Shown here in pieces: positions 1 through 64,000 of a DNA stretch of 64,000 bases. Source of the DNA: a virus; IMG/VR virus record IMGVR_UViG_3300004463_000226, positions 170,336-234,335 of that record; one strand, written 5' to 3'. The notes below the pieces were generated by a model that did not search any database, was not told where the DNA came from, and saw only the letters and a program-made list of their open reading frames with translations. The translations under genes were made by a program, and so were the position numbers. Positions within the stretch are counted from its first letter, which is position 1. The number at the start of each line of letters is the position of its first letter.

Positions 1-1401
1 ATAGAATAATGAAGGTAAGATGATAGATGTTCCGTTACCATTTTCATCAGGATTTACTTTAAACTCAGTAATGTGGTCAACAGGGATAAATTGGAACTTC
101 AACTGCTTGTTATACACATCATTATAGATTAATGAGTTCAGAATAAGATCCTTAAACTTAGCATTAGTTTCTAAGAACTTTCTATTGAAACTCTTAACAA
201 TTTTGTCTGTGATCTTAGATAAGAATGCATTTTCAGCATCTCTAATATCTGTAGACCCAGGGGTTAATTTGATATTCATACTGAAAGGAGATTTTCTAAC
301 CTTTAAATCAGTTTCATGAATATAGTAGTACCCGATAGTTTCATCCAGAACCTTAATAGGAATAATCTTTCTAGGGTCAATCAACTTAATATAACACTCT
401 TTAATAGAACTAAAATCATTATCCTTAGAGTTTAAGTCGACAGTTCCGTCAGCAGCCATTAATTTGGTTTTGGAATTAGATTGTTTGTCCGCAGCAGATA
501 CCTTTTTCTGGAACTTAGGAGTATCTAATAGTTCATTTAATTCAGCACCTTCTAATACTGGAATACCCATATCTTCATTATATATCTCAATATTTTCAAG
601 TACACCATTAAAAGAACTTGCTACTTCCTTATCAGATATCTTGATATCTACTGGAGTAGATGCTTTGAAATTTTTAGCAAAATCTACATCAACACTCTCC
701 ATAGTAGCTTTGTACTTCATTGCGTCTTTTGCTCTCTTTTCATTATGACGCTGGAATAACTTTGAGTATGGTACGGTATATACATAGTATCGACCATATT
801 CTAATGTTTTTGGAATGATATGGCTCTGGAGCTTAGTCAATAGATTAAACTGCTTCTCCATGCTTTCAACCATACCAATGTAACTTTGTTTATCAGCATC
901 TTCCTCTGAGGAATTTTTAAATCTAAGTGTACGAGATACGGCACTTGATAAATCATCTGAAGAAATGATAGCATCCCTTGTTGCCATGATAGCTTCATTC
1001 AATTCAAATAACTGTGCAGATACTACACTTAAATCCTCAAATAAGATATTCTGATTACGATACCGCTCTTGAAAGAATGAGAACATATTTCCATTATCGC
1101 TTTCAAATATATCCTCAATCGTTTTAATAGGACTTCCTGCATGTTGTTCATTTTCTTGCTGATTAAAAAGCTTTACGAGGAACGTAGAAACATCATCACC
1201 AGTGAACTTAGTTAAACCCTGTATTTCCTGAAAAATTACATCATCTATGTCTTTAGCCATCTGTTGCAATTCTCTATCTCGTTTATTCGAGTTAGAACCC
1301 GATGCACCGTCCAAGAACTTAGTAACTAAATCATTTAATTTTACAAGGGGCTTTTCTACTTTCTTCACCGATGCTTTTAAATCATTATCCTTTTTAGCCA
1401 C
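1..1401 (-). CDS. Portal-like virion protein, N-terminal part (runs off the window)
   Basis: An open frame of 467 codons begins at GTG 1401 after an AGGTGAAGGAAA leader and continues past base 1. The C-terminal part seen here has the pattern IKLIDPRKII, then ETIGYYYI, then FIPVDHITEFKVNPDENGNG. This resembles T4 gp20-type portal vertex proteins, where a 'DPRKI' strand and an 'IP.D.I..F' segment precede the stem. The first 200 residues are charged and helical. A late-type promoter (AACAATTGTATA) lies 43 bp upstream, as expected for a virion gene. Portal identity is an inference from pattern; another large structural protein is possible. Confidence 0.5.
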   Translation of the reverse strand, partial: MAKKDNDLKASVKKVEKPLVKLNDLVTKFLDGASGSNSNKRDRELQQMAKDIDDVIFQEIQGLTKFTGDDVSTFLVKLFNQQENEQHAGSPIKTIEDIFESDNGNMFSFFQERYRNQNILFEDLSVVSAQLFELNEAIMATRDAIISSDDLSSAVSRTLRFKNSSEEDADKQSYIGMVESMEKQFNLLTKLQSHIIPKTLEYGRYYVYTVPYSKLFQRHNEKRAKDAMKYKATMESVDVDFAKNFKASTPVDIKISDKEVASSFNGVLENIEIYNEDMGIPVLEGAELNELLDTPKFQKKVSAADKQSNSKTKLMAADGTVDLNSKDNDFSSIKECYIKLIDPRKIIPIKVLDETIGYYYIHETDLKVRKSPFSMNIKLTPGSTDIRDAENAFLSKITDKIVKSFNRKFLETNAKFKDLILNSLIYNDVYNKQLKFQFIPVDHITEFKVNPDENGNGTSIILPSLFY

Positions 1402-1432
1402 TTTCCTTCACCTGCCCTAGTATATATGTTTT

Positions 1433-1444
1433 TATACAATTGTT
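1433..1444 (-). promoter_or_regulatory. Late promoter motif AACA-N6-TA
   Basis: AACAATTGTATA on the minus strand, 43 bp before the GTG start of the portal-like gene. It fits the AACA-N6-TW late consensus recalled for AR9-like phages. Confidence 0.55.
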
Positions 1445-1470
1445 CAGGTAGCGGAAAACTACAAAAAAAA

Positions 1471-1491
1471 TAGAGAGCTATCAGCTCTCTA
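1471..1491 (-). terminator. Rho-independent terminator
   Basis: Perfect 9-bp stem TAGAGAGCT / AGCTCTCTA with a 3-nt loop, followed on the minus strand by a run of eight T. It ends the small-gene cluster that starts with the polymerase. Confidence 0.8.
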
Positions 1492-1500
1492 TTCACTTTG

Positions 1501-1833
1501 TCAAATGTATATAGTTTCTTCAACAACTAGATCATCGTCATCATCACGCAAGTATTGTGATGGATTTTCAAAGAACTTCTTCTTGAACTCTTTAACTTCA
1601 GCATAGTTCTTAAAGAATAATTCCTTAACAGGTTTAAAGAAATGATGATGATAGTTAAACCTATGACGACATATCTTAAATGTAACTGCTCCGTATACAT
1701 GAAATCCATGGTCTGGGTGATTATAAGCATTGAATCCACCATTTTTACCTGGAACCAATGGGTAGAATTCTCCTATTTTAAACTTACCCTCTATAGGTAA
1801 ATCAATACATTGACCAATCTCAACTTTAATCAT
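1501..1833 (-). CDS. Hypothetical protein, 110 aa
   Basis: Not recognised. ATG follows AAAGGAGGGATATAA. The protein has a histidine-rich stretch in the middle (HRFNYHHHFF, around residues 57-66) and an acidic run DDDDD near the C-terminus. It is the last gene of the minus-strand cluster before a strong terminator. No membrane segment or signal peptide is apparent. Confidence 0.75.
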   Translation of the reverse strand: MIKVEIGQCIDLPIEGKFKIGEFYPLVPGKNGGFNAYNHPDHGFHVYGAVTFKICRHRFNYHHHFFKPVKELFFKNYAEVKEFKKKFFENPSQYLRDDDDDLVVEETIYI

Positions 1834-1851
1834 TTATATCCCTCCTTTTAA

Positions 1852-2262
1852 TTACATGAATCTTCTATCGAATTCAAATCTTAGCTTTTGTCCTGTGTTA
1901 TTCTCAGGATGAACTTCTACATTCTCAAAGAATCTACTAGCGAACCGAGAATATTTCTTTCCATCTTTTAAACTTTCATATGATATGCGTGTCATCTGGG
2001 TCTCTTCATCAGTTTGTTTATCATAAACCAGATATTCATCACCTTCTTTATAGTGACGGTATATACCATATCTAACCTCAGGTTCTGGAAGTTCATATGT
2101 TTCACCAATGAACTCACTAAGTTTACGATGTAAGTTCAATACATCGTGTCTTTCATTTAGCATTAAAGCATAAACCATGTTACCACTAATAGGATCTCTA
2201 TCAAGAATATTGGCTCCACATTCAGAATCCTTACTATTTCTCATAATTTTAATCTCTTTCAT
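1852..2262 (-). CDS. DUF1653-like protein, 136 aa
   Basis: The central region reads GIYRHYKEGDEYLVYDK and ends in FASRFFENVEV. This is the layout of the DUF1653 family (K/G-x-Y-x-H-Y-K-G followed by a conserved aromatic/ENV end), a small domain of unknown function found in bacteria and phages. Three in-frame ATGs cluster at the start; 2262 has the best spacing to AAGGAG. The first bases overlap the stop of the upstream gene, indicating translational coupling. Family assignment is from motif memory. Confidence 0.7.
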   Translation of the reverse strand: MKEIKIMRNSKDSECGANILDRDPISGNMVYALMLNERHDVLNLHRKLSEFIGETYELPEPEVRYGIYRHYKEGDEYLVYDKQTDEETQMTRISYESLKDGKKYSRFASRFFENVEVHPENNTGQKLRFEFDRRFM

Positions 2263-2267
2263 TGTCA

Positions 2268-2552
2268 TCATTCTCCTTTAAAATAATTATCAATTAATGT
2301 TTTAACCTCTGGGAATAACTCACAAAACTCATCAACAGTAAGTCTATCTTTTAATAATGAAATACTTGCATTCAACTCTACTTCTACTGAAACACCTTCT
2401 ACACCAGATATCTTTAACTCATCTTTCTTAAATTTCTCACTCTGAAAATGTTTAGCCTCTTCCATAGAAGTGACAACATGTCTTTCAGTACTTTCCCAAT
2501 CATCACCATACGTTGTCACGTATATAACATGAACTTCTTTCATTTTAGTCAT
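2268..2552 (-). CDS. Hypothetical protein, 94 aa
   Basis: Not recognised. An earlier in-frame TTG exists, but ATG 2552 has AAGGG at good spacing. The protein is acidic with a predicted beta strand (VIYVTTYGDDW) followed by a helix. It sits in a tightly packed cluster of short genes downstream of the DNA polymerase, overlapping its neighbours by a few bases. Confidence 0.7.
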   Translation of the reverse strand: MTKMKEVHVIYVTTYGDDWESTERHVVTSMEEAKHFQSEKFKKDELKISGVEGVSVEVELNASISLLKDRLTVDEFCELFPEVKTLIDNYFKGE

Positions 2553-2557
2553 AATTA

Positions 2558-2908
2558 TCAATCCCTTAATGTTATTGGATAAAACTTATCTGGAACTACT
2601 TGTGGTTTAGGTAAAGGAGACAGATAAACTCTATAAGCTGTCTCTTCACCAACTGAAAAAACATCCCTTCCCATAGAACCTAAACATTGAAAGTGTTTAT
2701 CAAAAGCAGTATCCCCAGATATATAAAATACTGGTTTATTGTATATAACTCTTCTTTCATGAAGAATATACTCAGCTGTACAGTTTTCTCTAGGAATTTC
2801 AACATTAAATTTCTCTCTAATATTAGAAATAGCCCTCAAGACAACTTCAGCTTCTCTAATCTTTATATGAGGATCTTGTCTGTTAAGATATTCTTGATAA
2901 CCGTACAT
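2558..2908 (-). CDS. Hypothetical protein, 116 aa
   Basis: Not recognised. The start at 2908 is preceded by AAGGAGGATAAT; a longer frame to 2944 lacks a ribosome site and would overlap the upstream gene. No known motif is seen. It lies in the same cluster as the DNA polymerase and was probably co-transcribed with it. Confidence 0.7.
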   Translation of the reverse strand: MYGYQEYLNRQDPHIKIREAEVVLRAISNIREKFNVEIPRENCTAEYILHERRVIYNKPVFYISGDTAFDKHFQCLGSMGRDVFSVGEETAYRVYLSPLPKPQVVPDKFYPITLRD

Positions 2909-2918
2909 ATTATCCTCC

Positions 2919-3569
2919 TTAGAATTTAATACATGTATATACATGAAAATTTGTTACGTCATCCTTAGTAATAGATATCATGGTTTCAAATAGATTAGGG
3001 TCATCTATATCCAAGATTGTTACACTCATAGGTAAACCAACTTTAATATGTGGAAATAATGCCTTTGTTAATCTAACACGTTTATCGCCTTCACCAAATG
3101 TAAGTATTTCGTTGTTGATCAACTTCTGGATATCTTCGTCAGTCAATAATTTTTCCGACTTCTTAGTGATACGGTCTACGATAACTCTATATGTATCTTT
3201 AAACGCATCAGTCATTTTAACATATCTACCAATAGGAAAATCTATCATATCTCCTGAGATAAATATACCATTATCATTAAATTTTAGATACTTGATAATC
3301 TTCTTGTTATCTCTAATGGTAACAAATACATCTTGAGAATTTAGCATCAGAGCATAACCTTCTGGTATACTAAATAATTTGAGAAGGTCATCTATCTGAT
3401 TAGTATATGAGAAATGTAATCCCATCTCCATAGCTAAACCATTATCATCTGTGAATATAACACCATTACGAACAACAAAGTAGCGAAGAAAAGACTTCTT
3501 CACTACTTGATTGATTGTATTTAGAACTTTAAGTTGTTTACTAACAACAGGTATTAATTGTTGCTCCAT
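2919..3569 (-). CDS. Unknown protein, 216 aa, translationally coupled to DNA polymerase
   Basis: Its ATG shares a base with the stop of the polymerase gene (TAATG), and its ribosome site GGGGAGG lies inside the polymerase C-terminal codons, so the two are coupled. It carries no polymerase motif B (KxxxNxxYG) or motif C (DTD), so it is not simply the missing polymerase half. The sequence alternates strands and turns (FVVRNGVIFTDDNG, VFVTIRDNKK), which could fit a clamp-like or other accessory fold. A polymerase accessory role is inferred only from coupling. Confidence 0.75.
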   Translation of the reverse strand: MEQQLIPVVSKQLKVLNTINQVVKKSFLRYFVVRNGVIFTDDNGLAMEMGLHFSYTNQIDDLLKLFSIPEGYALMLNSQDVFVTIRDNKKIIKYLKFNDNGIFISGDMIDFPIGRYVKMTDAFKDTYRVIVDRITKKSEKLLTDEDIQKLINNEILTFGEGDKRVRLTKALFPHIKVGLPMSVTILDIDDPNLFETMISITKDDVTNFHVYTCIKF

Positions 3570-5395
3570 TACATTACCTCCCCAAGGTCAATAATAAGTG
3601 GTTCGGCAAACCATTTATTAACATCTTCTTTACTTAATACTACACGCTTACGTTTGTTCATCTTGAACTTATTACGAAGCATATCGTTAAGTTCAACAAC
3701 ATTTGGCATTCCAAACCACTTAGTTGCCATGTTAGCTACATTGCCTGTAAGTAGGTTATCAACGAAGTCTTTACCAGCGTCTTCAACTTTACCTTTCTTA
3801 TCAGCCACAGCATTTTTCATAGCTTCTTGGATATTTCCACCAATGATTAGTTTCCCTACCATACAGTTTGGAGCAATGTTGAATGCAATAATGATATGAG
3901 GATACATTGCTGAGAAGTCCATGTCAACGACATTATCAAAGATATACATACTTGGATTACCGAATACAGGTATACCCATGAAGTCGTTTAACTTTGGATC
4001 TGCTACTAATGCACCATCAAACTTTTCATCTTCATCATCTTCCTCATTATCCGCTTGATAATCTAGTCCATAGTCTAGATTGATGTTGTTACCAATGATT
4101 AAACCTTGCTTATAATACTCAATATAAGCTCGGTTCTTTAAGAAGACAGTCTGCTTAAATATTTTGTGATACACTGTTGCATTTGAATAAGCACGTTGAT
4201 ATACGTTATCAATATCAGATGTCTTTCTTTCAATTCCTAACTGTAGAAGAACGTCTTTTATATTGTACATGACGAACTTCTTATAGTCTTTATAAGGCAA
4301 TGTCTGGATATTAGCATCTTCACTATAGTCCAGCTTTTCATCACCAATCTCTTTCTTTGCTACTGCATTTAAGGCATAGGAACGTAGTTCTCCGCCACCT
4401 TTACGTAAACCCGCATAGAGTAACATTTGGTCTAGATATGCTGTATAAGAAGAAATCATAAAGTAATCTGATTTATTCTCAACTTTAAAGTTCCTAGAGT
4501 CTTTTTTATAAAATAAGGACTTAACTTTAAAATCCTTATGGCACATGATGTTAACAGGATCTAATCCTAAAGCTTTAATCCGTGCAATAATGTACGGAAT
4601 ATCGAACGCCATGTTCCAGATCATTATAAAGTCACGTTTCAGAGTATTGATCAATTTGAACATGTCTCTTATTAAATCGGGTTCATCATCATACATATAG
4701 AATCTATATTCGAGTGTACCATATGTTTCATCAAAGGCTTCATGTAATTCTTCAATGAACTCATCTATAGTATCTTCAAATTCTTGAATCTGTGGATTAT
4801 TAGGATTACGTAATAAGAACGTATAAGATACCATATCCTCTTCATCCACAATTGTAACTGCATTAATAGGACATTCACCATCTTTAGGGAAACCTTCAAT
4901 ACCTATAGAATCGACCTCTATATCTAGGTACTGCTTAGTTATAGGTTTCTCCTTATCATTATGATTGTGTAAGAACCATTGTATTCGATACCAGTTATCG
5001 ATATCATAATCTGAGCCGAAGACATTCTTATACTTATGAATGTTACTTATAGCTCTAAAGTTTTTACTCTGTTTCATCTTATTGATGAATTGCACATAGT
5101 TAGGTCCTGCTTGATCTGCTATATAGTACGGTAAATTTCTAAATGTGTACTTATGCATCTCAGCATTTTCAATTTCGATAAATGTGCGGTTATACTTATT
5201 ATTGATTGCATTTTCTTTTGCAAAATAGAATTCCATCTCAGGTGATTCGATTGTTTCTAAGTGCTTTTCCCCTGTCCTGAGATCTTTATATATAATATCT
5301 AGGAAATCTTTATAACCTGTGCCCTTGTTAGGTCTATGATAAATTGTATTCACAAGCATCAGATTTTCCTTATCTAAGTGTGGTAAGATTCTCAC
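3569..5395 (-). CDS. Family B DNA polymerase, exonuclease domain and start of palm (split or truncated)
   Basis: 608 residues with the 3'-5' proofreading motifs in order: Exo I LDIEVD (about 157-162), Exo II WNMAFDIPYI (about 260-269) and Exo III YNIKD (377-381). The linker DGALV (about 460-464) follows, then polymerase motif A DFSAMYPHII (493-502). The frame ends about 105 residues later without motif B or motif C, so the fingers, catalytic DTD and thumb are missing. They must come from another gene if this is an active polymerase. Start ATG has AAAGGGAGTG. An early-type promoter lies 73 bp upstream. Confidence 0.88.
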   Translation of the reverse strand: MRILPHLDKENLMLVNTIYHRPNKGTGYKDFLDIIYKDLRTGEKHLETIESPEMEFYFAKENAINNKYNRTFIEIENAEMHKYTFRNLPYYIADQAGPNYVQFINKMKQSKNFRAISNIHKYKNVFGSDYDIDNWYRIQWFLHNHNDKEKPITKQYLDIEVDSIGIEGFPKDGECPINAVTIVDEEDMVSYTFLLRNPNNPQIQEFEDTIDEFIEELHEAFDETYGTLEYRFYMYDDEPDLIRDMFKLINTLKRDFIMIWNMAFDIPYIIARIKALGLDPVNIMCHKDFKVKSLFYKKDSRNFKVENKSDYFMISSYTAYLDQMLLYAGLRKGGGELRSYALNAVAKKEIGDEKLDYSEDANIQTLPYKDYKKFVMYNIKDVLLQLGIERKTSDIDNVYQRAYSNATVYHKIFKQTVFLKNRAYIEYYKQGLIIGNNINLDYGLDYQADNEEDDEDEKFDGALVADPKLNDFMGIPVFGNPSMYIFDNVVDMDFSAMYPHIIIAFNIAPNCMVGKLIIGGNIQEAMKNAVADKKGKVEDAGKDFVDNLLTGNVANMATKWFGMPNVVELNDMLRNKFKMNKRKRVVLSKEDVNKWFAEPLIIDLGEVM

Positions 5396-5467
5396 ATTTT
5401 CACTCCCTTTCTTCTTATATTTGTGTTGATTGATTTATAAAAAACCAATTTGATCGATTCCATACTA

Positions 5468-5477
5468 ATAATATATA
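5468..5477 (-). promoter_or_regulatory. Early promoter motif TATATATTAT
   Basis: Exact TATATATTAT on the minus strand, 73 bp before the DNA polymerase start, in the divergent gap opposite a late-type gene. Confidence 0.6.
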
Positions 5478-5509
5478 TTTTTAATTAAGGTATAATTTAG
5501 TATATAAAA

Positions 5510-5521
5510 AACACATACTTA
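5510..5521 (+). promoter_or_regulatory. Late promoter motif AACA-N6-TA
   Basis: AACACATACTTA, 41 bp before ATG 5551. Spacing matches the other late-type sites in the window. Confidence 0.55.
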
Positions 5522-5550
5522 AGATAAGTTAAAGAGAGGAGTTGGGTAGA

Positions 5551-6687
5551 ATGACTATGTATGTAAACATTGATCTTCCTATCGAACGAGGGAGTTTGAT
5601 TAGTGAGATCAAATCTCTTCCTAAGATTACTGCTCCACCTAAAAAGAAGAAAGAAATATTCGATGAAGGTGAACCGTTGTTATTAACAGCGGTTGGTAAG
5701 AAAGGGAAGAAAGATAAAGGTAAGAAGAAGAAAAAAAATCAAATGGGTGAAGGTCTCAGCTTCATGGGTCTTAATGATGCTGATGTTACTACTGAGGATA
5801 CGTATGAAGAATATGATGAATCAGATGACAAACTCATTGATATTGAAGCTCTTCTGAATCGTGATGACGAAGAGGATGAGGTCGGAGGAATCATTGATGA
5901 ACAGAAGCGTAGTTACGAGAAACGTAAAAAGGATGAGAATCCTTTTAAGAAAGAATTCGCTGAAGAACTAACTCTCTTATATGATTTACTTGATGATTTA
6001 AATAAGTTTAATAAGGAACTTGACAAGAAGTATAAGACTATGGAAAGTAGTAAAGTTCGTGGAGTTAGTAAGTATACTAATGACATGATTATCAATATAC
6101 TTAATGCTAAGACTAGCAAACTTCAAGTTATCAAGGAGATTAACAGCCTTAAGAAAGTTATTGCTGACCTTAAGATTAAGATGGATGGTAAGAAAGGTGG
6201 GGCTGAAGGTGGTGTTGAAAGCACTGATGCATTGGCTACTAAGTATTTCCAAAACATCCTTAAGTTCGGTCGTAACAATTTCGTTAAGGAGTTTGGTAAT
6301 GATGACAATGATGGTGATGCTATCACTGATTTAGTTGCTCGAATTGAGCAGAATAAAATGGGATATAGTCCAGATGAAGATGAAAGTTTTCATGATCTAA
6401 TCCAAGAAAGATTAGAGAGCGAAGATAACCCGTTCCGTTCAGAAGCAGGATCTAAATATATCCAGTATGAAAACCTCGGTGTAAAGATTCAAATAAAAAA
6501 ATGTATTGATAATGGTGAATGGGAGTTTGTTGCTGTTGACCGTGACAATATGGAAGTACATGGATATCCTTTACCTCGCAAACGTGATGTTGGTAAAGTA
6601 AAATTCAATGATGGCTATGCTACTGATGAAAGGGGACGTAGTTATAAAGTAATTGAGTTTTATCTACCAGATGATTACGAAGATTAA
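5551..6687 (+). CDS. Late protein of unknown function, 378 aa, lysine-rich N-terminal segment
   Basis: Not recognised. ATG 5551 is used rather than an upstream TTG because GAGGAG sits 10 bases before it. Near the N-terminus are two basic patches (PPKKKKE and GKKDKGKKKKKN), then a strongly acidic segment (residues about 85-120), a helical probable coiled coil (about 130-215) and a mixed C-terminal domain. It is an isolated plus-strand gene between minus-strand units with its own late-type promoter and terminator, so a virion or assembly role is inferred. Confidence 0.8.
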   Translation: MTMYVNIDLPIERGSLISEIKSLPKITAPPKKKKEIFDEGEPLLLTAVGKKGKKDKGKKKKKNQMGEGLSFMGLNDADVTTEDTYEEYDESDDKLIDIEALLNRDDEEDEVGGIIDEQKRSYEKRKKDENPFKKEFAEELTLLYDLLDDLNKFNKELDKKYKTMESSKVRGVSKYTNDMIINILNAKTSKLQVIKEINSLKKVIADLKIKMDGKKGGAEGGVESTDALATKYFQNILKFGRNNFVKEFGNDDNDGDAITDLVARIEQNKMGYSPDEDESFHDLIQERLESEDNPFRSEAGSKYIQYENLGVKIQIKKCIDNGEWEFVAVDRDNMEVHGYPLPRKRDVGKVKFNDGYATDERGRSYKVIEFYLPDDYED

Positions 6688-6696
6688 TATAAAAAA

Positions 6697-6726
6697 ATAG
6701 ATACCTGCGATTTAGCAGGTATCTAT
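6697..6726. terminator. Bidirectional terminator between convergent genes
   Basis: Perfect 12-bp stem ATAGATACCTGC / GCAGGTATCTAT with a 6-nt loop. A-rich upstream and T-rich downstream flanks let it serve both strands. Confidence 0.85.
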
Positions 6727-6729
6727 TTC

Positions 6730-7143
6730 TTATTTCGTTGCAAACTCATTAGATATCTTTTGAAAAGGTTCTGTAAATTCTTCACGCATCTTTTTTCTAG
6801 ATGCTTCTTTTATAGTAAGGATATTTTCCTTACTATATTTTTCAATCTTCTCATAATACATTATATTTAACTCTACAATTTCATTACTTAATTCATTAAG
6901 TAATTGAAGTATCTGCGCTGATGTTTCTGCTTCTTCTAATAGCTGTATAATACTGAGTATCGAACTTGTAAAAGTTGAGTCACCGATCGGGTCGTCACTA
7001 CCAATAAATTCCCTTAGACGTGCACTCATTTCTAAGAATCTAGGGAATCTTTCTTTAATTTCATTGGGTGAATATTTCAGAATAATAATACCCTTTTCAG
7101 CTAAATGTGGTTCTAATACCTCTATCAATTCATCCATATTCAT
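6730..7143 (-). CDS. Hypothetical helical protein, 137 aa
   Basis: Not recognised. ATG follows AAGGGAGCTGTTAAT. Mostly helical. Its layout (an I-L-K/T-x-x-x-x-x-I-R/K-x-x-F-P-x-F-x-x-x segment near residue 25, then helices) parallels the next gene upstream (7167-7613), suggesting the two are distant paralogues. It is co-directional with that gene and ends at the shared bidirectional terminator. Confidence 0.75.
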   Translation of the reverse strand: MNMDELIEVLEPHLAEKGIIILKYSPNEIKERFPRFLEMSARLREFIGSDDPIGDSTFTSSILSIIQLLEEAETSAQILQLLNELSNEIVELNIMYYEKIEKYSKENILTIKEASRKKMREEFTEPFQKISNEFATK

Positions 7144-7166
7144 ATTAACAGCTCCCTTAAATATAT

Positions 7167-7613
7167 TTATCTTTTAAAACTTTTAAATACGCTTTCAGCA
7201 ATGATATCAATAGCAGCATGACATTTTAAAAACTCACCATGTATTTCAACCTTTGTTTTATCCGTAGCCTCAGACGATAATCCTTCTGCTTTAGACATGT
7301 ATTCACCAATAGCATCAATATATGTTGATTGTAGGCATTTATATATTTTGCTAAGCTCACGATGATTTCTTACGTTCTGACAAGCTCGCATTGTATTTAC
7401 TACCACCAAAGGAATATTAAAGTTATAATCATCAGGAACAAGTTCTTCCCTAGGATCAAGTATATTCTGTATAGCCATAAATCTATCATTCAATGCAGCA
7501 AACATTGGAAACATCTGTCTGATATGAATATTTGTTAAAGGTATAATAGCCTTTCCATATTTCACTCTCATTTGCTCAAACAGTAATTCCATCGCATAAG
7601 TCTCTTTATTCAT
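7167..7613 (-). CDS. Hypothetical helical protein, 148 aa
   Basis: Not recognised. ATG follows AGGGAGAGG. The segment IPLTNIHIRQMFPMFAALND aligns by eye with ILKYSPNEIKERFPRFLEMS of the downstream neighbour, which suggests an old tandem duplication. An early-type promoter lies 47 bp upstream, so the pair is probably an early two-gene unit. Confidence 0.75.
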   Translation of the reverse strand: MNKETYAMELLFEQMRVKYGKAIIPLTNIHIRQMFPMFAALNDRFMAIQNILDPREELVPDDYNFNIPLVVVNTMRACQNVRNHRELSKIYKCLQSTYIDAIGEYMSKAEGLSSEATDKTKVEIHGEFLKCHAAIDIIAESVFKSFKR

Positions 7614-7659
7614 TTTTTTACCTCTCCCTTATTATTGATTATTTATATTACTCGATATT

Positions 7660-7669
7660 ATAATATATA
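7660..7669 (-). promoter_or_regulatory. Early promoter motif TATATATTAT with AATCAATAATAA leader
   Basis: TATATATTAT on the minus strand, 47 bp before ATG 7613. The leader contains AATCAATAATAA at 7629-7640, an element shared with other early leaders. Confidence 0.6.
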
Positions 7670-7698
7670 ATTTTTGATATTAAAAATACGAAAAAAAT

Positions 7699-7720
7699 AA
7701 CTAGGACCGAAGTCCTAGTT
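7699..7720 (-). terminator. Rho-independent terminator
   Basis: 9-bp stem AACTAGGAC / GTCCTAGTT with a TTCG tetraloop on the minus strand, followed by seven T. It ends the dCMP deaminase unit. Confidence 0.88.
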
Positions 7721-7722
7721 TA

Positions 7723-8271
7723 TTAATAATCTAACGTACGTAATGAAGAACTCTTTGGTCTCTTAGGAGGTTTATTATTGATAATTTTATGCGCCCTAAG
7801 AGAGTCTGCATTAGAAACACTACCCCATTCAATTCTTATATGTCTTCCGAAGAATTGTCTTAAATGCATTCCAATATGGAAGTCATTTTCATATCTGTGC
7901 GGGTAGAAATTATCATATACAACTTCTTTAACTCCAGCCTGATTCAACTCTTTCATACAATCAGGACAAGGATAGTGAGTAACATATGCCATAGCCCCTT
8001 CTACTGATATACCGAGTTTTGCACACATAAGCAGTGCATTCTTTTCAGCATGGATAGTTCTTTTACATCCAATACGTCCATTTTCTTCAACTTCTAAATG
8101 TCCTATCTCATCACAGTGTGCAGCTCCCGATATACTTCCATTATAACCTTCAGCGATAATTCTGTTATTCTTTACAAATACACATCCGACATGTAGCCTG
8201 TCACAGGTCGATCTTTCTGATAGCAGATGAGCATTAGCCATATAATACTCATCAAATGTAGGTCTAGTCAT
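7723..8271 (-). CDS. Deoxycytidylate (dCMP) deaminase
   Basis: 182 residues with the zinc-dependent cytidine/deoxycytidylate deaminase signature: HAEKNA (His74, catalytic Glu76) and PCPDC (Cys102, Cys105). It would convert dCMP to dUMP in the host cytoplasm. An N-terminal strand with GCVFVKNNRIIAEGYNG is typical of phage and ComEB-type dCMP deaminases. Start ATG after AGGAGGAGAATAA. In PBS1/PBS2-type phages dUMP feeds dUTP for uracil-containing DNA; whether that applies here is not shown by sequence. Confidence 0.92.
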   Translation of the reverse strand: MTRPTFDEYYMANAHLLSERSTCDRLHVGCVFVKNNRIIAEGYNGSISGAAHCDEIGHLEVEENGRIGCKRTIHAEKNALLMCAKLGISVEGAMAYVTHYPCPDCMKELNQAGVKEVVYDNFYPHRYENDFHIGMHLRQFFGRHIRIEWGSVSNADSLRAHKIINNKPPKRPKSSSLRTLDY

Positions 8272-8282
8272 TTATTCTCCTC

Positions 8283-10943
8283 CTATGCAGCAAATATAAT
8301 ATTTGTATTTCTGTAGTTATCGATATTCTTATCAGATGTCATAATGATATCTACAGGATAGTTATCAAACATGTTATTGTGTGTAATCAAGAATACTTGC
8401 TCAGCTCCAATAGCTTCAAGCTGTTCTTCTAAAATATTCAAGAATTGCTCACGTTTCTTAGTATCTAATGTAGCATCAATTTCATCTAGTAGCATGATAT
8501 TATAATCCTTAATGGATTGCTCTATTAATGCAAATGACAGTGCCATAGATAAGAAGCTTTCTTCTCCTTGGGAACAGAATGAAACGTCTTCAATAATAAT
8601 ACCGTTTTTAGTATATGGTATTCTAAACTCCTTCTCATTGATGATAAACTCACCGACTTCTAACTCTCCACTATATACAGTGTCTAATAGTTGATTTACC
8701 ATCATTCTTGAATTACGTAAATATAGCTGCATGAATAGTAATGGAATACCTTTATTAGAAGAAAGTGCTTCTTTAATGATATTAATATCTTCGAACTTAT
8801 CTTCTAAGTCAATACGTTCTTCATTTAGAGAATTAAATTCTCTCAACCTAAACTTAATATTATTAATATCAGTTTCCATACGTTCAATATCTCTGTCAAC
8901 TTCAGTTAGTCTATTTTGTTTTTCACGACGTATAGTTACTAACTCGGATACATGGTCTTCAGTCCGTTTCATCTTGTCTAATTCAGTATATATGACTTGG
9001 GACTCATCTAGTTGATTTTGGATTTCTTCACTATAATCCTTAAATGATTTTAATCGTTCTAATAGATCTTCCAATCCCTCGTTACGATTAGTTAGTAACT
9101 TATTGTCTTCTCTAAGCTTATCTAGGTCAGTTGATACTTTATAGATTTCAACATCTAAGGATTCCAATTCTTTCTGAATACCTGCAAAAGAGTTACTATT
9201 TTTCTCAATGAATATCTTCTCATGTAGAACTTCTTTAATCTTAGAATCTAACTCTTTATATTCTTCATAATCTTCTAGAAGAGAAATATAGTTAGTTATA
9301 TACTCTTCATCAAAGAATGGTGTAAACGATTTAATGCTAGTTAGAATATGCTTAACATCAAAGAAGTTCTCAGGCATTTTCTCAGCAAGACTCTTATAAG
9401 ACTTAATGAGTAATAAGATATACTCTACCTTCTTAGCAATATTAGGGAATGATAAGAAGAAGTCTCTTTTTGTCTCTAAACTCTTTAATTCTGACTGAAT
9501 GTCAACCTTATCATCAATAGTTCTTCCAGTAGCATCTTCATAATACTCCTGAAAAGGACAATTGCAGTTACATGTATCTGGTTTAAATAAGATATATAGT
9601 TTATTGGGGTCAATATTAGAAGTTTGTGCCTGGATAGATAGTGAACGGTTTAATCTAGATATCTTATCCTCAATCTTAGATAATTCCTTTCTAGCAACCC
9701 ATTCTACACTTTGACCATTTATGAAATGTCCCAACACATTATCTACAGCATTGGTATCAAACTCATAGATATCACTAACAAACTTTTCTATTTCCTGTAA
9801 TACTCCTAAAGCTGTTAACATTTCATCTCTTGTACACTTAGGAGTAAATGATTTGAAGCGTTTCTCAAATTTCTCTCTATCCCTATGTAATTGTAGATAG
9901 AGGTCATTCAATCTACTATATTCTAAATCCGATGCAATATACTTTAAACTATCTTCTTTCTCTTTCTTTTGCTCATGTAAACTATTTAACTGATTAAAAT
10001 AAAACTCCATCATGTTTTTATTCACAATAATTTGGTTTGAGTTAGAAGATATTTGTTGCTCTGTTTCTTTAATAGACTTATCAACATTTCCCATGATGAT
10101 AACATCGAACTTCTTAAGTTTAGACTTCTTACCCTCTATCTCGCTAGTAATTCTCTTATACTCAGAGTGCTTTAATCTGATTTCAGCAATAAAACAATCT
10201 AAACCATCATGAACTAATATATTGATAGATCCATCAATTCTTCCGATTTCACTATTAATAGTGTCACGTATCTCTTTGTTTAACTTAAGCTGTGCTTCTA
10301 GTTCAGATAGATGTTTAAGCTCTTCTTTTTCATCGTATATTCGTAACTTGTCAATCTTGTCAGTTACGGACTTCATTAATGATTTAAGTAAACGACTATC
10401 TTCATTTATCTTCTTATAAAACTTAGAATAAATATCAATATCACTTAATAATTTAGAAGCAAAAGTTTTACGTTCAGTTGCTTTAGATCTGATGAAGGTA
10501 CTTACATTAGAACCTAAGCGTAGAAGCTTAAGATATTCAGGAGCAACACCTAATTCCATATTAACAACTTCTAGGAATGAGTTGACATTTCCATTAGGAT
10601 TCATCTCAGCACCATTCTTAGATATATAACTCTTCATACCTTTATTTGCTTTAAATAGATAGAAGTGCTTTATTATATATACATCTTCACCGTTCTGTAT
10701 ATGAAGTTCTTTATATCCATCTTGTTCTTCTATTATTAAGCCAGATGTATTTCGTACATCCATATTACCTGGAGCAGCAAAAGGATGTAATAAACTTAAT
10801 ATGGCTGTTTTACCTGTACCATTATCACCTACAAATAGAACAACTCTATTCTTACATTTACGGAAATCAATTTCTATTTCTCTACGTTTCATTCCAGTGA
10901 ATATCGTAGCAAAATTCTTTGCTTTTAAGTATAGAAACTTCAT
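8283..10943 (-). CDS. SbcC/Rad50-like (T4 gp46-like) recombination ATPase
   Basis: 886 residues. Walker A GDNGTGKTA (39-47) is at the N-terminus. Long coiled-coil arms flank a cysteine cluster DTCNCNCPF near mid-protein that would form the zinc hook. At the C-terminus are the ABC-type signature CSQGEESFLSMAL and Walker B IMLLDEID. This is the SMC-like subunit that works with an SbcD/Mre11 nuclease in DNA end processing; that partner is encoded about 48 kb away at 58506-59714, on the same strand. ATG follows AAGGGAGATAAGAG. Confidence 0.93.
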   Translation of the reverse strand: MKFLYLKAKNFATIFTGMKRREIEIDFRKCKNRVVLFVGDNGTGKTAILSLLHPFAAPGNMDVRNTSGLIIEEQDGYKELHIQNGEDVYIIKHFYLFKANKGMKSYISKNGAEMNPNGNVNSFLEVVNMELGVAPEYLKLLRLGSNVSTFIRSKATERKTFASKLLSDIDIYSKFYKKINEDSRLLKSLMKSVTDKIDKLRIYDEKEELKHLSELEAQLKLNKEIRDTINSEIGRIDGSINILVHDGLDCFIAEIRLKHSEYKRITSEIEGKKSKLKKFDVIIMGNVDKSIKETEQQISSNSNQIIVNKNMMEFYFNQLNSLHEQKKEKEDSLKYIASDLEYSRLNDLYLQLHRDREKFEKRFKSFTPKCTRDEMLTALGVLQEIEKFVSDIYEFDTNAVDNVLGHFINGQSVEWVARKELSKIEDKISRLNRSLSIQAQTSNIDPNKLYILFKPDTCNCNCPFQEYYEDATGRTIDDKVDIQSELKSLETKRDFFLSFPNIAKKVEYILLLIKSYKSLAEKMPENFFDVKHILTSIKSFTPFFDEEYITNYISLLEDYEEYKELDSKIKEVLHEKIFIEKNSNSFAGIQKELESLDVEIYKVSTDLDKLREDNKLLTNRNEGLEDLLERLKSFKDYSEEIQNQLDESQVIYTELDKMKRTEDHVSELVTIRREKQNRLTEVDRDIERMETDINNIKFRLREFNSLNEERIDLEDKFEDINIIKEALSSNKGIPLLFMQLYLRNSRMMVNQLLDTVYSGELEVGEFIINEKEFRIPYTKNGIIIEDVSFCSQGEESFLSMALSFALIEQSIKDYNIMLLDEIDATLDTKKREQFLNILEEQLEAIGAEQVFLITHNNMFDNYPVDIIMTSDKNIDNYRNTNIIFAA

Positions 10944-10970
10944 CTCTTATCTCCCTTATAAAAAAATTTA

Positions 10971-11001
10971 AATACCCTTACAAGAATGTTGTAAGGGTAT
11001 T
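10971..11001 (-). terminator. Rho-independent terminator
   Basis: Perfect 13-bp stem AATACCCTTACAA / TTGTAAGGGTATT with a 5-nt loop, then a T7 run on the minus strand. It separates the SbcC-like gene from the gene upstream. Confidence 0.88.
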
Positions 11002-11011
11002 CACAAAGTAA

Positions 11012-11680
11012 TCAGCCACGAGAACCGTACTTGTCGTTCATGTCTTTCATGATTTGCTCACGCATATTATTTTGTCCAGCTTCATAAGATCTTTCCATAA
11101 GCTTAAGAGCGAGATCAAATGTCATGGTAAATTCTTTTATCTTCAGCTTTTGTAAATCGCTATATGTGTAACCGAGTTTAGATATGAGGAAGTACATCAT
11201 TTCATTTATAGTTTGCTCTTTAGATTTTTGATTTTGTTTTTCAAGCTCGGCAATATTTTCAACCGCTTCTCCAACAACTTTATTCATATCTAACTCAGCA
11301 ACTTTCTTCAACTCTTCCCATTTGATATTATCAGGGAAATCATGTTTTATTTTTTCGTCTACAATATCCTTGACAGTCTTGTATGTAGGTTTAAATACAA
11401 TTTCACTTGGAATCTTAATACCTAACTTATGTGGATAAAATGCCTTGTTAAGTGTTACTGCAACAAGGTGCTGTAAACCTTCTTTAGAACTATATGGATT
11501 AAACTGAATGCTGGATAAAGTCCCAATAAAATCAATATATAACATTTGCTTATCTGTTTCAGATACACACTCAATCTTGTCCCACAATTCTTTAATTTCA
11601 ATATATACCATATTTGGAATCTCTTGATCTTTCACTAAGTTAATATCGCTATCTCTAAACTCTCTGAATGTTTTATACAT
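11012..11680 (-). CDS. Hypothetical protein, 222 aa
   Basis: Not recognised. ATG after AAAGGGAGAGAATAAT. The second half is helical and charged with a probable short coiled coil (AELEKQNQKSKEQT, about residues 142-155). It is flanked by terminators on both sides, so it may be its own transcript or the end of a longer unit from 13166. Confidence 0.8.
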   Translation of the reverse strand: MYKTFREFRDSDINLVKDQEIPNMVYIEIKELWDKIECVSETDKQMLYIDFIGTLSSIQFNPYSSKEGLQHLVAVTLNKAFYPHKLGIKIPSEIVFKPTYKTVKDIVDEKIKHDFPDNIKWEELKKVAELDMNKVVGEAVENIAELEKQNQKSKEQTINEMMYFLISKLGYTYSDLQKLKIKEFTMTFDLALKLMERSYEAGQNNMREQIMKDMNDKYGSRG

Positions 11681-11703
11681 ATTATTCTCTCCCTTTTATT
11701 AAA

Positions 11704-11722
11704 GGAGGAGTTTAACTCCTCC
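11704..11722 (-). terminator. Possible terminator or leader hairpin
   Basis: GGAGGAGT / ACTCCTCC with a 3-nt loop, then TTTAATAAAAG on the minus strand. The stem includes GGAGG but lies between two genes; the weak T run makes strength uncertain. Confidence 0.5.
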
Positions 11723-11730
11723 ATATTTTT

Positions 11731-12393
11731 TTAAAAATCGTCGCTTGTAATGTCAATACGTTCTGGTAATGGACTTATCTTATCAGTACCAGCATCTTCA
11801 ATGACCATCTTCCACTTTAGTCCTAGAATCTCGCACCAGCTATCAAAGTTAGTTACAGTCATCTTAGTTTCTTTATTCAATCCACTCTTCATATTATTGA
11901 GAGCGTATTGATTAGGAAACTTACTTTTATAATTCTTAAGATTAACCTGTTTGTCTAAGATAGCTTTCTTTACAGCATACTTAAGGAAATCATCTTCTTC
12001 CTTAAAGGTAGGCTTGAATATCTCTTGGTTATTATTAATAACCTCGATATCTTCAGGATCTAAGAAATCCTCCTTCTGTTCAAGGATATCATTGATTATC
12101 TTCTGAGTATCTAACTCAATGATGTTATGAATGCTATAATCAACTTTATCTGTAACAGTATTTGGTGGGACGAATTCATGCTCCCCGTGTATATTTAGAT
12201 ATATGCCTGGAAGCATTTCACTCGGTCTAAATTTCTCTTTCTTTCCTCGATAGATATATACATAATCATTTAATATATACCCAAATCCCTTTCTTAATTT
12301 TTTACTTGCATGGTATCTCTCAACCTCATGAAAGCCTTCTTCTGTTGTTATGAATAGTCTACCAATAAATACTCTAAAGGTATTTAATTCCAT
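11731..12393 (-). CDS. Hypothetical protein, 220 aa
   Basis: Not recognised. The N-terminal half looks like a beta-rich domain (FRVFIGRLFITTEEGFHEV, GYILNDYVYIYRGKKEK); the C-terminal half is charged and helical. ATG 12393 follows GAGAGGTGAATTTAAA. It lies 14 bases after the stop of the 252-aa gene, so the two are probably co-expressed. Confidence 0.8.
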   Translation of the reverse strand: MELNTFRVFIGRLFITTEEGFHEVERYHASKKLRKGFGYILNDYVYIYRGKKEKFRPSEMLPGIYLNIHGEHEFVPPNTVTDKVDYSIHNIIELDTQKIINDILEQKEDFLDPEDIEVINNNQEIFKPTFKEEDDFLKYAVKKAILDKQVNLKNYKSKFPNQYALNNMKSGLNKETKMTVTNFDSWCEILGLKWKMVIEDAGTDKISPLPERIDITSDDF

Positions 12394-12407
12394 TTTAAAT
12401 TCACCTC

Positions 12408-13166
12408 TCAGGTAGTTGCCTTATCTTCTTTATTAGGCATATTGAAGAATTCTTCCTTCGTTACCGTTTTAGATAACGTTGACTTTGTTGTTCCTTTGTT
12501 TTCAAAATCAATATTCTTGAAGTTTTTACTAGGTTTATTGCCGACTACCGTTTGATTTATCTCTACCTTCTTATTCACTAAGTTCAAGTATATATTTAGT
12601 AACTGACTAGAGTATACAAATAAGTTAACTTGACTAAGTGTATAATATATAGATTCAAATGCGTCTATTGGTAACTCAACATAATTATCTGTCTTATTTA
12701 GGTATAAAACCACCCCCTCATATTCATTATCTTCAGCATCATCATAAATAACAGCAGGTTGCATTATCATTCTCTGATGTGTACCTATATTATATATCTT
12801 CTGAGTATATTTATCTCTTTCCTCAGAATACATAATAATCTTCTTATCTTTATTAATAGCAAATATACCACCATCATATATTCCTTCTAGAATCTTCTTA
12901 CATGATGCTATAACTTGGTATATATTCTTCTGATCAAGTATTACTGTTTTATCTTTTGACCAGTTACCGTCTTTTAATTCTATGGTTATGAATGATTGTA
13001 AGTCTAGTTGAAATATACTCTCTCCATTATCCATAGTAAATATCTTATGAAAGTTCTCCTTTCTACCATCACCTAACTCATTAAATAATTTAACATGAAT
13101 TTTTAGATGTAAATTCTTTGTTGGTTGTAATAACATTGCTGTTATCTTCTTCATGTTCTCAACCAT
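12408..13166 (-). CDS. Hypothetical protein, 252 aa
   Basis: Not recognised. ATG after CGAGGTGAATCA. Predicted strands dominate the first 200 residues; a disordered, Lys/Thr-rich tail follows (residues about 210-252, ending KEEFFNMPNKEDKATT). Position between RNA polymerase and recombination genes suggests an early nucleic-acid-related role, but no motif supports a specific function. Confidence 0.8.
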   Translation of the reverse strand: MVENMKKITAMLLQPTKNLHLKIHVKLFNELGDGRKENFHKIFTMDNGESIFQLDLQSFITIELKDGNWSKDKTVILDQKNIYQVIASCKKILEGIYDGGIFAINKDKKIIMYSEERDKYTQKIYNIGTHQRMIMQPAVIYDDAEDNEYEGVVLYLNKTDNYVELPIDAFESIYYTLSQVNLFVYSSQLLNIYLNLVNKKVEINQTVVGNKPSKNFKNIDFENKGTTKSTLSKTVTKEEFFNMPNKEDKATT

Positions 13167-13190
13167 TGATTCACCTCGATCCCATCATAA

Positions 13191-13230
13191 AAATAAGAGC
13201 ACTGGTTCATAAACCCCAATGTTCTTATTT
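13191..13230 (-). terminator. Rho-independent terminator
   Basis: 11-bp stem AAATAAGAGCA / TGTTCTTATTT (one G-T pair) with an 18-nt loop; the minus strand continues into TTTTTATG. It ends the 205-aa gene. Confidence 0.7.
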
Positions 13231-13257
13231 TATAGTTGACGCCTAAATTATAATTTA

Positions 13258-13875
13258 CTAGATAGCTTTTTTCTTACGAGAAACCTTATTAATAATTTTA
13301 ATTAATTCTTTCTTTGACCTGACATCAATCAACATACCCGAATCTTTTTTAATGGTAATGCGTAAGAACTGTCCTATTAATACAGCCAATTCATCACCAA
13401 GTTTATCAAAATATCTCATCGCTAATTCTAGACAATCGGATTCAGTTTCATAATCACCCATTATCAATTTACCATTAACATACCTAGCATATGTATGGAA
13501 GTTTCCTTCATTGTAAAGATCAATATGATATAACTTCTGAACACATAACACTTCAATGGTTTTTGAAAGTATCGGTCTAGTTACATCTATAAAACCATTG
13601 TTTTCATACATTTTTATTATTTGTGAAATGTATATGTGAAGGCTTTCTGCCTCTAAATATTCTATTACAGTCGATCCTCTCTTAGCGGCTGCCTGATAAG
13701 TTATAAAGGTACAATTAGTTGGTCTTGGCGATGATGCTGTTTTTAATACCTCTATAGGAATCCGTGTATCAATAAGTTCTGTACTTAATGTTCTACAATG
13801 GTCATTTATCTTCATAGCTACAACCTCTATGAAAGTTCTATAATCTTCTTTAATTTGCTTGTATTGTGATACCAT
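13258..13875 (-). CDS. Hypothetical protein, 205 aa
   Basis: Not recognised. A longer frame to 13959 exists, but ATG 13875 has GAGGGGAG about 10 bases upstream and leaves room for the hairpin that ends the RNA polymerase gene. The leader carries AATCAATAATAA (13904-13915), found in other early leaders. The C-terminus is basic (KKELIKIINKVSRKKKAI). Confidence 0.72.
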   Translation of the reverse strand: MVSQYKQIKEDYRTFIEVVAMKINDHCRTLSTELIDTRIPIEVLKTASSPRPTNCTFITYQAAAKRGSTVIEYLEAESLHIYISQIIKMYENNGFIDVTRPILSKTIEVLCVQKLYHIDLYNEGNFHTYARYVNGKLIMGDYETESDCLELAMRYFDKLGDELAVLIGQFLRITIKKDSGMLIDVRSKKELIKIINKVSRKKKAI

Positions 13876-13925
13876 GAAATGGTTTCTCCCCTCACATACA
13901 TGATTATTATTGATTAAAAAGATAT

Positions 13926-13944
13926 AATAGGGAAAGTCCCTATT
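13926..13944 (-). terminator. Hairpin at the end of the RNA polymerase beta-N gene
   Basis: AATAGGGA / TCCCTATT with a 3-nt loop immediately after the stop codon, followed on the minus strand by ATATCTTTTT. Confidence 0.72.
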
Positions 13945-15622
13945 ATATCCAGTCGTCATCTCCGTTCATATTTAGCCTCACATACATCTTACTTGTGTCT
14001 TCAATCTCCCTTTGATGTAATGTCATGCCTGTCATGACATTTCTCATCTTAGCTTCCATGTTAAACATATCCGAGATATTATTACATCCCGCATATACAT
14101 CAACAATCATTTTATCTTTATTATCATTCTTATAATACTCCATAGCCTCACGTTGCATTTCAAAGACACTATCCTCTGGTTCAAATGAATTATCGAAGTA
14201 TAGACCGTCTGTTTTAGCAAATGGAGTTATTACCCCAGATGAACCTGGGTCTGATGTACCACAAACGTTTATATCAATTAGTCCGATATAAGATGGGTGT
14301 ATTCCCCGATACTTTACCGAAATATTGTTATCATTCTTCCCGCCTAGCGCGTTTGGTCCTTTAAGAGTAAATCTATACTTACTGTAGAAGTCCATATCAT
14401 TGATTTTGTCATCAAATCTTAATAATCCAGATTTGTATAGCTGTTCCATGAGAACCATTCCTGGAAACTTAAAGATTTCTTTGACTTTATCAATTGTGAC
14501 TTTATTACCTAAAGCAATAATACGATTTACCCTCTGACTAAACTCTTTTGTCAGAAGAGAAGCAATGTATTCGTTACATCTTAGACGCTTATTAGTAAGG
14601 TCTAGATTATCTTTCTTTCTCAACTCATTGTAGTTCTGAATCATCCAACGGACAACTGAGTACATGTTCTTTTTATTAGGTTCATGTAACTTCAGAATCT
14701 TCTTAGTTGTTTCATCCAGCATTCTATCAAAGAATGTTAATGTGTTGAGACCTTTCTCATAATAGTTATATGCATTGGTAGCATTCAAACTCCCGATTCG
14801 TTCTATCCAATACGTTCTATCTTCCAATAAGTCAAAAGATAAACGATTGGTAACGATGCTCAGGATCATAAAAGCTAACGACTGCACATACGAGTATTTA
14901 CTAAAGAAATACTTGTTAACCTCTAACATGATTTTACTGCTAATAGGGAAGTAGATATTGTTATCTTTATCCCTTTCCTCAGAAACAAATCTCATTGTTG
15001 TGTTAACTTCGAAATATTCAAGAGTCTTCTTAACTCCAATCTTAGCAAAGTAGAATAGGAGAATATCTACAGGCTTCTTGAATATCATAATCATATATGC
15101 TGGAGCTGTATGTAACACTCCAGTTGTATCTTTAAATTCCTTAACATTTCTCTTGATAGAAACTGGCATTAAGGATTTAAGAGTTAAGTTCTGTCTTGTT
15201 GTATAAGTGGAAGCATCAACTAGCTGATATAACAAGAAATACTTCTTACCTTTGATTGTATAATAACCGTTTTCATCTGGTACAGGTATAAGTAATTTCT
15301 TTTCAATATTGGCTTTCTCACCTTTACAGTTTAGTCGGAACTTTAATCTCAGTTCTGCATACCGACTATCTTGCAGATACATGTACTTAATATCACTTTT
15401 CTTTTTAGTTTTACGTCGAGTTGTTATATAGTGATTGAGATCTATTTCTTTCTCATCATCAATATAATCATATCCAGTGAACTCAACGTACTTTAGAACC
15501 TCTAAAGATTTACAACTTGCGACGATATGTTCAATCAAATCATCGTCATAGTCTCGATTCATGAGACCAAAGTTCAAACGGTTTTCGTTGGGATTTAAAT
15601 AGTCACCCAGAAACTCTCGCAT
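13943..15622 (-). CDS. Non-virion RNA polymerase, beta subunit N-terminal half
   Basis: 559 residues matching the first half of bacterial RpoB. GYYTIKGKKYFLLYQLVD corresponds to the 'F.I.G.ERVIV.Q' segment, DLTNKRLRCNEYIASLL to 'D.LGNRRVRSVGELL', and IHPSYIGLIDINVCGTSDPG to the '[22 protein letters not shown]' region. The frame stops soon after, where RpoB would continue. The C-terminal half is a separate gene at 26147-28417. Split beta genes are a hallmark of phiKZ/AR9-type phage RNA polymerases; this set, under early-type control, is most consistent with the non-virion enzyme. ATG after AGGGGGATGACCG. Confidence 0.85.
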   Translation of the reverse strand: MREFLGDYLNPNENRLNFGLMNRDYDDDLIEHIVASCKSLEVLKYVEFTGYDYIDDEKEIDLNHYITTRRKTKKKSDIKYMYLQDSRYAELRLKFRLNCKGEKANIEKKLLIPVPDENGYYTIKGKKYFLLYQLVDASTYTTRQNLTLKSLMPVSIKRNVKEFKDTTGVLHTAPAYMIMIFKKPVDILLFYFAKIGVKKTLEYFEVNTTMRFVSEERDKDNNIYFPISSKIMLEVNKYFFSKYSYVQSLAFMILSIVTNRLSFDLLEDRTYWIERIGSLNATNAYNYYEKGLNTLTFFDRMLDETTKKILKLHEPNKKNMYSVVRWMIQNYNELRKKDNLDLTNKRLRCNEYIASLLTKEFSQRVNRIIALGNKVTIDKVKEIFKFPGMVLMEQLYKSGLLRFDDKINDMDFYSKYRFTLKGPNALGGKNDNNISVKYRGIHPSYIGLIDINVCGTSDPGSSGVITPFAKTDGLYFDNSFEPEDSVFEMQREAMEYYKNDNKDKMIVDVYAGCNNISDMFNMEAKMRNVMTGMTLHQREIEDTSKMYVRLNMNGDDDWI

Positions 15623-15696
15623 CGGTCATCCCCCTAAATAGAAATTATATCTATCATTGGAAAACATATCGCTTCGTTTTCCTCTAAAAAGATGTT

Positions 15697-15726
15697 GGTA
15701 GACGAATAATAATCTATTCGTCTACC
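15697..15726 (-). terminator. Rho-independent terminator
   Basis: Perfect 12-bp stem GGTAGACGAATA / TATTCGTCTACC, then AACATCTTTTT on the minus strand. It ends the two-gene unit 15747-16264, just upstream of the RNA polymerase beta-N gene. Confidence 0.82.
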
Positions 15727-15746
15727 TATATAATATATCATCCAAT

Positions 15747-15935
15747 TTATTTTCTTTTTTCTATTTCATCGTAGAGGATATTAGCACATGAGGTTAAGTA
15801 GCTGTCTACATCCCCTCCATGACCACCGAGCAAACCTTCCATTTGAACTAATTGTCTAGCATGATCTAATGCTCCTTGTAATTTGATTAGATTTACTAAT
15901 TCATCATCAAATATATTCTTCATAGATTTTTCCAT
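15747..15935 (-). CDS. Small hypothetical protein, 62 aa
   Basis: Not recognised. ATG 15935 follows GGAGGGAAG; a longer upstream frame would lie mostly inside the neighbouring gene. It overlaps the end of the 114-aa gene by 16 bases. Helical with a glycine-rich turn (LLGGHGGD). Confidence 0.65.
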   Translation of the reverse strand: MEKSMKNIFDDELVNLIKLQGALDHARQLVQMEGLLGGHGGDVDSYLTSCANILYDEIEKRK

Positions 15936-16264
15936 TGTTTTTTCTTCCCTCCAAAGTGTTTTACTAACGCAACAGCCATTTCTTTCTTTCGGGTCATAGA
16001 AGATCTGCCCTCTATCTTTACATGAGTACATACAGCTGTAAGAACTTTATGAGAATAATATGCAATATCTCCTGCGCTCTCACCACGTTGTACACGGTTC
16101 ATAATAACATTAGACATACGTTCAGGATCAACAAACTCTTCCTCATCTAATAAACCTTTAATTGATTTAGGTTCATCATCTCCATGTATTAGTAAACTTA
16201 TTAAAGATTTTGTTTCACTATCTACCTTACGAATAAGTCCTGATTTCTTTTTCTTCTTTCCCAT
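15920..16264 (-). CDS. Hypothetical basic protein, 114 aa
   Basis: Not recognised. Starts MGKKKKKSG and ends HFGGKKKQWKNL, so both ends are strongly basic, consistent with nucleic-acid contact. ATG after AAGGGAGATTGTT. It is followed by the overlapping 62-aa gene and a shared terminator. Confidence 0.75.
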   Translation of the reverse strand: MGKKKKKSGLIRKVDSETKSLISLLIHGDDEPKSIKGLLDEEEFVDPERMSNVIMNRVQRGESAGDIAYYSHKVLTAVCTHVKIEGRSSMTRKKEMAVALVKHFGGKKKQWKNL

Positions 16265-16318
16265 AACAATCTCCCTTAAACAAAAAAATTTAGTATTTGT
16301 AATTACAATATTTAAAAC

Positions 16319-16347
16319 CCGATGATACCCACAAAGGATATCATCGG
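16319..16347 (-). terminator. Rho-independent terminator
   Basis: 9-bp stem CCGATGATA / TATCATCGG, then GGTTTTAAA on the minus strand. Its stem is nearly the same as the terminator at 17908-17934 behind a paralogous gene. Confidence 0.8.
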
Positions 16348-16354
16348 ATATGTA

Positions 16355-16798
16355 TTATTCCTGCTCTTTTGATTCAGCAATTGCTTCAGTGATTTCACCG
16401 ACAGCACCTAAGTTATTTACTGGCTCTTCTACTTCACGTACATTAGATTCATTCATTTCTGGTTCCTCCATATCTACTTTAGTTTTAAGATTAAATACGA
16501 TTGGTTCAATTGCTTTTAACTCTTGGCTTCTAATTTGCTGCCACATTTTTTCTGTAATACGAACAGCTGTTATAACATCTTCACCTTTACCTTTAGTGCG
16601 TTTAAACTCAATTGAATCACCAGTGTTTTTGATAGCTGTCTGAATAAATGCTAGTGCTATAGTCGCAATTGCTTCTGGGTGACTGATTAGAATATTATGC
16701 TTTTCTTCTAGAAACTTAGTAGCCTCTACACTGATATCGTAGATTAATTTTTCTCCCTGTAGAACCTCATTAAGTTTAGCTGCATATTGATTTGACAT
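16355..16798 (-). CDS. Paralogue family protein, 147 aa
   Basis: Function unknown. One of three paralogues here, defined by a helix ending LEEKHNILISHPEAIATIALAF followed by Q/EAI/V and, in two of them, DSIEF. The C-terminus NNLGAVGEITEAIAESKEQE is nearly identical to that of the 138-aa copy. The repeated LEEKxxIxxSHPxA pattern suggests a conserved small alpha-helical fold. ATG after GGAGGAAATTAAA. Confidence 0.8.
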   Translation of the reverse strand: MSNQYAAKLNEVLQGEKLIYDISVEATKFLEEKHNILISHPEAIATIALAFIQTAIKNTGDSIEFKRTKGKGEDVITAVRITEKMWQQIRSQELKAIEPIVFNLKTKVDMEEPEMNESNVREVEEPVNNLGAVGEITEAIAESKEQE

Positions 16799-16849
16799 TT
16801 TAATTTCCTCCGAATATAAGTAGAATTTTATTTTTTTGATTTGTATTAA

Positions 16850-17266
16850 TTACTCTTGCTCTTTTGCGTTAGAGATTGCTTCAGTGATTTCACCGACAGC
16901 ACCTAAATTAGATACTTCTTCTTCAGCCTTAGGTTGATTACCTAATAGATCGAATACGATTGGATCAAGCATTGTTGGTTCTTTCTTAATGAGCTGCTCA
17001 CGAATTTCTTTGGACATGAATACTGCTGAAATTGTATCTTCAGGATTACTTCCATCAAGATCAGAATCCTGTTCGCGGCGGAACTCAATTGAATCATCAT
17101 CATTCTTAAGAACAGCTTCCATAAAACCTATAATCAATGTAGGTAATGCCTGATGTTGACTAACGGTTATACCGTATTTTTCTTCTAATATCTTAACAGC
17201 ATCTTTGCTGTATTTTTCAAGCTCCTCAATTCCTTGAGTAACGTTTACTAATTTAACTTCTGTCAT
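16850..17266 (-). CDS. Paralogue family protein, 138 aa
   Basis: Second member of the family: LEEKYGITVSQHQALPTLII in the middle and SNLGAVGEITEAISNAKEQE at the C-terminus. The start at 17266 follows TGGAGGAAATTAAA, the same leader as the 147-aa copy; a frame extending to 17326 has no site and would overlap the upstream gene. An acidic insert (EQDSDLDGSNPEDT) distinguishes it. Confidence 0.8.
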   Translation of the reverse strand: MTEVKLVNVTQGIEELEKYSKDAVKILEEKYGITVSQHQALPTLIIGFMEAVLKNDDDSIEFRREQDSDLDGSNPEDTISAVFMSKEIREQLIKKEPTMLDPIVFDLLGNQPKAEEEVSNLGAVGEITEAISNAKEQE

Positions 17267-17295
17267 TTTAATTTCCTCCAATAGATATAATTTTT

Positions 17296-17880
17296 TTATT
17301 TTGATAGTGAATCCAAGATATCCCAATTTTTATAGTACTCAAAGAATTTATTAGTCGTAGCAGCTTTAAGTGAAAGAGTTTGTAACTCACTCTCATCAAT
17401 GATGTTTGACGGGATAATCCATTGTCCCCATCTATCATTGTCAATACCTACGAAGATTATAACGTCACAAATATTATTGTATATAGGTCTATATCTTCCA
17501 TTTTCTAATCTAATTCTATTTTCTGATACTTTATTAAAACTTCTAGCTGGATTTGTAAGGATAAATTTAAATGTACCATCTCTACCTTTTGTTGCGGTCA
17601 TAACTTTTACTTTAACTGTATCATTTAACAATATATCTATAGGCGAAAGCTTGTTTTCATTTTTAAGATTCTTTACTCCATATCCCCTGTAGTCTAATAA
17701 CTTTACAACCAAAGGTAATATTTTTTCATGTAAAGTTTCTTTTCCTCGTATACCGAATTTTCTTCTTCTATGTGTAATGGTGCTTCTAGAAACACTATAC
17801 ATATCAGCTATCTCTTGATCAGACATATTTTTAATAGTATATAGCTCGATCAATTTCCCCTCTGATAGCAATACAATCAC
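17296..17880 (-). CDS. HTH plus endonuclease-like protein, 194 aa (possible homing endonuclease)
   Basis: The N-terminus has a helix-turn-helix of the Hin/resolvase or intron-nuclease type (MSDQEIADMYSVSRSTITHR, about residues 19-38). The rest, with SPIDILLNDTVKVKVMTATKG and DVIIFVGID, resembles PD-(D/E)XK-fold domains of phage mobile endonucleases, but I cannot place all catalytic residues. It splits an otherwise continuous paralogue cluster and its GTG start has only a weak ribosome site, both typical of inserted selfish genes. The function is inferred. Confidence 0.5.
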   Translation of the reverse strand: MIVLLSEGKLIELYTIKNMSDQEIADMYSVSRSTITHRRRKFGIRGKETLHEKILPLVVKLLDYRGYGVKNLKNENKLSPIDILLNDTVKVKVMTATKGRDGTFKFILTNPARSFNKVSENRIRLENGRYRPIYNNICDVIIFVGIDNDRWGQWIIPSNIIDESELQTLSLKAATTNKFFEYYKNWDILDSLSK

Positions 17881-17907
17881 TACTTTCTTATTTTTGAATT
17901 ATTAAAA

Positions 17908-17934
17908 CCGATGATGCCATTTCGACATCATCGG
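17908..17934 (-). terminator. Rho-independent terminator
   Basis: Perfect 9-bp stem CCGATGATG / CATCATCGG followed by TTTTAATAA on the minus strand; ends the 115-aa paralogue gene. Confidence 0.83.
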
Positions 17935-17954
17935 ATCATAGACGTTGTTAGATA

Positions 17955-18302
17955 TTACTCTTCAGTGTCGTCGTCGTTCTTAACCAGCAGCTTGAACTCT
18001 TGACCTGGAATAGCATATGGAGTATAGTTGCCTTCTTTTTCAGCCTCATCATTCTCGCGGTAAGATACACCAAGATCAAGTAGCTGCATGATGTTTAATG
18101 AATAATCAGTACCAGCCGCTTTGTTTTGGTTGATATGTTCAATAGCCTGGCGCAGGAACGCATAAGCAAATGTAGGAATTGCATTTGCATGACTGAAGAT
18201 AATATTATGTTCTGCTTCAAGGTAAGCCGCAGCTGCCTCAGCGATTTTTAAGATTTCTTTTTCATTCTCACGGATCTCGATTAATTTAACTTGTTTTGAC
18301 AT
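17955..18302 (-). CDS. Paralogue family protein, 115 aa
   Basis: Third family member: EAEHNIIFSHANAIPTFAYAFL matches LEEKHNILISHPEAIATIAL of the 147-aa copy. It lacks the LGAVGEITEAI tail and ends in an acidic DDDTEE. ATG after AGGAGGAAACTAAA. Its transcript probably starts at the TATATATTAT at 18429-18438 and carries a roughly 120-nt leader with a small hairpin (TTACCAAGGTAA). Confidence 0.8.
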   Translation of the reverse strand: MSKQVKLIEIRENEKEILKIAEAAAAYLEAEHNIIFSHANAIPTFAYAFLRQAIEHINQNKAAGTDYSLNIMQLLDLGVSYRENDEAEKEGNYTPYAIPGQEFKLLVKNDDDTEE

Positions 18303-18428
18303 TTTAGTTTCCTCCTAGAATTGGGTTTTTATTTTTGATTAATCTTCCTCAAATAAATGTTACCTTGGTAATATTTTTTTATTATAAATCTCCTCTCCCC
18401 AAGTATATTATTTATCTGATTCACTTAA

Positions 18429-18438
18429 ATAATATATA
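18429..18438 (-). promoter_or_regulatory. Early promoter motif TATATATTAT
   Basis: TATATATTAT on the minus strand, 127 bp before ATG 18302. The gap between genes (18303-18509) holds nothing else recognisable. Confidence 0.5.
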
Positions 18439-18509
18439 ACTAAAATTGGGGTTGATTTTTTTATGTAATACTACCTATACTAAATAGTTGTAATGCTAAT
18501 TAAATTTAA

Positions 18510-18803
18510 TTACATTCCCATGTCACCTTTACTTACTTGTCTTATTGATTCATGTCCACATGATTCACAAGCTTCTGTCGGTTCTTCATGTAACTCATCA
18601 CACTTATCGCATAACCATATATAGTCATACTCAGTATCTTCATCGGGATCAGACATTATTGTGTCTGAGAATATTGTTGGGAGTTGTTCACTGATATATG
18701 TACTGACTGAATTAACCACCTCCTTTCGTTGTTCATTATTAAGGTGTTGACCTTTAGTTTCTAGATAAGAATTGAGTTCGCTCATTAAGAATTTTTTTAA
18801 CAT
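18510..18803 (-). CDS. Zinc-ribbon protein, 97 aa
   Basis: The C-terminal part has two CxxC knuckles, CDKC and CESC (WLCDKCDELHEEPTEACESCG), 13 residues apart, a classic zinc ribbon. The N-terminal half is helical. Function unknown; zinc ribbons in phage early proteins often contact RNA polymerase or nucleic acid. Its ATG lies 3 bases after the stop of the upstream gene, with AGAGGATG inside that gene. Confidence 0.75.
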   Translation of the reverse strand: MLKKFLMSELNSYLETKGQHLNNEQRKEVVNSVSTYISEQLPTIFSDTIMSDPDEDTEYDYIWLCDKCDELHEEPTEACESCGHESIRQVSKGDMGM

Positions 18804-18805
18804 GT

Positions 18806-19144
18806 TTATTCATCCTCTTTAACCAATTCATTATTTGAAAAAGCTGTTCTTCTTACAGATAATCTTTCCATCGTTGGTTCTTTGGTACGATACACTCCTG
18901 TATTGGTAACAATGTATATGAATGCTTCACCCTCACGGTGGCGTGTTTCAAGCTGATCTAGTCTAAGCCCATGATTTATTGCATTCAATAACTCCCTAAC
19001 CTCACCATTTAATCTAAACATGTCAATACTACCATCAACAATTGAATCATTCCATTTGTCTCTTAAACGCTTCAATCCGAAGCGGATCATACTATCCTCT
19101 AATCTAAAATTATTCATACGCTGTTCTCTTGATTTTTGGTCCAT
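18806..19144 (-). CDS. Hypothetical protein, 112 aa
   Basis: Not recognised. Charged, helical; ATG after GGGGGAATTGGATA. Coupled to the zinc-ribbon gene downstream. Confidence 0.72.
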   Translation of the reverse strand: MDQKSREQRMNNFRLEDSMIRFGLKRLRDKWNDSIVDGSIDMFRLNGEVRELLNAINHGLRLDQLETRHREGEAFIYIVTNTGVYRTKEPTMERLSVRRTAFSNNELVKEDE

Positions 19145-19170
19145 TATCCAATTCCCCCGTGTATATAGTC

Positions 19171-19515
19171 TTATTTATTTGATGAGATATTAATCTCGAT
19201 CTCCAGTATTTTAGCAAACACTACAAATGTTTTAAACGGTAAATCGGAACGAGTAACTTTACCTAGAATACCTCGTCGTACAGTTTGAATATTTCTATCA
19301 TACTTATACTTTATTGATTTCTTATATACAGCAACAGCATTATTCCAGGCATAATCAGTAGCCTTAGGAAAATGCTGAAAGTATCTTTCTCTAAGCATTT
19401 CTCTAGAATGTTCTTCATTAATATCAATCTGCAATTCAGCCATTCTCTCCTCAATTATATTACTAAGAGGAGCATCACTTTCTAATACATTTTTAAGATC
19501 AAGTACACTATTCAT
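19171..19515 (-). CDS. Hypothetical protein, 114 aa, possible HTH-type C-terminus
   Basis: The C-terminal 50 residues (RNIQTVRRGILGKVTRSDLP then TFVVFAKILEIEINI) have the helix spacing of a Cro/XRE-like DNA-binding domain; the 81-aa protein at 21195-21440 and the 128-aa protein at 34811-35197 end in a similar way. This is a weak, by-eye assignment. ATG after AGGAGGAAAAATA. Confidence 0.7.
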   Translation of the reverse strand: MNSVLDLKNVLESDAPLSNIIEERMAELQIDINEEHSREMLRERYFQHFPKATDYAWNNAVAVYKKSIKYKYDRNIQTVRRGILGKVTRSDLPFKTFVVFAKILEIEINISSNK

Positions 19516-19538
19516 TATTTTTCCTCCTGTAATATTAT

Positions 19539-20162
19539 TTATTCAAACTGTCCAATAGCATTTCTATTTCTTTCCTTAAAATATTTTGACATTTTTTCAC
19601 TCACAACTTTATTTTTTCTTTCGTGTATTTTTATTGTCCAATCTCCTGTAGGATACAAAAATTCTAACATGTTTCCTATTTTACAATCAAATCTAGTATT
19701 AACAACTCTTGCAAATTTTGTATTAGCTATCTTATCATAGGTTAAAAATACGAGATCCTCATATCTGTAATTAAGATGTTCATGTAAGAACCAGTGTAAC
19801 GCTTCTCTAATATTTTCATCATCATCCCAATATCCAACAGGTACATGAAATTCCCAAGGTTTAAAACCATGTTCTGGAAAGCAAGTATTTACTATATCAT
19901 ACGTACTTTTACCTCGTAATAACCTAGCATATGCACCTTGTAATTTATAGTCAAATAGGAATGTTAATCCATACACATCAATTATTTTTTCCCTGTCATA
20001 TTTAAGTTCTTGATTGATAAGCCATCTGAAACATCGTTTAAAATTATCAAAACCTCCATTAGCAGGCATCCACGTTCCACGTGGAAAAGATTCTCTTCGT
20101 CCTTTCAAAATATCTGAATAAATTTCTTCTATACTTTGAACCTCATTGACAGACTTACCCAT
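19539..20162 (-). CDS. DUF4046-like protein, 207 aa
   Basis: Shows the pattern of DUF4046 repeats found in Bacillus and its phages: FPRGTWMPANGGFDNFKRCF, a helix pair, then FPEHGFKPWEFHVPVGYWDDDENIREALHWFLHEHL. Two related units (residues about 25-100 and 105-165) are visible. The biochemical role of the family is unknown to me. ATG 20162 with AAGGATG is preferred over 20171; it overlaps the end of the upstream gene. Confidence 0.68.
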   Translation of the reverse strand: MGKSVNEVQSIEEIYSDILKGRRESFPRGTWMPANGGFDNFKRCFRWLINQELKYDREKIIDVYGLTFLFDYKLQGAYARLLRGKSTYDIVNTCFPEHGFKPWEFHVPVGYWDDDENIREALHWFLHEHLNYRYEDLVFLTYDKIANTKFARVVNTRFDCKIGNMLEFLYPTGDWTIKIHERKNKVVSEKMSKYFKERNRNAIGQFE

Positions 20163-20619
20163 TATTTTCATCCTTTACTGGTATCCATGAATCATCATAT
20201 TCAACACCGTCAGTATCATCAATAAATGTAAATGAGCATTCGAGATCATACTTACGTAAATTTCCAATTAGATATGGTAAATCATTAGTTCCAACAATTA
20301 TTTCATCTGTATTAGGATCATAAGAAAATGCATAATTATCTCCTATCAATCCCGATGCTAATCGTCTTATATCTTCAAATAGTGGACATTTGACTTTAAT
20401 ATTATGAAATGGAAACATATAATCTTCAGGTATATTATCCTTTATCCATCTATAAACAAATCCTTTTACTTTAAAATCATTCCATCCCCATTGAAGAGAA
20501 CTGACTTGTATATGGGTAGGTATAGATTTCTCCATTGCAACTATCTGTTTTGCATGGGGTTCATATCCATGAGCTCTGTAAAAACATTCTGTTAAAGTTT
20601 CATGTATTGGTATTATCAT
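20155..20619 (-). CDS. Hypothetical protein, 154 aa
   Basis: Not recognised. ATG 20619 follows AAAGGAGATAG and overlaps the end of the preceding gene by 20 bases; an open frame to 20694 lacks a ribosome site. Mixed alpha/beta with an acidic C-terminus. Confidence 0.72.
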   Translation of the reverse strand: MIIPIHETLTECFYRAHGYEPHAKQIVAMEKSIPTHIQVSSLQWGWNDFKVKGFVYRWIKDNIPEDYMFPFHNIKVKCPLFEDIRRLASGLIGDNYAFSYDPNTDEIIVGTNDLPYLIGNLRKYDLECSFTFIDDTDGVEYDDSWIPVKDENNG

Positions 20620-21208
20620 TGTTTCTATCTCCTTTTGGAATTGGTATAGTGATTCCATCAATGTCTGGTTTTCCTGTTGGACCTCCCCATTCAACTACTC
20701 TAATATCTGGATTATTGAGAAGGATTCTTATTTCCCTTTCAGTAAAACCATATACTGATAAGGCTGATGGATCGAAATCAATAATAGGCTTTTGTGTCTT
20801 TAATGCTGTCGTGAGAGTATCACTTTCAATAATTGCAAACTTCGGAAGCTTTTCTCCAAGTTGCCTTATTAGAGCAGTTCTTTCCATATCTTCAAAAGAT
20901 TCACCAAATAAAAGAACTCCTTTTGCAGATACTCCTGGTCTAGCATACATGGTTTCGATACCATCATTCTTAATACCTACATCAAATACATCAAGGAAGT
21001 CTAATTCAACAGCTTCATGATTTACATCCTCCTTATATTTATTATGCCACTCATGTACTTTCTTTAGTCCTTCTTCAGCAAAAGTTCTAAAAATGTCTAT
21101 GATATCATCATGTGTTACTTTTATTCCTTTACCTTCTAAAACTTTACGGGTTTCCTCAGCAATTTCAATCATTTGTTCTGGGTTAACTCCTAGTCTACGC
21201 ACTGTCAT
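20600..21208 (-). CDS. Hypothetical protein, 202 aa
   Basis: Not recognised. The first 60 residues form helices (EQMIEIAEETRKVLEGKGIK). The later region, with GLLL/VLLFGESFEDMERT and VYGFTEREIRILLNNPDI, has alternating strands and helices. ATG after AAAGGAGAATAATA. Overlaps neighbours on both sides, as do most genes between 18.5 and 21.7 kb. Confidence 0.75.
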   Translation of the reverse strand: MTVRRLGVNPEQMIEIAEETRKVLEGKGIKVTHDDIIDIFRTFAEEGLKKVHEWHNKYKEDVNHEAVELDFLDVFDVGIKNDGIETMYARPGVSAKGVLLFGESFEDMERTALIRQLGEKLPKFAIIESDTLTTALKTQKPIIDFDPSALSVYGFTEREIRILLNNPDIRVVEWGGPTGKPDIDGITIPIPKGDRNNDNTNT

Positions 21209-21440
21209 TATTATTCTCCTTTGATTGTATATTTTTTAGTTCATTCAGATCTATATTCATCTCACGGGCAAGATGTAATATATCATATGCTGTTAAACGG
21301 TCATTCTTCATTCTATCGATAAATGTTTTATAATTGATGGCGCACTGTCTAGCAGCCCATACTTTACTACGTCCTTGACGATAAAGTATCCTCTCTATTA
21401 TCTTACTAAGAGGAATATTTTTATCAGACTTAATTTCCAC
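21195..21440 (-). CDS. Small HTH (Cro/XRE-like) protein, 81 aa
   Basis: KVWAARQCAINYKTFIDRMK followed by AYDILHLAREMNIDLNELK gives the five-helix spacing of a Cro/C1-type DNA-binding domain. GTG start with GGTGGAGGAAATTAATA. Possible phage transcription regulator; target unknown. Confidence 0.72.
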   Translation of the reverse strand: MEIKSDKNIPLSKIIERILYRQGRSKVWAARQCAINYKTFIDRMKNDRLTAYDILHLAREMNIDLNELKNIQSKENNNDSA

Positions 21441-21723
21441 TATTAATTTCCTCCACCTTAATTAATACCCCCAACTTACCAATTGATGTATTTAGATTTA
21501 TTGAAACATGGTTCTCTGAAAAAGCAGAGAACCATGATGGTATTTTAATTTCAGGATATTTTTCACTTATTAATTCTTCACATAAGTCATATGTTGCATG
21601 GAGGAATTGTCTGCTTGTAGGTTTATCCTTTCTCTTACAAGCATCCATAATAACATAAATAACATTACATAATTCTTTCTTGATAATTCTAATGATATCT
21701 TGTTTAGTTGATTCGATGTTCAT
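21430..21723 (-). CDS. Hypothetical protein, 97 aa
   Basis: Not recognised. Helical with CNVIYVIMDACKRKDKPTSRQF in the middle. ATG after AAGGGGATAAACC; its end overlaps the start of the HTH gene, whose ribosome site it contains. Confidence 0.72.
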   Translation of the reverse strand: MNIESTKQDIIRIIKKELCNVIYVIMDACKRKDKPTSRQFLHATYDLCEELISEKYPEIKIPSWFSAFSENHVSINLNTSIGKLGVLIKVEEINSGN

Positions 21724-21741
21724 GGTTTATCCCCTTAGTAA

Positions 21742-23838
21742 TTATTTTTGATATTCAAACATTCTGTAAGCATCGTTGATAGAAACTATTTCCTTCCCGT
21801 CTTTCCTTGCTTTGTCAACTTTACTGCTGGATTCATTGAGACTTGGTATAATAAGCATATCAACTTCTTTAGTGTACTTATCCATAACCATAACGTCACG
21901 GCTGTCGAGATATTTCTCAAACTCTTTATCCCTCACTTTACTGAAAGCAACTTTAATCGTGTACTTGCGAGTATCACGTTTTACTGTAAGCACGGAACGT
22001 AGAAACTTAATTAACTCGACATTTGCATTCACACCCTCGATAATCTTTACGGCAGTTTTCTCTTTTATTCCTCCTATCTTAGTAAGCCTCTTATAATCAT
22101 TCTTAGATGATATATCTAACAACTCATCTATATTATATATATCTAAAATCTTCTTAAACATTTTGCGCCCAATTGTAGGTATACCAATTGAACCTATAAG
22201 CTCATAATCATATACTTCTTTCCTAGAATCAATACCATCAAGTATCTTCTGGAATGACTTAGAACCGAATCCATTAAGAGCAACAATTTCTCTTTCGTGA
22301 TCTCTTAATTTATATAAACTCTCTATAGATCCTAAGATGTTTTCTTTAAATAAGGTTGTAATGATTCCAATAGAGATATTAGGTATAGACATTTTCTCTA
22401 CATAGTTTTCTATCTTACCAATTATTCTGGAATCACAGTAATCATTGTTGCATCGTAACACTGGCTGCTTTACTAACGGTTTATTACAATATGGGCAGTC
22501 TGTGGGAGATTTGAATCTCTCTCCAACATTTGTGTTTTCTGGATCTAATTCAAGATAAGGGATCACATCATACTTGATAATTACAGAATCCCCTTTAGAT
22601 AACTTTAAGCTTTCGAATCTATCCATAGAACCTAATGATATACTAGAGATTTTGTTACCTTTCAACTTAACAGGTTCTATTTTAGCAGTAGGAGCAACAT
22701 TACCGAGTGAACCTACTGAGAACTCAACATCATTGATAGATGTTTTCTTTTGCTGTGGTGGAAGTTTATATGCTACTTCAAATTTATTGATATTGCCTTC
22801 ACGACCTAAAGCATTTCTTATATCTGGATTAGTGATACGGATGACCATTCCATCAATATCAATTCCATGGGCTTCATCAACCATATTAGTCAGAATTTTT
22901 ATCCAGTTTTTAATTTCATCAAAATCATATAACTTTATACCTATCATAGATGGATAGTCAGCATATACCTGCATTGGCGTAGATATTTCTTTTGTTTTAT
23001 AATTTTGAACCTGAAGAGGAATTACTGTTAGAAATTCAAGGTATTTTCTATCTAACTCTTTAGAATTAATAATAGAACTGACTGCGCTTCTAGGACTTTT
23101 AAAGTCACCATATTTAGCACACAGTCTTTCATAATTTTCACGAGTCATTACAATTTCAGTTTTAACACCAAAAGGAAGACCTACATTAAAACGATCAACC
23201 TCACTCATATTAGTTCCTTTAAACATCGATGTCATTTCCTCAGCTTCATTTCTATCAGTATCTCCTCTCTTTAAAGCCTTCTCAACATCACCGCTACCAT
23301 TACATTCAAGTATACCTGATATACCATCCCACTTAGGAATAATCTCTATTACAATATCCTTTGGAAGATTTTTACCTAACTTATTAGAAGACGACTTAAT
23401 CCAATCTTCTAATGATTTACGTTTCTCTCCTGGTTTCTTCTCATCATTTGTGATGAAATGGATTTTATCGAGTGTACCTCTTAAGTCAGGGTATTTATGG
23501 GCAGAAATAACTTTATTCTTAGCATTACTTATACCAGCACCAACTATTTCATTTCCATTAACATCACGATGCAGTTCGTATAGCTTATCATAATTCTCAT
23601 CGCTTATTGGAGATACTATGTCGCTATTGTTATATACTTCCTGAAGTATACGAACCACTAATTCAATAATAGCATTATCTTCTTCATCAAGATCAGTAAC
23701 TACGTTGATATAATAGTTTACAAGATTATTGATTTTTAGAGGTCCCGTTAGTATCTCCAACCCCTTCTCAAAATCTCCGTCATAACGTAACTCATTGTAT
23801 AGATCTTGTAACTGTGCTAAAATACTTTTCTTGTCCAT
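21742..23838 (-). CDS. ligA: NAD-dependent DNA ligase
   Basis: 698 residues with the full LigA layout. The N-terminal Ia/adenylation domain has the nucleotidyltransferase motif PKWDGIS (active-site Lys about residue 169) and GVKTEIV. The OB domain follows, then a four-cysteine zinc finger (CPYC then CNNDYC), helix-hairpin-helix repeats (GFGSKSFQKILDGI, IGGIKEKTAVKIIEGV), and a C-terminal BRCT-like segment ending SINDAYRMFE. It seals nicks during phage replication. ATG 23838 with GAAAGGATG is preferred to a GTG at 23859. Confidence 0.92.
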   Translation of the reverse strand: MDKKSILAQLQDLYNELRYDGDFEKGLEILTGPLKINNLVNYYINVVTDLDEEDNAIIELVVRILQEVYNNSDIVSPISDENYDKLYELHRDVNGNEIVGAGISNAKNKVISAHKYPDLRGTLDKIHFITNDEKKPGEKRKSLEDWIKSSSNKLGKNLPKDIVIEIIPKWDGISGILECNGSGDVEKALKRGDTDRNEAEEMTSMFKGTNMSEVDRFNVGLPFGVKTEIVMTRENYERLCAKYGDFKSPRSAVSSIINSKELDRKYLEFLTVIPLQVQNYKTKEISTPMQVYADYPSMIGIKLYDFDEIKNWIKILTNMVDEAHGIDIDGMVIRITNPDIRNALGREGNINKFEVAYKLPPQQKKTSINDVEFSVGSLGNVAPTAKIEPVKLKGNKISSISLGSMDRFESLKLSKGDSVIIKYDVIPYLELDPENTNVGERFKSPTDCPYCNKPLVKQPVLRCNNDYCDSRIIGKIENYVEKMSIPNISIGIITTLFKENILGSIESLYKLRDHEREIVALNGFGSKSFQKILDGIDSRKEVYDYELIGSIGIPTIGRKMFKKILDIYNIDELLDISSKNDYKRLTKIGGIKEKTAVKIIEGVNANVELIKFLRSVLTVKRDTRKYTIKVAFSKVRDKEFEKYLDSRDVMVMDKYTKEVDMLIIPSLNESSSKVDKARKDGKEIVSINDAYRMFEYQK

Positions 23839-23880
23839 TTTATAATCATCCTTTCTCACCTAATTGTTAATTACGTATTA

Positions 23881-23890
23881 ATAATATATA
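23881..23890 (-). promoter_or_regulatory. Early promoter motif TATATATTAT
   Basis: Minus-strand TATATATTAT, 43 bp before the ligase start and just inside the terminator of the preceding unit. Confidence 0.62.
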
Positions 23891-23900
23891 ATCAAAAAAA

Positions 23901-23928
23901 ATAAACCGTGTGTAGATACACGGTTTAT
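23901..23928 (-). terminator. Rho-independent terminator
   Basis: 11-bp stem ATAAACCGTGT / ACACGGTTTAT and a T8 run on the minus strand; overlaps the last codons of the ParA partner gene. Confidence 0.87.
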
Positions 23929-24944
23929 AGCCAAGGCATTATTTTACGTAAATTAGTCATAGTTGATTCATCAAGTTTAAGTAGAGGTTGTGACGGACCT
24001 TCTAATGGTGATCTAGGTGTTTCAAAGTTAACAAGAACAGTTCGTGGTTTAGGTAACTCTTTCTTAGGTTTTTCTGCATTGACAGCAACGACTGTTTCTT
24101 TAGGTTTTTCTACTTTAGGTTTAGGCGACTCTACTGCTGGCTTTGGTTTCTCTGTTTCAGTTGGGGCTGAAGAACCTACAGTAAATCTTCTTTTATTAAA
24201 CGTGATCATACGAGGCTTGACCTTAGGTTTGTTATCTGCTTCAGTGATTAGGAAAGGTTCTTCCTCTTGGACAGACAATGGATTCTCATCGGGTGATTCA
24301 GGTTCATCAGGCGTGTCATCTTTAGGAGGATTTGCTTTAGCCTTTTCTTCATCCTCCTGTTTTTTCTTTTCCCTTTCTATTTGCTCATCAATAAATATAT
24401 ATAGAGATTCAATAAGACGCTCTATCTTTTCAGCAACACCAGGGAGTTTAAATAGATCTCCAAGGATTGCTTTAAATGCATTAGCACCTCCCATCATTTT
24501 AACTACCTTAGCAGTATCCTCATTTCTCTTTGCAACAACAACAATTTTATCCACAAGCTTTCTTGTGATATTTTTCTTTTGAGGAATAGTGCCTCCTTTT
24601 AAAACCTGTATAGTTATATCATTAACTACTTCTGGAAATGCAGGATCAATGAGTTCAAGACCAAATCCTTGTTCATCTGTTAACTTAACATCTGTTTCTT
24701 GAATGCTGTCAATATTTTTTAGCTGTAATTCATTAAGATCATTTATTACAAATTGATCAGCTCCATCATCTTTCTTAACAGGGAATAAATCAGCAATACC
24801 TTCCATTCTAATTTCAAATTCTTCTAATTCCCCGTTCATTTCAATCAATTGATGTGGTGTACCTTTAGCCATGTCTTCTGATTCTCCTTTTACCTTTGAT
24901 GTATCAGCTACGCTGTCAAAACTTAATGTGCCTTTTCTAGACAT
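23925..24944 (-). CDS. ParA-operon partner protein, low-complexity, 339 aa
   Basis: The N-terminal 200 residues are ordered; a long Pro/Glu/Lys-rich segment follows (about 200-320: repeated EKPK/ESPKPKVEKPK units), ending in a short hydrophobic tail LRKIMPWL. Its ATG overlaps the stop of parA and it uses a GAGGAGG site inside that gene. Position and coupling suggest a ParB-like or adaptor partner for the ParA ATPase, but no ParB motif or HTH is evident. The disordered linker could tether DNA or virion components. Confidence 0.75.
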   Translation of the reverse strand: MSRKGTLSFDSVADTSKVKGESEDMAKGTPHQLIEMNGELEEFEIRMEGIADLFPVKKDDGADQFVINDLNELQLKNIDSIQETDVKLTDEQGFGLELIDPAFPEVVNDITIQVLKGGTIPQKKNITRKLVDKIVVVAKRNEDTAKVVKMMGGANAFKAILGDLFKLPGVAEKIERLIESLYIFIDEQIEREKKKQEDEEKAKANPPKDDTPDEPESPDENPLSVQEEEPFLITEADNKPKVKPRMITFNKRRFTVGSSAPTETEKPKPAVESPKPKVEKPKETVVAVNAEKPKKELPKPRTVLVNFETPRSPLEGPSQPLLKLDESTMTNLRKIMPWL

Positions 24945-25731
24945 TTTGCAGAACCTCCTCAACTAGTTCGAAATAGCATTCAGAAACTTTGTGACTCGGT
25001 AACGCAAGTGTTGCAGGTGATTCATGATATGCAATACTGGATGCATAACGAATTGACTTAGGAATAATTGTATCCATCATAGGGATATTATTATCCTGAC
25101 AAAATCTTCTTGCTGTTGCCATAATCTCACTATGCAGACTTGTTCTCATGTCCACAAGAGTTGCTACAACTCCCATTAACTCAAGATCAGGATTAAATTT
25201 GTTCTTAAAGTCCTCAATTGTATCCAGTATCTTAATTAATGCACGCATTGAGTAGCTTTCTGGCTGGAATGGAACAATTACTTTGTCAGCAAATCTTAAA
25301 GCATTTCCTTGAATAAGTCCAAAGTTCGGTGGTGTATCAATAATGATATAATCATACCCATAAACAACGAAGTCTAACGCATCTTTAAGTAGATCGAATT
25401 GATCAGGATACTTATCTTTATTAGGAATAACCTCAAACTCAAAGTTACCCATTTCCTCATTGGCTGGAATAACGTCGATATAGTCATGAACTTTTACGAT
25501 AGTCTTATATGGATTTGGAAGCTCTCCAGTTAAAAGATCACGTACCGTACATTCAACCTGATCAGGATTCTTACCGAAGGATATCAATACATTCCCTTGA
25601 GAATCCATATCAACTAGTAACACCTTTTTATTCTGAGCAGCTAATACGCCAGCAATATTAACAGCTAAGGTTGTTTTTAAAACTCCACCTTTCCTTGTAG
25701 AAATTGTCCAGATCTCAGCTCTCCCTGACAT
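24937..25731 (-). CDS. ParA/Soj-type ATPase
   Basis: 264 residues with the deviant Walker A RKGGVLKTT (13-21, carrying the signature lysine), motif A' VDMDSQGNVLISFG, and Walker B DYIIIDTPPNFG. Typical of ParA/MinD ATPases that position DNA or protein cargo in the cell. In a lytic giant phage it may segregate or locate phage DNA rather than maintain a plasmid; a plasmid-like lysogenic state cannot be excluded. ATG after AAAGGGGGAAATATT; a TATACATTAT early-type motif is about 55 bp upstream. Confidence 0.9.
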   Translation of the reverse strand: MSGRAEIWTISTRKGGVLKTTLAVNIAGVLAAQNKKVLLVDMDSQGNVLISFGKNPDQVECTVRDLLTGELPNPYKTIVKVHDYIDVIPANEEMGNFEFEVIPNKDKYPDQFDLLKDALDFVVYGYDYIIIDTPPNFGLIQGNALRFADKVIVPFQPESYSMRALIKILDTIEDFKNKFNPDLELMGVVATLVDMRTSLHSEIMATARRFCQDNNIPMMDTIIPKSIRYASSIAYHESPATLALPSHKVSECYFELVEEVLQNV

Positions 25732-25780
25732 AATATTTCCCCCTTTAATATATTGATGTATTTATATATCTAATACATCA

Positions 25781-25798
25781 TACCTTTATAATGTATAA
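25781..25798 (-). promoter_or_regulatory. Early promoter variant TATACATTAT
   Basis: The minus strand reads TTTATACATTATAAAGG here, one base off TATATATTAT, upstream of parA. Confidence 0.45.
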
Positions 25799-25809
25799 AC
25801 AAAAAAAGA

Positions 25810-25833
25810 GGAGATACGGTTTCCCGTATCTCC
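25810..25833 (-). terminator. Rho-independent terminator
   Basis: 10-bp stem GGAGATACGG / CCGTATCTCC with a 4-nt loop, followed by T7 on the minus strand. Confidence 0.88.
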
Positions 25834-25837
25834 CATA

Positions 25838-26134
25838 TTATTCCCCTTCAGGATATATGCTTTTTTGTTGCATAAATCTCTTTGCTTCATTTAAAGCCCA
25901 CAGTACAACATCAATACTTTCGATTTTATCAAAAGTCATTCTCACTGGGGTATCTTCCAACAGTGTCTCTATACCAATCTTATAATCCCCATGCTCACCA
26001 ATTGGATTGGGAGTAATTCGTTGGAAGAAACTTACTGAGCCTATCTCAGTATCTTTTAGTAAGCCAGGACATACTTCAATATCCCCACTTCCAAATTCTA
26101 ATTGCACTGATTCATCTACTTTGACTATAGGCAT
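25838..26134 (-). CDS. Hypothetical protein, 98 aa
   Basis: Not recognised. ATG after GAGGAGGAATCTAA, 12 bases downstream of the RNA polymerase beta-C gene, so co-transcribed with it. Beta-rich N-terminal two thirds and a C-terminal helix (IDVVLWALNEAKRFM). Confidence 0.75.
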   Translation of the reverse strand: MPIVKVDESVQLEFGSGDIEVCPGLLKDTEIGSVSFFQRITPNPIGEHGDYKIGIETLLEDTPVRMTFDKIESIDVVLWALNEAKRFMQQKSIYPEGE

Positions 26135-26146
26135 TTAGATTCCTCC

Positions 26147-28417
26147 TCATAGATCTAAATCAATAACCATCTTACCTTCAATTCGTTTACTCCATTCAAT
26201 GTCCTTCTTAACTTGGTCTTCGAACTCTTCTGGAGTACCAATAAATAGCTTTTCGTTCTTGTATTCTTCTCGGATGTTATGTTCACGAAGATATTCTTCA
26301 TATTTCTCTTTGGTACAAACATACATTGTACCATCAATCATGTAGTCCCGTATCTCATCTGTATACAAGTCTACATTCATTCTTTCATCAGAGAATACTA
26401 GTCGAATACCCATAGCCTTAAAATAAGCCTGTAAGATTTCAACATTTCGATTAGTGAACTCATCAGAATACTTGAAGTCTTTAATTGGCTTGATGTTGGT
26501 TGCTAGTTGTTCACCAAGGTCTCTTCGTCCGATGACTGAAGAACGATAGAATAGATGTAACTGCGCAATTATATTTGTAGGTACGCCAATAGCACTGTTT
26601 ATGTTCTCTTGGTCACCTATACGTATTGGAGTCTTACTATATAACTCTTGATGTGTTTTAGCTTTATTAGATTTCTCAGGAATACCTTTCTTACTTAAGC
26701 TTCCTGTTGAACGTACACTGAAACCTTTCTTAGATGTCTGCTTTAACTTGATAACATACATATCGCCGACAACAAGTTTTTTCAGTACTTTAATTTTACG
26801 ACCAAATCTATTAACATATACATCATATGGTTTGATCCAGTCAAACTCTTTATACAAGTCTCTGATTCTATCGAATAGAGGCTCTTTTTCCCATAGTGGT
26901 GGGATATGGATGAATATACCTTCATCCTCAATACTCTTAAAGAATATTCCCTGTTCCATTAAGCTCAGCTTATCAATGAACTTTCTTAATTTTTCCTCCT
27001 GCTCTTTATTAAAGTACCAGACAGTTCTTAATAGAAGTTCTGTTTTCTCTTTAATAGTATCAAGAGTAGCCAATCTTTCTTTGACACGGTTACAAATGAA
27101 TGTAATGGACTGCTCAAATAGCTGCTGGGAGTTTAATCGGTTGATTACTCCTAATGTATTAAAGATAATATCTACACGTTCTCCTGTTTCTAGGAAAGGC
27201 ATTTCATCATCTGGTAGGATCTTAGAAATAACACCTTTATTACCATAACGTCCAGTAATCTTTTGACCTACTCCTAGTGGGATATCACGTTGAATAACAA
27301 ACTCAATAATCATGTTGCTGAATACTGAGTTATCTTCTTCTCTCCACTTGTAATTAGGATCTAGGATATCTCTAGCTTTCTTGTAATAATAGTTAATATC
27401 TTTGGAGTATTTAGATCCAGAATTAATAATTCTTTCACAACGATCTTTAACCTGCTCATAGAAAGAACGCTGCATTTTAAGAATATCTAATATCTGAGCA
27501 TTGAATGTATTATCATCTAATTCTTCGATAGTTTTGTTAGAGTAGATAGTAATATCCACAATTTGTCCATCGCAGAAAGATAATACATCTGATGAGAAAT
27601 TGATTTTGCGCAGATTAGATTTCTTTACATCATATAATAACTGATTGTTATGTATACGGCGCTTTGCACATACAATCTTGTCCTTAACATACTCATTAAT
27701 GTTAGGGAAACATTTGTAGTTTTCGGAATCACCATATAAATTACATAAGATATCATTGTCATTTAATGACACTTTAACTGTTTCGATTTCCTTAGAAATC
27801 ATGGATTTAGAGAAACTTTCAGATACCATGATAGCATCCTCGATGGTATTGTTTTCAAGCATGTATACAAACTTTGCATTCTTCCCATAGCAGTAATTCA
27901 TGTTATCGTCGTAAGAAGTTGTTTTGTAAAGTACTTCATCCTTCTTAACAACATCTCCAACAGATTTACTGTCCATGTTCTTATTGTTGTAGACAAACCC
28001 GAATTTCTCTGTTAAATCCTCTACATTTCTTTTCATGATAACATCATACATGTCATTCTCTTCATCATACACAAACAACAGGTACGAATGGTCATCATTG
28101 ACCCCGTTTTGGAATCTTGAAATCTTGTCAATGATTTTCAACTGACTCTTAGCCTGATAATACCCAGTAGAGTATTTACCAACTAGATTTTCATAGTTGG
28201 TAAATACCTTAGGGAAATCAGGATGGAGTACATTGACAAATTGTCTTAGATGGCTGGTAAACATAATATTCCTTGAAGATGAGATGTATCCAGGATTCGT
28301 TAATAATGTCATTCCAAATATATCATCTTTGAAATGAAGCTCTCTTTCTTTTTCCTGTAACTTCTCTCTTAACTGCACTGAGGATGGTATGTTTCTTTTA
28401 TCCTTATCAATTGCCAC
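26147..28417 (-). CDS. Non-virion RNA polymerase, beta subunit C-terminal half
   Basis: 756 residues matching the second half of RpoB. NTIEDAIMVSESF corresponds to the 'FEDAI.IS' motif. GQKITGRYGNKGVISKILPD corresponds to 'GDKMAGRHGNKGVIS', with lysines and glycines that contact the nucleotide path. DIIFNTLGVINRLNSQQLFE corresponds to 'DI.LNPLGVPSRMN.GQ..E', and MYVIKLKQTSKKGFSVRSTG to 'YMLKL.H...DK..ARSTGPY'. Together with the gene at 13943-15622 it would rebuild a complete beta subunit. GTG start with AGGAGGGTTTACAG. It has its own early-type promoter. Confidence 0.92.
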   Translation of the reverse strand: MAIDKDKRNIPSSVQLREKLQEKERELHFKDDIFGMTLLTNPGYISSSRNIMFTSHLRQFVNVLHPDFPKVFTNYENLVGKYSTGYYQAKSQLKIIDKISRFQNGVNDDHSYLLFVYDEENDMYDVIMKRNVEDLTEKFGFVYNNKNMDSKSVGDVVKKDEVLYKTTSYDDNMNYCYGKNAKFVYMLENNTIEDAIMVSESFSKSMISKEIETVKVSLNDNDILCNLYGDSENYKCFPNINEYVKDKIVCAKRRIHNNQLLYDVKKSNLRKINFSSDVLSFCDGQIVDITIYSNKTIEELDDNTFNAQILDILKMQRSFYEQVKDRCERIINSGSKYSKDINYYYKKARDILDPNYKWREEDNSVFSNMIIEFVIQRDIPLGVGQKITGRYGNKGVISKILPDDEMPFLETGERVDIIFNTLGVINRLNSQQLFEQSITFICNRVKERLATLDTIKEKTELLLRTVWYFNKEQEEKLRKFIDKLSLMEQGIFFKSIEDEGIFIHIPPLWEKEPLFDRIRDLYKEFDWIKPYDVYVNRFGRKIKVLKKLVVGDMYVIKLKQTSKKGFSVRSTGSLSKKGIPEKSNKAKTHQELYSKTPIRIGDQENINSAIGVPTNIIAQLHLFYRSSVIGRRDLGEQLATNIKPIKDFKYSDEFTNRNVEILQAYFKAMGIRLVFSDERMNVDLYTDEIRDYMIDGTMYVCTKEKYEEYLREHNIREEYKNEKLFIGTPEEFEDQVKKDIEWSKRIEGKMVIDLDL

Positions 28418-28456
28418 CTGTAAACCCTCCTAGAATTTTAATCTTTTTACTTTATT

Positions 28457-28466
28457 ATAATATATA
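28457..28466 (-). promoter_or_regulatory. Early promoter motif TATATATTAT
   Basis: Minus strand, 40 bp before the GTG start of the RNA polymerase beta-C gene. Confidence 0.62.
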
Positions 28467-28473
28467 TTTCATA

Positions 28474-29712
28474 TTACAATTCTTCGTCATGCTCCCCGAT
28501 AATACGTACTCCCAATCGCTCGATGATTTCCATTTCTGTTAGAGCTTTAACAGTTTCGTTTGGATCTACGCGGGAAAGTGTTCTTTCAAGGAATGGTACT
28601 GTAGTATCAAATAATGCAAAACGTATCTTTTCATCTTCCAAGAACTGTTTGCGGAATTTACGATTATCAAATCTTGCTTCCTCATGACCAGTAAAGTAAC
28701 GTTTAGGGTTTCGTCCTTCAACGAGACCGTTATCTTCAGCAAACTGATACTGTGTCAAGATAGGATCAAATCCAAGTTCTTGGTTATAGATTAGACGGCA
28801 GAATTGACCTGCTTTGTTAGTACGTGATTTTAAGAACTCACAACGAACTGCAAATCCATCAAATCCGTTTTCAGATTCTTCTAGCTTACCATTATAAACA
28901 AACTTAACTAATGTATGCGCATAGTAAATAGGAGCGTTACCACCAGGCATAGACTCATCTTGTTTCATGTAGTTAAGCTGAGCTTGAGTCTTAGCAAATG
29001 GGTTAATCTCCATTTTGTAGTTAATATGGTTAATAGCAATAACAATGATGTTATAAGCTTTGATGATTGGTGTTAAGCGTTTGTAGAACTGTGCTAATGC
29101 TTTAGCTACACGGTTAGCATAAGTTCCACCTTCCATTCCAGGGTTAGTGTCTTTAGAAGACATTGTTGGAATAGAGTCTAAAATAACTACAGTTGGTACG
29201 TATGATAATATCTTCTGATTAAACTCATTCAACAGACCAGTATCATACATGTAGTCTTCACGGTTTTCTTCTTTCTCTTTAGCTATAGCTTCAATGGAAT
29301 CATAAATATCCTCAATAGTGGATTTCTCCTGCTTTAAGTTATACTTTTCCATTAAATCATACTGACTAAAGCCGTTAACATTTTTAATACGTGTATAGGT
29401 TAATGCTTGTTCAAGGTCATAATGCTGAACCATTCCTGATTCGAACCTTTTAACAATATTAGAAGCCATCTGAATAGCAAATGTAGTCTTTGCTACACCT
29501 GACTTACCTACGATGGTAATAAATGATCCACCTACAGCTCCTGTTGATGGATACTCTGTAACGAGATTATCTTCCATATCTCGTACTTGAACCATATAAC
29601 CATTACGATAATCGAATGGTGCGAACCCTGTTGAATAACCTACTGCTGTCTGGGTTCTTGTAAATAATCCTTTTTTGTCTTTTGCACGTAATCGTGACAT
29701 TAAGGTAGCCAT
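28474..29712 (-). CDS. RecA/UvsX-like recombinase
   Basis: 412 residues. Walker A GKSGVAKTT (69-77), Walker B-like VVILDSIPTM (about 175), and a later basic/aromatic region typical of phage RecA-fold recombinases. Pairs homologous strands in recombination-dependent replication and repair, together with the SbcCD-like proteins. The GVAKTT loop differs from the canonical GSGKTT. It could instead be a KaiC/RadA-like paralogue, but length and context favour a UvsX-type recombinase. ATG after AAGGGAGGAATAAAATTA. Confidence 0.85.
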   Translation of the reverse strand: MATLMSRLRAKDKKGLFTRTQTAVGYSTGFAPFDYRNGYMVQVRDMEDNLVTEYPSTGAVGGSFITIVGKSGVAKTTFAIQMASNIVKRFESGMVQHYDLEQALTYTRIKNVNGFSQYDLMEKYNLKQEKSTIEDIYDSIEAIAKEKEENREDYMYDTGLLNEFNQKILSYVPTVVILDSIPTMSSKDTNPGMEGGTYANRVAKALAQFYKRLTPIIKAYNIIVIAINHINYKMEINPFAKTQAQLNYMKQDESMPGGNAPIYYAHTLVKFVYNGKLEESENGFDGFAVRCEFLKSRTNKAGQFCRLIYNQELGFDPILTQYQFAEDNGLVEGRNPKRYFTGHEEARFDNRKFRKQFLEDEKIRFALFDTTVPFLERTLSRVDPNETVKALTEMEIIERLGVRIIGEHDEEL

Positions 29713-29771
29713 TAATTTTATTCCTCCCTTATTTATCTCTATATGAATGTTGGTAAGTGATTAAAAACTTA

Positions 29772-30008
29772 CTACACCTCATATATTGGAGATCTTCTAG
29801 CTAGATGTGTTTGCTCTGGTTGTGATTTAGAATCTTCCTCTTGCAATGCCTTTAATACAATATCCAAATATTCCATTGAGTAAATAGTACACACTCTCTC
29901 TGGTGACATAGATCCGTCAGGATTAATAATACCATCTTTTTTCATGATATCATAACCCTCACCATGTTTCCCTGGTGCAACATAATAACCTTTATCAGCT
30001 CCTATCAT
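29772..30008 (-). CDS. Small hypothetical protein, 78 aa
   Basis: Not recognised. ATG after AAGGAGGTGAATAT. Basic-acidic mix, no motif. Lies directly upstream of the recombinase gene and is probably co-transcribed with it. Confidence 0.72.
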   Translation of the reverse strand: MIGADKGYYVAPGKHGEGYDIMKKDGIINPDGSMSPERVCTIYSMEYLDIVLKALQEEDSKSQPEQTHLARRSPIYEV

Positions 30009-30061
30009 ATATTCACCTCCTTAAATTATTAATATACAGTTTCAAATTTGAAAAAGAAGAT

Positions 30062-30085
30062 GACTATTCCAAATAAGGAATAGCC
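30062..30085 (-). terminator. Rho-independent terminator
   Basis: 9-bp stem GACTATTCC / GGAATAGCC (one G-U pair) followed by ATCTTCTTTTT on the minus strand. Confidence 0.78.
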
Positions 30086-30093
30086 ATAATCTA

Positions 30094-30972
30094 TTAATAC
30101 TGAAGTTTATCAACTTTGCCATCAATATGTAATTTGAATACTGTTTGGAAACGTTTATTTAAATGACGAGTTACATAATCATATCGCCGTTTTTCTTCTG
30201 GTGTTTCTGCGCGCATTTTAGATTTAGAGAATAAAGTGATAGCTTTATAGTTATCCTTAACCAGCGCTGCTACACTCTCTTCTAAATTAGTATAACATAC
30301 TATCGTATGCTTAGATGTATCAACCACTTCATCCAGAGCTTCTATATCCTTATAATGAACTAATATTAACTTAGTTGGCTTAGATGGGCGGAATGATCTA
30401 ACACGGTATTTTGTAGTTCTTTCAGCCTCAATAGCTGGTCGTGTTGTTATATTTAATTCAATATTACCAGTATTAGATTGAAAGAATTCATACTGGGTAA
30501 TAACATTAGTCTTCTGGTCTAATAAATCAATTCTTAAGCTCGCAGAAGGGCTATTAAAAGAAGTGATGAATGAAAATTCAGCACCTAACAAGAAAAACTC
30601 AAGCATAAATGTATTATTGTTAATTACATTTATTACTTTCTTTCCCTCTAGGAATAATGAGCCTAGTAGAATATTTTTAAGATTATAATTGCGCTCTGTA
30701 ACAAACGGCTTAAATTCCTTATCATTGAATATAACTGCTGTAGTAGAGTTAGCAATTGTTACAGGATAAGAAGTTTGTCGTGTCTTAGCGATGAATGAAT
30801 TAAATTCATCTATTTGTTTAATTAACTGCCGATACATGATAATATTAATTGATTTCTTCTTAATGGTTACTTTATTATCTCGTACTTCTTTAGACTTACT
30901 TAGTCGGATCACAGAAGTATTGATAGCATCAATATTCCAACATAATTTCGTTTCATTGTATACTGAAATCAT
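30094..30972 (-). CDS. Hypothetical protein, 292 aa
   Basis: Not recognised. Strand-rich first 200 residues (INVINNNTFMLEFFLLGAEFSFITSF) and a basic, helical C-terminal third. ATG after GGGGGAGGATAAAA. Flanked by terminators, so it forms a separate unit in an early-type neighbourhood; a DNA-metabolism role is possible but unsupported. Confidence 0.8.
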   Translation of the reverse strand: MISVYNETKLCWNIDAINTSVIRLSKSKEVRDNKVTIKKKSINIIMYRQLIKQIDEFNSFIAKTRQTSYPVTIANSTTAVIFNDKEFKPFVTERNYNLKNILLGSLFLEGKKVINVINNNTFMLEFFLLGAEFSFITSFNSPSASLRIDLLDQKTNVITQYEFFQSNTGNIELNITTRPAIEAERTTKYRVRSFRPSKPTKLILVHYKDIEALDEVVDTSKHTIVCYTNLEESVAALVKDNYKAITLFSKSKMRAETPEEKRRYDYVTRHLNKRFQTVFKLHIDGKVDKLQY

Positions 30973-31029
30973 TTTTATCCTCCCCCAAAATCTGGAAATT
31001 TTATATTTTTTTATCTAAAAAGATGTTGA

Positions 31030-31052
31030 GGGAGTAGTAAAAAGTTACTCCC
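31030..31052 (-). terminator. Rho-independent terminator
   Basis: GGGAGTA / TACTCCC stem followed on the minus strand by TCAACATCTTTTT. Confidence 0.7.
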
Positions 31053-31410
31053 TTTTACTATCGTAAATAACGAGAGCTCCGTCAACTCTCTTAGATTCTA
31101 ACTGAACATCGAATACAGGGATTTTCAACTTTGTATATTTACCTTTACTCCAATGATCTTGTTCCATAACACCATTTATCAAAGCATTAAATGTCTTTGA
31201 TGGTACTCTTAATTGTATAGCATCTACTTTGTCACTATATTGCCTGAAATATCCTCCACCAGCATCACCTGCTTCAAAAGGAACAATCCCAGATAAGTTA
31301 TTTTTATCCCGTATACGGTCTAATATATCCTTAAATAATTGACCAGAAACATAGAATAATGTTGCTTCGTTACTAACATCAATAGACTTTACCAAGCATA
31401 GAATTGACAT
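31045..31410 (-). CDS. Hypothetical protein, 121 aa
   Basis: Not recognised. Compact alpha/beta protein with a glycine-rich turn (AGDAGGGYF). ATG after AATAGGAGGAACCTCA. Single-gene unit between two terminators. Confidence 0.76.
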   Translation of the reverse strand: MSILCLVKSIDVSNEATLFYVSGQLFKDILDRIRDKNNLSGIVPFEAGDAGGGYFRQYSDKVDAIQLRVPSKTFNALINGVMEQDHWSKGKYTKLKIPVFDVQLESKRVDGALVIYDSKRE

Positions 31411-31446
31411 TGAGGTTCCTCCTATTTTAGAAAAAAAATATTAAGA

Positions 31447-31470
31447 GGGAGATAACAATTGTTATCTCCC
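31447..31470 (-). terminator. Rho-independent terminator (perfect palindrome)
   Basis: 24-base perfect inverted repeat, arms GGGAGATAACAA / TTGTTATCTCCC, then TCTTAATATTTTTTTT on the minus strand. Confidence 0.85.
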
Positions 31471-31479
31471 ATTGTTTTA

Positions 31480-32349
31480 TTACAAGAATGCTTTTACATC
31501 TTCGTCTTTTGCAAGTTTAGCCACTACCTTCATGATAGTTGGGAAATCTTCCTCAGAGATTTGCGCAAACTGAATGCGGCGTGCAACATCACGTTTCTTT
31601 TCAGCATCCTTAGCACGAGCTGTTACATAATACTTGATGATTTGTTTTACATCCTCTTTCTCATTCTTCTCGATAGTTGCTAATGCAAAGTTAGTCATAA
31701 CATTCCACATAGCTAACTGATTATCATTGAAGTTGCGGATGTTTTCCTTACGTTCAAGTAAGATATTAACTGCAACATGCTCCAGCAGCTTCTTGCCGAA
31801 TAATGCTTTGAAAATCTTTTTAACCTGTTTAGGCTTTTCAATACCAAGATCATTGTCTTTAGCAAGCGCATAGAACTTGGACAAGATGCGGAATACATAC
31901 ATAGCGATTAACTTTTCGTTCTGAATCATTTCAGGTTCAGGTAACACAACGAGAAGTTCTGTAGCCAGCTGGTCGCTGATTTTAACTTCTTCTTTGAGTT
32001 CTTTAATACGCTTCTTAAGCAGCTTGTGTACAGCCTTTTTATACGACTCAATGATATCTTCATCGAGATTCTCACGACGACGGCGTAAGAAGTCACTGAT
32101 TACTGTAGCCATACCAATATCAACTGGAGTAGCATCAGAAGTTTTCATGATACGCAATAACGTTTTAACGAACTTTTCGTCTTCCATTTTATCGAATAGC
32201 TCGTCAACCATCTCCTGTGCTTTGAAGCCTTTCTTGATATAAAACTCAACAATATTTGATGTGTGGTCGAAAAGGATATTCGTACGATAATCCTTGTCCT
32301 TAAGGTTTTTACCTTTCCACTCTTTAAAAAATTCTTTAATTCCTGACAT
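31480..32349 (-). CDS. Helical protein of unknown function, 289 aa
   Basis: Not recognised. Almost entirely alpha-helical and highly charged (multiple KK/EE runs, e.g. KKRIKELKEEVK about 122-133), resembling a HEAT-like or armadillo-like helical repeat by composition only. ATG after TAGGAGGACATCATA. Encoded next to the tubulin-like gene; a link to filament or nucleoid organisation is speculation. Confidence 0.8.
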   Translation of the reverse strand: MSGIKEFFKEWKGKNLKDKDYRTNILFDHTSNIVEFYIKKGFKAQEMVDELFDKMEDEKFVKTLLRIMKTSDATPVDIGMATVISDFLRRRRENLDEDIIESYKKAVHKLLKKRIKELKEEVKISDQLATELLVVLPEPEMIQNEKLIAMYVFRILSKFYALAKDNDLGIEKPKQVKKIFKALFGKKLLEHVAVNILLERKENIRNFNDNQLAMWNVMTNFALATIEKNEKEDVKQIIKYYVTARAKDAEKKRDVARRIQFAQISEEDFPTIMKVVAKLAKDEDVKAFL

Positions 32350-32415
32350 TATGATGTCCTCCTAGAAAATATATTTTTTATAATAAATTTTACTTACTAA
32401 CATGTTTATGGTCTA

Positions 32416-33546
32416 TTACTTTTTTACGTAAAGGTTAAATACGTCATCTAAGTCAATCTCATTAACATCGACAGCTTTCTTAGAATCACTTGCACGTAAG
32501 TCATCAATAAGATCTGTTGCAGCAACATCCAAGATTGAAGATTCCTTAGTACGTGTTAACAACGCTGTAGCTTCATCAATACGCTGAACAATCTTTTCAA
32601 TTCTGTCATCAGGAACAGACAAACCTGACATAATTACAGCCACTCGATTTGTTTCATCTTCTGACTGATTAATATAAATATGCTCAAATCCTTCTACTGG
32701 CTCACCGACTAGATCCTTTACTTTAGGAATGTTAGTATCCAAGGATTTATAAACCTTTTCATTAAGGTTAACAATCAAACCTAAACGTTTGATAATTTGG
32801 TCACGATCTAACTCAGCATGAGCACTAGATTTAATGCTGTCGATTAAACGAGTTTCAAGATCTCTTTCGTCGATGTCTTTTTCTTTAACACCGAATGTAC
32901 GATTGATTACAAGACGACCAGTTGTTTCAATCAGCTTCAACATGTCTTTCTCGTCGATGCTATTGAATGGTGTTGTCTTTTGATAATCGCCGCGAACTAC
33001 CACCATGTCTTCAACGATTTCGCGATTAACTGTTTGCAGCATTTCATTAATAAGCTTGTTGGAATAGTTGTTATTATCATAAAGCTTATATACTGGATCA
33101 GATTGACGCATCTCCTTTAGATAGTCAATTGTATTTTGTTGGGCTGCAATTGATTCTTTCAATGGAGGTAAGATACCAATAAGAATGAATCGCTTGCTTG
33201 GGAATATACGCCCTAGAATATCATACATTACTGGAGCCATACCAGAACCAGTTCCACCACCAGTAGAACTTACAATGAAGACTACTTCATTATTTTTAAC
33301 AACATCAGCAAATATTGGTTCGCTGATTAGTTGTTTAATATGTGCTTGGATAAATGATTTAGCTATATTGCGATCTTTACCTGCTCCTTTTTCATCACCG
33401 ATAACAAGTGATGAAACAGCTGAAATTGTCTTAACATCTTTGTCAGAGCTATTTAGAGCAATACCATCAATGTCATAAACTTTCTTTGCTAACTCTGCAA
33501 CTTGATTCCCTGCGTTACCAATTCCGATTACTCCAATTTTCAACAT
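32416..33546 (-). CDS. Tubulin/FtsZ-like cytoskeletal GTPase (TubZ/PhuZ class)
   Basis: 376 residues. The nucleotide-binding signature STGGGTGSGMAPV (94-106) is the tubulin/FtsZ G-box. The N-terminal GIGNAGNQVAEL is the first Rossmann-like loop, and DGIALNSSDKD the second. In phiKZ-type phages such a filament (PhuZ) centres the replicating phage DNA and moves capsids; related TubZ proteins segregate plasmids and phages. The C-terminal tail lacks a long FtsZ-type linker. ATG after AGGGAGAGAAATAAT. Confidence 0.9.
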   Translation of the reverse strand: MLKIGVIGIGNAGNQVAELAKKVYDIDGIALNSSDKDVKTISAVSSLVIGDEKGAGKDRNIAKSFIQAHIKQLISEPIFADVVKNNEVVFIVSSTGGGTGSGMAPVMYDILGRIFPSKRFILIGILPPLKESIAAQQNTIDYLKEMRQSDPVYKLYDNNNYSNKLINEMLQTVNREIVEDMVVVRGDYQKTTPFNSIDEKDMLKLIETTGRLVINRTFGVKEKDIDERDLETRLIDSIKSSAHAELDRDQIIKRLGLIVNLNEKVYKSLDTNIPKVKDLVGEPVEGFEHIYINQSEDETNRVAVIMSGLSVPDDRIEKIVQRIDEATALLTRTKESSILDVAATDLIDDLRASDSKKAVDVNEIDLDDVFNLYVKK

Positions 33547-33547
33547 A

Positions 33548-33883
33548 TTATTTCTCTCCCTTATTTGAACTAATGTATTTTTCAGTAATTCTAACTAACT
33601 CGCCTTCAATACGCTCACATGACTTCTGAGCCTCTTCTATAGTATGTTTCATACCAGCAAGTCTATCATTTAATAAAAACCATCTTCCTAAGTCAGTGGA
33701 ATTTACTTTAGGTAGTTTTTCAAGGCACTCGGAGCATAGAAAATATCCTACCTCTGAACCTAGTACAGTAAACTCAATTTGATGCTTAGCTTGAGATTTA
33801 CACCAACCACCATTATTGCTACATTGACATGTACCCTCACTGTTTATATCTTTAACAGTTACTTGTTTTTCGAATTCTGTCAT
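33548..33883 (-). CDS. Cys-rich zinc-finger-like protein, 111 aa
   Basis: Two cysteine pairs, CQC (with a third Cys in GGWCKS) and CSEC (YFLCSECLEKL), could bind zinc. C-terminal helix. It ends one base before the tubulin-like gene starts, so it heads that operon. ATG after GGAGAGGAGATTTCTA. Role unknown. Confidence 0.75.
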   Translation of the reverse strand: MTEFEKQVTVKDINSEGTCQCSNNGGWCKSQAKHQIEFTVLGSEVGYFLCSECLEKLPKVNSTDLGRWFLLNDRLAGMKHTIEEAQKSCERIEGELVRITEKYISSNKGEK

Positions 33884-33929
33884 TAGAAATCTCCTCTCCT
33901 TAAAACAATTATTATTTGATTACCCTTTG

Positions 33930-33939
33930 ATAATATATA
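33930..33939 (-). promoter_or_regulatory. Early promoter motif TATATATTAT
   Basis: Minus strand, 47 bp before the zinc-finger/tubulin operon; leader contains AATCAAATAATAATTG, a variant of the shared early-leader element. Confidence 0.62.
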
Positions 33940-33957
33940 TTTGTATATCCTATTGGA

Positions 33958-34167
33958 TTATACCGCAGCTTGTGCTTGTTCCATTAACTGTTTAATCTCA
34001 TCTATCTTTTTCTTCGTTTTATTAATTTGATTATAGATATGATGACGTTGTCTAACACAATGTGATGGGAGCTCTCTATTTTTCATTTCTAACTCCATTA
34101 AGATAGCTTCCTGAACATTTAATTTTTCCATATACATTCTTATTCTCGCTCTACCTTTTTTAGCCAC
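33958..34167 (-). CDS. Small basic protein, 69 aa
   Basis: Not recognised. Starts at GTG with AGGGAGATGG; MAKKGRARIRMYMEKLN and several Arg/Lys suggest nucleic-acid contact. C-terminal helix ending KQLMEQAQAAV. Confidence 0.7.
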   Translation of the reverse strand: MAKKGRARIRMYMEKLNVQEAILMELEMKNRELPSHCVRQRHHIYNQINKTKKKIDEIKQLMEQAQAAV

Positions 34168-34199
34168 GTTAATCCATCTCCCTTAGAAAGTATATTTGT

Positions 34200-34511
34200 T
34201 TACCAATTTGCATATTCTTCTCTAGGAACTATTCTCAATGGTGTTACACCACGGAACACACAAACTTTACCATTTTCAACTCTTCTTAAATCCTCTTCTA
34301 ATGCCTCACATTCAATGAGCTCAAAGTCTCTTTTTGTATGCTTGTGTACATTATTCACGAATTCCTTAAAGTAACAGAATATCCCAGAATAATCAGATGT
34401 TATTATCGCAGGTACATATTCATTCATTTTATATATGAATGAAGGATTACCCACACTAGTTAATGTTCCATCGGCTTGGGTCTCCACATATTTATAAACT
34501 AACAACATCAT
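34200..34511 (-). CDS. Hypothetical protein, 103 aa
   Basis: Not recognised. Beta-rich (VGNPSFIYKMNEYVPAIITS). ATG overlaps the previous stop (ATGA); GGAGGG lies just upstream, so a slightly later start is possible. Confidence 0.7.
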   Translation of the reverse strand: MMLLVYKYVETQADGTLTSVGNPSFIYKMNEYVPAIITSDYSGIFCYFKEFVNNVHKHTKRDFELIECEALEEDLRRVENGKVCVFRGVTPLRIVPREEYANW

Positions 34512-34762
34512 CCCTCCGCATCTAATTTCCTTATTCTAGCCTTGTACGTTTCAATTTCTTTACGTTTTCTTGCAATTCTGTTATCAATGTGGTTCCTATG
34601 TCTACTATACTGTACTGTCCTTGATGAAAAGTAATCTGCTAGACTTCCATCTCCTGTTCTCCCATGCATTACTTTCTCAGTCATTAATTTTGCTAATTCT
34701 CCCTGCAACTTACCTACTTTAATTGAAAATCTCATAACCTTTTGTCTTTTTGATTCAGCCAT
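34508..34762 (-). CDS. Small basic helical protein, 84 aa
   Basis: Not recognised. Basic and helical with RHRNHIDNRIARKRKEIETY. ATG after AGAAGGAGGAGAAACA; early-type promoter 33 bp upstream. Confidence 0.72.
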   Translation of the reverse strand: MAESKRQKVMRFSIKVGKLQGELAKLMTEKVMHGRTGDGSLADYFSSRTVQYSRHRNHIDNRIARKRKEIETYKARIRKLDAEG

Positions 34763-34794
34763 TGTTTCTCCTCCTTCTATATGTATACCATTAA

Positions 34795-34804
34795 ATAATA
34801 TATA
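34795..34804 (-). promoter_or_regulatory. Early promoter motif TATATATTAT
   Basis: Minus strand, 33 bp before the start of the 84-aa gene. Confidence 0.6.
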
Positions 34805-34810
34805 AATAAA

Positions 34811-35197
34811 TTACTTTCTACATATTACTACTTTGAGATTTAAAGCATCTAATAGATTAACTAAGCTCTCAAATGATCCAGTCTGTCTGTTTTGTTTTAT
34901 ATGATATATCTGCTGTCTTGAAATTTCCTCTGTAACTTTAGAAACCATTCCATATGTTAGATTCGTATTATCAATTTCTGTTCTTATTAAATTACATATA
35001 TCATCTCGGGTTCTAACAACAGTCTCAATTTCTGGAGAAACTTTAGCATTTATAACTGATCTTATGTAGTTATGTGTATTTCTGGTTCTCTCCAATATAA
35101 AATTTGTCTCATAAATCTTTCTTTGTTTAGTAGTAATTTCATGATGATTAATTCCTGATATTTCTAACCACTTATTAAATACATCTCTATCTATCAT
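34811..35197 (-). CDS. HTH-like protein, 128 aa
   Basis: The C-terminal third (YGMVSKVTEEISRQQIYHIK then FESLVNLLDALNLKVVI) has Cro/XRE-type helix spacing, suggesting a DNA-binding regulator. N-terminal half unknown. ATG after AGAGGAGATGTTGTC. First gene downstream of its own early-type promoter. Confidence 0.72.
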   Translation of the reverse strand: MIDRDVFNKWLEISGINHHEITTKQRKIYETNFILERTRNTHNYIRSVINAKVSPEIETVVRTRDDICNLIRTEIDNTNLTYGMVSKVTEEISRQQIYHIKQNRQTGSFESLVNLLDALNLKVVICRK

Positions 35198-35228
35198 GAC
35201 AACATCTCCTCTACCTAATGTCGTATGA

Positions 35229-35238
35229 ATAATATATA
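35229..35238 (-). promoter_or_regulatory. Early promoter motif TATATATTAT
   Basis: Minus strand, 32 bp before ATG 35197. Confidence 0.62.
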
Positions 35239-35254
35239 AATCAAATAAAATAAA

Positions 35255-35273
35255 GATACTCGTAATGAGTATC
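35255..35273 (-). terminator. Rho-independent terminator
   Basis: GATACTC / GAGTATC with a 5-nt loop followed by TTTATTTTATTT on the minus strand; ends the 52-aa gene. Confidence 0.72.
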
Positions 35274-35274
35274 C

Positions 35275-35433
35275 TTACTTACCGTTTAAGTTCTTTTCAT
35301 GAGCTTCCTTGATCATTGCATCAAGAGATTCTGATGTAACAGTCTTTTTAGATGGATCTGCAATAGATAAATCTCCAAATACACCTTGTTCTGTCACAAT
35401 TGCTAATTCTTCATTATGTGTAACATTGGACAT
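35275..35433 (-). CDS. Small late protein, 52 aa
   Basis: A short open frame with a good site (AAAGGGGGAACAACC before ATG 35433), its own late-type promoter (36 bp upstream) and its own terminator. Begins MSNVTHNEELAIVTEQG and ends AHEKNLNGK. Not recognised. Small size, a dedicated late promoter and the absence of neighbours on its transcript suggest a minor virion or late accessory protein. Confidence 0.72.
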   Translation of the reverse strand: MSNVTHNEELAIVTEQGVFGDLSIADPSKKTVTSESLDAMIKEAHEKNLNGK

Positions 35434-35457
35434 GGTTGTTCCCCCTTTCCCTTCGAT

Positions 35458-35469
35458 TACATCTATGTT
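35458..35469 (-). promoter_or_regulatory. Late promoter motif AACA-N6-TA
   Basis: AACATAGATGTA on the minus strand, 36 bp before ATG 35433 of the 52-aa gene. Confidence 0.55.
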
Positions 35470-35513
35470 CCCCTTGTATTATTTTTTAAAATAGTATTTT
35501 TAACTTTATTATC

Positions 35514-35523
35514 TATATATTAT
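35514..35523 (+). promoter_or_regulatory. Early promoter motif TATATATTAT with conserved leader
   Basis: Plus-strand TATATATTAT 65 bp before ATG 35579. The leader holds a GTGAATAT / ATATTCAC hairpin and AATCAATAATAATTGGGGG (from 35552), nearly identical to the leader before ATG 37358. Confidence 0.65.
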
Positions 35524-35578
35524 AACAGTGAATATAAATAGTATATTCACTAATCAATAATAATTGGGGGAATTAGTT

Positions 35579-35986
35579 ATGACAAATCTTAACACGGCTC
35601 AAAAGGTAACAATTCATGGTGTGGGTATGGTAGCTTTAACTGAGGATAAAAAGATGTATGTAGTTAAAAATGTTGAGGTATCTCAACGTACTACATATCA
35701 TCCTGTAACATTGGATCAACGTACTGACGATGTATATGAATTACAAATTGTGCGTGAAGTAACTTTAGAAGATCTTCGTCAATTGGTTGCAAATAAAGCT
35801 GTAGGTATTTTCAATGGTCATACTGCATATGTTAAAACTTGGGCATATGCTAATGAATTATTAACTGATATTGAGATCTTCCGTATTGAAGGTAATCATG
35901 AATTAGCTGATAGATTAGAAGAATCTCGTAAACCTAAAGTTGAAGCTGACTATGAAGCTTCTGATGTGATTGGTTTCTATTTCTAA
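35579..35986 (+). CDS. Hypothetical early protein, 135 aa
   Basis: Not recognised. ATG 35579 with GGGGGAATTAGTT. Beta-rich N-terminal half; C-terminal helix rich in Glu. Head of a plus-strand block of small early-type genes (35.6-38.2 kb) embedded in minus-strand territory. Confidence 0.78.
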   Translation: MTNLNTAQKVTIHGVGMVALTEDKKMYVVKNVEVSQRTTYHPVTLDQRTDDVYELQIVREVTLEDLRQLVANKAVGIFNGHTAYVKTWAYANELLTDIEIFRIEGNHELADRLEESRKPKVEADYEASDVIGFYF

Positions 35987-36025
35987 GATCTTGTAGTAAA
36001 AAATAATAAATCGGGGGAAATGAAT

Positions 36026-36391
36026 ATGTTAAATATTAAAAAAGAATCTGATTTTGCTGAGTTGCTTAGAACGTTAACGAATATTAATAGTGGCTTTAAA
36101 AGTGTCGAAATAAAGGAAATCAAAAACGATCCAGATGATGATGACCTTTATGATCAAGAAGATACTCATACAATGACAGATCTACGTGGCGATAAATATA
36201 TCGTAGATGATGAAGAATCTTCTCTTGCAGATCTATGTTCTGTATTGATTACCGATGGCGGGAGACCTGATTATGATTATATCAGTAAACTAAAAGCTGC
36301 TGGATTTGATGTATTCCCAACTGAGAAAGATAGCTTCGGTTGGTTGGGTGCGGCTGTTCGTACTAATAAAGGATTAATCTTCTTCGGATAA
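36026..36391 (+). CDS. Hypothetical acidic protein, 121 aa
   Basis: Not recognised. ATG 36026 follows GGGGGAAATGAAT. A strongly acidic stretch (NDPDDDDLYDQEDT) near residues 33-46, then an alpha/beta domain. Highly acidic small early proteins can act as DNA mimics in phages, but no evidence beyond charge supports that here. Confidence 0.75.
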   Translation: MLNIKKESDFAELLRTLTNINSGFKSVEIKEIKNDPDDDDLYDQEDTHTMTDLRGDKYIVDDEESSLADLCSVLITDGGRPDYDYISKLKAAGFDVFPTEKDSFGWLGAAVRTNKGLIFFG

Positions 36392-36412
36392 AAAGAAAGG
36401 TGGTAATTGATT

Positions 36413-36727
36413 ATGGAATTTAAAGATATTAAAGAAGGTATGACATTATATGAAAAATGGCATAAGGTTTCAGTAATTGATATATTCACTGATGTTCCAA
36501 AGCCAAATGATGTTGCAGTTCTATATGTTAATTCAGGAACAGGTTATGATATTCGAATCAGAGGTGCCTCTCAGTTATCTGAAACACCTATTAACTGTTG
36601 GAATTGTAAACGTGATATAATTGATAACGTGAAGATAAAAAGATGCTTCAAATGCAGAAGAGCGATATGCCCAAGTTGCTCAAAATGTCATTGTGGTACT
36701 ACCTGGGATCCAATTAAAAGATCCTAA
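36413..36727 (+). CDS. Zinc-finger protein, 104 aa
   Basis: The C-terminal half has eight cysteines and one histidine arranged CWNC-x(14)-CFKC-x(5)-CPSC-x(2)-CHC, two interleaved zinc-binding sites resembling treble-clef/FYVE-like or RING-like folds. N-terminal strand-rich segment. ATG 36413 with AAAGGTGG. Unknown partner; such early zinc proteins may act on host transcription. Confidence 0.75.
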   Translation: MEFKDIKEGMTLYEKWHKVSVIDIFTDVPKPNDVAVLYVNSGTGYDIRIRGASQLSETPINCWNCKRDIIDNVKIKRCFKCRRAICPSCSKCHCGTTWDPIKRS

Positions 36728-36805
36728 TATTAAAATGTAATAATATACAATACATATAGGTAATTATATACCTATACACATAACAATAATCGGAGGAATA
36801 AAACA

Positions 36806-37207
36806 ATGAACAAAATTACTATCTCTACACCAGTATTCTATAAGGAATCTTTCGGAAAACCATTATATCAATTATTAGCTTATGATGCTCATAATGATGT
36901 TTGGTATGTGCAGGATGTTGTCCGTGGTTGTGAAGCTCCAGTATTAAGTAATATTGATATAACACAGGTCAGCACTGATGTAGAAATATTTACTAAGGTT
37001 CAGCCTGAATCCAAAATCATTAAGAATACTTGGACTACAGCTGATACAATTACCTATCTGAATAGCTTAGGGATTCCTGCTTCTGATAAATTATCAAAGA
37101 CTATTGAAGAAAGGCTTACGACGGGTTATAATCCTGTCGTAGACTTCTCTAATTTTAGTTTAGATACTTCTCAAATCGGAAAATTAGATTTATCTGTTGC
37201 TAAATAA
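36806..37207 (+). CDS. Hypothetical protein, 133 aa
   Basis: Not recognised. ATG after ATCGGAGGAATAAAACA. Mixed alpha/beta, no motif. Followed by a strong terminator, so it closes the 35.6-37.2 kb unit. Confidence 0.76.
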   Translation: MNKITISTPVFYKESFGKPLYQLLAYDAHNDVWYVQDVVRGCEAPVLSNIDITQVSTDVEIFTKVQPESKIIKNTWTTADTITYLNSLGIPASDKLSKTIEERLTTGYNPVVDFSNFSLDTSQIGKLDLSVAK

Positions 37208-37215
37208 TACAAGTG

Positions 37216-37237
37216 AGACTACTCAAGTGAGTAGTCT
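37216..37237 (+). terminator. Rho-independent terminator
   Basis: Perfect 9-bp stem AGACTACTC / GAGTAGTCT followed by TATTTTTTTT on the plus strand. Confidence 0.88.
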
Positions 37238-37288
37238 TATTTTTTTTATGTGTCCCTGATATGTAATACGTAAAGTATATTATATTAA

Positions 37289-37299
37289 TTACATATTAT
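37289..37299 (+). promoter_or_regulatory. Early promoter variant TTACATATTAT with conserved leader
   Basis: One base off TATATATTAT. Followed by the same leader as at 35514: TGAATATA / TATATTCA hairpin, then AATCAATAATAATTGGGGGA (from 37331), before ATG 37358. Confidence 0.55.
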
Positions 37300-37357
37300 A
37301 ATAGTGAATATAAATAATTATATTCAAAATAATCAATAATAATTGGGGGAATTAATT

Positions 37358-38233
37358 ATGAAAATCTTATTAAACAGCAGCGAAACAAAATTGGTGAAAG
37401 AAATCAAAGAACGTTTTCCAAAAGCATTTGAATCAGCTACTAAATCTTTCAACAAGGTAGTTGAAGTTCGCGAAGGTGATAAAGGATATACTATCTTTGT
37501 TAAACCTGCATTTATTAAGGATACTGTTTATATGATCCTTAATAAAGTTGTACCTGCATATCACATGATTAAGTCAGCTTTCAAGTTTATGAATCTTGGT
37601 GCATTTGGCTTTGAAGAGTTTAGTGACAAATGGTTTCCAAAAGAAGTTCCAGCTCCTGAAGATATCAAGGATGTAACTAAACAATCTGATGATATTATGA
37701 GTGACATTGAAGCACAGGAAATTATCCAAATTCGCAAGGAATTAAAAATTATGCATTCGAGTGCAGAGTTCCTTGGAAGACCTAAATTAGCTGGACGTAT
37801 TCGACGTGTAATTGATGATTGTAAAGTTATGGTTAATACAGGTAGATTTACAGACTGTTACACTGTTGCAGGTTTGAATGCATTTAGGGATGCCACATCT
37901 AAGAGAATTTCCAATGTAAGAAAAGGACAATCAATGTTCAAAAAAGACGTTTACCATGTAACTAATAATGTTGTTGTCGAGGAACCAGTTGATAAGGAAG
38001 CTAAAGAACTCAATAAACTTATTGAGAACTTTAGAGATGTTCGTAATCAAGCTCTCATCCTGAATAAATATTCTATAGCTCTTGGATGTGACAAGTTCAT
38101 TAATGTATGTGAAAATAGATTACATACTGGTGTATATGAGGATGATCATGATATATCATCTCTTCAAATGGAATGTGGTGCTAAGGAAGCTGAAATCGAT
38201 TATGTAAAAGAAGAACTCGCTACAAGAAGTTGA
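37358..38233 (+). CDS. Hypothetical protein, 291 aa
   Basis: Not recognised. ATG 37358 with GGGGGAATTAATT. N-terminal 100 residues compact, then charged helices with several KEL/EEL heptads. It has its own early-type promoter and a convergent terminator. Confidence 0.8.
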   Translation: MKILLNSSETKLVKEIKERFPKAFESATKSFNKVVEVREGDKGYTIFVKPAFIKDTVYMILNKVVPAYHMIKSAFKFMNLGAFGFEEFSDKWFPKEVPAPEDIKDVTKQSDDIMSDIEAQEIIQIRKELKIMHSSAEFLGRPKLAGRIRRVIDDCKVMVNTGRFTDCYTVAGLNAFRDATSKRISNVRKGQSMFKKDVYHVTNNVVVEEPVDKEAKELNKLIENFRDVRNQALILNKYSIALGCDKFINVCENRLHTGVYEDDHDISSLQMECGAKEAEIDYVKEELATRS

Positions 38234-38245
38234 TAATTAAAATAT

Positions 38246-38273
38246 GGTAATGGATACTTTCGTATCCATTACC
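38246..38273. terminator. Bidirectional terminator
   Basis: Perfect 12-bp stem GGTAATGGATAC / GTATCCATTACC with a TTTC loop, between convergent genes; T-rich tracts on both sides. Confidence 0.85.
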
Positions 38274-38292
38274 TGTTTCATATTTATTTTTT

Positions 38293-39015
38293 TTACGTAT
38301 CTAATGTCTTCTTAACAACCAGACCATTAGTTATAAGGTCAGATTTTATTCCCATTCCTATTAGATGTACATCCACAGCATTAAGAGTAACCTTATTGTC
38401 CACATCATTTGTCAGTGTACTTAAAGATACAAATCCTTTTTGCGCAATAGATGAATACATCTCATTCTTCATTACCATATCATCGGCACGAGGACCCATT
38501 AACTCTCTAAGTGTCTCTGTAGCATCAATTGTAACTAATGCGAAGTTCTCCGTATCTGAGTCACGGGCATTCTTATCTCGACCAACTACTTGTCCTGTTA
38601 ATGCAGAACGACTAGATACTTCAGTAGATGTTGTATTCTTTTTACTAAGAATCTGCTGCATGCGTTTAACATGTATGAACCCAACTGGTACTTCGAATTT
38701 AGTAATAACAGGATTCTCTTTATTGTTATTTGCAAAAGGCATTACTACACGTTCAAATAAAGGAACTCCTAAACGTTTAGCTGCTTTTTCAACATCTTCA
38801 ATTTTAAGATCCCGTTCATAATCAACAACATCTAATACCAAATATTCATCTTCAGTAGCAAAGAACTTCTTAAAGAAAGAATCAAACTGAGCATCATTCA
38901 TTGTTTTAAACATGTCTCGATATTTACTAGAGTTTGTTTTAGTACTATCTAAATCATCGAAGACATTATATATAAGATCCTCCATTTTTTTTCTTGTAGC
39001 CTTACTTATAGCCAT
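38293..39015 (-). CDS. Probable virion RNA polymerase, beta subunit C-terminal fragment
   Basis: 240 residues. The stretch FEVPVGFIHVKRMQQILSKK aligns with the RpoB 'VGYMYMLKL.H...DK' segment. SSRSALTGQVVGRDKN is at the position of 'ARSTGPY..VTQQPLGG', and TENFALVTIDATETLRELMG with RADD matches 'EMEVWALEAYGA...L.E.LT.KSDD'. It therefore looks like the extreme C-terminal part of a second beta subunit, distinct from the 26147-28417 gene. A late-type promoter (39043-39054) fits a packaged virion polymerase made late. Alignment is by eye. Confidence 0.6.
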   Translation of the reverse strand: MAISKATRKKMEDLIYNVFDDLDSTKTNSSKYRDMFKTMNDAQFDSFFKKFFATEDEYLVLDVVDYERDLKIEDVEKAAKRLGVPLFERVVMPFANNNKENPVITKFEVPVGFIHVKRMQQILSKKNTTSTEVSSRSALTGQVVGRDKNARDSDTENFALVTIDATETLRELMGPRADDMVMKNEMYSSIAQKGFVSLSTLTNDVDNKVTLNAVDVHLIGMGIKSDLITNGLVVKKTLDT

Positions 39016-39042
39016 TTCCTATCACCTCTAGTCAGGATTAAT

Positions 39043-39054
39043 TAATAATATGTT
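39043..39054 (-). promoter_or_regulatory. Late promoter motif AACA-N6-TA
   Basis: AACATATTATTA on the minus strand, 39 bp before ATG 39015. Back-to-back with a plus-strand late site 4 bp away. Confidence 0.58.
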
Positions 39055-39057
39055 GAA

Positions 39058-39069
39058 AACATAGATTTA
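39058..39069 (+). promoter_or_regulatory. Late promoter motif AACA-N6-TA
   Basis: AACATAGATTTA, 32 bp before ATG 39090. Confidence 0.53.
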
Positions 39070-39089
39070 AATAAAAGGAGGTAATGAAT

Positions 39090-39536
39090 ATGGTATTAGT
39101 TAAGTATCACAGGAAAGGTCATGTCTCAATAGCAGATGCTACTCACACCTATCCATATGGAGAAATAAAGACTATAGACATAACTCATTATAGATTAGAT
39201 GATAGGCAAGAAGTAAATATAGTAATAGACAATGAACCTGACTTTAAAATAAACTTTCTAGATCATTTAGATAAAAAAATTGTGATATCTCCTTATGCTA
39301 TTAAATCTGTTAATGACGAGAATGGCACTTTAATTTCATTAAATGTATATGAAGACTGTCTAACTCATGGATCACTATCACTTCGCAACATAGGAATGTT
39401 TGAAATCACCCATGATACCAGTGAAGGTAAGGATGAAGTTTCAATTGCTGTGGATGGTGAAAATATATTCCGTTTTGATAACAACTATACTGGAAAATGT
39501 ATTATCACAAATAACATTCAACATAAACCTCACTAA
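39090..39536 (+). CDS. Late hypothetical protein, 148 aa
   Basis: Not recognised. ATG 39090 with GGAGGTAATGAAT (an earlier in-frame ATG is too close to the site). Strongly beta-rich, with repeated hydrophobic-charged strands, like small virion decoration or tail proteins. A late-type promoter is directly upstream. Confidence 0.75.
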   Translation: MVLVKYHRKGHVSIADATHTYPYGEIKTIDITHYRLDDRQEVNIVIDNEPDFKINFLDHLDKKIVISPYAIKSVNDENGTLISLNVYEDCLTHGSLSLRNIGMFEITHDTSEGKDEVSIAVDGENIFRFDNNYTGKCIITNNIQHKPH

Positions 39537-39558
39537 TCGTATTTCCAATCTTTCTATT

Positions 39559-39568
39559 TATATATTAT
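39559..39568 (+). promoter_or_regulatory. Early promoter motif TATATATTAT
   Basis: Plus-strand exact motif, 57 bp before ATG 39616. Confidence 0.58.
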
Positions 39569-39615
39569 AAATACGAGGTGAAATGATTATAGACAGAAAC
39601 GGGGAATAATGAAGC

Positions 39616-39852
39616 ATGGATTTAGTACTAATCAAGAATAAGGGTAAAATCAAAGTTTATCATGGGACACTGGATTACCATGAAGCAAACCATCATTTCT
39701 TCGCCACCGTGGTTGATGGACAAATTCAAGACCTAGTAGTTCACACATTGGATGAAGATCAGATGAAAATGACTCCAGTAGATGAGTATACTAAGGGCGC
39801 ATTATTTGAGATCCTAACAGAGGAGTATGTACAACAAAGCGTCCCAGTGTAA
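39616..39852 (+). CDS. Small hypothetical protein, 78 aa
   Basis: Not recognised. ATG after GGGGAATAATGAAGC. Starts MDLVLIKNKGKIKVYH, loosely like the start of the 148-aa neighbour (MVLVKYHRKGHVSI), which may be a distant relation. Closed by a terminator. Confidence 0.7.
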   Translation: MDLVLIKNKGKIKVYHGTLDYHEANHHFFATVVDGQIQDLVVHTLDEDQMKMTPVDEYTKGALFEILTEEYVQQSVPV

Positions 39853-39861
39853 GGGGAGGAG

Positions 39862-39888
39862 AAAGAGAGACATCGCGAATCTCTCTTT
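39862..39888 (+). terminator. Rho-independent terminator
   Basis: Perfect 9-bp stem AAAGAGAGA / TCTCTCTTT followed by CCCTTATTTTCTTTT. Confidence 0.75.
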
Positions 39889-39937
39889 CCCTTATTTTCT
39901 TTTGTAAAAAAATATATAACGAAATGGGGAGTACATA

Positions 39938-40264
39938 ATGTCATATATTGATGATCAATTGGGTTTTGAAACAGTGTATAATTTTTCTGAGGAGATTGAT
40001 ACATTTCTCCATAAAGAAAATTTTTCATACGATAATATATTCGCCATATTCGAAAGAACTTTCCATCGGGTAGATAAAAATATAGAAATATCCGTAGTAG
40101 TATATAGAAGCTCCATACATTGTAAGGTGTTTAAAAAATCTGTAGATAAAAAGAAGGTTGAAACAAAAGTAAATTATGATGTATGTGACTTTGAAAGTTT
40201 TAAAGACGCCTATGATAAGATTATAGAATTTATCAAAAATGATGTATTGACAAGGAGCTACTAA
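39938..40264 (+). CDS. Hypothetical protein, 108 aa (tandem duplicate A)
   Basis: Not recognised. Begins MSYIDDQLGFETVYNFSEEI and shares layout with the next gene (MSYIESMLNLKQELTFEPSK; F/YR-x-S-I-Y motif; KSxxKKxV...), so the two are tandem paralogues. ATG after AAATGGGGAGTACATA. Confidence 0.76.
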   Translation: MSYIDDQLGFETVYNFSEEIDTFLHKENFSYDNIFAIFERTFHRVDKNIEISVVVYRSSIHCKVFKKSVDKKKVETKVNYDVCDFESFKDAYDKIIEFIKNDVLTRSY

Positions 40265-40265
40265 G

Positions 40266-40589
40266 ATGTCGTATATAGAATCAATGTTAAACTTAAAACA
40301 AGAACTTACATTTGAACCTAGTAAGATTAATGCTTTCTTAGTTAATGAGGGTTTTGAATTTGGAGAAGCATCAAATGCTTTTGAAAAAGTAATGTTCACT
40401 GAAGGATTTACTGTATATAGAATATCAATATATGTATATGAATCTCATATACACTATAACGTTAAATATGCTGACAATCTGTTTGAAAAGAATAAAAATA
40501 CTATCCGTTATACAAAGGATCATCTGACAGATTTTATTAATAAGTACAATAAGGCTATTGAACTTATTAATCACTATATATCATACTAA
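40266..40589 (+). CDS. Hypothetical protein, 107 aa (tandem duplicate B)
   Basis: Paralogue of the preceding gene, starting one base after its stop; ATG with AAGGAGCTACTAAG. Shared elements include the MSYI start, E-x-F-E+V/RTF segment and a terminal helix with I/L-I-x-x-I. Function unknown. Confidence 0.76.
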   Translation: MSYIESMLNLKQELTFEPSKINAFLVNEGFEFGEASNAFEKVMFTEGFTVYRISIYVYESHIHYNVKYADNLFEKNKNTIRYTKDHLTDFINKYNKAIELINHYISY

Positions 40590-40594
40590 AGAAG

Positions 40595-40624
40595 ATAACA
40601 GGAACCGTAATTGGTTCCTGTTAT
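40595..40624. terminator. Bidirectional terminator
   Basis: Perfect 12-bp stem ATAACAGGAACC / GGTTCCTGTTAT with a 6-nt loop and T7 downstream, between convergent genes. Confidence 0.87.
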
Positions 40625-40628
40625 TTTT

Positions 40629-41801
40629 TTATCTTACTCCTTTAGCTGAAGTCTGGATACTCATAACAAAGAACATGAATAATGCACGTCTAAAGTTATT
40701 AATAGTAGCCAAACGCTGTGTTTTTTTGTATGTTCCGAGGTCTTCTAGCCAGCGGTCCAGAATCTTCTTGATTTTAATAATATTCTCATCTGTAGTATTA
40801 GATTTCTTATACGTATCGAGACAGTATACTAAGAATCTATTGCTGTCACTGATACCATCTACAGTATTTTGATCATTAAATAAATATAAGAATAAAATAC
40901 TTTCGACCACTTTTCTAATCTCTTCGCGATTATCACTTACAACCATTGTCGTTAAGTAATTACGTAATTCACTGATACTGACCTGAGACCATTTAGCTGC
41001 TATGCTAACAAGTTTCATACTAGGACCATTTACTACAAGCTCTAATGTTACCTTGTTAGTTAACCGTTCAATAGCATAAGTATTACTGTCAGCTTCATGG
41101 TAATTATCTTCTTCAAAACTATCGCTATCACTATTAAGATAGAGATTCTGATCTTTATTAGCATAGAACTCATTAGCGATATTTTTCATGAAACTATTAA
41201 GACGTGTTTTTACATCCATTGTAAAGTCAACAAAGTCTTTATCAGTTCCTTTTTCAATACGGTCTTTATGAAGCTTATAACTACCGTGAACTGTGTCCAT
41301 AATAGCAGCAAATAAAGTACCTGACTGTTTTATCTTAAACTTATTAGATAAGTTATTGATAGTGTAGTTCATAACCTGTTCATTAGGCTCATGTTTAAAG
41401 TACTTAAAGTGAAGTGAAGGATACATTGATAATGCTAAATACATAAGAACCACATTTGCCATATCTTCATTCTTTTTCACAGTAAAATAACGGATAGCTA
41501 ATACACTTGCTGTATTAAATGGCTCCGCCATAATCTTCCAGTGTGACTGAATGTTACTAGATTTTTTAATTGTAACTTTGACGAGATTAGGGTCTAACTG
41601 TGTAGCCTCGTACAATTTATTAGAATCCGAATCTGAGAAAATTGTACGATAAAGAGGTCCACTGGTCGTAAGCTTGTCGTTGTTTCTGTCGATATATTCA
41701 CCAACAGACTTCTTTATTAATTCTACATTTTCTTTTTTCGACAGACCTTTTTCTACCATTGGATAGAGTTCTGTCAATAATAAGCTGTCTTCTTTAGCCA
41801 C
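40629..41801 (-). CDS. Late protein of unknown function, 390 aa
   Basis: Not recognised. GTG 41801 with AAGGAG is the likely start; a TTG at 41861 is less well placed and would run through the promoter region. The protein is largely helical with conserved-looking aromatic clusters (KVTIKKSSNIQSHW) and an acidic loop (NSDSDSFEEDN, about residues 225-235). A late-type promoter 38 bp upstream suggests a virion or assembly role. Confidence 0.78.
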   Translation of the reverse strand: MAKEDSLLLTELYPMVEKGLSKKENVELIKKSVGEYIDRNNDKLTTSGPLYRTIFSDSDSNKLYEATQLDPNLVKVTIKKSSNIQSHWKIMAEPFNTASVLAIRYFTVKKNEDMANVVLMYLALSMYPSLHFKYFKHEPNEQVMNYTINNLSNKFKIKQSGTLFAAIMDTVHGSYKLHKDRIEKGTDKDFVDFTMDVKTRLNSFMKNIANEFYANKDQNLYLNSDSDSFEEDNYHEADSNTYAIERLTNKVTLELVVNGPSMKLVSIAAKWSQVSISELRNYLTTMVVSDNREEIRKVVESILFLYLFNDQNTVDGISDSNRFLVYCLDTYKKSNTTDENIIKIKKILDRWLEDLGTYKKTQRLATINNFRRALFMFFVMSIQTSAKGVR

Positions 41802-41827
41802 GGTTCTCAACTCCTTAAGAATAATAT

Positions 41828-41839
41828 TATTAAATTGTT
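41828..41839 (-). promoter_or_regulatory. Late promoter motif AACA-N6-TA
   Basis: AACAATTTAATA on the minus strand, 38 bp before GTG 41801. Divergent from the site at 41865-41876. Confidence 0.56.
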
Positions 41840-41864
41840 TTTTCTTTTTATTCTGAAGCAACTC

Positions 41865-41876
41865 AACATTATTCTA
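41865..41876 (+). promoter_or_regulatory. Late promoter motif AACA-N6-TA
   Basis: AACATTATTCTA, 34 bp before ATG 41899. Confidence 0.55.
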
Positions 41877-41898
41877 ATAACCTAGGAGGAGAATAGAT

Positions 41899-43188
41899 AT
41901 GACTATTTTTGGAAGTAGAAATATGTCTCCAGTAGTGGAGAAATATGTAGGTACTATTAGTAACAGGAAAGAGTTTGATGTAATTGAAAAGGAAATGGCT
42001 GAAATAGTCAAGTACATCAATGAATCACATAGAGCATTAACTGATAGGATAATGACTGGTGATGTTATTGGTGGTGTTACTATAAGCGCAAATAAATTAA
42101 ATACAGGAGATAGTAATATAAAGATTGAGCAAATGTTTAAAAAGATATTTGGGGTTAAGGAGTTTTGTCTCACATGGATGACTGATTCCAATCCTGGTGC
42201 ATTTACTCTACCTAAAACATATCAGATATTAGATAGAAACTATAAACGTGCTGCTAATGGTCAGCATTCTAATAGTAAACTATTTGTTGGTGTAGTAATG
42301 CATACTGGATTGGTTACTCAATGTAATCTTAACGAGAAGGAACTTATCGCTATAATACTTCATGAAATAGGTCATAATTTCTATCCATCTATATTCAATA
42401 TTCTTTCTGGCATTTCGTTACAAATACCTGTCGATCTTATGGGTCCGACTATGATGCAACAAATAACAATGAACTTAGCTCAAGCTGGAGCAAGAGATAT
42501 CTTATCAATGAATGTTATATTATATAAACTTTTGTTTAGAGTTCCTATGTATATTACTAAAGAGTTCCCTGCATTAGAACGAGCTGGTGCAATTGCAAAA
42601 GAAATATATAACGAAGGATCTAGTTTAGTCAATACATTTATACGTGTTAAGAATTTAATAGATGTGTTTAAGGGACTACGTAGATTTATTGTTAAGCCGT
42701 TCTCTATTTTATTCTTATACAATGAAGAGAAACATTCTGATAGCTTTGCTACAGATTATGGATATGGTCAATATATAGCTTCTGGTTTAGCTAAAATGAG
42801 ATTACAGGAAAGAAGTGTTAAAGCTAAAATCATATATAACACCCCTGGACTCAACTGGATAACTGATTTTATGGATGTGCAATTTGAACTCATCGGGCGT
42901 TGCTTTAGCGGTTATCCATCTGAACAAAACCGTGCTAGAACACAGTTAGATAGATTGAAACGAAGTGCAAAAGATGAATCTCTAGATCCTCGTGTAAGAA
43001 AGGAACTAGAGAAACAAATAGAAGATTTTGAAAATTATTATAACAATGAATACTTATCTATATCCACTGACCAGAATAAAAAAAGAATCTTTACATGGGC
43101 ATATATGAATATAGTGGAGAAAGTATTCCGTGGTAAAGCAGATATACGTGAAATAGTATATGCTTTTGATCCAGAAAAGTATAACTGA
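41899..43188 (+). CDS. Zinc metallopeptidase-like late protein (HEXXH)
   Basis: 429 residues. LHEIGHNFYPS carries the HExxH zinc site (HEIGH, 155-159); KHSDSFATDYG (about 276-286) is in the place of the downstream third ligand in M48-like gluzincins. A hydrophobic stretch with helices between them suggests membrane proximity. Late-type promoter directly upstream. A virion-maturation protease or a host-envelope peptidase are both possible. ATG after AGGAGGAGAATAGAT. Confidence 0.78.
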   Translation: MTIFGSRNMSPVVEKYVGTISNRKEFDVIEKEMAEIVKYINESHRALTDRIMTGDVIGGVTISANKLNTGDSNIKIEQMFKKIFGVKEFCLTWMTDSNPGAFTLPKTYQILDRNYKRAANGQHSNSKLFVGVVMHTGLVTQCNLNEKELIAIILHEIGHNFYPSIFNILSGISLQIPVDLMGPTMMQQITMNLAQAGARDILSMNVILYKLLFRVPMYITKEFPALERAGAIAKEIYNEGSSLVNTFIRVKNLIDVFKGLRRFIVKPFSILFLYNEEKHSDSFATDYGYGQYIASGLAKMRLQERSVKAKIIYNTPGLNWITDFMDVQFELIGRCFSGYPSEQNRARTQLDRLKRSAKDESLDPRVRKELEKQIEDFENYYNNEYLSISTDQNKKRIFTWAYMNIVEKVFRGKADIREIVYAFDPEKYN

Positions 43189-43194
43189 CAAAAT

Positions 43195-43230
43195 AATAGA
43201 GATATACGCTGATAAACGTATATCTCTATT
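43195..43230. terminator. Bidirectional terminator
   Basis: Perfect 14-bp stem AATAGAGATATACG / CGTATATCTCTATT with an 8-nt loop, after the metallopeptidase gene. Confidence 0.85.
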
Positions 43231-43775
43231 ATATAAGCTTGAATATCTACAGTATAAGACTAGTTATCATATACAGTAGCCTTTTTTAACTCTTAGAATC
43301 GTCCAAATTATTAACGACATCATGTCTTCTACATAATAGATATATAAAAGGACAATCAGCAACTATAGTTCTATTTTTACATTCTTTCCAAAGGATAATC
43401 CCGTAACTTTTAAAAACCTTGAAGGAAACCGACTCGGCGTTACAAGACGCTTTGTACAGATGTGATATTACGATGTTGTTGTGTTCCCCGTTTATGGCTC
43501 TATTACAGTTCTTTTAATGGACTGGACAAGAAGTATTGTGTAACTGTTTGATATTCTAGCTTACCATAAGCGGTACAATTTATAATGCCCTGACAGTGTA
43601 ACATATTAAATTCTACCTCCATATGGATGTGTACTCGAATATGATGGATAATACTCCCAAATTTAGGACTACTATCTATTACTTTTTTTGTTCTGAGGCA
43701 AATAACTTTTTATTCAAAATGACCGTTTTTTCTTCTTAGAGTAAAGGTTTCTGTGATCCTAAGAAAAAAAGAAAA
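43231..43775. other. Convergent gap with a decayed or frameshifted gene
   Basis: Between two convergent genes. It contains the disrupted reading frame at 43286-43604 (separate entry); the rest (43231-43285 and 43605-43775) shows no gene, promoter motif or tRNA that I can support. Runs of A/T near 43680-43770 belong to the terminator region of the 43788-44579 gene. Confidence 0.5.
43286..43604 (-). pseudogene. Frameshifted small gene, about 105 aa if joined
   Basis: On the minus strand ATG 43604 (with GGAGG, spacing 11) opens a 33-codon frame, MLHCQGIINCTAYGKLEYQT onward, that stops at 43503. In the +1 frame the sequence continues for about 75 codons with protein-like composition (NNIVISHLYKASCNAESVSF, then WKECKNRTIVADCPFIYLLC) to a stop at 43286. 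A run of four A (TTAAAAGAA) at the junction suggests one inserted base. It could be decay, a programmed +1 shift or a sequencing error. No known family recognised. Confidence 0.45.
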
Positions 43776-43793
43776 GGATAGCAAATGCTATCC
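43776..43793 (-). terminator. Rho-independent terminator
   Basis: GGATAGC / GCTATCC with a 4-nt loop followed by TTTTCTTTTTTT on the minus strand. Confidence 0.82.
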
Positions 43794-44579
43794 CTTATAC
43801 TGTATTTTTTCAACTAGTTTATTAACCGTTTCTTTTTCTTCTTCTCTATACTTTTCAGTAGTAGCTATATTCTTTGTAAGTATTTCTATTTGTTCCTCGA
43901 CTAATTGCTTTGTAGCAACAATTGTTGGGTTAACATAGTTGAGGTGCATCAGTTTAGATCGTATGTCTTTAAGTATACGAATATCATTTAAATCATGGCT
44001 AGTACCTTTACACAACTCTTCTCTAACCCATCCATTCTCTTTTAGCTTATTCCATACAGGAATAAAGTTCTCTATTGCATATTTATCAGCAATGGCTTCA
44101 GAAAATACAAATGTACTATAAGGAGATAATTCTATTTCTTCATAAAAATATTTTGACAGGTCTTTATCAAATGATAATCTTAATTGAGCTTGGGCTATTG
44201 TGTCAAGATCAATGTATTCGCCTAGACAGTCATTGTGACAAAATAAAGATACATAATACACATGAGCCATTTCATGTATCATTGTCATAACAAATAAGGC
44301 ATCCTCATTCAATTCTATCCCAAGGTTATTTAGAAAGTTACCGAATCTACGATCAGTACTTTCTTTAAATTCCGAATCCCTATCCATTTTATATAAATCT
44401 GTATGAAGATTTATTGTTGCATTAACCTTAAAACCCTCAACAGACCATCTACAGTAAGCTCCTTGGAAGCGTTCAATATCATCATCCAACACATCTGTGA
44501 TATTTACTTCTATGTCTGCTATAATCTGTAACTGATCATTTATAATTTCGAATATTTTTAAACCTCTATCTTTTTCCAC
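43788..44579 (-). CDS. Zinc metallopeptidase-like protein (HEXXH)
   Basis: 263 residues from GTG 44579 (GGAGG seven bases upstream); a longer frame to 44732 would run deep into the upstream gene. MIHEMAHVYYVS (HEMAH about 102-106) gives HExxH, and FSEAIADKYAIENF about 60 residues later supplies the expected 'EA.AD' third ligand, as in M48-type gluzincins. C-terminal helical, coiled-coil-like tail (EEQIEILTKNIATTEKY). Likely soluble, early-type. Substrate unknown. Confidence 0.78.
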   Translation of the reverse strand: MEKDRGLKIFEIINDQLQIIADIEVNITDVLDDDIERFQGAYCRWSVEGFKVNATINLHTDLYKMDRDSEFKESTDRRFGNFLNNLGIELNEDALFVMTMIHEMAHVYYVSLFCHNDCLGEYIDLDTIAQAQLRLSFDKDLSKYFYEEIELSPYSTFVFSEAIADKYAIENFIPVWNKLKENGWVREELCKGTSHDLNDIRILKDIRSKLMHLNYVNPTIVATKQLVEEQIEILTKNIATTEKYREEEKETVNKLVEKIQYKG

Positions 44580-44958
44580 TGTTGTCCTCCTCAGGTAAAT
44601 ATGGTGCAAGCTTAGTCCAATCATCAACGATATCTTCAACAAATCTTTCACATACCATTGCAAAGGTTCTATTGTCATATACAAGACCCAGATTCTTTGC
44701 AGTTTCATGAAAAGCCCAAGGTTTAATAGCATGATCTATCCAACCATATTCATGAGGATCGCTTGGTATTTCAACTCCTACCCTAGGTTCAACTGTACCA
44801 TCAGGATGAATTATAAACATCTTATACCACTTACAATAATCTTCTACAGTTAACATTGCAACAGGGTTACCATCATTATCAGTTAGAAGATGTTGCGTTA
44901 CCAATGGAATACCTCTATCACTAAAATATTTAGGTTCGTTGATAAATACTTGATCCAT
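44566..44958 (-). CDS. Hypothetical protein, 130 aa
   Basis: Not recognised. ATG 44958 with AAGGAGGAAAATAAT. Mixed alpha/beta, with WYKMFIIHPDGTVEPRVGVE near the middle. Its last codons overlap the metallopeptidase start, so the two are coupled. Confidence 0.73.
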   Translation of the reverse strand: MDQVFINEPKYFSDRGIPLVTQHLLTDNDGNPVAMLTVEDYCKWYKMFIIHPDGTVEPRVGVEIPSDPHEYGWIDHAIKPWAFHETAKNLGLVYDNRTFAMVCERFVEDIVDDWTKLAPYLPEEDNSGKR

Positions 44959-44971
44959 ATTATTTTCCTCC

Positions 44972-45214
44972 TTAGTCATAACTTACGTTTCTATCATGTA
45001 ATGGTTTAACATGCGTGAATCCAAACATCTCACACATCTTATCGGCAACATCTTTTGATGACATTTGACTTACAAAAAGATCATTATTCACTTTGACATA
45101 AGCAGCGCAATACATTGCATGGAATTGATCTTTGTCAAATTCATCAGTATGTTCTATGTAACGTGTATCAAAATCAGGACGATGTATTCCCTGGGATATT
45201 GTGTATATTGGCAT
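44972..45214 (-). CDS. Hypothetical protein, 80 aa (duplicate of next gene)
   Basis: Begins MPIYTISQGIHRPDFDTRYI and shares layout with the 80-aa protein at 45224-45466 (MPVYRICEGTDDESFDFVDL): an N-terminal strand, an acidic loop, then EFDKDQFHAMYCAA versus TFTEEEFNKMYEDA, then a DVA segment near a terminal helix. ATG after GAGGTGAATAT. Function unknown; a tandem duplicate. Confidence 0.74.
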   Translation of the reverse strand: MPIYTISQGIHRPDFDTRYIEHTDEFDKDQFHAMYCAAYVKVNNDLFVSQMSSKDVADKMCEMFGFTHVKPLHDRNVSYD

Positions 45215-45223
45215 ATATTCACC

Positions 45224-45466
45224 TCATTCCATATCTATATTTTTAACATATAGAATTTCTTGTTCAGCAAAGCCATGTTCTTTACACATAACAAGAGCTA
45301 CATCTCGGGCATTAAGGTATCCTCTACCTGGTAGTAATCTAGATGTTATCTTTGCATCCTCATACATCTTATTAAACTCTTCTTCAGTAAATGTCTTTTC
45401 ATGTACTAAATCAACAAAGTCAAAGCTCTCATCATCGGTTCCTTCACAAATTCTATAAACTGGCAT
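45224..45466 (-). CDS. Hypothetical protein, 80 aa (duplicate of previous gene)
   Basis: Tandem paralogue of the 44972-45214 protein; both have a MYxxA element and a C-terminal DVA(L/D)xMCxxxGF element. ATG after AGGAGGGAAAGAAA. An early-type promoter lies upstream at 45524-45533. Confidence 0.74.
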   Translation of the reverse strand: MPVYRICEGTDDESFDFVDLVHEKTFTEEEFNKMYEDAKITSRLLPGRGYLNARDVALVMCKEHGFAEQEILYVKNIDME

Positions 45467-45493
45467 TTTCTTTCCCTCCTAAAAATATGTATT

Positions 45494-45519
45494 GGGAATA
45501 GTACAATTGTACTATTCCC
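45494..45519 (-). terminator. Rho-independent terminator (perfect palindrome)
   Basis: Arms GGGAATAGTACAA / TTGTACTATTCCC, then AATACATATTTTT on the minus strand. Because the promoter motif at 45524-45533 precedes it, it may also act as a leader attenuator for 45224-45466. Confidence 0.78.
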
Positions 45520-45523
45520 TTAT

Positions 45524-45533
45524 ATAATATATA
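45524..45533 (-). promoter_or_regulatory. Early promoter motif TATATATTAT
   Basis: Minus strand, 67 bp before ATG 45466, with the palindrome 45494-45519 between them. Confidence 0.53.
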
Positions 45534-45538
45534 GATGT

Positions 45539-45904
45539 TTATTGTATGGATACTACTAACAGACCCTCATGCTCTTTTATGAATTTTACCATATCCTCAG
45601 CCTCTACATCCCAACTAATATTCTTGGATGCGACCTCTACAGCTTCAAACTGACTCATGAGAGTTTCAAGATAACCCTTTCCAAACTCAGCTAAACGCTC
45701 TTGATAATCTGGTTTATCTTCGTCATTCCAACCAAATTCTGATTCAAATGCATCGCATCCAGAACAGCTTCCAAAAGATCCATTCACCCAGCCACTTTGA
45801 CCTTCATAAGACACTAAAGCCCACCATTCACCTTGATAAGATCCAAAATTCTCAAATGCTATAATCTTTGCTCCTGCCGCTTCCATTGCTTTTTCATAAC
45901 TCAT
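45539..45904 (-). CDS. Hypothetical protein, 121 aa (tandem duplicate)
   Basis: Paralogue of the next gene: EAAGAKIIAFENFGSYQGEW versus QAAGAKIVDFGYFGSWEGNW, then SGCDAFESEFGW versus SVCDAYEAEFGW. Two conserved cysteines (CSGC/CSVC) and WDVEAEDM/WDLDAEDM near the C-terminus. Function unknown. ATG after GGGAGGCGAATTAA. Confidence 0.78.
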   Translation of the reverse strand: MSYEKAMEAAGAKIIAFENFGSYQGEWWALVSYEGQSGWVNGSFGSCSGCDAFESEFGWNDEDKPDYQERLAEFGKGYLETLMSQFEAVEVASKNISWDVEAEDMVKFIKEHEGLLVVSIQ

Positions 45905-45929
45905 TTAATTCGCCTCCCAAAATTATGTA

Positions 45930-45956
45930 GGGGATAGAGACTCTCACTCTATCCCC
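45930..45956 (-). terminator. Rho-independent terminator
   Basis: Perfect 10-bp stem GGGGATAGAG / CTCTATCCCC with a 7-nt loop, in the gap between the duplicated genes; weak T run on the minus strand. Confidence 0.65.
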
Positions 45957-45964
45957 GTGTTGCT

Positions 45965-46342
45965 TTATAGGTTCAATGATACTAGCATAACATCCCTGTA
46001 CTGTTCAACAAACTCTAACATGTCCTCTGCATCGAGATCCCAATCAAGATCTCTTCCTGCTCTTTTCTCAGCTTGTTCTTGTGTCATAAGATCATCTAAA
46101 TACGTTTTACCAAATTCGACTAATCGTTTGAATCTCTCTTCCTCGGTTTCAGCATCTTCTCTATCCCAACCAAACTCAGCTTCATATGCATCACACACAG
46201 AACAACTTCCGAAATAATCATGTATCCAGCCTGTTCTACCTTCGTACATAACCAATGCCCACCAGTTACCCTCCCATGAACCAAAATAACCAAAATCAAC
46301 AATTTTTGCTCCAGCAGCTTGTAAAGACTCCTTGTAACCCAT
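45965..46342 (-). CDS. Hypothetical protein, 125 aa (tandem duplicate)
   Basis: Paralogue of the 45539-45904 protein (see there), with an extra acidic stretch EDAETEEERF in the middle. ATG 46342 with GAGGTG is preferred to a GTG at 46351. Located directly after the topoisomerase genes. Confidence 0.78.
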   Translation of the reverse strand: MGYKESLQAAGAKIVDFGYFGSWEGNWWALVMYEGRTGWIHDYFGSCSVCDAYEAEFGWDREDAETEEERFKRLVEFGKTYLDDLMTQEQAEKRAGRDLDWDLDAEDMLEFVEQYRDVMLVSLNL

Positions 46343-46366
46343 TAATATCACCTCGAAGTTTATTAA

Positions 46367-46391
46367 GGGACAAGGAGTCTCACCCTGCCCC
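46367..46391 (-). terminator. Possible terminator after topoisomerase A gene
   Basis: Stem GGGGCAGGG / CCTTGTCCC, which pairs only on the minus-strand RNA using G-U wobbles; no long T run. Confidence 0.45.
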
Positions 46392-46393
46392 TC

Positions 46394-48805
46394 TTACTTA
46401 ACTTCTTTGATATCTATAATAACTTCACCTTTACGAACGCCTAAGAGCTTCCGACCTTTAGATAACTTAGGTAATTCCATTACTTCTTCGATATTGATTT
46501 CTTCAACACTTGTTTTCAAATATGCTTTAAACTTTTCATTTCCTTTTACTGTTTTCATTAACATTACTTCTTCATCGTCACCTAGTGATGTAATTCTTAT
46601 TGATTTACTTGCACGGTTATCCGCTTGAAATGTATCCAATGTACATTTCTTACCATTGCCTTTATTTGTTAGGCAGAATACATATTGATCTTTTTCATTT
46701 ACAACGTCCATGCCGATTAGAAGTTCATTATCTTCTAAATCCATTGCTTTAACACCAATCGACATACGTCCTGTTTCTCTAATATCAGTGGATGGGAATC
46801 TTACCCCGAATCCTGTATTTGTATAGACTAATAAGTCTTTATCTCCAGCCAATAGTTTGACTGTCATTAAGGAATCTCCGTCCTTTACTATCATACCAAG
46901 AAGCTCATTCTTGATATTAACATAGTTACTAGCTTCAGTTTTCTTAACTAGTCCCTTTCTTGTTGCCATTACAAAGTATACTGGAGTTTTAATCTTATCC
47001 AATACTTCCATTGTAGGCTTTGGAATAATAGAAGTGATTCGTCCATTGATTGATGCATACTTAGATAACTTCTCACCTTCACTGTCCAGTACACTATTCT
47101 GTAATAGATGTACAGGGATCTTAGAAATTTTACCACTCTCATCAAAGACAAGTAGGTCTGTAAGGTTATTAACTTGAACAATCTCAACTGGATAATCTCC
47201 CTGGTTAATGTGACCAATACTGGTCGCATCAACAGGCAACTTCTTCACAAAACCGTTTAATGTAAATACAATAACATGGTTTGTATTCTGTATTTTAACT
47301 TCACCTTCAATAGAGATTACTTTACTGCGGCGATCCTCGCCAAATAACTCGATACCTTCTTCGAGTTCTTCACGGATAACTTTATCAATCTTCTTGTTAG
47401 AACGTATGATTTTATCATACTTCTTAACTTTCTCGTCGATATCTTTCTTATCCTTAACCATCTTAGCAATACCTTCTTTAGAGAAGAGTGACATCTTCAT
47501 GTCAGCAATAGATTTTGCTTGTAATGAAGTTATCTTAAATGTCTTCATAAGGTATTGAACTATCTCTTCACGGTTCTCTGCTTTTTTGATAACCTTCAGA
47601 GTCTTTTCACCATTATCCCCTGATAGGATAAGTAGTAGTGTTTCTAGAACGTGTTGACGTTCCCTAGCATCAATCAGTCTGTAATTGAATTCTATACGTT
47701 TAGTTTCCCTACGGAACTCTAGCCAGTCTAGAATCAATGAACGGACATCATAATCAAAGTCTTGATAATCATCAATAAGTTTAAAGTTAACAGGGAAGGT
47801 TTTCTCCATCTGTGTCTTAGTATAAATAACATGCATAACAGACACAGGATCTAACTCTTTCTTAAGCTTAATATGTAGCTTAATACCATCAGAACTGGAG
47901 TCATCTGAGATGTCAACAATTCCCTGAATTTTATTCTCAGTGTGGAGTTTCAGGATATCTTCTTTAACATTATTAGATGCTACCTGGAGTGGCACTGAAC
48001 GAATAATCAATTCATTTTCTTCTTCATCAATGTCAATCTGTCCACGCATTCTGAACTTACCTTTACCAGTTTCAGAAATGGTCTTAAATTGTCCATCGTC
48101 AACAATCAATGCTCCTGTTGGGCTATCAGGAATCAATGTTACATCTGGATAATCAGGATCATCCATAAGTTTAAGAGTTAACATCAATACTTCACGTAGA
48201 TTATACGTTGGCATACCTGTACTTGCACCATAACCAATACCGAATGTATTATTGATTAATACGTTAGGGTATCTTGCTGGTAAGTATTCGGGTTCAATCG
48301 TATCATCTAGGAAGTTTGGTTTAGTATTAACAAAGTTGATATTAAACCCTTCAAAGAAACATTTATAAGCATACTTGCTTATCTTTGCTTCAATATAACG
48401 TGCAGCGGCTGCTGGTTTACCTGTCTGAGCACCAAAGTTACCTTTACCAGTAATTAGTGTCTGTAGGTTATTCCATGGCTGTGCTAACTTAACCAGTGTC
48501 TCGTAAACTGGTGCATCACCATGTGGGTGATATTTACCGATAACCTCACCCGTAACCCTAGCAACCTTAATAGTTTTCTTATTAGGTGTGCTTCCTAAAT
48601 CATGGAATAACGCGTATAAAATACGACGTTCACCTGGCTTTAATCCATCAGGTAATCCAGCAATATGACGCATAAGATTTGTATTTGCGCCGAATATTTT
48701 CATATCAGTTGTACACAGGTCGCCTATGTTTGCGACTACTATGTTTCTATCTTGGGTGTATGCTTCTTGTTTATCTTTCTTTTTCTTCTTTTTATCTTTA
48801 GACAT
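46394..48805 (-). CDS. Type IIA topoisomerase subunit A (GyrA/ParC-like)
   Basis: 803 residues. The breakage-reunion core has AAARYIEAKIS with catalytic Tyr at about 137, KYHPHGDAPVYETLV, and GIGYGASTGMPTYNLREV. A C-terminal region of repeated strands (residues about 520-800) resembles the GyrA beta-pinwheel but lacks a clear GyrA box. N-terminus basic (KDKKKKKKDK). With the next gene it forms a complete phage type II topoisomerase for relaxing or decatenating replicating DNA. ATG follows GAGAGGTAGT. Gyrase versus topoisomerase IV activity cannot be told from this. Confidence 0.92.
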   Translation of the reverse strand: MSKDKKKKKKDKQEAYTQDRNIVVANIGDLCTTDMKIFGANTNLMRHIAGLPDGLKPGERRILYALFHDLGSTPNKKTIKVARVTGEVIGKYHPHGDAPVYETLVKLAQPWNNLQTLITGKGNFGAQTGKPAAAARYIEAKISKYAYKCFFEGFNINFVNTKPNFLDDTIEPEYLPARYPNVLINNTFGIGYGASTGMPTYNLREVLMLTLKLMDDPDYPDVTLIPDSPTGALIVDDGQFKTISETGKGKFRMRGQIDIDEEENELIIRSVPLQVASNNVKEDILKLHTENKIQGIVDISDDSSSDGIKLHIKLKKELDPVSVMHVIYTKTQMEKTFPVNFKLIDDYQDFDYDVRSLILDWLEFRRETKRIEFNYRLIDARERQHVLETLLLILSGDNGEKTLKVIKKAENREEIVQYLMKTFKITSLQAKSIADMKMSLFSKEGIAKMVKDKKDIDEKVKKYDKIIRSNKKIDKVIREELEEGIELFGEDRRSKVISIEGEVKIQNTNHVIVFTLNGFVKKLPVDATSIGHINQGDYPVEIVQVNNLTDLLVFDESGKISKIPVHLLQNSVLDSEGEKLSKYASINGRITSIIPKPTMEVLDKIKTPVYFVMATRKGLVKKTEASNYVNIKNELLGMIVKDGDSLMTVKLLAGDKDLLVYTNTGFGVRFPSTDIRETGRMSIGVKAMDLEDNELLIGMDVVNEKDQYVFCLTNKGNGKKCTLDTFQADNRASKSIRITSLGDDEEVMLMKTVKGNEKFKAYLKTSVEEINIEEVMELPKLSKGRKLLGVRKGEVIIDIKEVK

Positions 48806-48828
48806 ACTACCTCTCCTTTCTTATCTCT

Positions 48829-48838
48829 ATAATATATA
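48829..48838 (-). promoter_or_regulatory. Early promoter motif TATATATTAT
   Basis: Minus strand, 24 bp before the start of the topoisomerase A gene. Confidence 0.58.
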
Positions 48839-48845
48839 AATCTAA

Positions 48846-48868
48846 TAGGGCTAGGAATCCCAGCCCTA
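48846..48868 (-). terminator. Rho-independent terminator
   Basis: TAGGGCT / AGCCCTA stem with extra inner pairs, followed by TTAGATTTATATATT on the minus strand, between the topoisomerase B and A genes. Confidence 0.65.
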
Positions 48869-48874
48869 CATCTA

Positions 48875-51277
48875 TTAGTTATCTAAATCATCACGATCAA
48901 TCTTGAAGTGCTTCATTAGTTCCTTACGTTCTTCACTAGCATCCCCATGTAGTATACGGAACTTTTCAATCTCTTCCTCAAGATCTTTCAGCGTTAACTG
49001 AATAAGAATACGGTTATTAGGATCAAGAGTAGTTCTTCTCAAATCAATGGAGTCAAGTTCTCCCAATCCCTTAAATCGTACTTCAATCTCTGGTTGGTAC
49101 TTCTGACAAAGTACCATAAAGTCACCAATTGTCATTATTCCTCTATCATCATAAGACTTACCATTCTTCTCAGCTACTCTGTAATATACTTGTGCTTTAT
49201 TTGCATCAAAGATATACTCTCTTAATTTAGTAGCACGCTTATTAAATGATTTGTCTATTGATAAACTTTGGAATCTACCTTCATAGATTCCTGATAAGAT
49301 ACCGTCTTCATCGACAGTAATCTCAGGGAATCTTTTCGCAATATTCTTCTTGAAGTCTTTGCTAGTACCATGAATAGCAACAAACTCAGCAATATGACGA
49401 TGTACACCGAAGCGATTAGCTAGGCGTTGTAGTTCTTCCAGATATTCTCTGTTGATAAACAAGAACTGTTTAAGGTCTTTGGCTTTAACAACAACATTAG
49501 TTTGTGGATCTATTAATCTAATATTGTCACCAATTCTCTCTTGGAATACTTCAATGTATTCTTGCTTATCACGAACGAATGGTTTCTTTTTATCTTTGAT
49601 TTGATATAGCGGAGCTACTGCTTTATATAGCTTACCTGCTTTTACAATCTCAGGCATGTGCATTAATAAGAATACACATAATAGAGAGGATATGCGGCGC
49701 CCGTCTACATCTGAATCTGTCATGATAATAATCTTTTCATACCATAATTTATTAATATCGAATCTCTCACCGATATTAGTTTTAAGGATTCTAACAAGGT
49801 TCTTGAACTCATTATTTCCTTTAGTAGCATCAAGGATCTTATCTAACTTCAGACCAAATGTATTTAACGGAACTCCACGTAATCCAAATGATGCTTGGAA
49901 TTGGTTAAACTTATCTTGGTCTACTGATCCTGCGGCAGATTCTCCCTCGATTAGCAATAGTTCACGATAGTCGTTTTTACCTTTTGCTAATGCTGGAGTA
50001 AATCCTTTAATCATATGCTCATCTAAGCTATTAGTTGTTCCTTTAACCACAGAGTTACGAACTTTAGTTGCTTCAATACGAGCCTTTGCATTTGTCTTAA
50101 TATAGTCAGTAAGCTTCTTTAACTCTTTAGGATTCTTCTTAAAGTGTTCTGTCAAAGCTTTCATAGTCATATTGCGCAAAGGAGAAAACAACATGTTATT
50201 TGTAACTTTCTCTTTAGTTTGTCCAGAGAAGTGTGGGTTAACTTCAGTACTTAGATACATTGTTAATACTAATCCGCTTGTAACGTCAACAGGTAAGATG
50301 TCAAGTTTCTTAGCTTCCCGTTCAGATAATGCCTCACGGGTTTGTTTTGTTAAGAACTGGGTAATACCTGTACGTACACCATCAAGATGCACACCTCCAT
50401 CCACGGTGTTAACGAAGTTACAGAAAGAATCTGTAATCATTTCACCTGGGGAAGAATTGAACGTAAATGCAACTTCTAATCCAACGAATCGTTTAAGCTC
50501 TTTGCCTTTATCGAATTCTACAATGTTTAATGTATCCATAAAATGGATTGGATCTAGAATATGCTTGTTAGTCAACTTCTTCACATAAGTGTATAAGCCA
50601 TCTTTATTGCGGTATTTCTTATTAATATTAGATTCCTTACCTTTTCTATTGGCTTGGAATGTAATACGGATATCGGGTGGAACAAGATATATAATCTTTT
50701 CCAACCACTCCATTAACTCTTCTGCTGGAATAGAACAGTCTTCATCAGCTTTATCCATATAGAATGGATTCGGTTTGAAAATTGTAGTAGTTCCATGTTT
50801 ACCAGAAGGATCTTTCTTAATAGTTACTGGATGAATCAGTTTACCTTCCTCAAACTTAATTGAAGCTTTTTCATTATAACGGCGAACTGATATTTCAAAG
50901 TAACTTGATAATGCGTTTACAGCTGTTAAACCTACACCGTTTTCACCAGCGGAACCTCCACCAGAACCTTCACGGGTAAATTTACTACCAGCCTGAATCT
51001 TAGTACAAACAACTTCCATCTTATCGAATGGAATACCGCGTCCATTATCGGATACGGTTAAAGTATTATCTACTTCATCCAGATAGATATCAATGTCGTT
51101 ACCTGGAGAATTGGTATTAATACATTCATCAATCATATTGTTAATTACTTCTTTTGCTAGGTGAAGTGAACCTCTTCTTCCCAAGTAACTAATATACATA
51201 TTAGGCTTGGTCTGTATCTTTTCTATATCATCTTCCTTATGGTCAATGATATCATCAACAAACTGCTGTTGAGTCAT
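48875..51277 (-). CDS. Type IIA topoisomerase subunit B (GyrB/ParE-like)
   Basis: 800 residues. GHKL ATPase motifs INNMIDECINT, SDNGRGIP (Asp77) and GENGVGLTAVNAL; transducer domain; TOPRIM motifs LLIEGESAAGSVD and IIMTDSDVDGRRI; C-terminal RFKGLGEL typical of GyrB/ParE. ATG after AAAGGGGGAAACC. Subunits B and A are adjacent in this order, with a hairpin between them. Confidence 0.93.
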   Translation of the reverse strand: MTQQQFVDDIIDHKEDDIEKIQTKPNMYISYLGRRGSLHLAKEVINNMIDECINTNSPGNDIDIYLDEVDNTLTVSDNGRGIPFDKMEVVCTKIQAGSKFTREGSGGGSAGENGVGLTAVNALSSYFEISVRRYNEKASIKFEEGKLIHPVTIKKDPSGKHGTTTIFKPNPFYMDKADEDCSIPAEELMEWLEKIIYLVPPDIRITFQANRKGKESNINKKYRNKDGLYTYVKKLTNKHILDPIHFMDTLNIVEFDKGKELKRFVGLEVAFTFNSSPGEMITDSFCNFVNTVDGGVHLDGVRTGITQFLTKQTREALSEREAKKLDILPVDVTSGLVLTMYLSTEVNPHFSGQTKEKVTNNMLFSPLRNMTMKALTEHFKKNPKELKKLTDYIKTNAKARIEATKVRNSVVKGTTNSLDEHMIKGFTPALAKGKNDYRELLLIEGESAAGSVDQDKFNQFQASFGLRGVPLNTFGLKLDKILDATKGNNEFKNLVRILKTNIGERFDINKLWYEKIIIMTDSDVDGRRISSLLCVFLLMHMPEIVKAGKLYKAVAPLYQIKDKKKPFVRDKQEYIEVFQERIGDNIRLIDPQTNVVVKAKDLKQFLFINREYLEELQRLANRFGVHRHIAEFVAIHGTSKDFKKNIAKRFPEITVDEDGILSGIYEGRFQSLSIDKSFNKRATKLREYIFDANKAQVYYRVAEKNGKSYDDRGIMTIGDFMVLCQKYQPEIEVRFKGLGELDSIDLRRTTLDPNNRILIQLTLKDLEEEIEKFRILHGDASEERKELMKHFKIDRDDLDN

Positions 51278-51384
51278 TTTAAGGTTTCCCCCTTTTAAAT
51301 ATATTTTATTCTCCTACTGTAATGTTGTTATGTCTATAATTTTTTATACGACTAGGGGTAGGGATCATACTTAATTAGTCTATA

Positions 51385-51747
51385 TTATTTACATTTATCT
51401 TCAGGTATCAATGTAATAATGATATCTATGTCTTTTGTAAATTTTAAATTATCTAATGCAAACTTAGCCATATTATGAATCTTGGCTAGGTTATTTTCCA
51501 CATTTCTCAATATCACCTTAGAATTACTTGCAAACTTTATAGTATCTAAATAAATATTAATATCGTCAGGATGTATTTGATTATCAAAAATATCACATAC
51601 CGTATTGATATCGGGTTTATTATTTCGGGTCAATACTAAAGTGGAGCAACCTAAAACAATAGTTATTTCATATATTTTGTCTTCACCAAATCTTCTAATA
51701 AGTGTGCTTGTAGATGTAAGATGGGCTAGTCTAATATAGTCTAACAT
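51385..51747 (-). CDS. Hypothetical protein, 120 aa
   Basis: Not recognised. ATG 51747 with GGAGGAGAAACGA. Alpha/beta, with paired strands (KIYEITIVLGCSTLVL). Upstream neighbour of the topoisomerase genes; gap 51278-51384 has no clear terminator, so co-transcription is likely. Confidence 0.74.
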   Translation of the reverse strand: MLDYIRLAHLTSTSTLIRRFGEDKIYEITIVLGCSTLVLTRNNKPDINTVCDIFDNQIHPDDINIYLDTIKFASNSKVILRNVENNLAKIHNMAKFALDNLKFTKDIDIIITLIPEDKCK

Positions 51748-51800
51748 TCGTTTCTCCTCCATTAATACAAAAAATTAGTTGTATGTCTAAAACAGTAAAA

Positions 51801-51836
51801 AGATATGTAAGACGGGAAGACCCATCTTACATATCT
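51801..51836 (-). terminator. Rho-independent terminator
   Basis: Long stem AGATATGTAAGACGGG / CCCATCTTACATATCT (one mismatch) followed by TTTTTACTG on the minus strand. Confidence 0.87.
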
Positions 51837-51844
51837 GTAATTTA

Positions 51845-52357
51845 TTAACGACGTTTACCGCCACCGCTGCTGATGAAAGATAATGGACCAGAACCGTAAG
51901 AACCATAACCATCGTTATTTTCGTTATTACGATTTTTATTACGCTTGTCCTTGTTACCTTTACCTTTGCCGTACACTGTTACAACACGAGTGTATAGCTC
52001 TTTTGTTTCCTGAATGTTGAAGTCAAGCTCACCTAATAAGCGGATCAATTTTGCATCCTCTTCTGCATCAGAGTGGCAACGAATTTGCTGGATTGCATCA
52101 TGTACAACTTTAATAGAACCATCGAGGATATGCTCCTTAATGATATCCATGTTGAAACGCTGCTTGCAATATTTGCACTCATACTCGCCATGCTCATTAA
52201 CAGGGTAGATTTTCAATTTACCCTTTTCATTTTGGTGGGCGCACTCAACAAGAACTTTCTTTGTTTCTTTCTCCATTTGCTTCTGTGCTTCCTGGATGCG
52301 ATTTAACTTCTCGCGGAATAAAGATTTGTGTTTGTTGTTTTGTTTGTCCTTAGCCAT
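51845..52357 (-). CDS. Zinc-ribbon, glycine-rich protein, 170 aa
   Basis: Helical N-terminus, then a zinc-ribbon-like CAHQ...CKYCKQRF (about residues 38-66), a helical middle and a disordered tail rich in Lys/Asn/Gly (KGKGNKDKRNKNRNNENNDG onward) ending SGGGKRR. Tail composition resembles single-stranded DNA or RNA-binding proteins. ATG after TAGGAGGAAACTAAAA. Confidence 0.75.
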   Translation of the reverse strand: MAKDKQNNKHKSLFREKLNRIQEAQKQMEKETKKVLVECAHQNEKGKLKIYPVNEHGEYECKYCKQRFNMDIIKEHILDGSIKVVHDAIQQIRCHSDAEEDAKLIRLLGELDFNIQETKELYTRVVTVYGKGKGNKDKRNKNRNNENNDGYGSYGSGPLSFISSGGGKRR

Positions 52358-52406
52358 TTTTAGTTTCCTCCTAAAATGTAAAGTATTATTAATTGATTAC
52401 ACTTTG

Positions 52407-52416
52407 ATAATATATA
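52407..52416 (-). promoter_or_regulatory. Early promoter motif TATATATTAT
   Basis: Minus strand, 50 bp before ATG 52357; leader contains AATCAATTAATAAT. Confidence 0.62.
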
Positions 52417-52533
52417 ACTATATTTTTGTTTGGTAATTTATTAAGTTTAATTACCAATCCCTACGGATCATAGAACTTATACGTCCACAACCATTACTAT
52501 TAAGTTTACCACTTAATAAAATAATATTAATTA

Positions 52534-52833
52534 TTAGATAACGTCAGTTACATTATCTCTTAAGAAAGCATTTATACCGTTAAGCAATTGACCCGCAGCA
52601 TCAATATCTAATGTCATTATTCCAGTGCGGAACATAGTGTTATTGTCAGGATTGCTAATGGTATGTAGAACGTGTAATAGGTTTGGTTCATCAGGATGAG
52701 ATACTAAGCTTATAGTTCCTGCCTTATGCGGATGTGGAATCTCAGCATACCATTTAACTCCAATGATCGTTGGTAATTCAGATAACGGTTCCTTCTCATT
52801 AGACTTTACAACTTCTTTGTTTAATTCTTGCAT
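52534..52833 (-). CDS. Hypothetical protein, 99 aa
   Basis: Not recognised. Similar style to the next gene (HPDEPNLLHVLHTI / HLDEPNEMFTMIEK, both with a D-E-P-N element), so the pair may be related. ATG after GGGGAGGAAAACACC. Bases 52358-52533 hold its 3' flank and the promoter of the zinc-ribbon gene, nothing else. Confidence 0.73.
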   Translation of the reverse strand: MQELNKEVVKSNEKEPLSELPTIIGVKWYAEIPHPHKAGTISLVSHPDEPNLLHVLHTISNPDNNTMFRTGIMTLDIDAAGQLLNGINAFLRDNVTDVI

Positions 52834-52891
52834 GGTGTTTTCCTCCCCGAAAATTATATAATGTTAACCAATTATTATTGATTACTCTTTA

Positions 52892-52901
52892 ATAATATAT
52901 A
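52892..52901 (-). promoter_or_regulatory. Early promoter motif TATATATTAT with AATCAATAATAA leader
   Basis: Minus strand, 59 bp before ATG 52833; AATCAATAATAA at 52872-52883. Confidence 0.64.
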
Positions 52902-52934
52902 ACTAAATTTAGGGTTGACTTTTTCACAGTAAAA

Positions 52935-52960
52935 AATCTAGGAGATTGCTCTCCTAGATT
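52935..52960 (-). terminator. Rho-independent terminator
   Basis: Perfect 11-bp stem AATCTAGGAGA / TCTCCTAGATT followed by TTTTACTG on the minus strand; overlaps the end of the 96-aa gene. Confidence 0.85.
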
Positions 52961-53249
52961 ATCCTCTAATATAACGCCTGTCAAGTTTCTCAATATCTTC
53001 ATCAGTTGTTGCAAATGCAATACCCTCTAAATACTCAACAGGCTTTACAACTAAGTACGGTAAACCCGTTACATCTTTCTCAATCATTGTAAACATCTCG
53101 TTAGGTTCATCAAGATGGTCTGCCATTACAAATGGCTCTTCGACAGAGAAAGTACGTGTCCAGGCATTGTTAAACATTAAGCTTAGTACACGATCATCTC
53201 CACCATTTGCGGCAACAATAGCTTTAAATTGGGTAACGTTAAATGTCAT
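52959..53249 (-). CDS. Hypothetical protein, 96 aa
   Basis: Not recognised. Shares the DEPN element and strand layout with the 99-aa protein downstream, suggesting a distant duplication. ATG with AATAAGGAGTGATAAAG, which lies across the end of the small basic gene upstream. Confidence 0.73.
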   Translation of the reverse strand: MTFNVTQFKAIVAANGGDDRVLSLMFNNAWTRTFSVEEPFVMADHLDEPNEMFTMIEKDVTGLPYLVVKPVEYLEGIAFATTDEDIEKLDRRYIRG

Positions 53250-53262
53250 TCTTTATCACTCC

Positions 53263-53427
53263 TTATTTCTTTTTATTCTTACGTTTTCTTTTACCTTTAC
53301 CATGAAATAGCCCGTACTTATCTTTAAGCAAAGCAATCTTTTCCTCTGTAGTGAGTTTAGGCTTTGGCTTAATCTTTGATAATTGACTAGCCACTTTAGA
53401 TAAGGCACTAGGTAATTTTGGCAACAT
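53263..53427 (-). CDS. Small lysine-rich protein, 54 aa
   Basis: Short open frame with a strong site GGAGGGGATCTAA before ATG 53427. Begins MLPKLPSALSKVASQLSKIK and ends GKGKRKRKNKKK, a strongly basic tail. Sits between the Dda-like helicase and the 96-aa gene, co-directional with both. Probably a small nucleic-acid-binding protein; unrecognised. Confidence 0.7.
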   Translation of the reverse strand: MLPKLPSALSKVASQLSKIKPKPKLTTEEKIALLKDKYGLFHGKGKRKRKNKKK

Positions 53428-53468
53428 TTAGATCCCCTCCGTATTACTATTAATATCTTGTTCCCCTA

Positions 53469-54641
53469 TTAAACTGCAATTGATATTCCATGAACTGCAC
53501 GAGTTATTGCAGTATAATCCAATCTCTGCTGATAATCTCTAGAACCCATACGTTCTCTATAATAAAGAACGTTCGGATATTGTGAACCTTGAGATAAATG
53601 TACAGATATAGCATAAGCAAACTGAAACTTATTGGAGAAGTTAAATCTGTTCATACTATTGTCTGTTACAGGTTGGAATAGATACTCAAAGTCCATAGAT
53701 ATTTTTCTGAAAGCTTTATCTTGTAAGAACTCTGGTCTAAAGTCAATGGATACAGATTTACCGTTATAAGTATCTAAGTAGATATCATCAATATAACCGA
53801 TTAGTCCATTAATCAAATAGAGATTATCATCAATAGCCATTTTCCAGTTATTCTGACGACAAACTATCTTATCCCCATAAATAGGAGTTTTTGATTTGAC
53901 TCCTAAGATATTCTGACGGTAATAAGTATTGATATTCTGACGAGTTTCATTCTTACCACAGATAATAATATCAGAACTTTTCATTAGATCGTCATTGATA
54001 TCTTCCTTGTCAATTATAAAGCAAGAATCTCCATACTTACCAATTTCAAGTTTCTTACCTTTGAGAGCTTGTTGGCTTAACCAGATAATAGGATTATTTT
54101 CACTTTGACGCATAATCTGAGTTAGAATAACATCGGGCTTCTGTAGGAAATAAGGGTTACCAAATACTGGTGGTAGCTGATTCAAATCTCCTAATACTAG
54201 TACAGGTAAACCAAAGCTTAGTACATCTTTAGCAATATTAAAATCAACCATAGAACCTTCATCTATTACTAATAACTTAATATTACTAGGTAAATTAGGT
54301 TTCTTCATAAAGCTAAATCTAGTTATAGCACGACCATTCTTTGTCAGTATATTACCTTCATCATCTAATTTAGGTACATGAACAAGGTCATATATTGTAC
54401 TATGAATAGTTTTAGCAAAGTTCCCCTTTAATGCTAATTGCATTGCTGCTTTACCTACATAAGCCATAAATAATACTTCAGAAGGTTTTAATCCAATGTC
54501 CTTTATAAGCTCATATACAATACTGGTTTTACCTGAACCTGCTGGACCTGAAATCTCAAATACTTGTTTCATCTGTGACTTCCACCATTTACCAGCTAAC
54601 TTCCTAGCAGTATCTTGTTGCGGGTTTAATATAAAGTCCAT
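53469..54641 (-). CDS. SF1 DNA helicase, Dda/RecD-like
   Basis: 390 residues with superfamily 1B motifs in order: motif I GPAGSGKTS (32-40), Ia FMAYVGKAA, motif II LLVIDEGSMVD, motif III VLVLGDLNQLPPV, motif V-type FAYAISVHLSQGSQYPNV and motif VI DYTAITRA. It unwinds DNA 5' to 3' and, in T4-like phages, helps restart or initiate replication. It is short, like Dda, without a RecD2 N-terminal extension. ATG after TAGAAAGGAGAGTGATTT. Confidence 0.92.
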   Translation of the reverse strand: MDFILNPQQDTARKLAGKWWKSQMKQVFEISGPAGSGKTSIVYELIKDIGLKPSEVLFMAYVGKAAMQLALKGNFAKTIHSTIYDLVHVPKLDDEGNILTKNGRAITRFSFMKKPNLPSNIKLLVIDEGSMVDFNIAKDVLSFGLPVLVLGDLNQLPPVFGNPYFLQKPDVILTQIMRQSENNPIIWLSQQALKGKKLEIGKYGDSCFIIDKEDINDDLMKSSDIIICGKNETRQNINTYYRQNILGVKSKTPIYGDKIVCRQNNWKMAIDDNLYLINGLIGYIDDIYLDTYNGKSVSIDFRPEFLQDKAFRKISMDFEYLFQPVTDNSMNRFNFSNKFQFAYAISVHLSQGSQYPNVLYYRERMGSRDYQQRLDYTAITRAVHGISIAV

Positions 54642-54680
54642 AAATCACTCTCCTTTCTACGGAGTATTACTAATATGTAT

Positions 54681-54695
54681 AGCACAATTTGTGCT
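54681..54695. promoter_or_regulatory. Operator-like palindrome in divergent promoter region
   Basis: Perfect inverted repeat AGCACAATTTGTGCT (7-bp arms, 1-nt centre) in the 83-base gap between the divergent helicase gene and the 54725-55099 gene, just upstream of an AT-rich TATAAT-like box. A regulator or dimeric protein site is plausible. Confidence 0.4.
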
Positions 54696-54706
54696 ACAAT
54701 ATAATA
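54695..54706 (+). promoter_or_regulatory. Possible variant late promoter TACA-N6-TA
   Basis: TACAATATAATA, one base from AACA-N6-TA, about 30 bp before ATG 54725. Confidence 0.35.
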
Positions 54707-54724
54707 ACTATGATAGGAGTGATA

Positions 54725-55099
54725 ATGATGAGCTTAGTTAAAGGTCTTGAAGACTATGGTATTAAACCATTCGAGTATGCATTTCTAACAGAGGCTACAA
54801 GTAAAGATGCTGAGACATTTAGATTATATCTACCCAAACTTATGCCTATGTTTCCATGTGATACTCCTGTTTTCAATAACTGGCTGTTTAACAACAATGT
54901 ATTTCTTAATGACGATGTTTGTAAACCCAGATCTATATCTACTATAAAGACTCAAAATTTCATAACAGTTCCAAGACATTTGAGTAGGGATTTCTCACCA
55001 AGAGCTGATGGATCAGGAAACCTACCGAAAGATTCAAAATTTATTGTCCAAGTTATGGATGAAAATATTAGAGATATCAGAGTATCTGATATTGTATAG
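54725..55099 (+). CDS. Baseplate-type protein of unknown function, 124 aa
   Basis: Not recognised directly. Two adjacent ATGs (54725, 54728) follow TAGGAG; the second has the better spacing. The gene starts a plus-strand pair with the gp53-like gene 13 bases downstream, which suggests a tail or baseplate component. Mixed alpha/beta with a Pro-rich turn. Confidence 0.7.
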   Translation: MMSLVKGLEDYGIKPFEYAFLTEATSKDAETFRLYLPKLMPMFPCDTPVFNNWLFNNNVFLNDDVCKPRSISTIKTQNFITVPRHLSRDFSPRADGSGNLPKDSKFIVQVMDENIRDIRVSDIV

Positions 55100-55111
55100 G
55101 AGGTAATAATC

Positions 55112-55546
55112 ATGACTATGTTTAACCCGTTTGAAACATCTACTGTAGCTGGTGTAGCTAAGGCAGGTAAAGCATTAGAGCTGTCTCATGCAACCCTACA
55201 TCTAAAATCATCTTTTGTTGATAGTGAAGGTAATAAGGTACTAATTAACTATCATTCTTTACTGGATAAATATAATGATTTTCTTAAGAAAATCATTGTT
55301 CCTATCACTTTCACTGAAGAAGAATATCTGATGTATAGATTCCAGCCAAAGAGATTCTGTTTAGAATATTATAATACAACAGAATTATGGTCTTCTATTC
55401 TAAGAATCAACTTTATGACAAGTTCAGCACAGTTTTCAAACCAAACCATCAACGCATTTACTCAAGATATCTTTGATGTTATTAATGAGATTATGATTCT
55501 TGAAGATGCAAATATTAAAGAGAATAAAATTAAAGCTTTACTATAA
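55112..55546 (+). CDS. Baseplate wedge gp53-like protein, 144 aa
   Basis: The segment EEYLMYRFQPKRFCLEYYNT then TELWSSILRINFM has the arrangement seen in T4 gp53-type baseplate wedge proteins ('Y.pk.lsydlYgt.ELWW.il..N'). ATG after AGGAGGTAATAATC. It ends at a strong convergent terminator. Weakest point: length is below typical gp53 and the match is by eye. Confidence 0.6.
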   Translation: MTMFNPFETSTVAGVAKAGKALELSHATLHLKSSFVDSEGNKVLINYHSLLDKYNDFLKKIIVPITFTEEEYLMYRFQPKRFCLEYYNTTELWSSILRINFMTSSAQFSNQTINAFTQDIFDVINEIMILEDANIKENKIKALL

Positions 55547-55550
55547 AAAA

Positions 55551-55580
55551 AGAATACCCTATCATTCAGATAGGGATTCT
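55551..55580. terminator. Bidirectional terminator
   Basis: Stem AGAATACCCTATC / GATAGGGATTCT (one bulge) with A-rich and T-rich flanks, between convergent genes. Confidence 0.8.
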
Positions 55581-55804
55581 TCTTTTTGACATTCTTTTCT
55601 TCTTTGTTTTCTGAGTTCTCTAGCATCAATTAAACGGAACAATTCATTTTTATTACTATGTATTTCATCAAATATACTTTCATGAGGCATAAATCTTGAG
55701 TTAGATATATGTCGTTCCAGCTCATTTATTTTACAAGTAAGCTCTGTAATTTTTTCATCTATCTCTTTATCAGTTAAATCAATAAATGCTCCATATATCA
55801 ACAT
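55562..55804 (-). CDS. Small coiled-coil-like protein, 80 aa
   Basis: Not recognised. Heptad-like helices (KEIDEKITELTCKINELERH and ARELRKQRRKECQKEE). ATG after AAGGAGGATCGCT. Last gene of the helicase/nuclease operon. Confidence 0.72.
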   Translation of the reverse strand: MLIYGAFIDLTDKEIDEKITELTCKINELERHISNSRFMPHESIFDEIHSNKNELFRLIDARELRKQRRKECQKEESLSE

Positions 55805-55822
55805 AGCGATCCTCCTTAAAAA

Positions 55823-55842
55823 AGAGGGTCAACTGACCCTCT
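55823..55842 (-). terminator. Rho-independent terminator
   Basis: AGAGGGTCA / TGACCCTCT hairpin followed by TTTTTTAAGG on the minus strand, at the end of the helicase gene. Confidence 0.85.
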
Positions 55843-56645
55843 TCGTTCTATTTATTGATGAAGCAAAATCAAATAATGTTTCTGGTTCATCATTTTCATC
55901 CACCATTTGTCGTTCAGTGGCATTCTTCTTACCTCGTTTAGCTCCCAAATCAACTGCATCGAAATCAGAAGCCAAGCTAGTTTCAGATAGAGATGTTTCA
56001 AGATGAACATCATCCAATAGACGAATTCTATTTCCAATTTCAAATGGATGGTTAAAGTAAGTTAAATCATGTGGATCACGATAACGTATCTTGATACGTT
56101 TCATAGTTAAGTAATACTGATTAGAGCCACGTTTCTTCTCAACGTTAATGATACATGCCCAGTCAGCGTTTTCCATAACTTCCCACGCTGAACCTACGTT
56201 AGAACGACCTACAAATCGTCCTACATCTTCTTTATTTGCTTCGAGGGCAGCATCTACTACAGTAGCTGCTCCACGGTTAAGCTGATGAGCTGTTATCACA
56301 GGAACGTCCAGTTCTATAGCTAATGACTTTAATTCATTTGTGACATTTTTCAGCTCTTCTTTTTCATCCTTACCATACTCAGCTGGACGAATACGTTTAA
56401 TGTAATCGAGGATCAGAGTAATTACTTCCCTACCATCATCCTCAATATCCTCAATGATTGTATACAGATCATTTGTATCGATGCTACGGTTAGGATAATA
56501 CTTAATCATAATATCAATTTCATCATCATCGCGAAGTGTCATCTGCCCCTGTTCACGAAGCATCTTAATTACCTGCTTCGGTGTGTAGTTACGAATGTCT
56601 TCAGGGGTAACTGTCATATTAAATAAACGCTCAACAGTTTCTTCT
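55829..56645 (-). CDS. DnaB-like replicative helicase, 3' exon
   Basis: Second exon of the intron-split helicase (with 57638-58509). It carries VITLILDYIKRIRP (Walker B, H2), VPVITAHQLNRGA (H3/H4) and IKIRYRDPHDL, and ends in a charged tail. Joined at the predicted splice (GT before the intron, A after) the reading frame reads TMENTVEETVERLFNM, matching the DnaB helix after the nucleotide site. The spliced protein is about 562 residues. An apparent unspliced start (GTG 56656) is not used. Confidence 0.88.
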
Positions 56646-57637
56646 CGCACATTCACATAGTTCGTTAAACTATGCAGTTCTCTTATGAACTTCCCTAAGT
56701 TTCCCTAGGATACTAGACTATATCTTCCCTTAATAAGGGTCTCTCCATTTCGATTTAAGGGATTCTCACCCACTCACTTGAGCCCTACTCCTAATGTGTT
56801 TTACCACCAAATGGGATAGTCGTTGAACCTTCTTGTATGTGTTAGAATTTATACTTATAGCTTATTTCTGTTCTCAATAACCTTGGTTTTATTTTTGTCT
56901 TTATATATGAGTTTAGTGACTTCTTACTATATTCTTTAGAAGAATATTCTTCTATAATCACACTGACAATATCTTTAGTTTTCAGACCTTTCTCTAATAG
57001 CTCACAAATTCTCTCTATAACTTGATCTGAATATTTTGAATTGGGATTATTTGAACCTTTATATTTCTCTTTGAAGAGTTCGGCACAATTGTTTAGCCCT
57101 GTTTCAACAGCATGACTAACATTATATTGATGAGTAGACCATTCGAGATTTTTGTAATAATTATTTGATTTTCTACCATCTTTATGATTTACAAAAATCT
57201 TTTCTTTTGTTCTACCTGCAACAAAATGCCATGCTACTAATCTATGAACTAGAACTTTTTTATACTTACCGTCATCTCCAATTAGGGTAATATGTTTATA
57301 CCCCTGACTATGGTTAGCTGGTTCAATATTCCTATTCTTTAAAAAACTATAGATTTGTCCGTGATCCGAAATCATATAGCACTCAGTCATTATACCAGGG
57401 TAATAGAGCATACTCCATCTTTCATCTATAATCAAATCCACATATAATGTCATTGATACACCTCCTAAAACATAGTGTACCGATTCTAACACATACAGCT
57501 TGGCTGCGGATTTTCCAATCTTAAACCTTGTTACCATACCTGAATAGTTAGTTCAGCCATTATAATGTCACCATTATAACTTGGTAGTTTAAGCAATAAG
57601 GACTTCCCCGCAATTAAGAGAGAAACGGCAAAATTTC
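56646..57637 (-). mobile_element. Group I intron in the DnaB-like helicase gene
   Basis: 992-nt intron. At the 5' splice ACGGU (exon) pairs with GCCGU in the intron with a terminal U-G, giving P1; the 3' exon AGAA pairs with UUUU for P10. Core elements: P at 57606-57615 (AATTGCGGGG), R at 56812-56829 (GGTTCAACGACTATCCCA) and S at 56715-56726 (AAGATATAGTCT); R GACUA pairs with S UAGUC (P7). This is the subgroup IA2 type common in Bacillus phages. It ends in a G before the exon and contains an HNH endonuclease gene in a loop between P and R. Confidence 0.9.
56842..57453 (-). CDS. HNH homing endonuclease (intron-encoded)
   Basis: 203 residues from ATG 57453 with AGGAGG; an upstream extension to 57537 lacks a site. 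NUMOD4-like start (CYMISDHGQIYSFLKNR), then the HNH core HRLVAWHFV...VNHKDGRKSNNYYKNLEWSTH with His, Asn and Asn in the expected places, then a C-terminal NUMOD/HTH-like DNA-binding region (NSKYSDQVIERICELLEKGL). It would cut intronless helicase genes and spread the intron. Confidence 0.9.
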   Translation of the reverse strand: MTLYVDLIIDERWSMLYYPGIMTECYMISDHGQIYSFLKNRNIEPANHSQGYKHITLIGDDGKYKKVLVHRLVAWHFVAGRTKEKIFVNHKDGRKSNNYYKNLEWSTHQYNVSHAVETGLNNCAELFKEKYKGSNNPNSKYSDQVIERICELLEKGLKTKDIVSVIIEEYSSKEYSKKSLNSYIKTKIKPRLLRTEISYKYKF

Positions 57638-58509
57638 ACCGTGTTTTCCATAGTTATGAATAAAATAGTTTTACGTTTACCTACCTTTTTAGTAGGCATG
57701 CCTTTATTATATCTCTTGATATCCTGCGCTGTCTTTAAGAGTATACCCGATTTGAAGCCAGCTGGAAGTCCCATGTATACATATAGGCGCTTAGACATAT
57801 AACCAGGAGCAAGAATTTGATTAAGCATTTTAATCCCTGTTTTCAATATACGGGCAGGGTCTTTAAGAGCATTTACGATGTCTGTCATAGTATCTTCAAA
57901 TGTTTCTTCATCCAATGTAAATGTATCTACATCTTCCATTACATTTGACTTACGAGACTCATTTAAAAATGCTCGGAATAATTCTACAGCTTCTTTATTA
58001 ATCTCCTGGAAGCTTTCATAGTCACCAGAATCTAACTTCTCCATGGTGCTATAGATCTTATCTTTATATCTGAGAAGATAAGCATAAACTAATCGGTCTA
58101 CAATAGCCTTGTTTATGTAGCGAATCTCATCATAGTTTATTCGTTTATACGCTGGGAGATTCTTAATTATCTCCTCATTTTCTTCACTGTTAGAATCAGA
58201 GCGACAGAAGTTAGTGATTATACTTTCATTCTCCATCCCTAATTCTAATCTAGCTTTTAAAGCACGCTGTATAAAATAAAAGCGTGCTTCTAACTTTTCA
58301 TTTCTTTCATAGACAGAATCATCTATAACATCAAACAATTTCTTCATGTTTGTTAATGATTTACGTGTAATCTGTCTAGAGTCCTTGAATAAATACCCTA
58401 TAAGGTTATTCAACATTGTTACATCAAATATTAACTTGATCTTCTTTGGTTCATGTGCACTTGAGATTTTAAATCTCGAACTGTTTCGTCTACTAGCAGT
58501 TACACTCAT
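57638..58509 (-). CDS. DnaB-like replicative helicase, 5' exon
   Basis: First exon, about 290 codons plus 2 bases. N-terminal helical region, then LYVYMGLPAGFKSGILLKTA (Walker A region; the canonical glycine before K is Phe, an unusual change) and ILFITMENTV (H1a), where the intron interrupts. ATG overlaps the stop of the SbcD-like gene (ATGA). The loader-type partner is not seen in this window. It unwinds DNA ahead of the phage polymerase at the fork. Confidence 0.88.
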
Positions 58510-59714
58510 TTACTAACTGCCACCTTCCTAGTTAGAATTTCTTCATGTAAATAGTATCTCATCCTATCTAATGGGATGTTCTTCCCATACTTTATTTTAA
58601 TATATTCAGTCATTTTTTCTTCAGGTTCCATGTTTTTGTCGAATATGAACCAATACTTATCAAGTAACTGATTTACTTTCTCTTCAATCTCTTTCTTTAC
58701 CCTAAGCTTACTATTATTATTGATTTTAAGCTTAACCCTAGAATACTTAGCAAATGTTTCATTAAGCATACTTGTTAATAGTGACGGATTAGGATAATCC
58801 TCTGGAATATTAATCTCAAATCTGAGATAATCAGATGTTAATGCTTCAGCTATCTGAAGTAGATATTCAACTTGCTCCCTCTCGCTCTTATTAAATACAG
58901 TAGATTGATATTCAATTTTAACTGTATCAAAAGTTCTAGCATGAGTATTTATGATAAACTCATCATAGTAATCACCAGTAGATGGTGTATAGTATGTCAT
59001 GATATAGCCTTTATTTTCTTCCTCACCAAACGCCCATCTAGAATAAGATCCAACATATTTAAACCTATCAAATTGCATAGGTTTGTGAATATGACCAAAA
59101 TATATCGGACCTTTTGTTATTGCAAGCAATTCTTCTAGTTTGAATATAGGTGCTTGCGATCTTGTAGTTTCACTCTCTTGATTCGCTGCAACAAATGTAG
59201 CTTTATCAACTACTCCATGACCAAATACCATGTCATATTCATGCTCAAAATATTCCTTATAGAACTCATTCTTATCTTTCATATATTCTTCAGGAATATA
59301 AAGCACATACATATCGTCAAATAACCACTCTGCTTCAACTGTATGAATTACTCTAAAATCACACGATGTGACAGAGTTTAAACCATCAAACATTTCTAAC
59401 TGTTTATTGTCATGTGACTCCGTACCTTTAAGGATACGTAATTTAGCACATTTATCAGCACAAATTTTCATAAGTCTAGTTAGAAATTTTAAAGCGTATT
59501 TAGCGTGATCTGAGTTAGCTGAGATCTTTGTATGGAAAAAGTCACCTGGAATTACAACGAAATCCAGTATCTCTAGCTTCTCAGTATTCTTTAAAAATCC
59601 TTCTTTTAACTCTCTATACCATATCTTAGCATCAAATGCTCCATTATGGATATCTGGTAATAACGCACCAACATATGCAGATTTATTAGGCAAGTATATC
59701 ACCCCAACCTTCAT
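58506..59714 (-). CDS. SbcD/Mre11-like (T4 gp47-like) nuclease
   Basis: 402 residues with calcineurin-like phosphodiesterase motifs in order: GALLPDIHNG, VVIPGDFFHTK, LRILKGTESHDN, MVFGHGVVDKA and IYFGHIHKPMQ. Nuclease partner of the SbcC-like ATPase (8283-10943) in DNA end processing. Start uncertain: ATG 59714 overlaps the previous gene by 29 bases and lacks an obvious site; TTG 59693 with GGGGTG is an alternative. Confidence 0.92.
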   Translation of the reverse strand: MKVGVIYLPNKSAYVGALLPDIHNGAFDAKIWYRELKEGFLKNTEKLEILDFVVIPGDFFHTKISANSDHAKYALKFLTRLMKICADKCAKLRILKGTESHDNKQLEMFDGLNSVTSCDFRVIHTVEAEWLFDDMYVLYIPEEYMKDKNEFYKEYFEHEYDMVFGHGVVDKATFVAANQESETTRSQAPIFKLEELLAITKGPIYFGHIHKPMQFDRFKYVGSYSRWAFGEEENKGYIMTYYTPSTGDYYDEFIINTHARTFDTVKIEYQSTVFNKSEREQVEYLLQIAEALTSDYLRFEINIPEDYPNPSLLTSMLNETFAKYSRVKLKINNNSKLRVKKEIEEKVNQLLDKYWFIFDKNMEPEEKMTEYIKIKYGKNIPLDRMRYYLHEEILTRKVAVSK

Positions 59715-60339
59715 CGATGTTTAAGTTATACCATACATGGAAGAAGTCAACTAACTTCTTAAAAGTTTGAATATATGGTTCTAACTCTTCTCTGGTGATA
59801 AACTTCTCATTATAACCCCCTTCATTTATGATAATTATAGCTGCTTGTTCTACCTTCTTACCATGTTCCTCTAACATGATACAGTATGCTGCTAATTGTA
59901 AAAACATTGTAGCATAAAACTTCTTAGATGTTTTAAAGTCTAAGATAGTGTGTAATCCATCTACTACTCCATAGAAATCAATAGTACCACCAAACTTATC
60001 AGAACTATGTGATTTTTCCATAAACTCAGGTTTAAGTACATGAGTATGTTTCCAGTTAATGAAAGTATTCATGTACGTCATTGCTAGTGTCCGAGTATGG
60101 TGTCTTGCTGGTATAAATACATACATTTTCTCCATAAGATAGGCTTCAATTAGCTTATGAACCATTGTACCTATGATAGAAGATTTCTCTAATATGTCTT
60201 CAATCTTCTGTCTTTTAAATCCCATAATATTAGCCCATTTCTGTAAGAATGGTTTATTAAGAATCTTTAATACAGTTGTTACACTTGGAACCTCCTCTCC
60301 TTCTTTATTGTAATATGTGCTGTGAGCACTATACTTCAT
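59686..60339 (-). CDS. RecB/Cas4-like PD-(D/E)XK exonuclease
   Basis: 217 residues. The core GGTIDFYGVVDG, then TILDFKTSKKFY, then LQLAAYCIML is the PD-(D/E)XK arrangement with motif III Q...Y of RecB-family exonucleases (as in T4-like Dna2/Cas4 proteins and RecB nuclease domains). Processes DNA ends in recombination. ATG 60339 with GGGGGAG is preferred to a 60465 frame whose leader lacks a site. It heads the operon RecB-like, SbcD-like, DnaB-like helicase, 80-aa protein. Confidence 0.88.
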   Translation of the reverse strand: MKYSAHSTYYNKEGEEVPSVTTVLKILNKPFLQKWANIMGFKRQKIEDILEKSSIIGTMVHKLIEAYLMEKMYVFIPARHHTRTLAMTYMNTFINWKHTHVLKPEFMEKSHSSDKFGGTIDFYGVVDGLHTILDFKTSKKFYATMFLQLAAYCIMLEEHGKKVEQAAIIIINEGGYNEKFITREELEPYIQTFKKLVDFFHVWYNLNIDEGWGDILA

Positions 60340-60368
60340 CTTTTCTCCCCCTTTATTTATTCCCATAT

Positions 60369-60378
60369 ATAATATATA
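60369..60378 (-). promoter_or_regulatory. Early promoter motif TATATATTAT
   Basis: Minus strand, 30 bp before ATG 60339 of the nuclease/helicase operon. Confidence 0.63.
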
Positions 60379-60460
60379 GATTAAATATGCTTTATAATAA
60401 AGTTTAAACCAAAATAAATTACTAGACGAGGTGCTGAGAGGTTTAGTATTTCCAAAGCGA

Positions 60461-60472
60461 AACAATATTTTA
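60461..60472 (+). promoter_or_regulatory. Late promoter motif AACA-N6-TA
   Basis: AACAATATTTTA, 39 bp before ATG 60500; first late site of the right-hand virion/lysis block. Confidence 0.6.
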
Positions 60473-60499
60473 AAAATATTATAAAGAAAGGGTGTAATT

Positions 60500-61447
60500 A
60501 TGCCTAAGTCCTTAGAACAAACATTCGTTTATCAGACCTTAAACGGCTCTAATGGTATCAGTACAGGTGTCATGAAGGCTATGAAAGAGGGTACTATCTT
60601 AACAAAGGCAAATCTTGAAGAAGCTTTCCTTATTATTAATAAGAACTTCAAGTTTCCATTGAAATACAAGATATTGGATGAAGTAGATAGAGGAGATATT
60701 GTCTTACTATATTCTCCTGACAATGTCCGTATTCCAACTTGTATGCCTTTCTTCTTAACGAAGAACTCTCAAGGTAAAATTGTTTCAGTTGTTATCGTAG
60801 ATACCTATGGTAAGATGGACAAGGAAACAAAAAATGTTAGTATCGATGCAAAGAAGTTTTATTGCATGATGGAAGGTGCACATTTAGCTAAGACATATTA
60901 TCTCTACAGTAAAGAACTGTCTAAGAGAAATATCGTTATTACTAGCGGTTCATCTATTTACTCCAACATGTTCACACGGGTTCTTAATAAGCAATATGCA
61001 TTGAATGTTGATAAGTCTAAACAACATAAAGTTCTATTCTTGGCTAGTAAGTTCTATCTAATTAACATCCTAGAATTAGAGGATAATGAGATGACTAAAA
61101 ACTATGCTATGAAGAACTGTGTTGGAGGAAATCCTTATATTCTTAATGAGGTAAATGATCTTCTAAATACAGAAGATTATAAGGACTTATCTACGTTTAT
61201 CAAAGCATTGGCTCGTCCAGAATTAGGACTTGGAATGAGTGATATTACAGTACGTGGTTATATCGAACGATTTATCAACATGTATGATGCGACTGCTCTA
61301 TTTGCATTAGAGTACTTCCCATTCTTCATGTACAACGTAGTATCCGTAACAAATGGTGCATATATTAACAACCAATATGTCTTAGAAGATATCGTTGAGA
61401 AATATGGACCAAAATTATATGCCGATATAATCTCTGTAGAGAGATAG
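60500..61447 (+). CDS. Late virion-type protein of unknown function, 315 aa
   Basis: Not recognised. ATG after AAAGAAAGGGTGTAATT; late-type promoter upstream. Alternating strands and turns (IPTCMPFFLTKNSQGKIVSV) and a helical C-terminal part. First gene of a plus-strand block that ends in endolysin and tail fibre, so a tail or baseplate role is inferred. Confidence 0.77.
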   Translation: MPKSLEQTFVYQTLNGSNGISTGVMKAMKEGTILTKANLEEAFLIINKNFKFPLKYKILDEVDRGDIVLLYSPDNVRIPTCMPFFLTKNSQGKIVSVVIVDTYGKMDKETKNVSIDAKKFYCMMEGAHLAKTYYLYSKELSKRNIVITSGSSIYSNMFTRVLNKQYALNVDKSKQHKVLFLASKFYLINILELEDNEMTKNYAMKNCVGGNPYILNEVNDLLNTEDYKDLSTFIKALARPELGLGMSDITVRGYIERFINMYDATALFALEYFPFFMYNVVSVTNGAYINNQYVLEDIVEKYGPKLYADIISVER

Positions 61448-61457
61448 GAGGTAGACT

Positions 61458-61952
61458 ATGGATATCAATATAGTTAGAGACAATTTACGTCAGATTGGGT
61501 CGGGTAATATTATCCGACTAATTTCTGATGTACTATTACACAATATTGATAGTATTGACACTTATAGAACAGACGTTATGTATTATCAAGATGAAGTCGT
61601 TTATATGTATGACTCTGTTAATAACAAACACTTATTGTATCGCTGTAAAGTAAATAAAACCACCCCAGGAGCATTTAATGCTAATAACTGGGATCCCTAT
61701 GTGTTTAAGTTTAAGGATAGAGCTGTAACATTAGAGACTACATTTACAGCTACTACTGATGGTACTTCAACTTGTGCTATCAATCAACCTTTATTCAACT
61801 ACACAACAGATACCTTAAATGTATATCATTCATTGCGTGGAAGATTACGTCAAGGAACTGATTGGAATCTATCTACTGATAAATTATCTGTTGTATTATC
61901 TGGATTTACTCTATATAAAAATGAGACTTTATTATTTGAAGTTATTAAATAA
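61458..61952 (+). CDS. Tail/baseplate-type protein, 164 aa
   Basis: C-terminal half has the phage tail-protein signature 'F.AT.DGT...', visible as TTFTATTDGTSTCAINQPLF followed by TLNVYHSLRGRLRQGTDW, which matches the common 'l.VyvnG..l..G.dY' pattern of fibre and baseplate proteins. The N-terminal half includes YRCKVNKTTPGAFNANNWDP, a carbohydrate-binding-like turn. ATG after GGAGGTAGACT; starts 10 bases after the 315-aa gene and shares its transcript. Confidence 0.65.
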   Translation: MDINIVRDNLRQIGSGNIIRLISDVLLHNIDSIDTYRTDVMYYQDEVVYMYDSVNNKHLLYRCKVNKTTPGAFNANNWDPYVFKFKDRAVTLETTFTATTDGTSTCAINQPLFNYTTDTLNVYHSLRGRLRQGTDWNLSTDKLSVVLSGFTLYKNETLLFEVIK

Positions 61953-61958
61953 TTATCA

Positions 61959-61970
61959 AACATATTGGTA
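61959..61970 (+). promoter_or_regulatory. Late promoter motif AACA-N6-TA
   Basis: AACATATTGGTA, 35 bp before ATG 61994 of the endolysin. Confidence 0.55.
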
Positions 61971-61993
61971 ATTATAAGAGAGGAGTGAATATT

Positions 61994-62836
61994 ATGCCAA
62001 AAGTAATGATTGACCCTGGTCATGGTGGTAAGGACTCTGGTGCCGTAGCATTCGGCTTGAAAGAAAAAGATATGAACCTTGTCACAGCTTTTGCTGTACG
62101 TGATGAGTTAAATCGTCACGGTGTTCAAACAAATATGACACGTACTACTGACGTGTTCATTGAGCTTTCCCAACGTGCTCGTTTAGCTAACAATTGGGGT
62201 GCTGACTTATTTGTATCTTGTCATTATAACGCTGGTGGCGGCGATGGTGCTGAAGTAATTCATAGCGTTGTTGGTGGTGAAGGTGAGAAATTAGCAGATA
62301 AGATCTTAGCACGTATTAAATCTGAATTAGGTCAGAACTTCCACGGTTCCAATCCATCTTTCTCTAGACGAGGAAGCGATGGTGGCGACTACCATGCTGT
62401 AGTTCGTGAGACACATATGACTGGTGTAATCGTGGAGCCTGGATTCATTGATTCTAGCGATCGTATCCTCTTTGATACAGAAGCAGAACAACGTAAATCT
62501 GGTATCGTAATTGCACACGGGATTCTTGATCTACTCGGTATCCCTGTAAAAGGTGGAGAAGCTCCTGCTCAAACACCTTCTCAACCTACTCCAGCTCCAG
62601 CTCCTAAACCAGCTGGTATTCTTGCTGTAGTTCAGGTTACTGCTGAGAACTTAAATATCCGTAGCGGTCCAGGAACTAAATACCCAAGCATCGGTAAAGC
62701 ACCTAAAGATCGCATGTATAATGTTATCGCCAACCAGAATGATTGGCACCGTGTTATCCTTGGTGATGGAGATAGCCGCGAAGCTTGGATCTTCGGAAAT
62801 AACGGTCAATATTTGAATATGTTAAAACAGTTTTAA
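61994..62836 (+). CDS. N-acetylmuramoyl-L-alanine amidase endolysin
   Basis: 280 residues. Amidase_3 catalytic domain (1-175): IDPGHGGKDSGAV (first zinc His), LKEKDMNLVTAFA (second ligand Glu region), FVSCHYNAGGG (third ligand His) and GVIVEPGFIDS (catalytic Glu). A Pro/Ala linker (PAQTPSQPTPAPAPKP) follows, then a C-terminal SH3b cell-wall-binding domain (ENLNIRSGPGTKYPSIG). Cleaves the N-acetylmuramoyl-L-alanine bond of peptidoglycan. No signal peptide. ATG 61994 with GAGAGGAG; an upstream GTG is less likely. Confidence 0.93.
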   Translation: MPKVMIDPGHGGKDSGAVAFGLKEKDMNLVTAFAVRDELNRHGVQTNMTRTTDVFIELSQRARLANNWGADLFVSCHYNAGGGDGAEVIHSVVGGEGEKLADKILARIKSELGQNFHGSNPSFSRRGSDGGDYHAVVRETHMTGVIVEPGFIDSSDRILFDTEAEQRKSGIVIAHGILDLLGIPVKGGEAPAQTPSQPTPAPAPKPAGILAVVQVTAENLNIRSGPGTKYPSIGKAPKDRMYNVIANQNDWHRVILGDGDSREAWIFGNNGQYLNMLKQF

Positions 62837-62843
62837 TTAGATA

Positions 62844-62871
62844 GTGTATAGAGGCTCATGTCTCTATACAC
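62844..62871 (+). terminator. Rho-independent terminator
   Basis: Perfect 10-bp stem GTGTATAGAG / CTCTATACAC with an 8-nt loop followed by ATCTTTTATTTG, after the endolysin. Confidence 0.82.
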
Positions 62872-62904
62872 ATCTTTTATTTGTCATTGATTCTTTTTAG
62901 AAAA

Positions 62905-62916
62905 AACAATACTTTA
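62905..62916 (+). promoter_or_regulatory. Late promoter motif AACA-N6-TA
   Basis: AACAATACTTTA, 37 bp before ATG 62942 of the tail-fibre gene. Confidence 0.6.
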
Positions 62917-62941
62917 AAAATATAGAAGGAAGGTGGGTATT

Positions 62942-64000
62942 ATGTCAATTACAACTACTGTGACAATGCCTCCAGTTCAATATCGCCCAGCTAATATAGT
63001 TGAATGGTTAGGTCTAATTACCTCAGCTATTAAAGAACTTCGTGGCGAAGAATGGTACTTGGATAGTACGTTCACACATAAAGATGTACTGACAGCAATC
63101 AACAACGATAAGAACTTCTATACTACGTTGGTAAACTTGATTGCAACAAAATTAGATGCATCGTCGTATACAGCCGCTGATGTATTAACTAAGATTAAAA
63201 CTGTTGACGGTAGCGGTAGTGGATTAGATGCTGACACTGTAAGAGGATATGTCCCTTTAAATAAAGCAGGGGACTCAATGACAAGCTTTTTAACTCTACA
63301 CGCTGATCCAACAAATGCACTACATGCTGCTACAAAACAGTATGTAGATGAAGCTTTACAAGGATTTAGTATTAAAATGTCTGTGCGTGCTCTCGCTGAT
63401 ACAAGTATTGCATTAACGGGAATACAAACAATTGATGGAGTAACATTGGTTGCAGGTGACCGTGTATTAGTAATGAACCAAGCAACACGTTCACAGAACG
63501 GTATTTATGTTGTTGCTTCTGGAGCTTGGACTCGTGCTACTGATGCAGATAGTTCTACAAATTTCCGTAACGGTGCTGCGGTGTTCGTTTTAGAAGGTAC
63601 TAACTATGCTGATAGTGGTTGGGTAATGATTACAGATGGAACTATTACCATTGGAACAACTGCTATTGAGTTTGCTAAATTTAGTGGAGCTGGTCAAATT
63701 ATCCCTGTAGATGGATTATATAAAAATGGAAATCAGATGGGATTAACAGACACAGGGGTTTCCGCTGGTACTTATACAAAAGTTACAGTAGATATTAAAG
63801 GTCGTATTACATCAGCAACTACACTGTCAGCTTCTGATATTCCTAACTTAGATTGGACTAAAATTACTTCGGGTAAACCAACAACCTTATCTGGTTATGG
63901 TATTACTGACGGGGTAAACGTATCTGAAGTTGTTACAGTTGCTACTGCAAATAAATTACTTAAATTAGATGCTAACAGTAAATTACCTGCGTCTATTACA
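62942..64000 (+). CDS. Tail fibre protein, N-terminal part (runs off the window)
   Basis: Open frame of 353 codons with no stop before the window end. The segment PLNKAGDSMTSFLTLHADPT and ALHAATKQYVDEAL is the phage tail-fibre repeat seen in T4 gp37-like and lambda-type fibres. Following this, GDRVLVMNQATRSQNGIYVV and GAWTRATDAD match another widespread fibre module. Late promoter and ribosome site GAAGGAAGGTGGGTATT upstream. Receptor binding is expected of the missing C-terminal part. Confidence 0.85.
   Translation, partial: MSITTTVTMPPVQYRPANIVEWLGLITSAIKELRGEEWYLDSTFTHKDVLTAINNDKNFYTTLVNLIATKLDASSYTAADVLTKIKTVDGSGSGLDADTVRGYVPLNKAGDSMTSFLTLHADPTNALHAATKQYVDEALQGFSIKMSVRALADTSIALTGIQTIDGVTLVAGDRVLVMNQATRSQNGIYVVASGAWTRATDADSSTNFRNGAAVFVLEGTNYADSGWVMITDGTITIGTTAIEFAKFSGAGQIIPVDGLYKNGNQMGLTDTGVSAGTYTKVTVDIKGRITSATTLSASDIPNLDWTKITSGKPTTLSGYGITDGVNVSEVVTVATANKLLKLDANSKLPASIT

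Follow-up and report, generated by a model that had tools for sequence, protein, structure and literature searches.

AACA-N6-TA as the probable promoter class of an AR9-type non-virion RNA polymerase in a jumbo phage genome

The sequence AACA-N6-TA, which recurs at a preferred distance upstream of gene starts in the genome of a giant phage known from metagenomes only, is in all probability the promoter class of the phage's own AR9-type non-virion RNA polymerase (nvRNAP), an enzyme which would itself be made from early promoters. Both the predicted identity of the promoter and the layout of the genes in two putative classes are strongly supported by comparison of sequences. The window, by which is meant the whole analysed stretch of 64,000 nucleotides, comprises bases 170,336-234,335 of a 234,335-base virus record, and was read together with six independent stretches, each of 20 kb, from elsewhere in this genome (G000). 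Genes were called with one simple home-made caller on the window, the six stretches, AR9 and the relatives, such that the start codons of some genes are possibly off by a few codons, and distances from site to gene are counted from the first A of the motif to the start codon.

Position of the motif upstream of genes

Across the window AACA-N6-TA occurs 68 times, against a mean of 76 in dinucleotide shuffles, and in the absence of any excess the signal therefore lies in position only. In this regard, the zone 28-60 nt upstream of called genes in the window contains 17 AACA-N6-T[A/G] sites where 1.4 are expected (P ~1e-13), and the same zone in 120 kb of the genome unseen by the first-pass annotation contains 23, with 2.0 expected (P ~6e-17). 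The density of the sequence in non-coding DNA is ~8-12 times lower outside these zones, and the antisense strand of the zones holds 8 sites. Among 14,080 gapped patterns, compared over tetramer, spacer and tail, AACA-N6-T[A/G] ranks first. Moreover, the peak is lost with a spacer of N5 or N7 (TA tails number 4, 36 and 1 for N5, N6 and N7, respectively), and the controls in which other spacers or other tetramers were used are flat, as is SPO1, a phage of another type in which no such positional motif profile was found. No late signal was seen in a single 50-kb stretch of S6, a weak test which says little because only that one stretch was read.

The first-pass annotation had listed ten AACA-N6-TA sites, all of which are present exactly as listed, on both strands (Table 1). 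Their spacing from the start codon, given there as 32-43 bp, measures 32-44 nt, the value of 44 belonging to the site at 1433 and the remainder lying within the earlier range; the scan of motif against start-codon distance which it proposed, run on the window and the 120 kb, returns the strong 28-60 nt preference. Its attribution of the sites to the AR9 nvRNAP class likewise holds, in that the consensus matches the published AACA-N6-TA/G (PMC5312081) and the cognate subunits are encoded in the genome, but the tail it suggested, TW, was not quite right, the published one being TA/G. In other words, the list caught a real class but was incomplete, missing members ahead of replication genes (DNA polymerase, ligase, UvsX and GyrB) and a comparably placed site, at 53451, before a gene of unknown function. 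Some late sites far from a start, for example that 74 nt before betaN, may be chance matches. A further upstream element, TAWT, placed 12 nt before AACA, occurs at 9 of 40 own sites, was not seen in G002, G001 or AR9, and was left unproven.

Table 1. Predicted promoters and nvRNAP genes (window positions unless stated; distance in nt from the first A of the motif to the start codon; G001 and G002 are relatives of the phage)
Feature	Position	Strand	Gene	Distance	Relatives and remarks
Late promoter AACAATTGTATA	1433..1444	-	portal (AR9 g128 homolog), GTG start	44	gene crosses left edge of window; G001 portal ortholog: 45 nt
Late promoter	5416..5427	-	DNA polymerase 3569-5359	68	missed in first pass; G001/G002: 39 nt
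Early promoter	5468..5477	-	DNA polymerase		kept in G001/G002
Late promoter	5510..5521	+	gene 5551-6687	41	kept in G001/G002 at 39 nt
Late promoter	10979..10990	-	SbcC-like 8283-10943		not found at G002 ortholog
nvRNAP betaN	13943..15622	-	AR9 gp105 homolog		E=2e-71 to AR9 chain in PDB 7S00
Possible late promoter	15685..15696	-	nvRNAP betaN	74	not found in G001/G002
Late promoter, TG variant	18350..18361	-	gene 17955-18302		G001/G002: 39-40 nt
Late promoter, TG variant	23857..23868	-	DNA ligase 21742-23838		below early promoter; both classes present in G001/G002
nvRNAP betaC	26147..28417	-	AR9 gp089 homolog		E=3e-119 to AR9 chain in PDB 7S00
Early promoter TATATATTAT	28457..28466	-	nvRNAP betaC		kept in G001
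Late promoter	29740..29751	-	UvsX-like recombinase	39	not found in G001/G002
Late promoter	31016..31027	-	gene 30094-30972		relatives: 40 nt
Late promoter	35458..35469	-	small conserved ORF 35275-35433	36	kept in G002 at 38 nt
Late promoter	39043..39054	-	38293-39015 (AR9 g78 virion-RNAP-region homolog)	39	
Late promoter	39058..39069	+	gene 39090-39536	32	back to back with 39043 site
Late promoter	41828..41839	-	40629-41801 (AR9 g52 homolog)	38	kept in G002 at 33 nt
Late promoter	41865..41876	+	M48-like zincin 41899-43188 (AR9 g51 homolog)	34	
Early promoter	48829..48838	-	gyrase A		kept in G001/G002
Late promoter	51315..51326	-	gyrase B (GyrB) 48875-51277	49	G001/G002: 33 nt
Late promoter	53451..53462	-	gene 53263-53427	35	
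Late promoter	60461..60472	+	virion protein 60500-61447 (AR9 g281 homolog)	39	kept in G001 at 42 nt
Late promoter	61959..61970	+	endolysin 61994-62836	35	
Late promoter	62905..62916	+	ORF with ATG at 62943, near contig end	38	
gp226-like specificity subunit	G000:129402-130883				outside window, same genome; E=1.5e-21

Early promoters, polymerase subunits and the two gene classes

A second upstream motif, TATATATTAT, is followed at 26 of 35 sites by six further bases and then a G. The division of the genes resembles that in AR9. The late motif alone precedes the genes for portal, major capsid, sheath, protease and endolysin; the early motif alone precedes those for nvRNAP betaC, the gp226-like protein and gyrase A; and both precede DNA polymerase, ligase and perhaps betaN. 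With classes assigned by homology and by the early motif, the late motif is found ahead of virion and continuous genes and is absent before early-only genes. The late sites are also shared between genomes, a relative carrying the site at 18 of the 26 genes with a late site of their own versus 3 of 17 genes without one (P=0.001), and the early motif is conserved among orthologs in G001 and G002 (P=7e-5). The predicted class is accordingly named as an AR9-like 'late plus continuous' one, standing before DNA polymerase, ligase, UvsX and gyrase B too. The earlier description of its members as late-type genes is right for the virion and lysis genes, which the motif does precede, but the class is not late-only because the motif also precedes replication genes, some of them with early promoters as well. 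Separately, a leader, AATCAATAATAA (or AATCAATTAATAA), is seen before the start of 15 own genes, 13 of which have the early motif, as for example upstream of window positions 37358 and 52534.

Homologs of the betaN and betaC subunits and of the gp226 specificity subunit of AR9 are encoded in the genome (Table 1), in which part of beta'N is also found, and betaN keeps the equivalents of its pocket residues R363 and K375. The own gp226 gave no tblastn match against phage records, and AR9 gp226 used as query against the own genome does find it. Several relatives have their gp226-like gene in the form of two ORFs (L049, L050 and L052, in G008, G009 and G011), as though an intron interrupted it. 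The source is, by these likenesses, a jumbo phage of the AR9/PBS1 group; in a betaC tree of eight sequences it stands, together with G001 (~66% identical to it), beside AR9, phiR1-37, S6 and LPJP1 and not among them, the support for those four being 93/97 at an unstarred fork. A PhuZ/tubulin-like gene lies at window positions 32416-33546 of this AR9-type phage. An HNH endonuclease (56842-57453) separates the two pieces of a DnaB-like helicase gene (window 55829-58509), the G001 ortholog of which is a single ORF (L022:12699-14375); the interruption looks like a group I intron, with no gathering-level match in Rfam. Near 56675-56826 a stretch of 120 bases has one match, at ~82% identity, to DNA of a Staphylococcus phage, beside an endolysin gene.

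In the proposed scheme, the nvRNAP subunits (betaN, betaC and the gp226-like protein) would be expressed from TATATATTAT-N6-G early promoters. The enzyme would then start RNA at the last A of AACA-N6-TA, mostly ~20-32 nt before the start codon, and its targets would be the virion and lysis genes and many of those for replication. Its timing is presumably late, and genes with both promoter types would be expressed throughout infection. Homology to AR9 suggests that the motif would be recognised on the template strand as 3'-TTGT-5'.

It might be supposed instead that the motif, lying as it does just upstream of the ribosome-binding site, is a 5'-leader or RNA-processing element and not a promoter. 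This is improbable, as both the motif and its distance equal those of the mapped AR9 class (PMC5312081), and as the genes are split between two AR9-type motifs. Even less credible is the possibility that host sigma-70-type promoters lie near these AT-rich gene starts, with AACA incidental to them: the region is AT-rich and weak -10-like words do occur in it, but at the ten sites the best agreement with TTGACA/TATAAT is 8-9 of 12, at inconsistent positions, and the signal requires the exact N6 and the preferred distance. Chance, or a gene-start composition artefact of an AT-rich genome, would accord with a motif total that is not above expectation, but is virtually eliminated by the count in the unseen 120 kb and by the flat spacer, tetramer and SPO1 controls.

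Uracil or thymine in the template strand

Among multisubunit RNA polymerases, promoter reading on the template strand with a need for uracil has been studied in the enzyme of AR9. There the need for U at -10 is due to V206 of gp226, which would clash with a methyl group, and the V206G variant accepts T (PMC9209446). The first-pass annotation held that the polymerase here, too, reads uracil in the template strand. In favour of this are the motif, its spacing, the polymerase and the retained R363 and K375 of betaN, along with the presence in the own genome of Dcd and Dtm homologs (both dU enzymes), which fits a dU ancestry. The claim is nevertheless doubtful and was not supported, since V206 is Leu in the alignment of the own gp226, position 206 varies in the clade outside the cultivated dU group, a thymidylate synthase (TS) is encoded, and the Dtm homolog is without its DxD nucleophile.

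With respect to the first of these points, position 206 is Val in the aligned phages with known or presumed dU DNA, and further gp226 loci recovered by profile search have V, L, T, Q, S or K there, I207 and W208 being retained in most cases. On the gp226 tree Val alone needs 5 changes, at least 3 of them on well-supported branches. AACA-N6-T[A/G] is the top-ranked upstream pattern in the own genome and in G002, G003, G011, G012, G014, G016 and G021, a set that spans T206, L206, Q206 and V206 members (G012 having T206, G014 L206 and G016 Q206); in G009 and G022 it takes second or third place. AACA-N6 gives a weak signal in G019 and G025 (L109-L111, L118-L120), the gp226 homologs of which have Tyr or Phe in place of W208, and these two may use different late promoters.

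The own TS shares 50% identity with B. subtilis ThyA and retains both the catalytic Cys and the Asn of GNPFN, and its identity as a dUMP hydroxymethylase of the SPO1 gp29 type was rejected at 22% identity; no TS was found in the relatives with known or presumed dU DNA that were tested (AR9, BpSp, LPJP1, Machias, S6, SA1 and phiR1-37). AR9 g151, annotated as a deoxyribonucleotidase, is presumably the dTMP phosphatase Dtm of PMC12697855, and it is in a two-sequence alignment with this protein that the own homolog lacks the DxD. A jumbo phage with dU DNA would be expected to remove dT nucleotides by an intact Dtm or Dtt and to have no TS, an expectation from which the TS and the DxD-less Dtm homolog depart. 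UGI and dUTPase homologs were looked for in addition and not found, which says little. TS and residue 206 are not tightly coupled, as G002 has a TS and keeps V206; in contigs >150 kb, TS is present in 1 of 10 with Val and 4 of 10 with another residue, a difference which is not significant between contigs which are not independent.

The overall picture from L206, the TS and the DxD-less Dtm homolog leans towards a polymerase that would not be restricted to U. A wider proposal, plausible enough to state but tentative, is that the AR9-type polymerase of this clade, sister to the dU phages, recognises 3'-TTGT-5' on the template strand of thymine DNA, and that Val is maintained at position 206 in dU genomes only. 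If so, template-strand promoter reading would be independent of uracil DNA, and would either have preceded it or have outlived its loss. The clade keeps the promoter yet has altered the uracil-specificity residue several times, and some members carry a TS; with this combination, natural enzymes offer a direct test of the order in which template-strand reading and uracil DNA arose, and of what residue 206 does.

Comparison with the phiKZ and AR9 systems

The nvRNAP of phiKZ is likewise a multisubunit enzyme, the fifth subunit of which is of the gp68/gp226 type (PMC9209446). The phiKZ late promoters (TATG) differ in motif, and the likeness here comes from betaC sequence homology only (7OGP). The early (vRNAP) promoters of AR9, with the published consensus AAATATATATTAT-N6-G, have in common with the own genome the TATATATTAT core and the G after six bases, and differ in that the own genome adds the leader AATCAATAATAA, for which no match was found in the stretches of G001, G002 or AR9.

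The AR9 promoters have been mapped by dRNA-seq, and 94 non-early starts carry the late motif (PMC5312081); the scan used here, applied to AR9, finds 55 sites with an identical spacer peak at an identical distance, and the same profile is obtained in G001 and G002. The late promoters of the own genome therefore share with those of AR9/PBS1 the tetramer, the N6 spacer, the T-R start, the distance, the late and continuous classes, the betaN and betaC subunits and the gp226-like subunit. They differ in the L206 of the own gp226, as against V206 in AR9, and in the thymidylate synthase encoded alongside. A further difference lies at +2, where a purine occurs at 38 of 41 own sites and at all 24 G002 sites, compared with 30 of 55 in AR9, which is the background level (53-55%). 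This purine is present in other relatives of the same branch and not in G021 or G022, and is a clade-specific feature.

What the first reader, a model, noticed from the sequence alone, without database searches (positions are those of the whole stretch)
2919..5395. Family B DNA polymerase ends after motif A
Exonuclease motifs I-III and motif A are intact, but the reading frame stops about 105 residues later with no motif B or C, and no downstream gene in the cluster supplies them. There is also no group I intron core here. The polymerase must be assembled from a second gene outside this window, or this product is an exonuclease-only remnant. The coupled 216-aa gene may be an accessory subunit.
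Basis: partly seen in the sequence, partly recalled or inferred. Interest (0 to 1): 0.66.

Follow-up and report, generated by a model that had tools for sequence, protein, structure and literature searches.

The report
Two-gene phage DNA polymerase plus clamp
The gene is the front half of a jumbo-phage DNA polymerase whose back half lies 32 kb away, a two-gene layout already known in this phage group, while the small gene coupled to its end looks like a DNA sliding clamp that these phages had been thought to lack.

Summary
Window 3569-5395 (-) encodes a 608-aa family B polymerase N-part (PolN) with exonuclease motifs I-III and motif A, ending 117 residues after motif A begins; no intron core is nearby. 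The missing part is in the same 234-kb virus record, 32.5 kb away: a 645-aa protein (PolC; G000:C1:139424-141361 -) with fingers, motif B (KINANSYYG), motif C (DTDS) and thumb. No other DNA polymerase (family A, family C or a second B) was found in the record.

The split is not new. AR9/PBS1, BpSp, SA1, MarsHill, LPJP1 and phiR1-37 have the same two genes, phiKZ-like phages have a divergent version, and papers name a "split subunit DNA polymerase" in phiKZ and a "partial catalytic domain" polymerase in AR9.

The new part is the coupled 216-aa gene. It belongs to a family conserved between PolN and the portal gene. AlphaFold models of two members (this one and AR9 gp128), compared with the PDB, return only sliding clamps among the 50 matches listed for each. 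It is probably the processivity clamp. A published survey says these phages lack a classical clamp. I found no recognisable clamp loader. Ring formation, polymerase binding and activity are inferred.

The parts
3569..5395 (-). polN: N-terminal subunit of a split family B DNA polymerase (N-terminal domain, 3'-5' exonuclease, first part of palm with motif A), 608 aa
   Evidence: phrog_3011 DNA polymerase E 9e-61; PF00136 positions 42-107; tblastn to AR9, PBS1, BpSp, SA1, phiR1-37
4916..4924 (-). Exo I motif D158-I-E160
4601..4615 (-). Exo II motif N261-M-A-F-D265
4253..4267 (-). Exo III motif Y377-N-I-K-D381
3899..3925 (-). polymerase motif A D491-M-D-F-S-A-M-Y-P499
2919..3569 (-). 216-aa predicted sliding clamp (processivity factor), start codon overlapping the polN stop (TAATG)
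   Evidence: AlphaFold2 pLDDT 92.5; Foldseek PDB, all 50 matches listed are DnaN or 9-1-1 clamps; AR9 homologue model, all 50 listed are PCNA/DnaN/9-1-1/UL44; family conserved next to polN

Best explanation
This is the N-terminal subunit of a two-gene replicative family B DNA polymerase of an AR9/phiR1-37-type jumbo phage. PolN supplies the N-terminal domain, the proofreading exonuclease and the first palm strand with the motif A aspartate. PolC, encoded 32.5 kb away, supplies both finger helices, motif B, the rest of the palm with the motif C aspartates, and the thumb. The break lies at the palm/fingers boundary, so the two-metal active site can only form when the two proteins assemble in trans. 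The gene translationally coupled to polN encodes a PCNA/DnaN-like clamp that probably tethers the assembled polymerase to DNA, perhaps through the conserved extreme C-terminal peptide of PolC ([ST]-N-[IVM]-[IL]-x-hydrophobic-COOH). Shown by sequence: both halves, their motifs, conservation of the split, absence of another polymerase. Shown by structure prediction only: the clamp fold. Inferred: assembly in trans, ring formation, the PolC-clamp contact, and how the clamp is loaded.
For: PolC in the same record: PF00136 positions 122-201 (polN covers 42-107, so the two are complementary) plus PF20286 divergent family B polymerase E 1e-40; motif B at 134-142 and DTDS at 331-334, catalytic residues invariant in the aligned relatives. 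PolC residues 95-177 align with the fingers/motif B region of Pol delta. No family A or family C polymerase and no second family B polymerase in the record. The same two genes occur in PBS1, AR9, BpSp, SA1, MarsHill, phiR1-37 and LPJP1. Every uninterrupted polN frame in the lineage (about 50 loci, many redundant) ends 69-137 aa after motif A, whereas two outgroup polymerases (L093, L094) continue for 485-488 aa in one chain. PolN and PolC identities to this phage track each other: 65/68, 53/50, 50/52, 52/52, 49/48, 34/32, 32/33, 29/30%. Clamp; position polN-clamp-portal conserved; family link from window-side to AR9-side members in a first-round profile search, E 1.3e-6. PolC C-terminal peptide conserved with an invariant Asn in 15 aligned relatives.
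Against: No biochemical or co-purification data. The record may be incomplete. Foldseek E-values for the window clamp are moderate (best 6e-4, TM about 0.5) and no sequence profile recognises it. No RFC/DnaX-type clamp loader was found; the only strong AAA+ candidate (451 aa, C1:125169-126524) resembles clamp-loader profiles only across the generic ATPase core. The PolC C-terminal 12 residues as a whole are not exceptionally conserved (rank 249 of 634 windows).
Confidence: 0.9

Rival explanations
1. PolN is an exonuclease-only remnant or stand-alone proofreading/repair nuclease, and PolC works alone.
For: PolN carries a complete exonuclease domain. A survey of group 1 jumbo phages describes the exonuclease as a possible stand-alone protein (PMC7824862).
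Against: Motif A, a polymerase and not an exonuclease element, is kept in PolN in every relative examined, including the phiKZ-type PolN of BONAISHI (SDIDITSGYP) and Noxifer (VADLDIVSTYP). A motif A pattern scan found none in any PolC frame of this lineage. PolN and PolC divergences match.
Confidence: 0.05
2. The gene is broken by a sequencing or assembly error, or by an unrecognised intron.
For: Relatives do carry introns in polN: a group I intron next to motif A in L007, three group I introns in L063, group II introns in LPJP1.
Against: No intron core within window 1-12000. The stop is at the position used by all relatives and is followed directly by the conserved clamp gene. The missing half exists elsewhere as an intact gene.
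Confidence: 0.01
3. The two halves are joined by trans-splicing of RNA or by a split intein.
For: A split polymerase B with an intein is reported in jumbo phage MIJ3 (PMC6892783).
Against: Pfam finds no intein domain in PolN or PolC. The tails at the junction are short, variable and followed by ordinary stops and starts. No intron fragment in window 1-12000 around polN or in the polC locus L001.
Confidence: 0.03
4. The 216-aa protein has the clamp fold but is not a polymerase processivity clamp (for example a checkpoint-like or structural adaptor, or a non-ring factor).
For: No recognised clamp loader. 9-1-1 proteins and herpesvirus UL44 are also among the matches. The next gene downstream in relatives is the portal.
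Against: Tight coupling to polN and co-conservation with it.
Confidence: 0.2

Closest known systems
AR9/PBS1 two-gene DNA polymerase (AR9 locus tags gp131 'DnaQ-like exonuclease and partial catalytic domain' and gp151; called gp132 and gp152 in PMC5312081)
   Same: Same two proteins, same split point between motifs A and B, same SbcC-upstream neighbourhood
   Different: About 32-33% identity; AR9 has an RNase H-annotated gene and a small gene between polN and the clamp homologue
phiR1-37 (g170; g167 + g164)
   Same: Same split; polN and polC near each other on opposite strands
   Different: polC is further interrupted by a group I intron, and a homing-endonuclease gene follows polN
phiKZ-type 'split subunit DNA polymerase' (Cornelissen et al. 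2012, cited in PMC5105663; Pfam PF20286)
   Same: Motif A in the exonuclease-bearing protein, motifs B and C in the other (BONAISHI and Noxifer)
   Different: Very divergent; no homologue of the 216-aa clamp seen by sequence
T4-like split gp43A/gp43B (for example Acinetobacter phage 133)
   Same: A family B polymerase in two genes
   Different: From general knowledge: a recent lineage-specific split of a T4-type gene, not tested here
PCNA / DnaN / 9-1-1 / UL44 clamps
   Same: Predicted fold of the 216-aa protein and of AR9 gp128
   Different: About 10% identity; oligomeric state and loader unknown

Membership tests
AR9/phiR1-37-type split family B DNA polymerase | exonuclease motifs plus motif A in one protein ending before the fingers | tested here: met
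AR9/phiR1-37-type split family B DNA polymerase | separate gene with motifs B and C and thumb in the same genome | tested here: met
AR9/phiR1-37-type split family B DNA polymerase | orthology of both halves to AR9/PBS1 proteins | tested here: met
   tblastn E 2e-66 and 9e-98
AR9/phiR1-37-type split family B DNA polymerase | the two products form one active enzyme | not testable with these tools
   needs co-expression and assay
Sliding clamp (PCNA/DnaN superfamily) | clamp fold, two or more repeated domains | tested here: met
   predicted models of two members; Foldseek lists only clamps among the 50 matches shown for each
Sliding clamp (PCNA/DnaN superfamily) | significant sequence profile match | tested here: not met
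   Pfam: none for this protein; one of 24 members hits PF00712 at E 0.019. Profile search of PDB sequences gives no clamp
Sliding clamp (PCNA/DnaN superfamily) | closed ring around DNA | not testable with these tools
   only the monomer was modelled
Sliding clamp (PCNA/DnaN superfamily) | accompanied by a clamp loader | tested here: inconclusive
   no DnaX/RFC match above cut-off; one generic AAA+ candidate
Intein- or intron-split gene | intein domain or group I/II intron core at the junction | tested here: not met

The most novel reading that the evidence does not exclude
AR9/phiR1-37-type jumbo phages carry their own highly diverged sliding clamp, coupled to the exonuclease/motif A subunit of a polymerase that is assembled in trans, with no recognisable clamp loader. 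This would correct the published view that these phages lack a classical clamp. The clamp either loads itself, as herpesvirus UL44 does, or uses a non-RFC AAA+ protein.
Probability: 0.6. Interest if true: 0.6.

Novelty: new member of a known kind. Interest (0 to 1): 0.42.

Why it matters
The split polymerase settles the puzzle in an ordinary way: jumbo phages of this group use a replicase whose catalytic aspartates come from two polypeptides. The added value is a predicted processivity clamp in a phage group said to have none, present also in a well-studied relative (AR9/PBS1) where it can be tested directly. If confirmed it fills a gap in the replication machinery of these phages and raises the question of how a clamp works without a recognised loader.

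Tried and rejected
Sequencing error or intron in this copy: rejected. Exonuclease-only remnant: rejected (motif A conserved, PolC present). Second complete polymerase: none found. Intein: none. Clamp relatives by peptide-pattern scan from a three-row alignment: no loci; relatives were instead taken from the gene next to polN. Profile comparison of the window-side with the AR9-side clamp families using shallow alignments was uninformative; deeper profiles linked them. Profile comparison of the clamp family with a phiKZ-type RNase H (Noxifer) found nothing. Two attempts to align the larger PolN set failed on coordinates. The AR9 genome paper (Lavysh 2016), Korn 2021 and Kazlauskas 2011 are not held, so an earlier mention of a clamp there cannot be excluded.

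Full report
What was checked. The window is G000:C1:170336-234335, the right-hand end of a 234,335-base virus record. The ORF at 3569-5395 (-) is 608 aa. It has exonuclease motifs D158-I-E160, N261-MAF-D265 and Y377-NIK-D381, and motif A D491-M-D493-FSAMYP. All catalytic positions are invariant in an alignment with AR9, SA1, MarsHill and phiR1-37. It ends 117 residues after motif A begins. Pfam DNA_pol_B is matched only over profile positions 42-107. No group I or other intron core lies in window 1-12000.

Where the rest of the polymerase is. A search of the same record with DNA_pol_B found a second place: a 645-aa gene at C1:139424-141361 (-), 32.5 kb from polN and outside the window. It matches DNA_pol_B over positions 97-177 of the protein (profile 122-201) and PF20286, divergent family B polymerase, over 276-637 at E 1e-40. 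It has motif B KINANSYYG, motif C VDTDSN and an invariant KKxY stretch. The two genes therefore cover complementary parts of one polymerase. PolC residues 95-177 align with the finger helices and motif B of DNA polymerase delta, so the cut falls at the palm/fingers boundary. Placing it exactly there rests on my knowledge of family B structure. No family A or family C polymerase was found.

It is a conserved arrangement, not damage. tblastn of PolN and PolC finds both in PBS1, AR9, Goe21, BpSp, SA1, MarsHill, S6, Madawaska, PALS_2, phiR1-37 and LPJP1, always at separate places. A scan of viral contigs gave 55 PolN loci and 11 PolC loci. In every uninterrupted PolN frame of the lineage (about 50 loci, many redundant) the protein ends 69-137 residues after motif A. 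Two outgroup loci, L093 and L094, continue for 485-488 residues in one chain. In many relatives polN and polC are close together on opposite strands; in L062 and L065 they lie on the same strand 3 kb apart, and in this phage on the same strand 32 kb apart. PolN and PolC identities to this phage are nearly equal in each relative, as expected if they evolve as one enzyme. In phiKZ-type phages the exonuclease protein also carries a motif A-like sequence (BONAISHI SDIDITSGYP; Noxifer VADLDIVSTYP) and the other protein carries motifs B and C (Noxifer KINNNSYSGA and SDTDS).

Known or new. [quoted passage not shown] The AR9 transcription paper repeats it and names a separate catalytic subunit (PMC5312081). 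A 2016 paper says the split subunit DNA polymerase of phiKZ was recognised in the OBP genome paper of 2012 (PMC5105663). The split in this window is therefore a new member of a known kind.

The coupled 216-aa gene. It starts on the last base of the PolN stop codon. No Pfam family matches it; weak PHROG hits are to families of unknown function. The gene directly after polN in relatives belongs to the same family and usually lies just before the portal-sized gene. A first-round profile made from eight window-side members finds AR9 gp128 at E 1.3e-6, and a profile from AR9 and BpSp finds L045 at 5e-5 (E-values for a small local set). AlphaFold2 with 24 sequences gave pLDDT 92.5. Against the PDB, all 50 matches listed are sliding clamps, DnaN and Rad9-Hus1-Rad1/9-1-1, the best at E 6e-4. 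AR9 gp128, modelled separately (pLDDT 85; from largely the same set of sequences), gave 76 matches below E 1e-3; all 50 listed are PCNA, DnaN, 9-1-1 or UL44. The viral library returns likely family members, including a 247-aa protein the size of phiR1-37 g175, and an annotated beta clamp protein. I conclude that it is a diverged two-domain clamp.

How it probably works. PolN and PolC assemble so that motif A from one and motif C from the other bind the two catalytic metals; PolN proofreads; the clamp tethers the pair. The 20 distinct PolC C-termini collected end in a short hydrophobic peptide, nearly always with an Asn-hydrophobic core such as S-N-I-L-x-I, at the place where T4, archaeal and eukaryotic family B polymerases carry their clamp-binding peptide (general knowledge). 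The Asn is invariant in 15 aligned relatives but the last 12 residues as a whole are not unusually conserved, so this is a suggestion only. No other predicted protein in the record ends in the same motif. No clamp loader was recognised: DnaX-type and RFC-type families give nothing above cut-off, and the single strong AAA+ protein (451 aa) resembles clamp loaders only in its ATPase core.

Against the literature. A comparative survey states that group 1 jumbo phages lack a classical sliding clamp (PMC7824862). Paper searches gave no report of a clamp in AR9, PBS1 or phiR1-37, but three relevant papers are not held. The clamp assignment is therefore probably, not certainly, new.

Scores. The split polymerase alone would deserve about 0.2. 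The clamp raises the interest to 0.42.

Noticed in passing
L007:11503-11912 (+): Group I intron within or directly next to motif A of polN in a relative (DFSSMYPNV, then the intron).
   Followed up: partly
L063:6769-8015 (+): Three separate group I introns in a single polN gene, and two more further downstream on the same contig.
   Followed up: partly
L014:6061-8536 and L005:2437-2836 (-): Group II intron in LPJP1 polN; group I intron splitting phiR1-37 polC (g167/g164). Polymerase genes of this lineage are intron hot spots.
   Followed up: partly
L113:571-2049 (-): RP12 and Noxifer 'ribonuclease H' proteins (533 and 492 aa) are structural matches to the window clamp (prob 0.99 and 0.69). The roughly 300-aa region after the RNase HI domain may be a fused clamp in phiKZ-type phages; a single-sequence profile comparison did not confirm it.
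   Followed up: partly
L004:7676-8269 (+): AR9 gp130, annotated 'Rnase H', reads like a DEDDh 3'-5' exonuclease (FFDTEFTG ... HNALHDAK).
   Followed up: no
L108:5169-6524 (-): 451-aa AAA+ ATPase, the only possible candidate for a clamp loader in the record; function unknown.
   Followed up: partly
window 7723-8271 (-): Probable deoxycytidylate deaminase next to SbcC; relatives AR9, PBS1 and phiR1-37 have uracil DNA, so this phage may too.
   Followed up: no
window 5542-6687 (+): 381-aa lysine- and acid-rich protein divergent from polN, weak match to phrog_27823 (unknown function).
   Followed up: no

Follow-up and report, generated by a model that had tools for sequence, protein, structure and literature searches.

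What kind of tubulin does this phage locus encode, and which of its neighbors works together with it? The locus lies in what we call the window, the whole stretch of 64,000 nucleotides analyzed here, which covers bases 170336–234335 of a 234,335-base IMG/VR virus record (IMGVR_UViG_3300004463_000226). An initial annotation had described a tubulin/FtsZ-like gene, one base behind a Cys-rich gene, driven by an early-type promoter and followed by a 289-aa all-helical protein. Our results bear out this layout. The tubulin gene (32416–33546, minus strand) encodes a 376-aa protein that scores above the cut-off of the Pfam Tubulin family PF00091 (E 3.6e-15; 57.2 bits, where 33 are required). Upstream, with a single base (33547) between its ORF and the tubulin ATG, sits the Cys-rich, zinc-finger-like gene (33548–33883, minus strand, 111 aa). 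Further upstream is a predicted early promoter of the virion RNA polymerase, an exact copy of the AR9 early consensus (33923–33942, minus strand), whose predicted transcription start lies 40 bases 5' of the Cys-rich ORF. On the other side, 66 bases separate the end of the tubulin gene from the start of the 289-aa ORF (31480–32349, minus strand). It is likely that the tubulin gene is part of an operon.

The wider context is that of a known group of jumbo phages. Next in line is a 292-aa protein (30094–30972, minus strand; family F8), which is conserved in this place only within the window's clade, in eight of the nine loci there. Beyond it follow a UvsX-like recombinase (28474–29712, minus strand; phrog_97, E 1.3e-37), 37% identical to those of AR9 and PBS1, and a phage RNA polymerase beta subunit (26147–28417, minus strand; phrog_3295, E 1.2e-115). 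The beta subunit stands next to UvsX as in AR9 and PBS1, and the window also carries topoisomerase II genes. Going by this gene content, the window phage is an AR9/PBS1-like jumbo phage. There is no close DNA relative of bases 28000–40000 in the phage collection, and no tRNA or tmRNA gene in window positions 1–64000. Elsewhere in the window, a gene at 56842–57537 (minus strand) has relatives (L004:14633-15322, L006:1464-2117 and L011:10560-11441) that lie between pieces of RNA polymerase beta, UvsX or topoisomerase genes. Because of this position it resembles a homing endonuclease in an intron.

The tubulin looks complete and catalytically competent, judged by its motifs. The G-box sequence GGTGSG (residues 97–102) is invariant in all 25 core sequences and the glycine before it is present in 24 of them; D198 and D201, the aspartates of the T7 loop, are likewise invariant (25 of 25). 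The predicted structure has a mean pLDDT of 78.4, with residues 337–376 mostly below 50. A fold search with this model returned TubZ of phage c-st (4xcq) at the top (Z 32.0, rmsd 2.5 over 292 residues), then Bacillus cereus TubZ (Z 31.9), CetZ2 close by (31.0) and FtsZ from 28.5 down. PhuZ is absent among the 50 matches listed, which is a weak ground for exclusion. Compared with the PDB by sequence, the protein matches TubZ (4xcq) with E 1.7e-16, CetZ with 2.2e-13, FtsZ with 4.5e-10 and PhuZ with 2.8e-4. The best reading of sequence and predicted fold is that the protein is a TubZ-type tubulin and not a PhuZ.

At the C-terminal end of the protein, a conserved tip (residues 364–376 plus stop, 32416–32457, minus strand) follows a variable linker: mean column entropy among the core tubulins is 1.47 in the body (residues 1–330), 2.45 in the linker (337–358) and 1.70 in the tip (363–374). 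Residue 373 is F or Y in 25 of 25 core sequences, and in an alignment the acidic-hydrophobic tip is similar to that of c-st TubZ. The available text of PMC5322520 describes that the C-tail of Clostridium botulinum TubZ presents a partner-binding site. The tip is also present in TubZ relatives outside the core family, namely L061 and L063, where the tubulin stands beside a TubR-like gene, and L062, where no such gene was seen upstream. Hence, the tip is not specific to phages with the helical protein.

How widespread is this tubulin? Successive searches gave 5, 9 and 27 viral tubulin loci (overlapping sets), and another 7 came from genome contigs. The core family consists of 30 records (the 27 viral ones, L058, L059 and the window), which represent 22 distinct loci once near-copies are collapsed (L002/L003, L038/L039/L055, L040/L041/L042, L045/L054, L048/L056 and L051/L052). 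The other five genome loci, L060–L064, are distant from the core. Our tree has 43 rows; L042, L048, the truncated L064 and identical sequences were left out, three plasmid TubZ proteins are included and c-st TubZ is absent. In this tree the core tubulins (23 rows) form one clade with support 98/98 and PhuZ (7 rows) a separate clade with 100/100, but the long branches of PhuZ and FtsZ meet and the position of phage G is unsure. The plasmid TubZ proteins and the distant loci are placed outside both clades. The contigs of L058 and L059 are filed under Lachnospiraceae MAGs, which hints at Firmicute hosts. Among cultured phages we found none with this tubulin except the distant phage G, whose tubulin is 24.8% identical to that of the window.

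The conserved companion of the tubulin is the downstream helical protein, not the Cys-rich gene. The helical protein lies directly 3' of the tubulin in 29 of the 30 records (21 of 22 distinct loci), with gaps that range from −4 nt (an overlap, in L057) to 136 nt. BLAST clustering alone places it there in 20 of 22 distinct loci, and the profile adds L047. The exception is record G007, in which a homologue of the partner (191038–191709, plus strand; E 2.6e-12) is encoded about 11 kb from the tubulin (179443–180597, minus strand). When the partner was used as the query instead, all nine loci found were on tubulin-bearing contigs. The pair occurs in two main gene orders. In the window clade (9 loci) it stands with UvsX and RNA polymerase beta, and in a second clade, clade B (11 loci), it stands between virion-structural-type genes and topoisomerase II; L047 and L053 show neither order. 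The two orders are not wholly disjoint, because two other families occur in the fetched stretches of some loci of both: a topoisomerase II family (F10; four window-clade and three clade B loci) and a mobile endonuclease-like family (F13; four and two). Gene F4 of clade B is a topoisomerase II as well, and so is the stretch 46394–51277 of the window. In seven cultured jumbo phages whose UvsX is related (AR9, PBS1, SA1, LPJP1, BpSp, phiR1-37 and Machias, of which AR9 and PBS1 are one species), tubulin and partner are both missing by profile. A search of cultured phages for the partner gave nothing above chance level (E 3).

What the partner is can so far be approached through its shape. The 289-aa protein is predicted to be all-helical and alpha-solenoid-like (mean pLDDT 88.7). 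Nothing in the PDB matches it significantly, either by sequence (best E 0.058) or by fold (best Z 7.4, a range common for the tool); calling it a solenoid adaptor is thus a guess based on shape. We do not propose a TOG-like tubulin binder: the HEAT-type proteins listed, such as CLASP2 (8whh, Z 5.3), and those of eIF4G/Pdcd4 type (Z 5.5–5.7) score too low to be specific. In BFVD there are three full-length matches (A0A8S5TGM0, A0A8S5UTP4 and A0A8S5UFH2; TM 0.58–0.69, 11–13% identity), which are uncharacterized proteins of Myoviridae sp. ctIty1, ctYA416 and ctcyQ27.

The predicted promoters suggest when the two genes may be expressed. The AR9 early consensus is AAATATATATTAT-6N-G and the late one AACA-6N-T(A/G), as given in the available parts of PMC5312081. 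The exact early motif occurs three times in the window against 0.02 copies expected from shuffles, each time 33–66 nt 5' of an ORF start on the same strand. If the bare 13-mer is searched with one mismatch allowed, there are 5 copies against 1.99 expected, and 5 of 100 shuffles reach 5; hence, only the exact form counts. In five distinct relatives (L003, L005, L006, L047 and L058) an exact early promoter lies 64–91 nt 5' of the matched tubulin start with no gene between, and three others (L004, L036 and L059) have a looser form, by a pattern devised within this analysis, directly 5' of the tubulin. The distance to the tubulin is 397 bases in the window, where the Cys-rich gene lies between, and 588 in L053. 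By exact and loose pattern together, the AR9-type early motif is missing before the tubulin in 12 of 22 distinct loci. A predicted late promoter of the nvRNAP type (AACATGTTAGTA, 32395–32406, minus strand) lies in the gap between tubulin and partner and begins 57 nt 5' of the partner ATG. The late motif is found at most 90 nt 5' of the partner in five of the nine window-clade loci (window, L003, L006, L036 and L058) and is missing in the other four; outside that clade, only L059 has it among nine other loci scanned. The scan, done post hoc on 18 of the 22 distinct loci, had an expectation of 0.04–0.11 per locus. In those five window-clade loci, such a promoter would allow late synthesis of the partner as well, at the time when DNA and capsids have to be transported.

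On balance, we lean slightly towards the following explanation, which draws on sequence comparison and predicted structures: the phage makes a TubZ-type filament that uses a dedicated helical partner instead of TubR, that is, a two-part cytoskeleton. The gene of the TubZ-type GTPase would be transcribed early by the virion RNA polymerase, and its product would then polymerize into a dynamic filament. The alpha-helical partner would dock on this filament, with the conserved C-terminal tip as a plausible site, and link it to a cargo such as capsids, a replication compartment or DNA under replication. The partner would thereby stand where TubR does in the plasmid, phage c-st and phage G systems. 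We infer the physical interaction between tubulin and partner from their co-occurrence and their position in the operon, neither of which proves contact.

One could argue instead that the Cys-rich gene is the relevant partner. The initial annotation had suggested that the zinc-finger protein regulates the filament, and the one-base spacing to the tubulin together with the common upstream promoter speaks for it. The protein has cysteines at positions 19, 21, 28, 50, 53 and 89 and histidines at 34 and 80, in a CxC...C...CxxC arrangement, and its zinc binding is putative; no Pfam, PHROG or NCBIfam family matches it at a meaningful score. Against a regulatory role, a pattern scan of viral_contigs found no relative beyond the window's own copy, none of the 14 other records has the gene, and the five distinct relatives named above have their early promoter directly 5' of the tubulin. 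The gene seems to be an insertion peculiar to this phage, set between promoter and tubulin; most likely it is an early gene that has nothing to do with the tubulin and lies 5' of it in this phage only. We regard a regulator of this kind as highly improbable; the locus is a real variant of phage tubulin, for which a zinc-finger regulator is unsupported. Two further observations concern Cys-rich proteins: the window encodes a second small Cys-rich ORF (36407–36727, plus strand, 106 aa) with several CxxC pairs, and the gene after the tubulin in L053 (L053:9327-10364), where no helical partner is adjacent, matches a zinc-ribbon family weakly (PF13453, E 4.1e-4, under the cut-off). The helical protein, in turn, could be an independent gene that simply travels with the tubulin. 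Genes side by side in an operon need not share a function, the loci within each gene order have other neighbors in common too, and in five of nine window-clade loci the protein possibly has a late promoter of its own. We nevertheless consider this rather unlikely, because the pair is kept in two largely different gene orders and even when unlinked in G007, and both genes are missing together in all seven related cultured phages.

The remaining alternatives concern the tubulin. Phage spindles are known from chimallin phages, in which PhuZ moves a protein nucleus. According to the annotation's phiKZ-like reading, the window tubulin would be such a PhuZ, which centers a proteinaceous phage nucleus and whose neighbors are incidental. 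This would fit with phage RNA polymerase subunits of the phiKZ/AR9 type and with a match to phrog_4733 (tubulin PhuZ; residues 5–207, E 3.2e-10). The best PHROG, however, is the unnamed phrog_17961 (residues 7–371, E 1.7e-13), the PDB match to PhuZ is weak next to that of TubZ, and the core and PhuZ clades are separate, subject to the long branches mentioned above. We also screened 12 core records (9 distinct loci, some of them possibly fragments) for chimallin, TubR and RNA polymerase beta. Chimallin was found in none of the 12 by a profile that did detect the control 201phi2-1; a diverged shell protein could escape it. RNA polymerase beta was found in 11, the twelfth being a 73-kb contig. 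We consider a phiKZ-type spindle quite improbable. TubZRC-like partition of a phage episome during pseudolysogeny, with a TubR that is unlinked or unrecognized, is also unlikely in our view. TubR is the DNA-binding adaptor of the plasmid and phage c-st TubZ systems, and both the fold and the tail of the window tubulin are TubZ-like. The genes directly 5' of the tubulin in phage G, L060, L061, L063 and L064 together form a profile that matches TubR (4asn, 1.7e-15; 6tey, 3.4e-9), and three plasmid relatives have a similar small gene in this place. Weak and partial winged-helix matches occur away from the tubulin in 4 of the 12 core records (G004, the best with E 2.1e-6, G008, G005 and G002). A review, in its available text, ties phage tubulins to segregation in pseudolysogeny (PMC7824862). 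Yet a TubR adjacent to the tubulin was found by profile in none of the 12 core records, while it was found in phage G, pBM400 and G012. No centromere repeats (tubC) or iteron array were seen around the locus, where the 20 repeats listed include only two-copy direct-repeat families, although diverged iterons can escape, and a conserved neighbor that is not TubR is in place. As far as the profiles reach, with neither chimallin nor an adjacent TubR detected, the locus fits neither the PhuZ-chimallin type nor canonical TubZRC. Pairs that do look like TubR and TubZ are gp137–gp138 of phage G (L026:4683-6116; gp137 alone against 4asn, E 0.0022) and those of L061 and L063 (Eubacteriaceae/Clostridia MAG contigs) and L064 (a Turicibacter MAG).

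There is also a more far-reaching explanation, which we offer tentatively and consider possible rather than probable. Jumbo phages that lack chimallin may have a second, independent tubulin cytoskeleton derived from TubZ, in which a dedicated alpha-solenoid protein couples the filament to phage cargo, having taken over from TubR; where some of these phages also have the late promoter, assembly of the filament may come early and its loading late. What we observe is a clade of tubulins from phages whose multisubunit RNA polymerase is of the kind that chimallin phages have; chimallin is not detected in them, and a partner is conserved. If tubulin and partner act as a unit, a cytoskeleton would have arisen in jumbo phages at least twice, and the pair would offer a specific candidate mechanism by which a phage filament keeps hold of cargo. 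The available parts of the literature mention that FtsZ/tubulin has two distinct representatives among jumbo phages and that tubulin correlates with multisubunit RNA polymerases (PMC7824862), and name Bacillus phages among the carriers of PhuZ homologues (PMC7950403). The pair is absent from the accessible portions of PMC10299810, PMC7824862, PMC5312081, PMC5322520, PMC13282480, PMC7950403 and PMC12908238. By title and abstract, no publication that we found pairs a tubulin with a helical protein in phages lacking chimallin; PMC12625630, a survey from 2025 on phages with chimallin and phuZ, possibly includes the clade.

How does this locus compare with known systems? The TubZ of C. botulinum phage c-st and of Bacillus/Priestia plasmids (TubZRC, type III partition) is the best match in sequence and fold and has a similar tip. 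The window phage differs in that there is no adjacent TubR and a helical partner lies downstream instead, and its tubulin belongs to a clade of its own. With the nucleus-forming phages, such as 201phi2-1, PhiPA3 and Churi, the window phage shares a jumbo-phage tubulin GTPase and multisubunit RNA polymerase genes, but their PhuZ falls into a separate supported clade and chimallin was not found in the 12 core records screened. Bacillus phage G also has a jumbo-phage tubulin (gp138); it has a TubR-like gene (gp137) directly upstream and, by profile, no helical partner. AR9 and PBS1 (Takahashivirus) and the Staphylococcus SA1-like jumbo phages resemble the window phage in the order UvsX then RNA polymerase beta and in the AR9 early consensus, but they carry neither the tubulin nor the helical partner.
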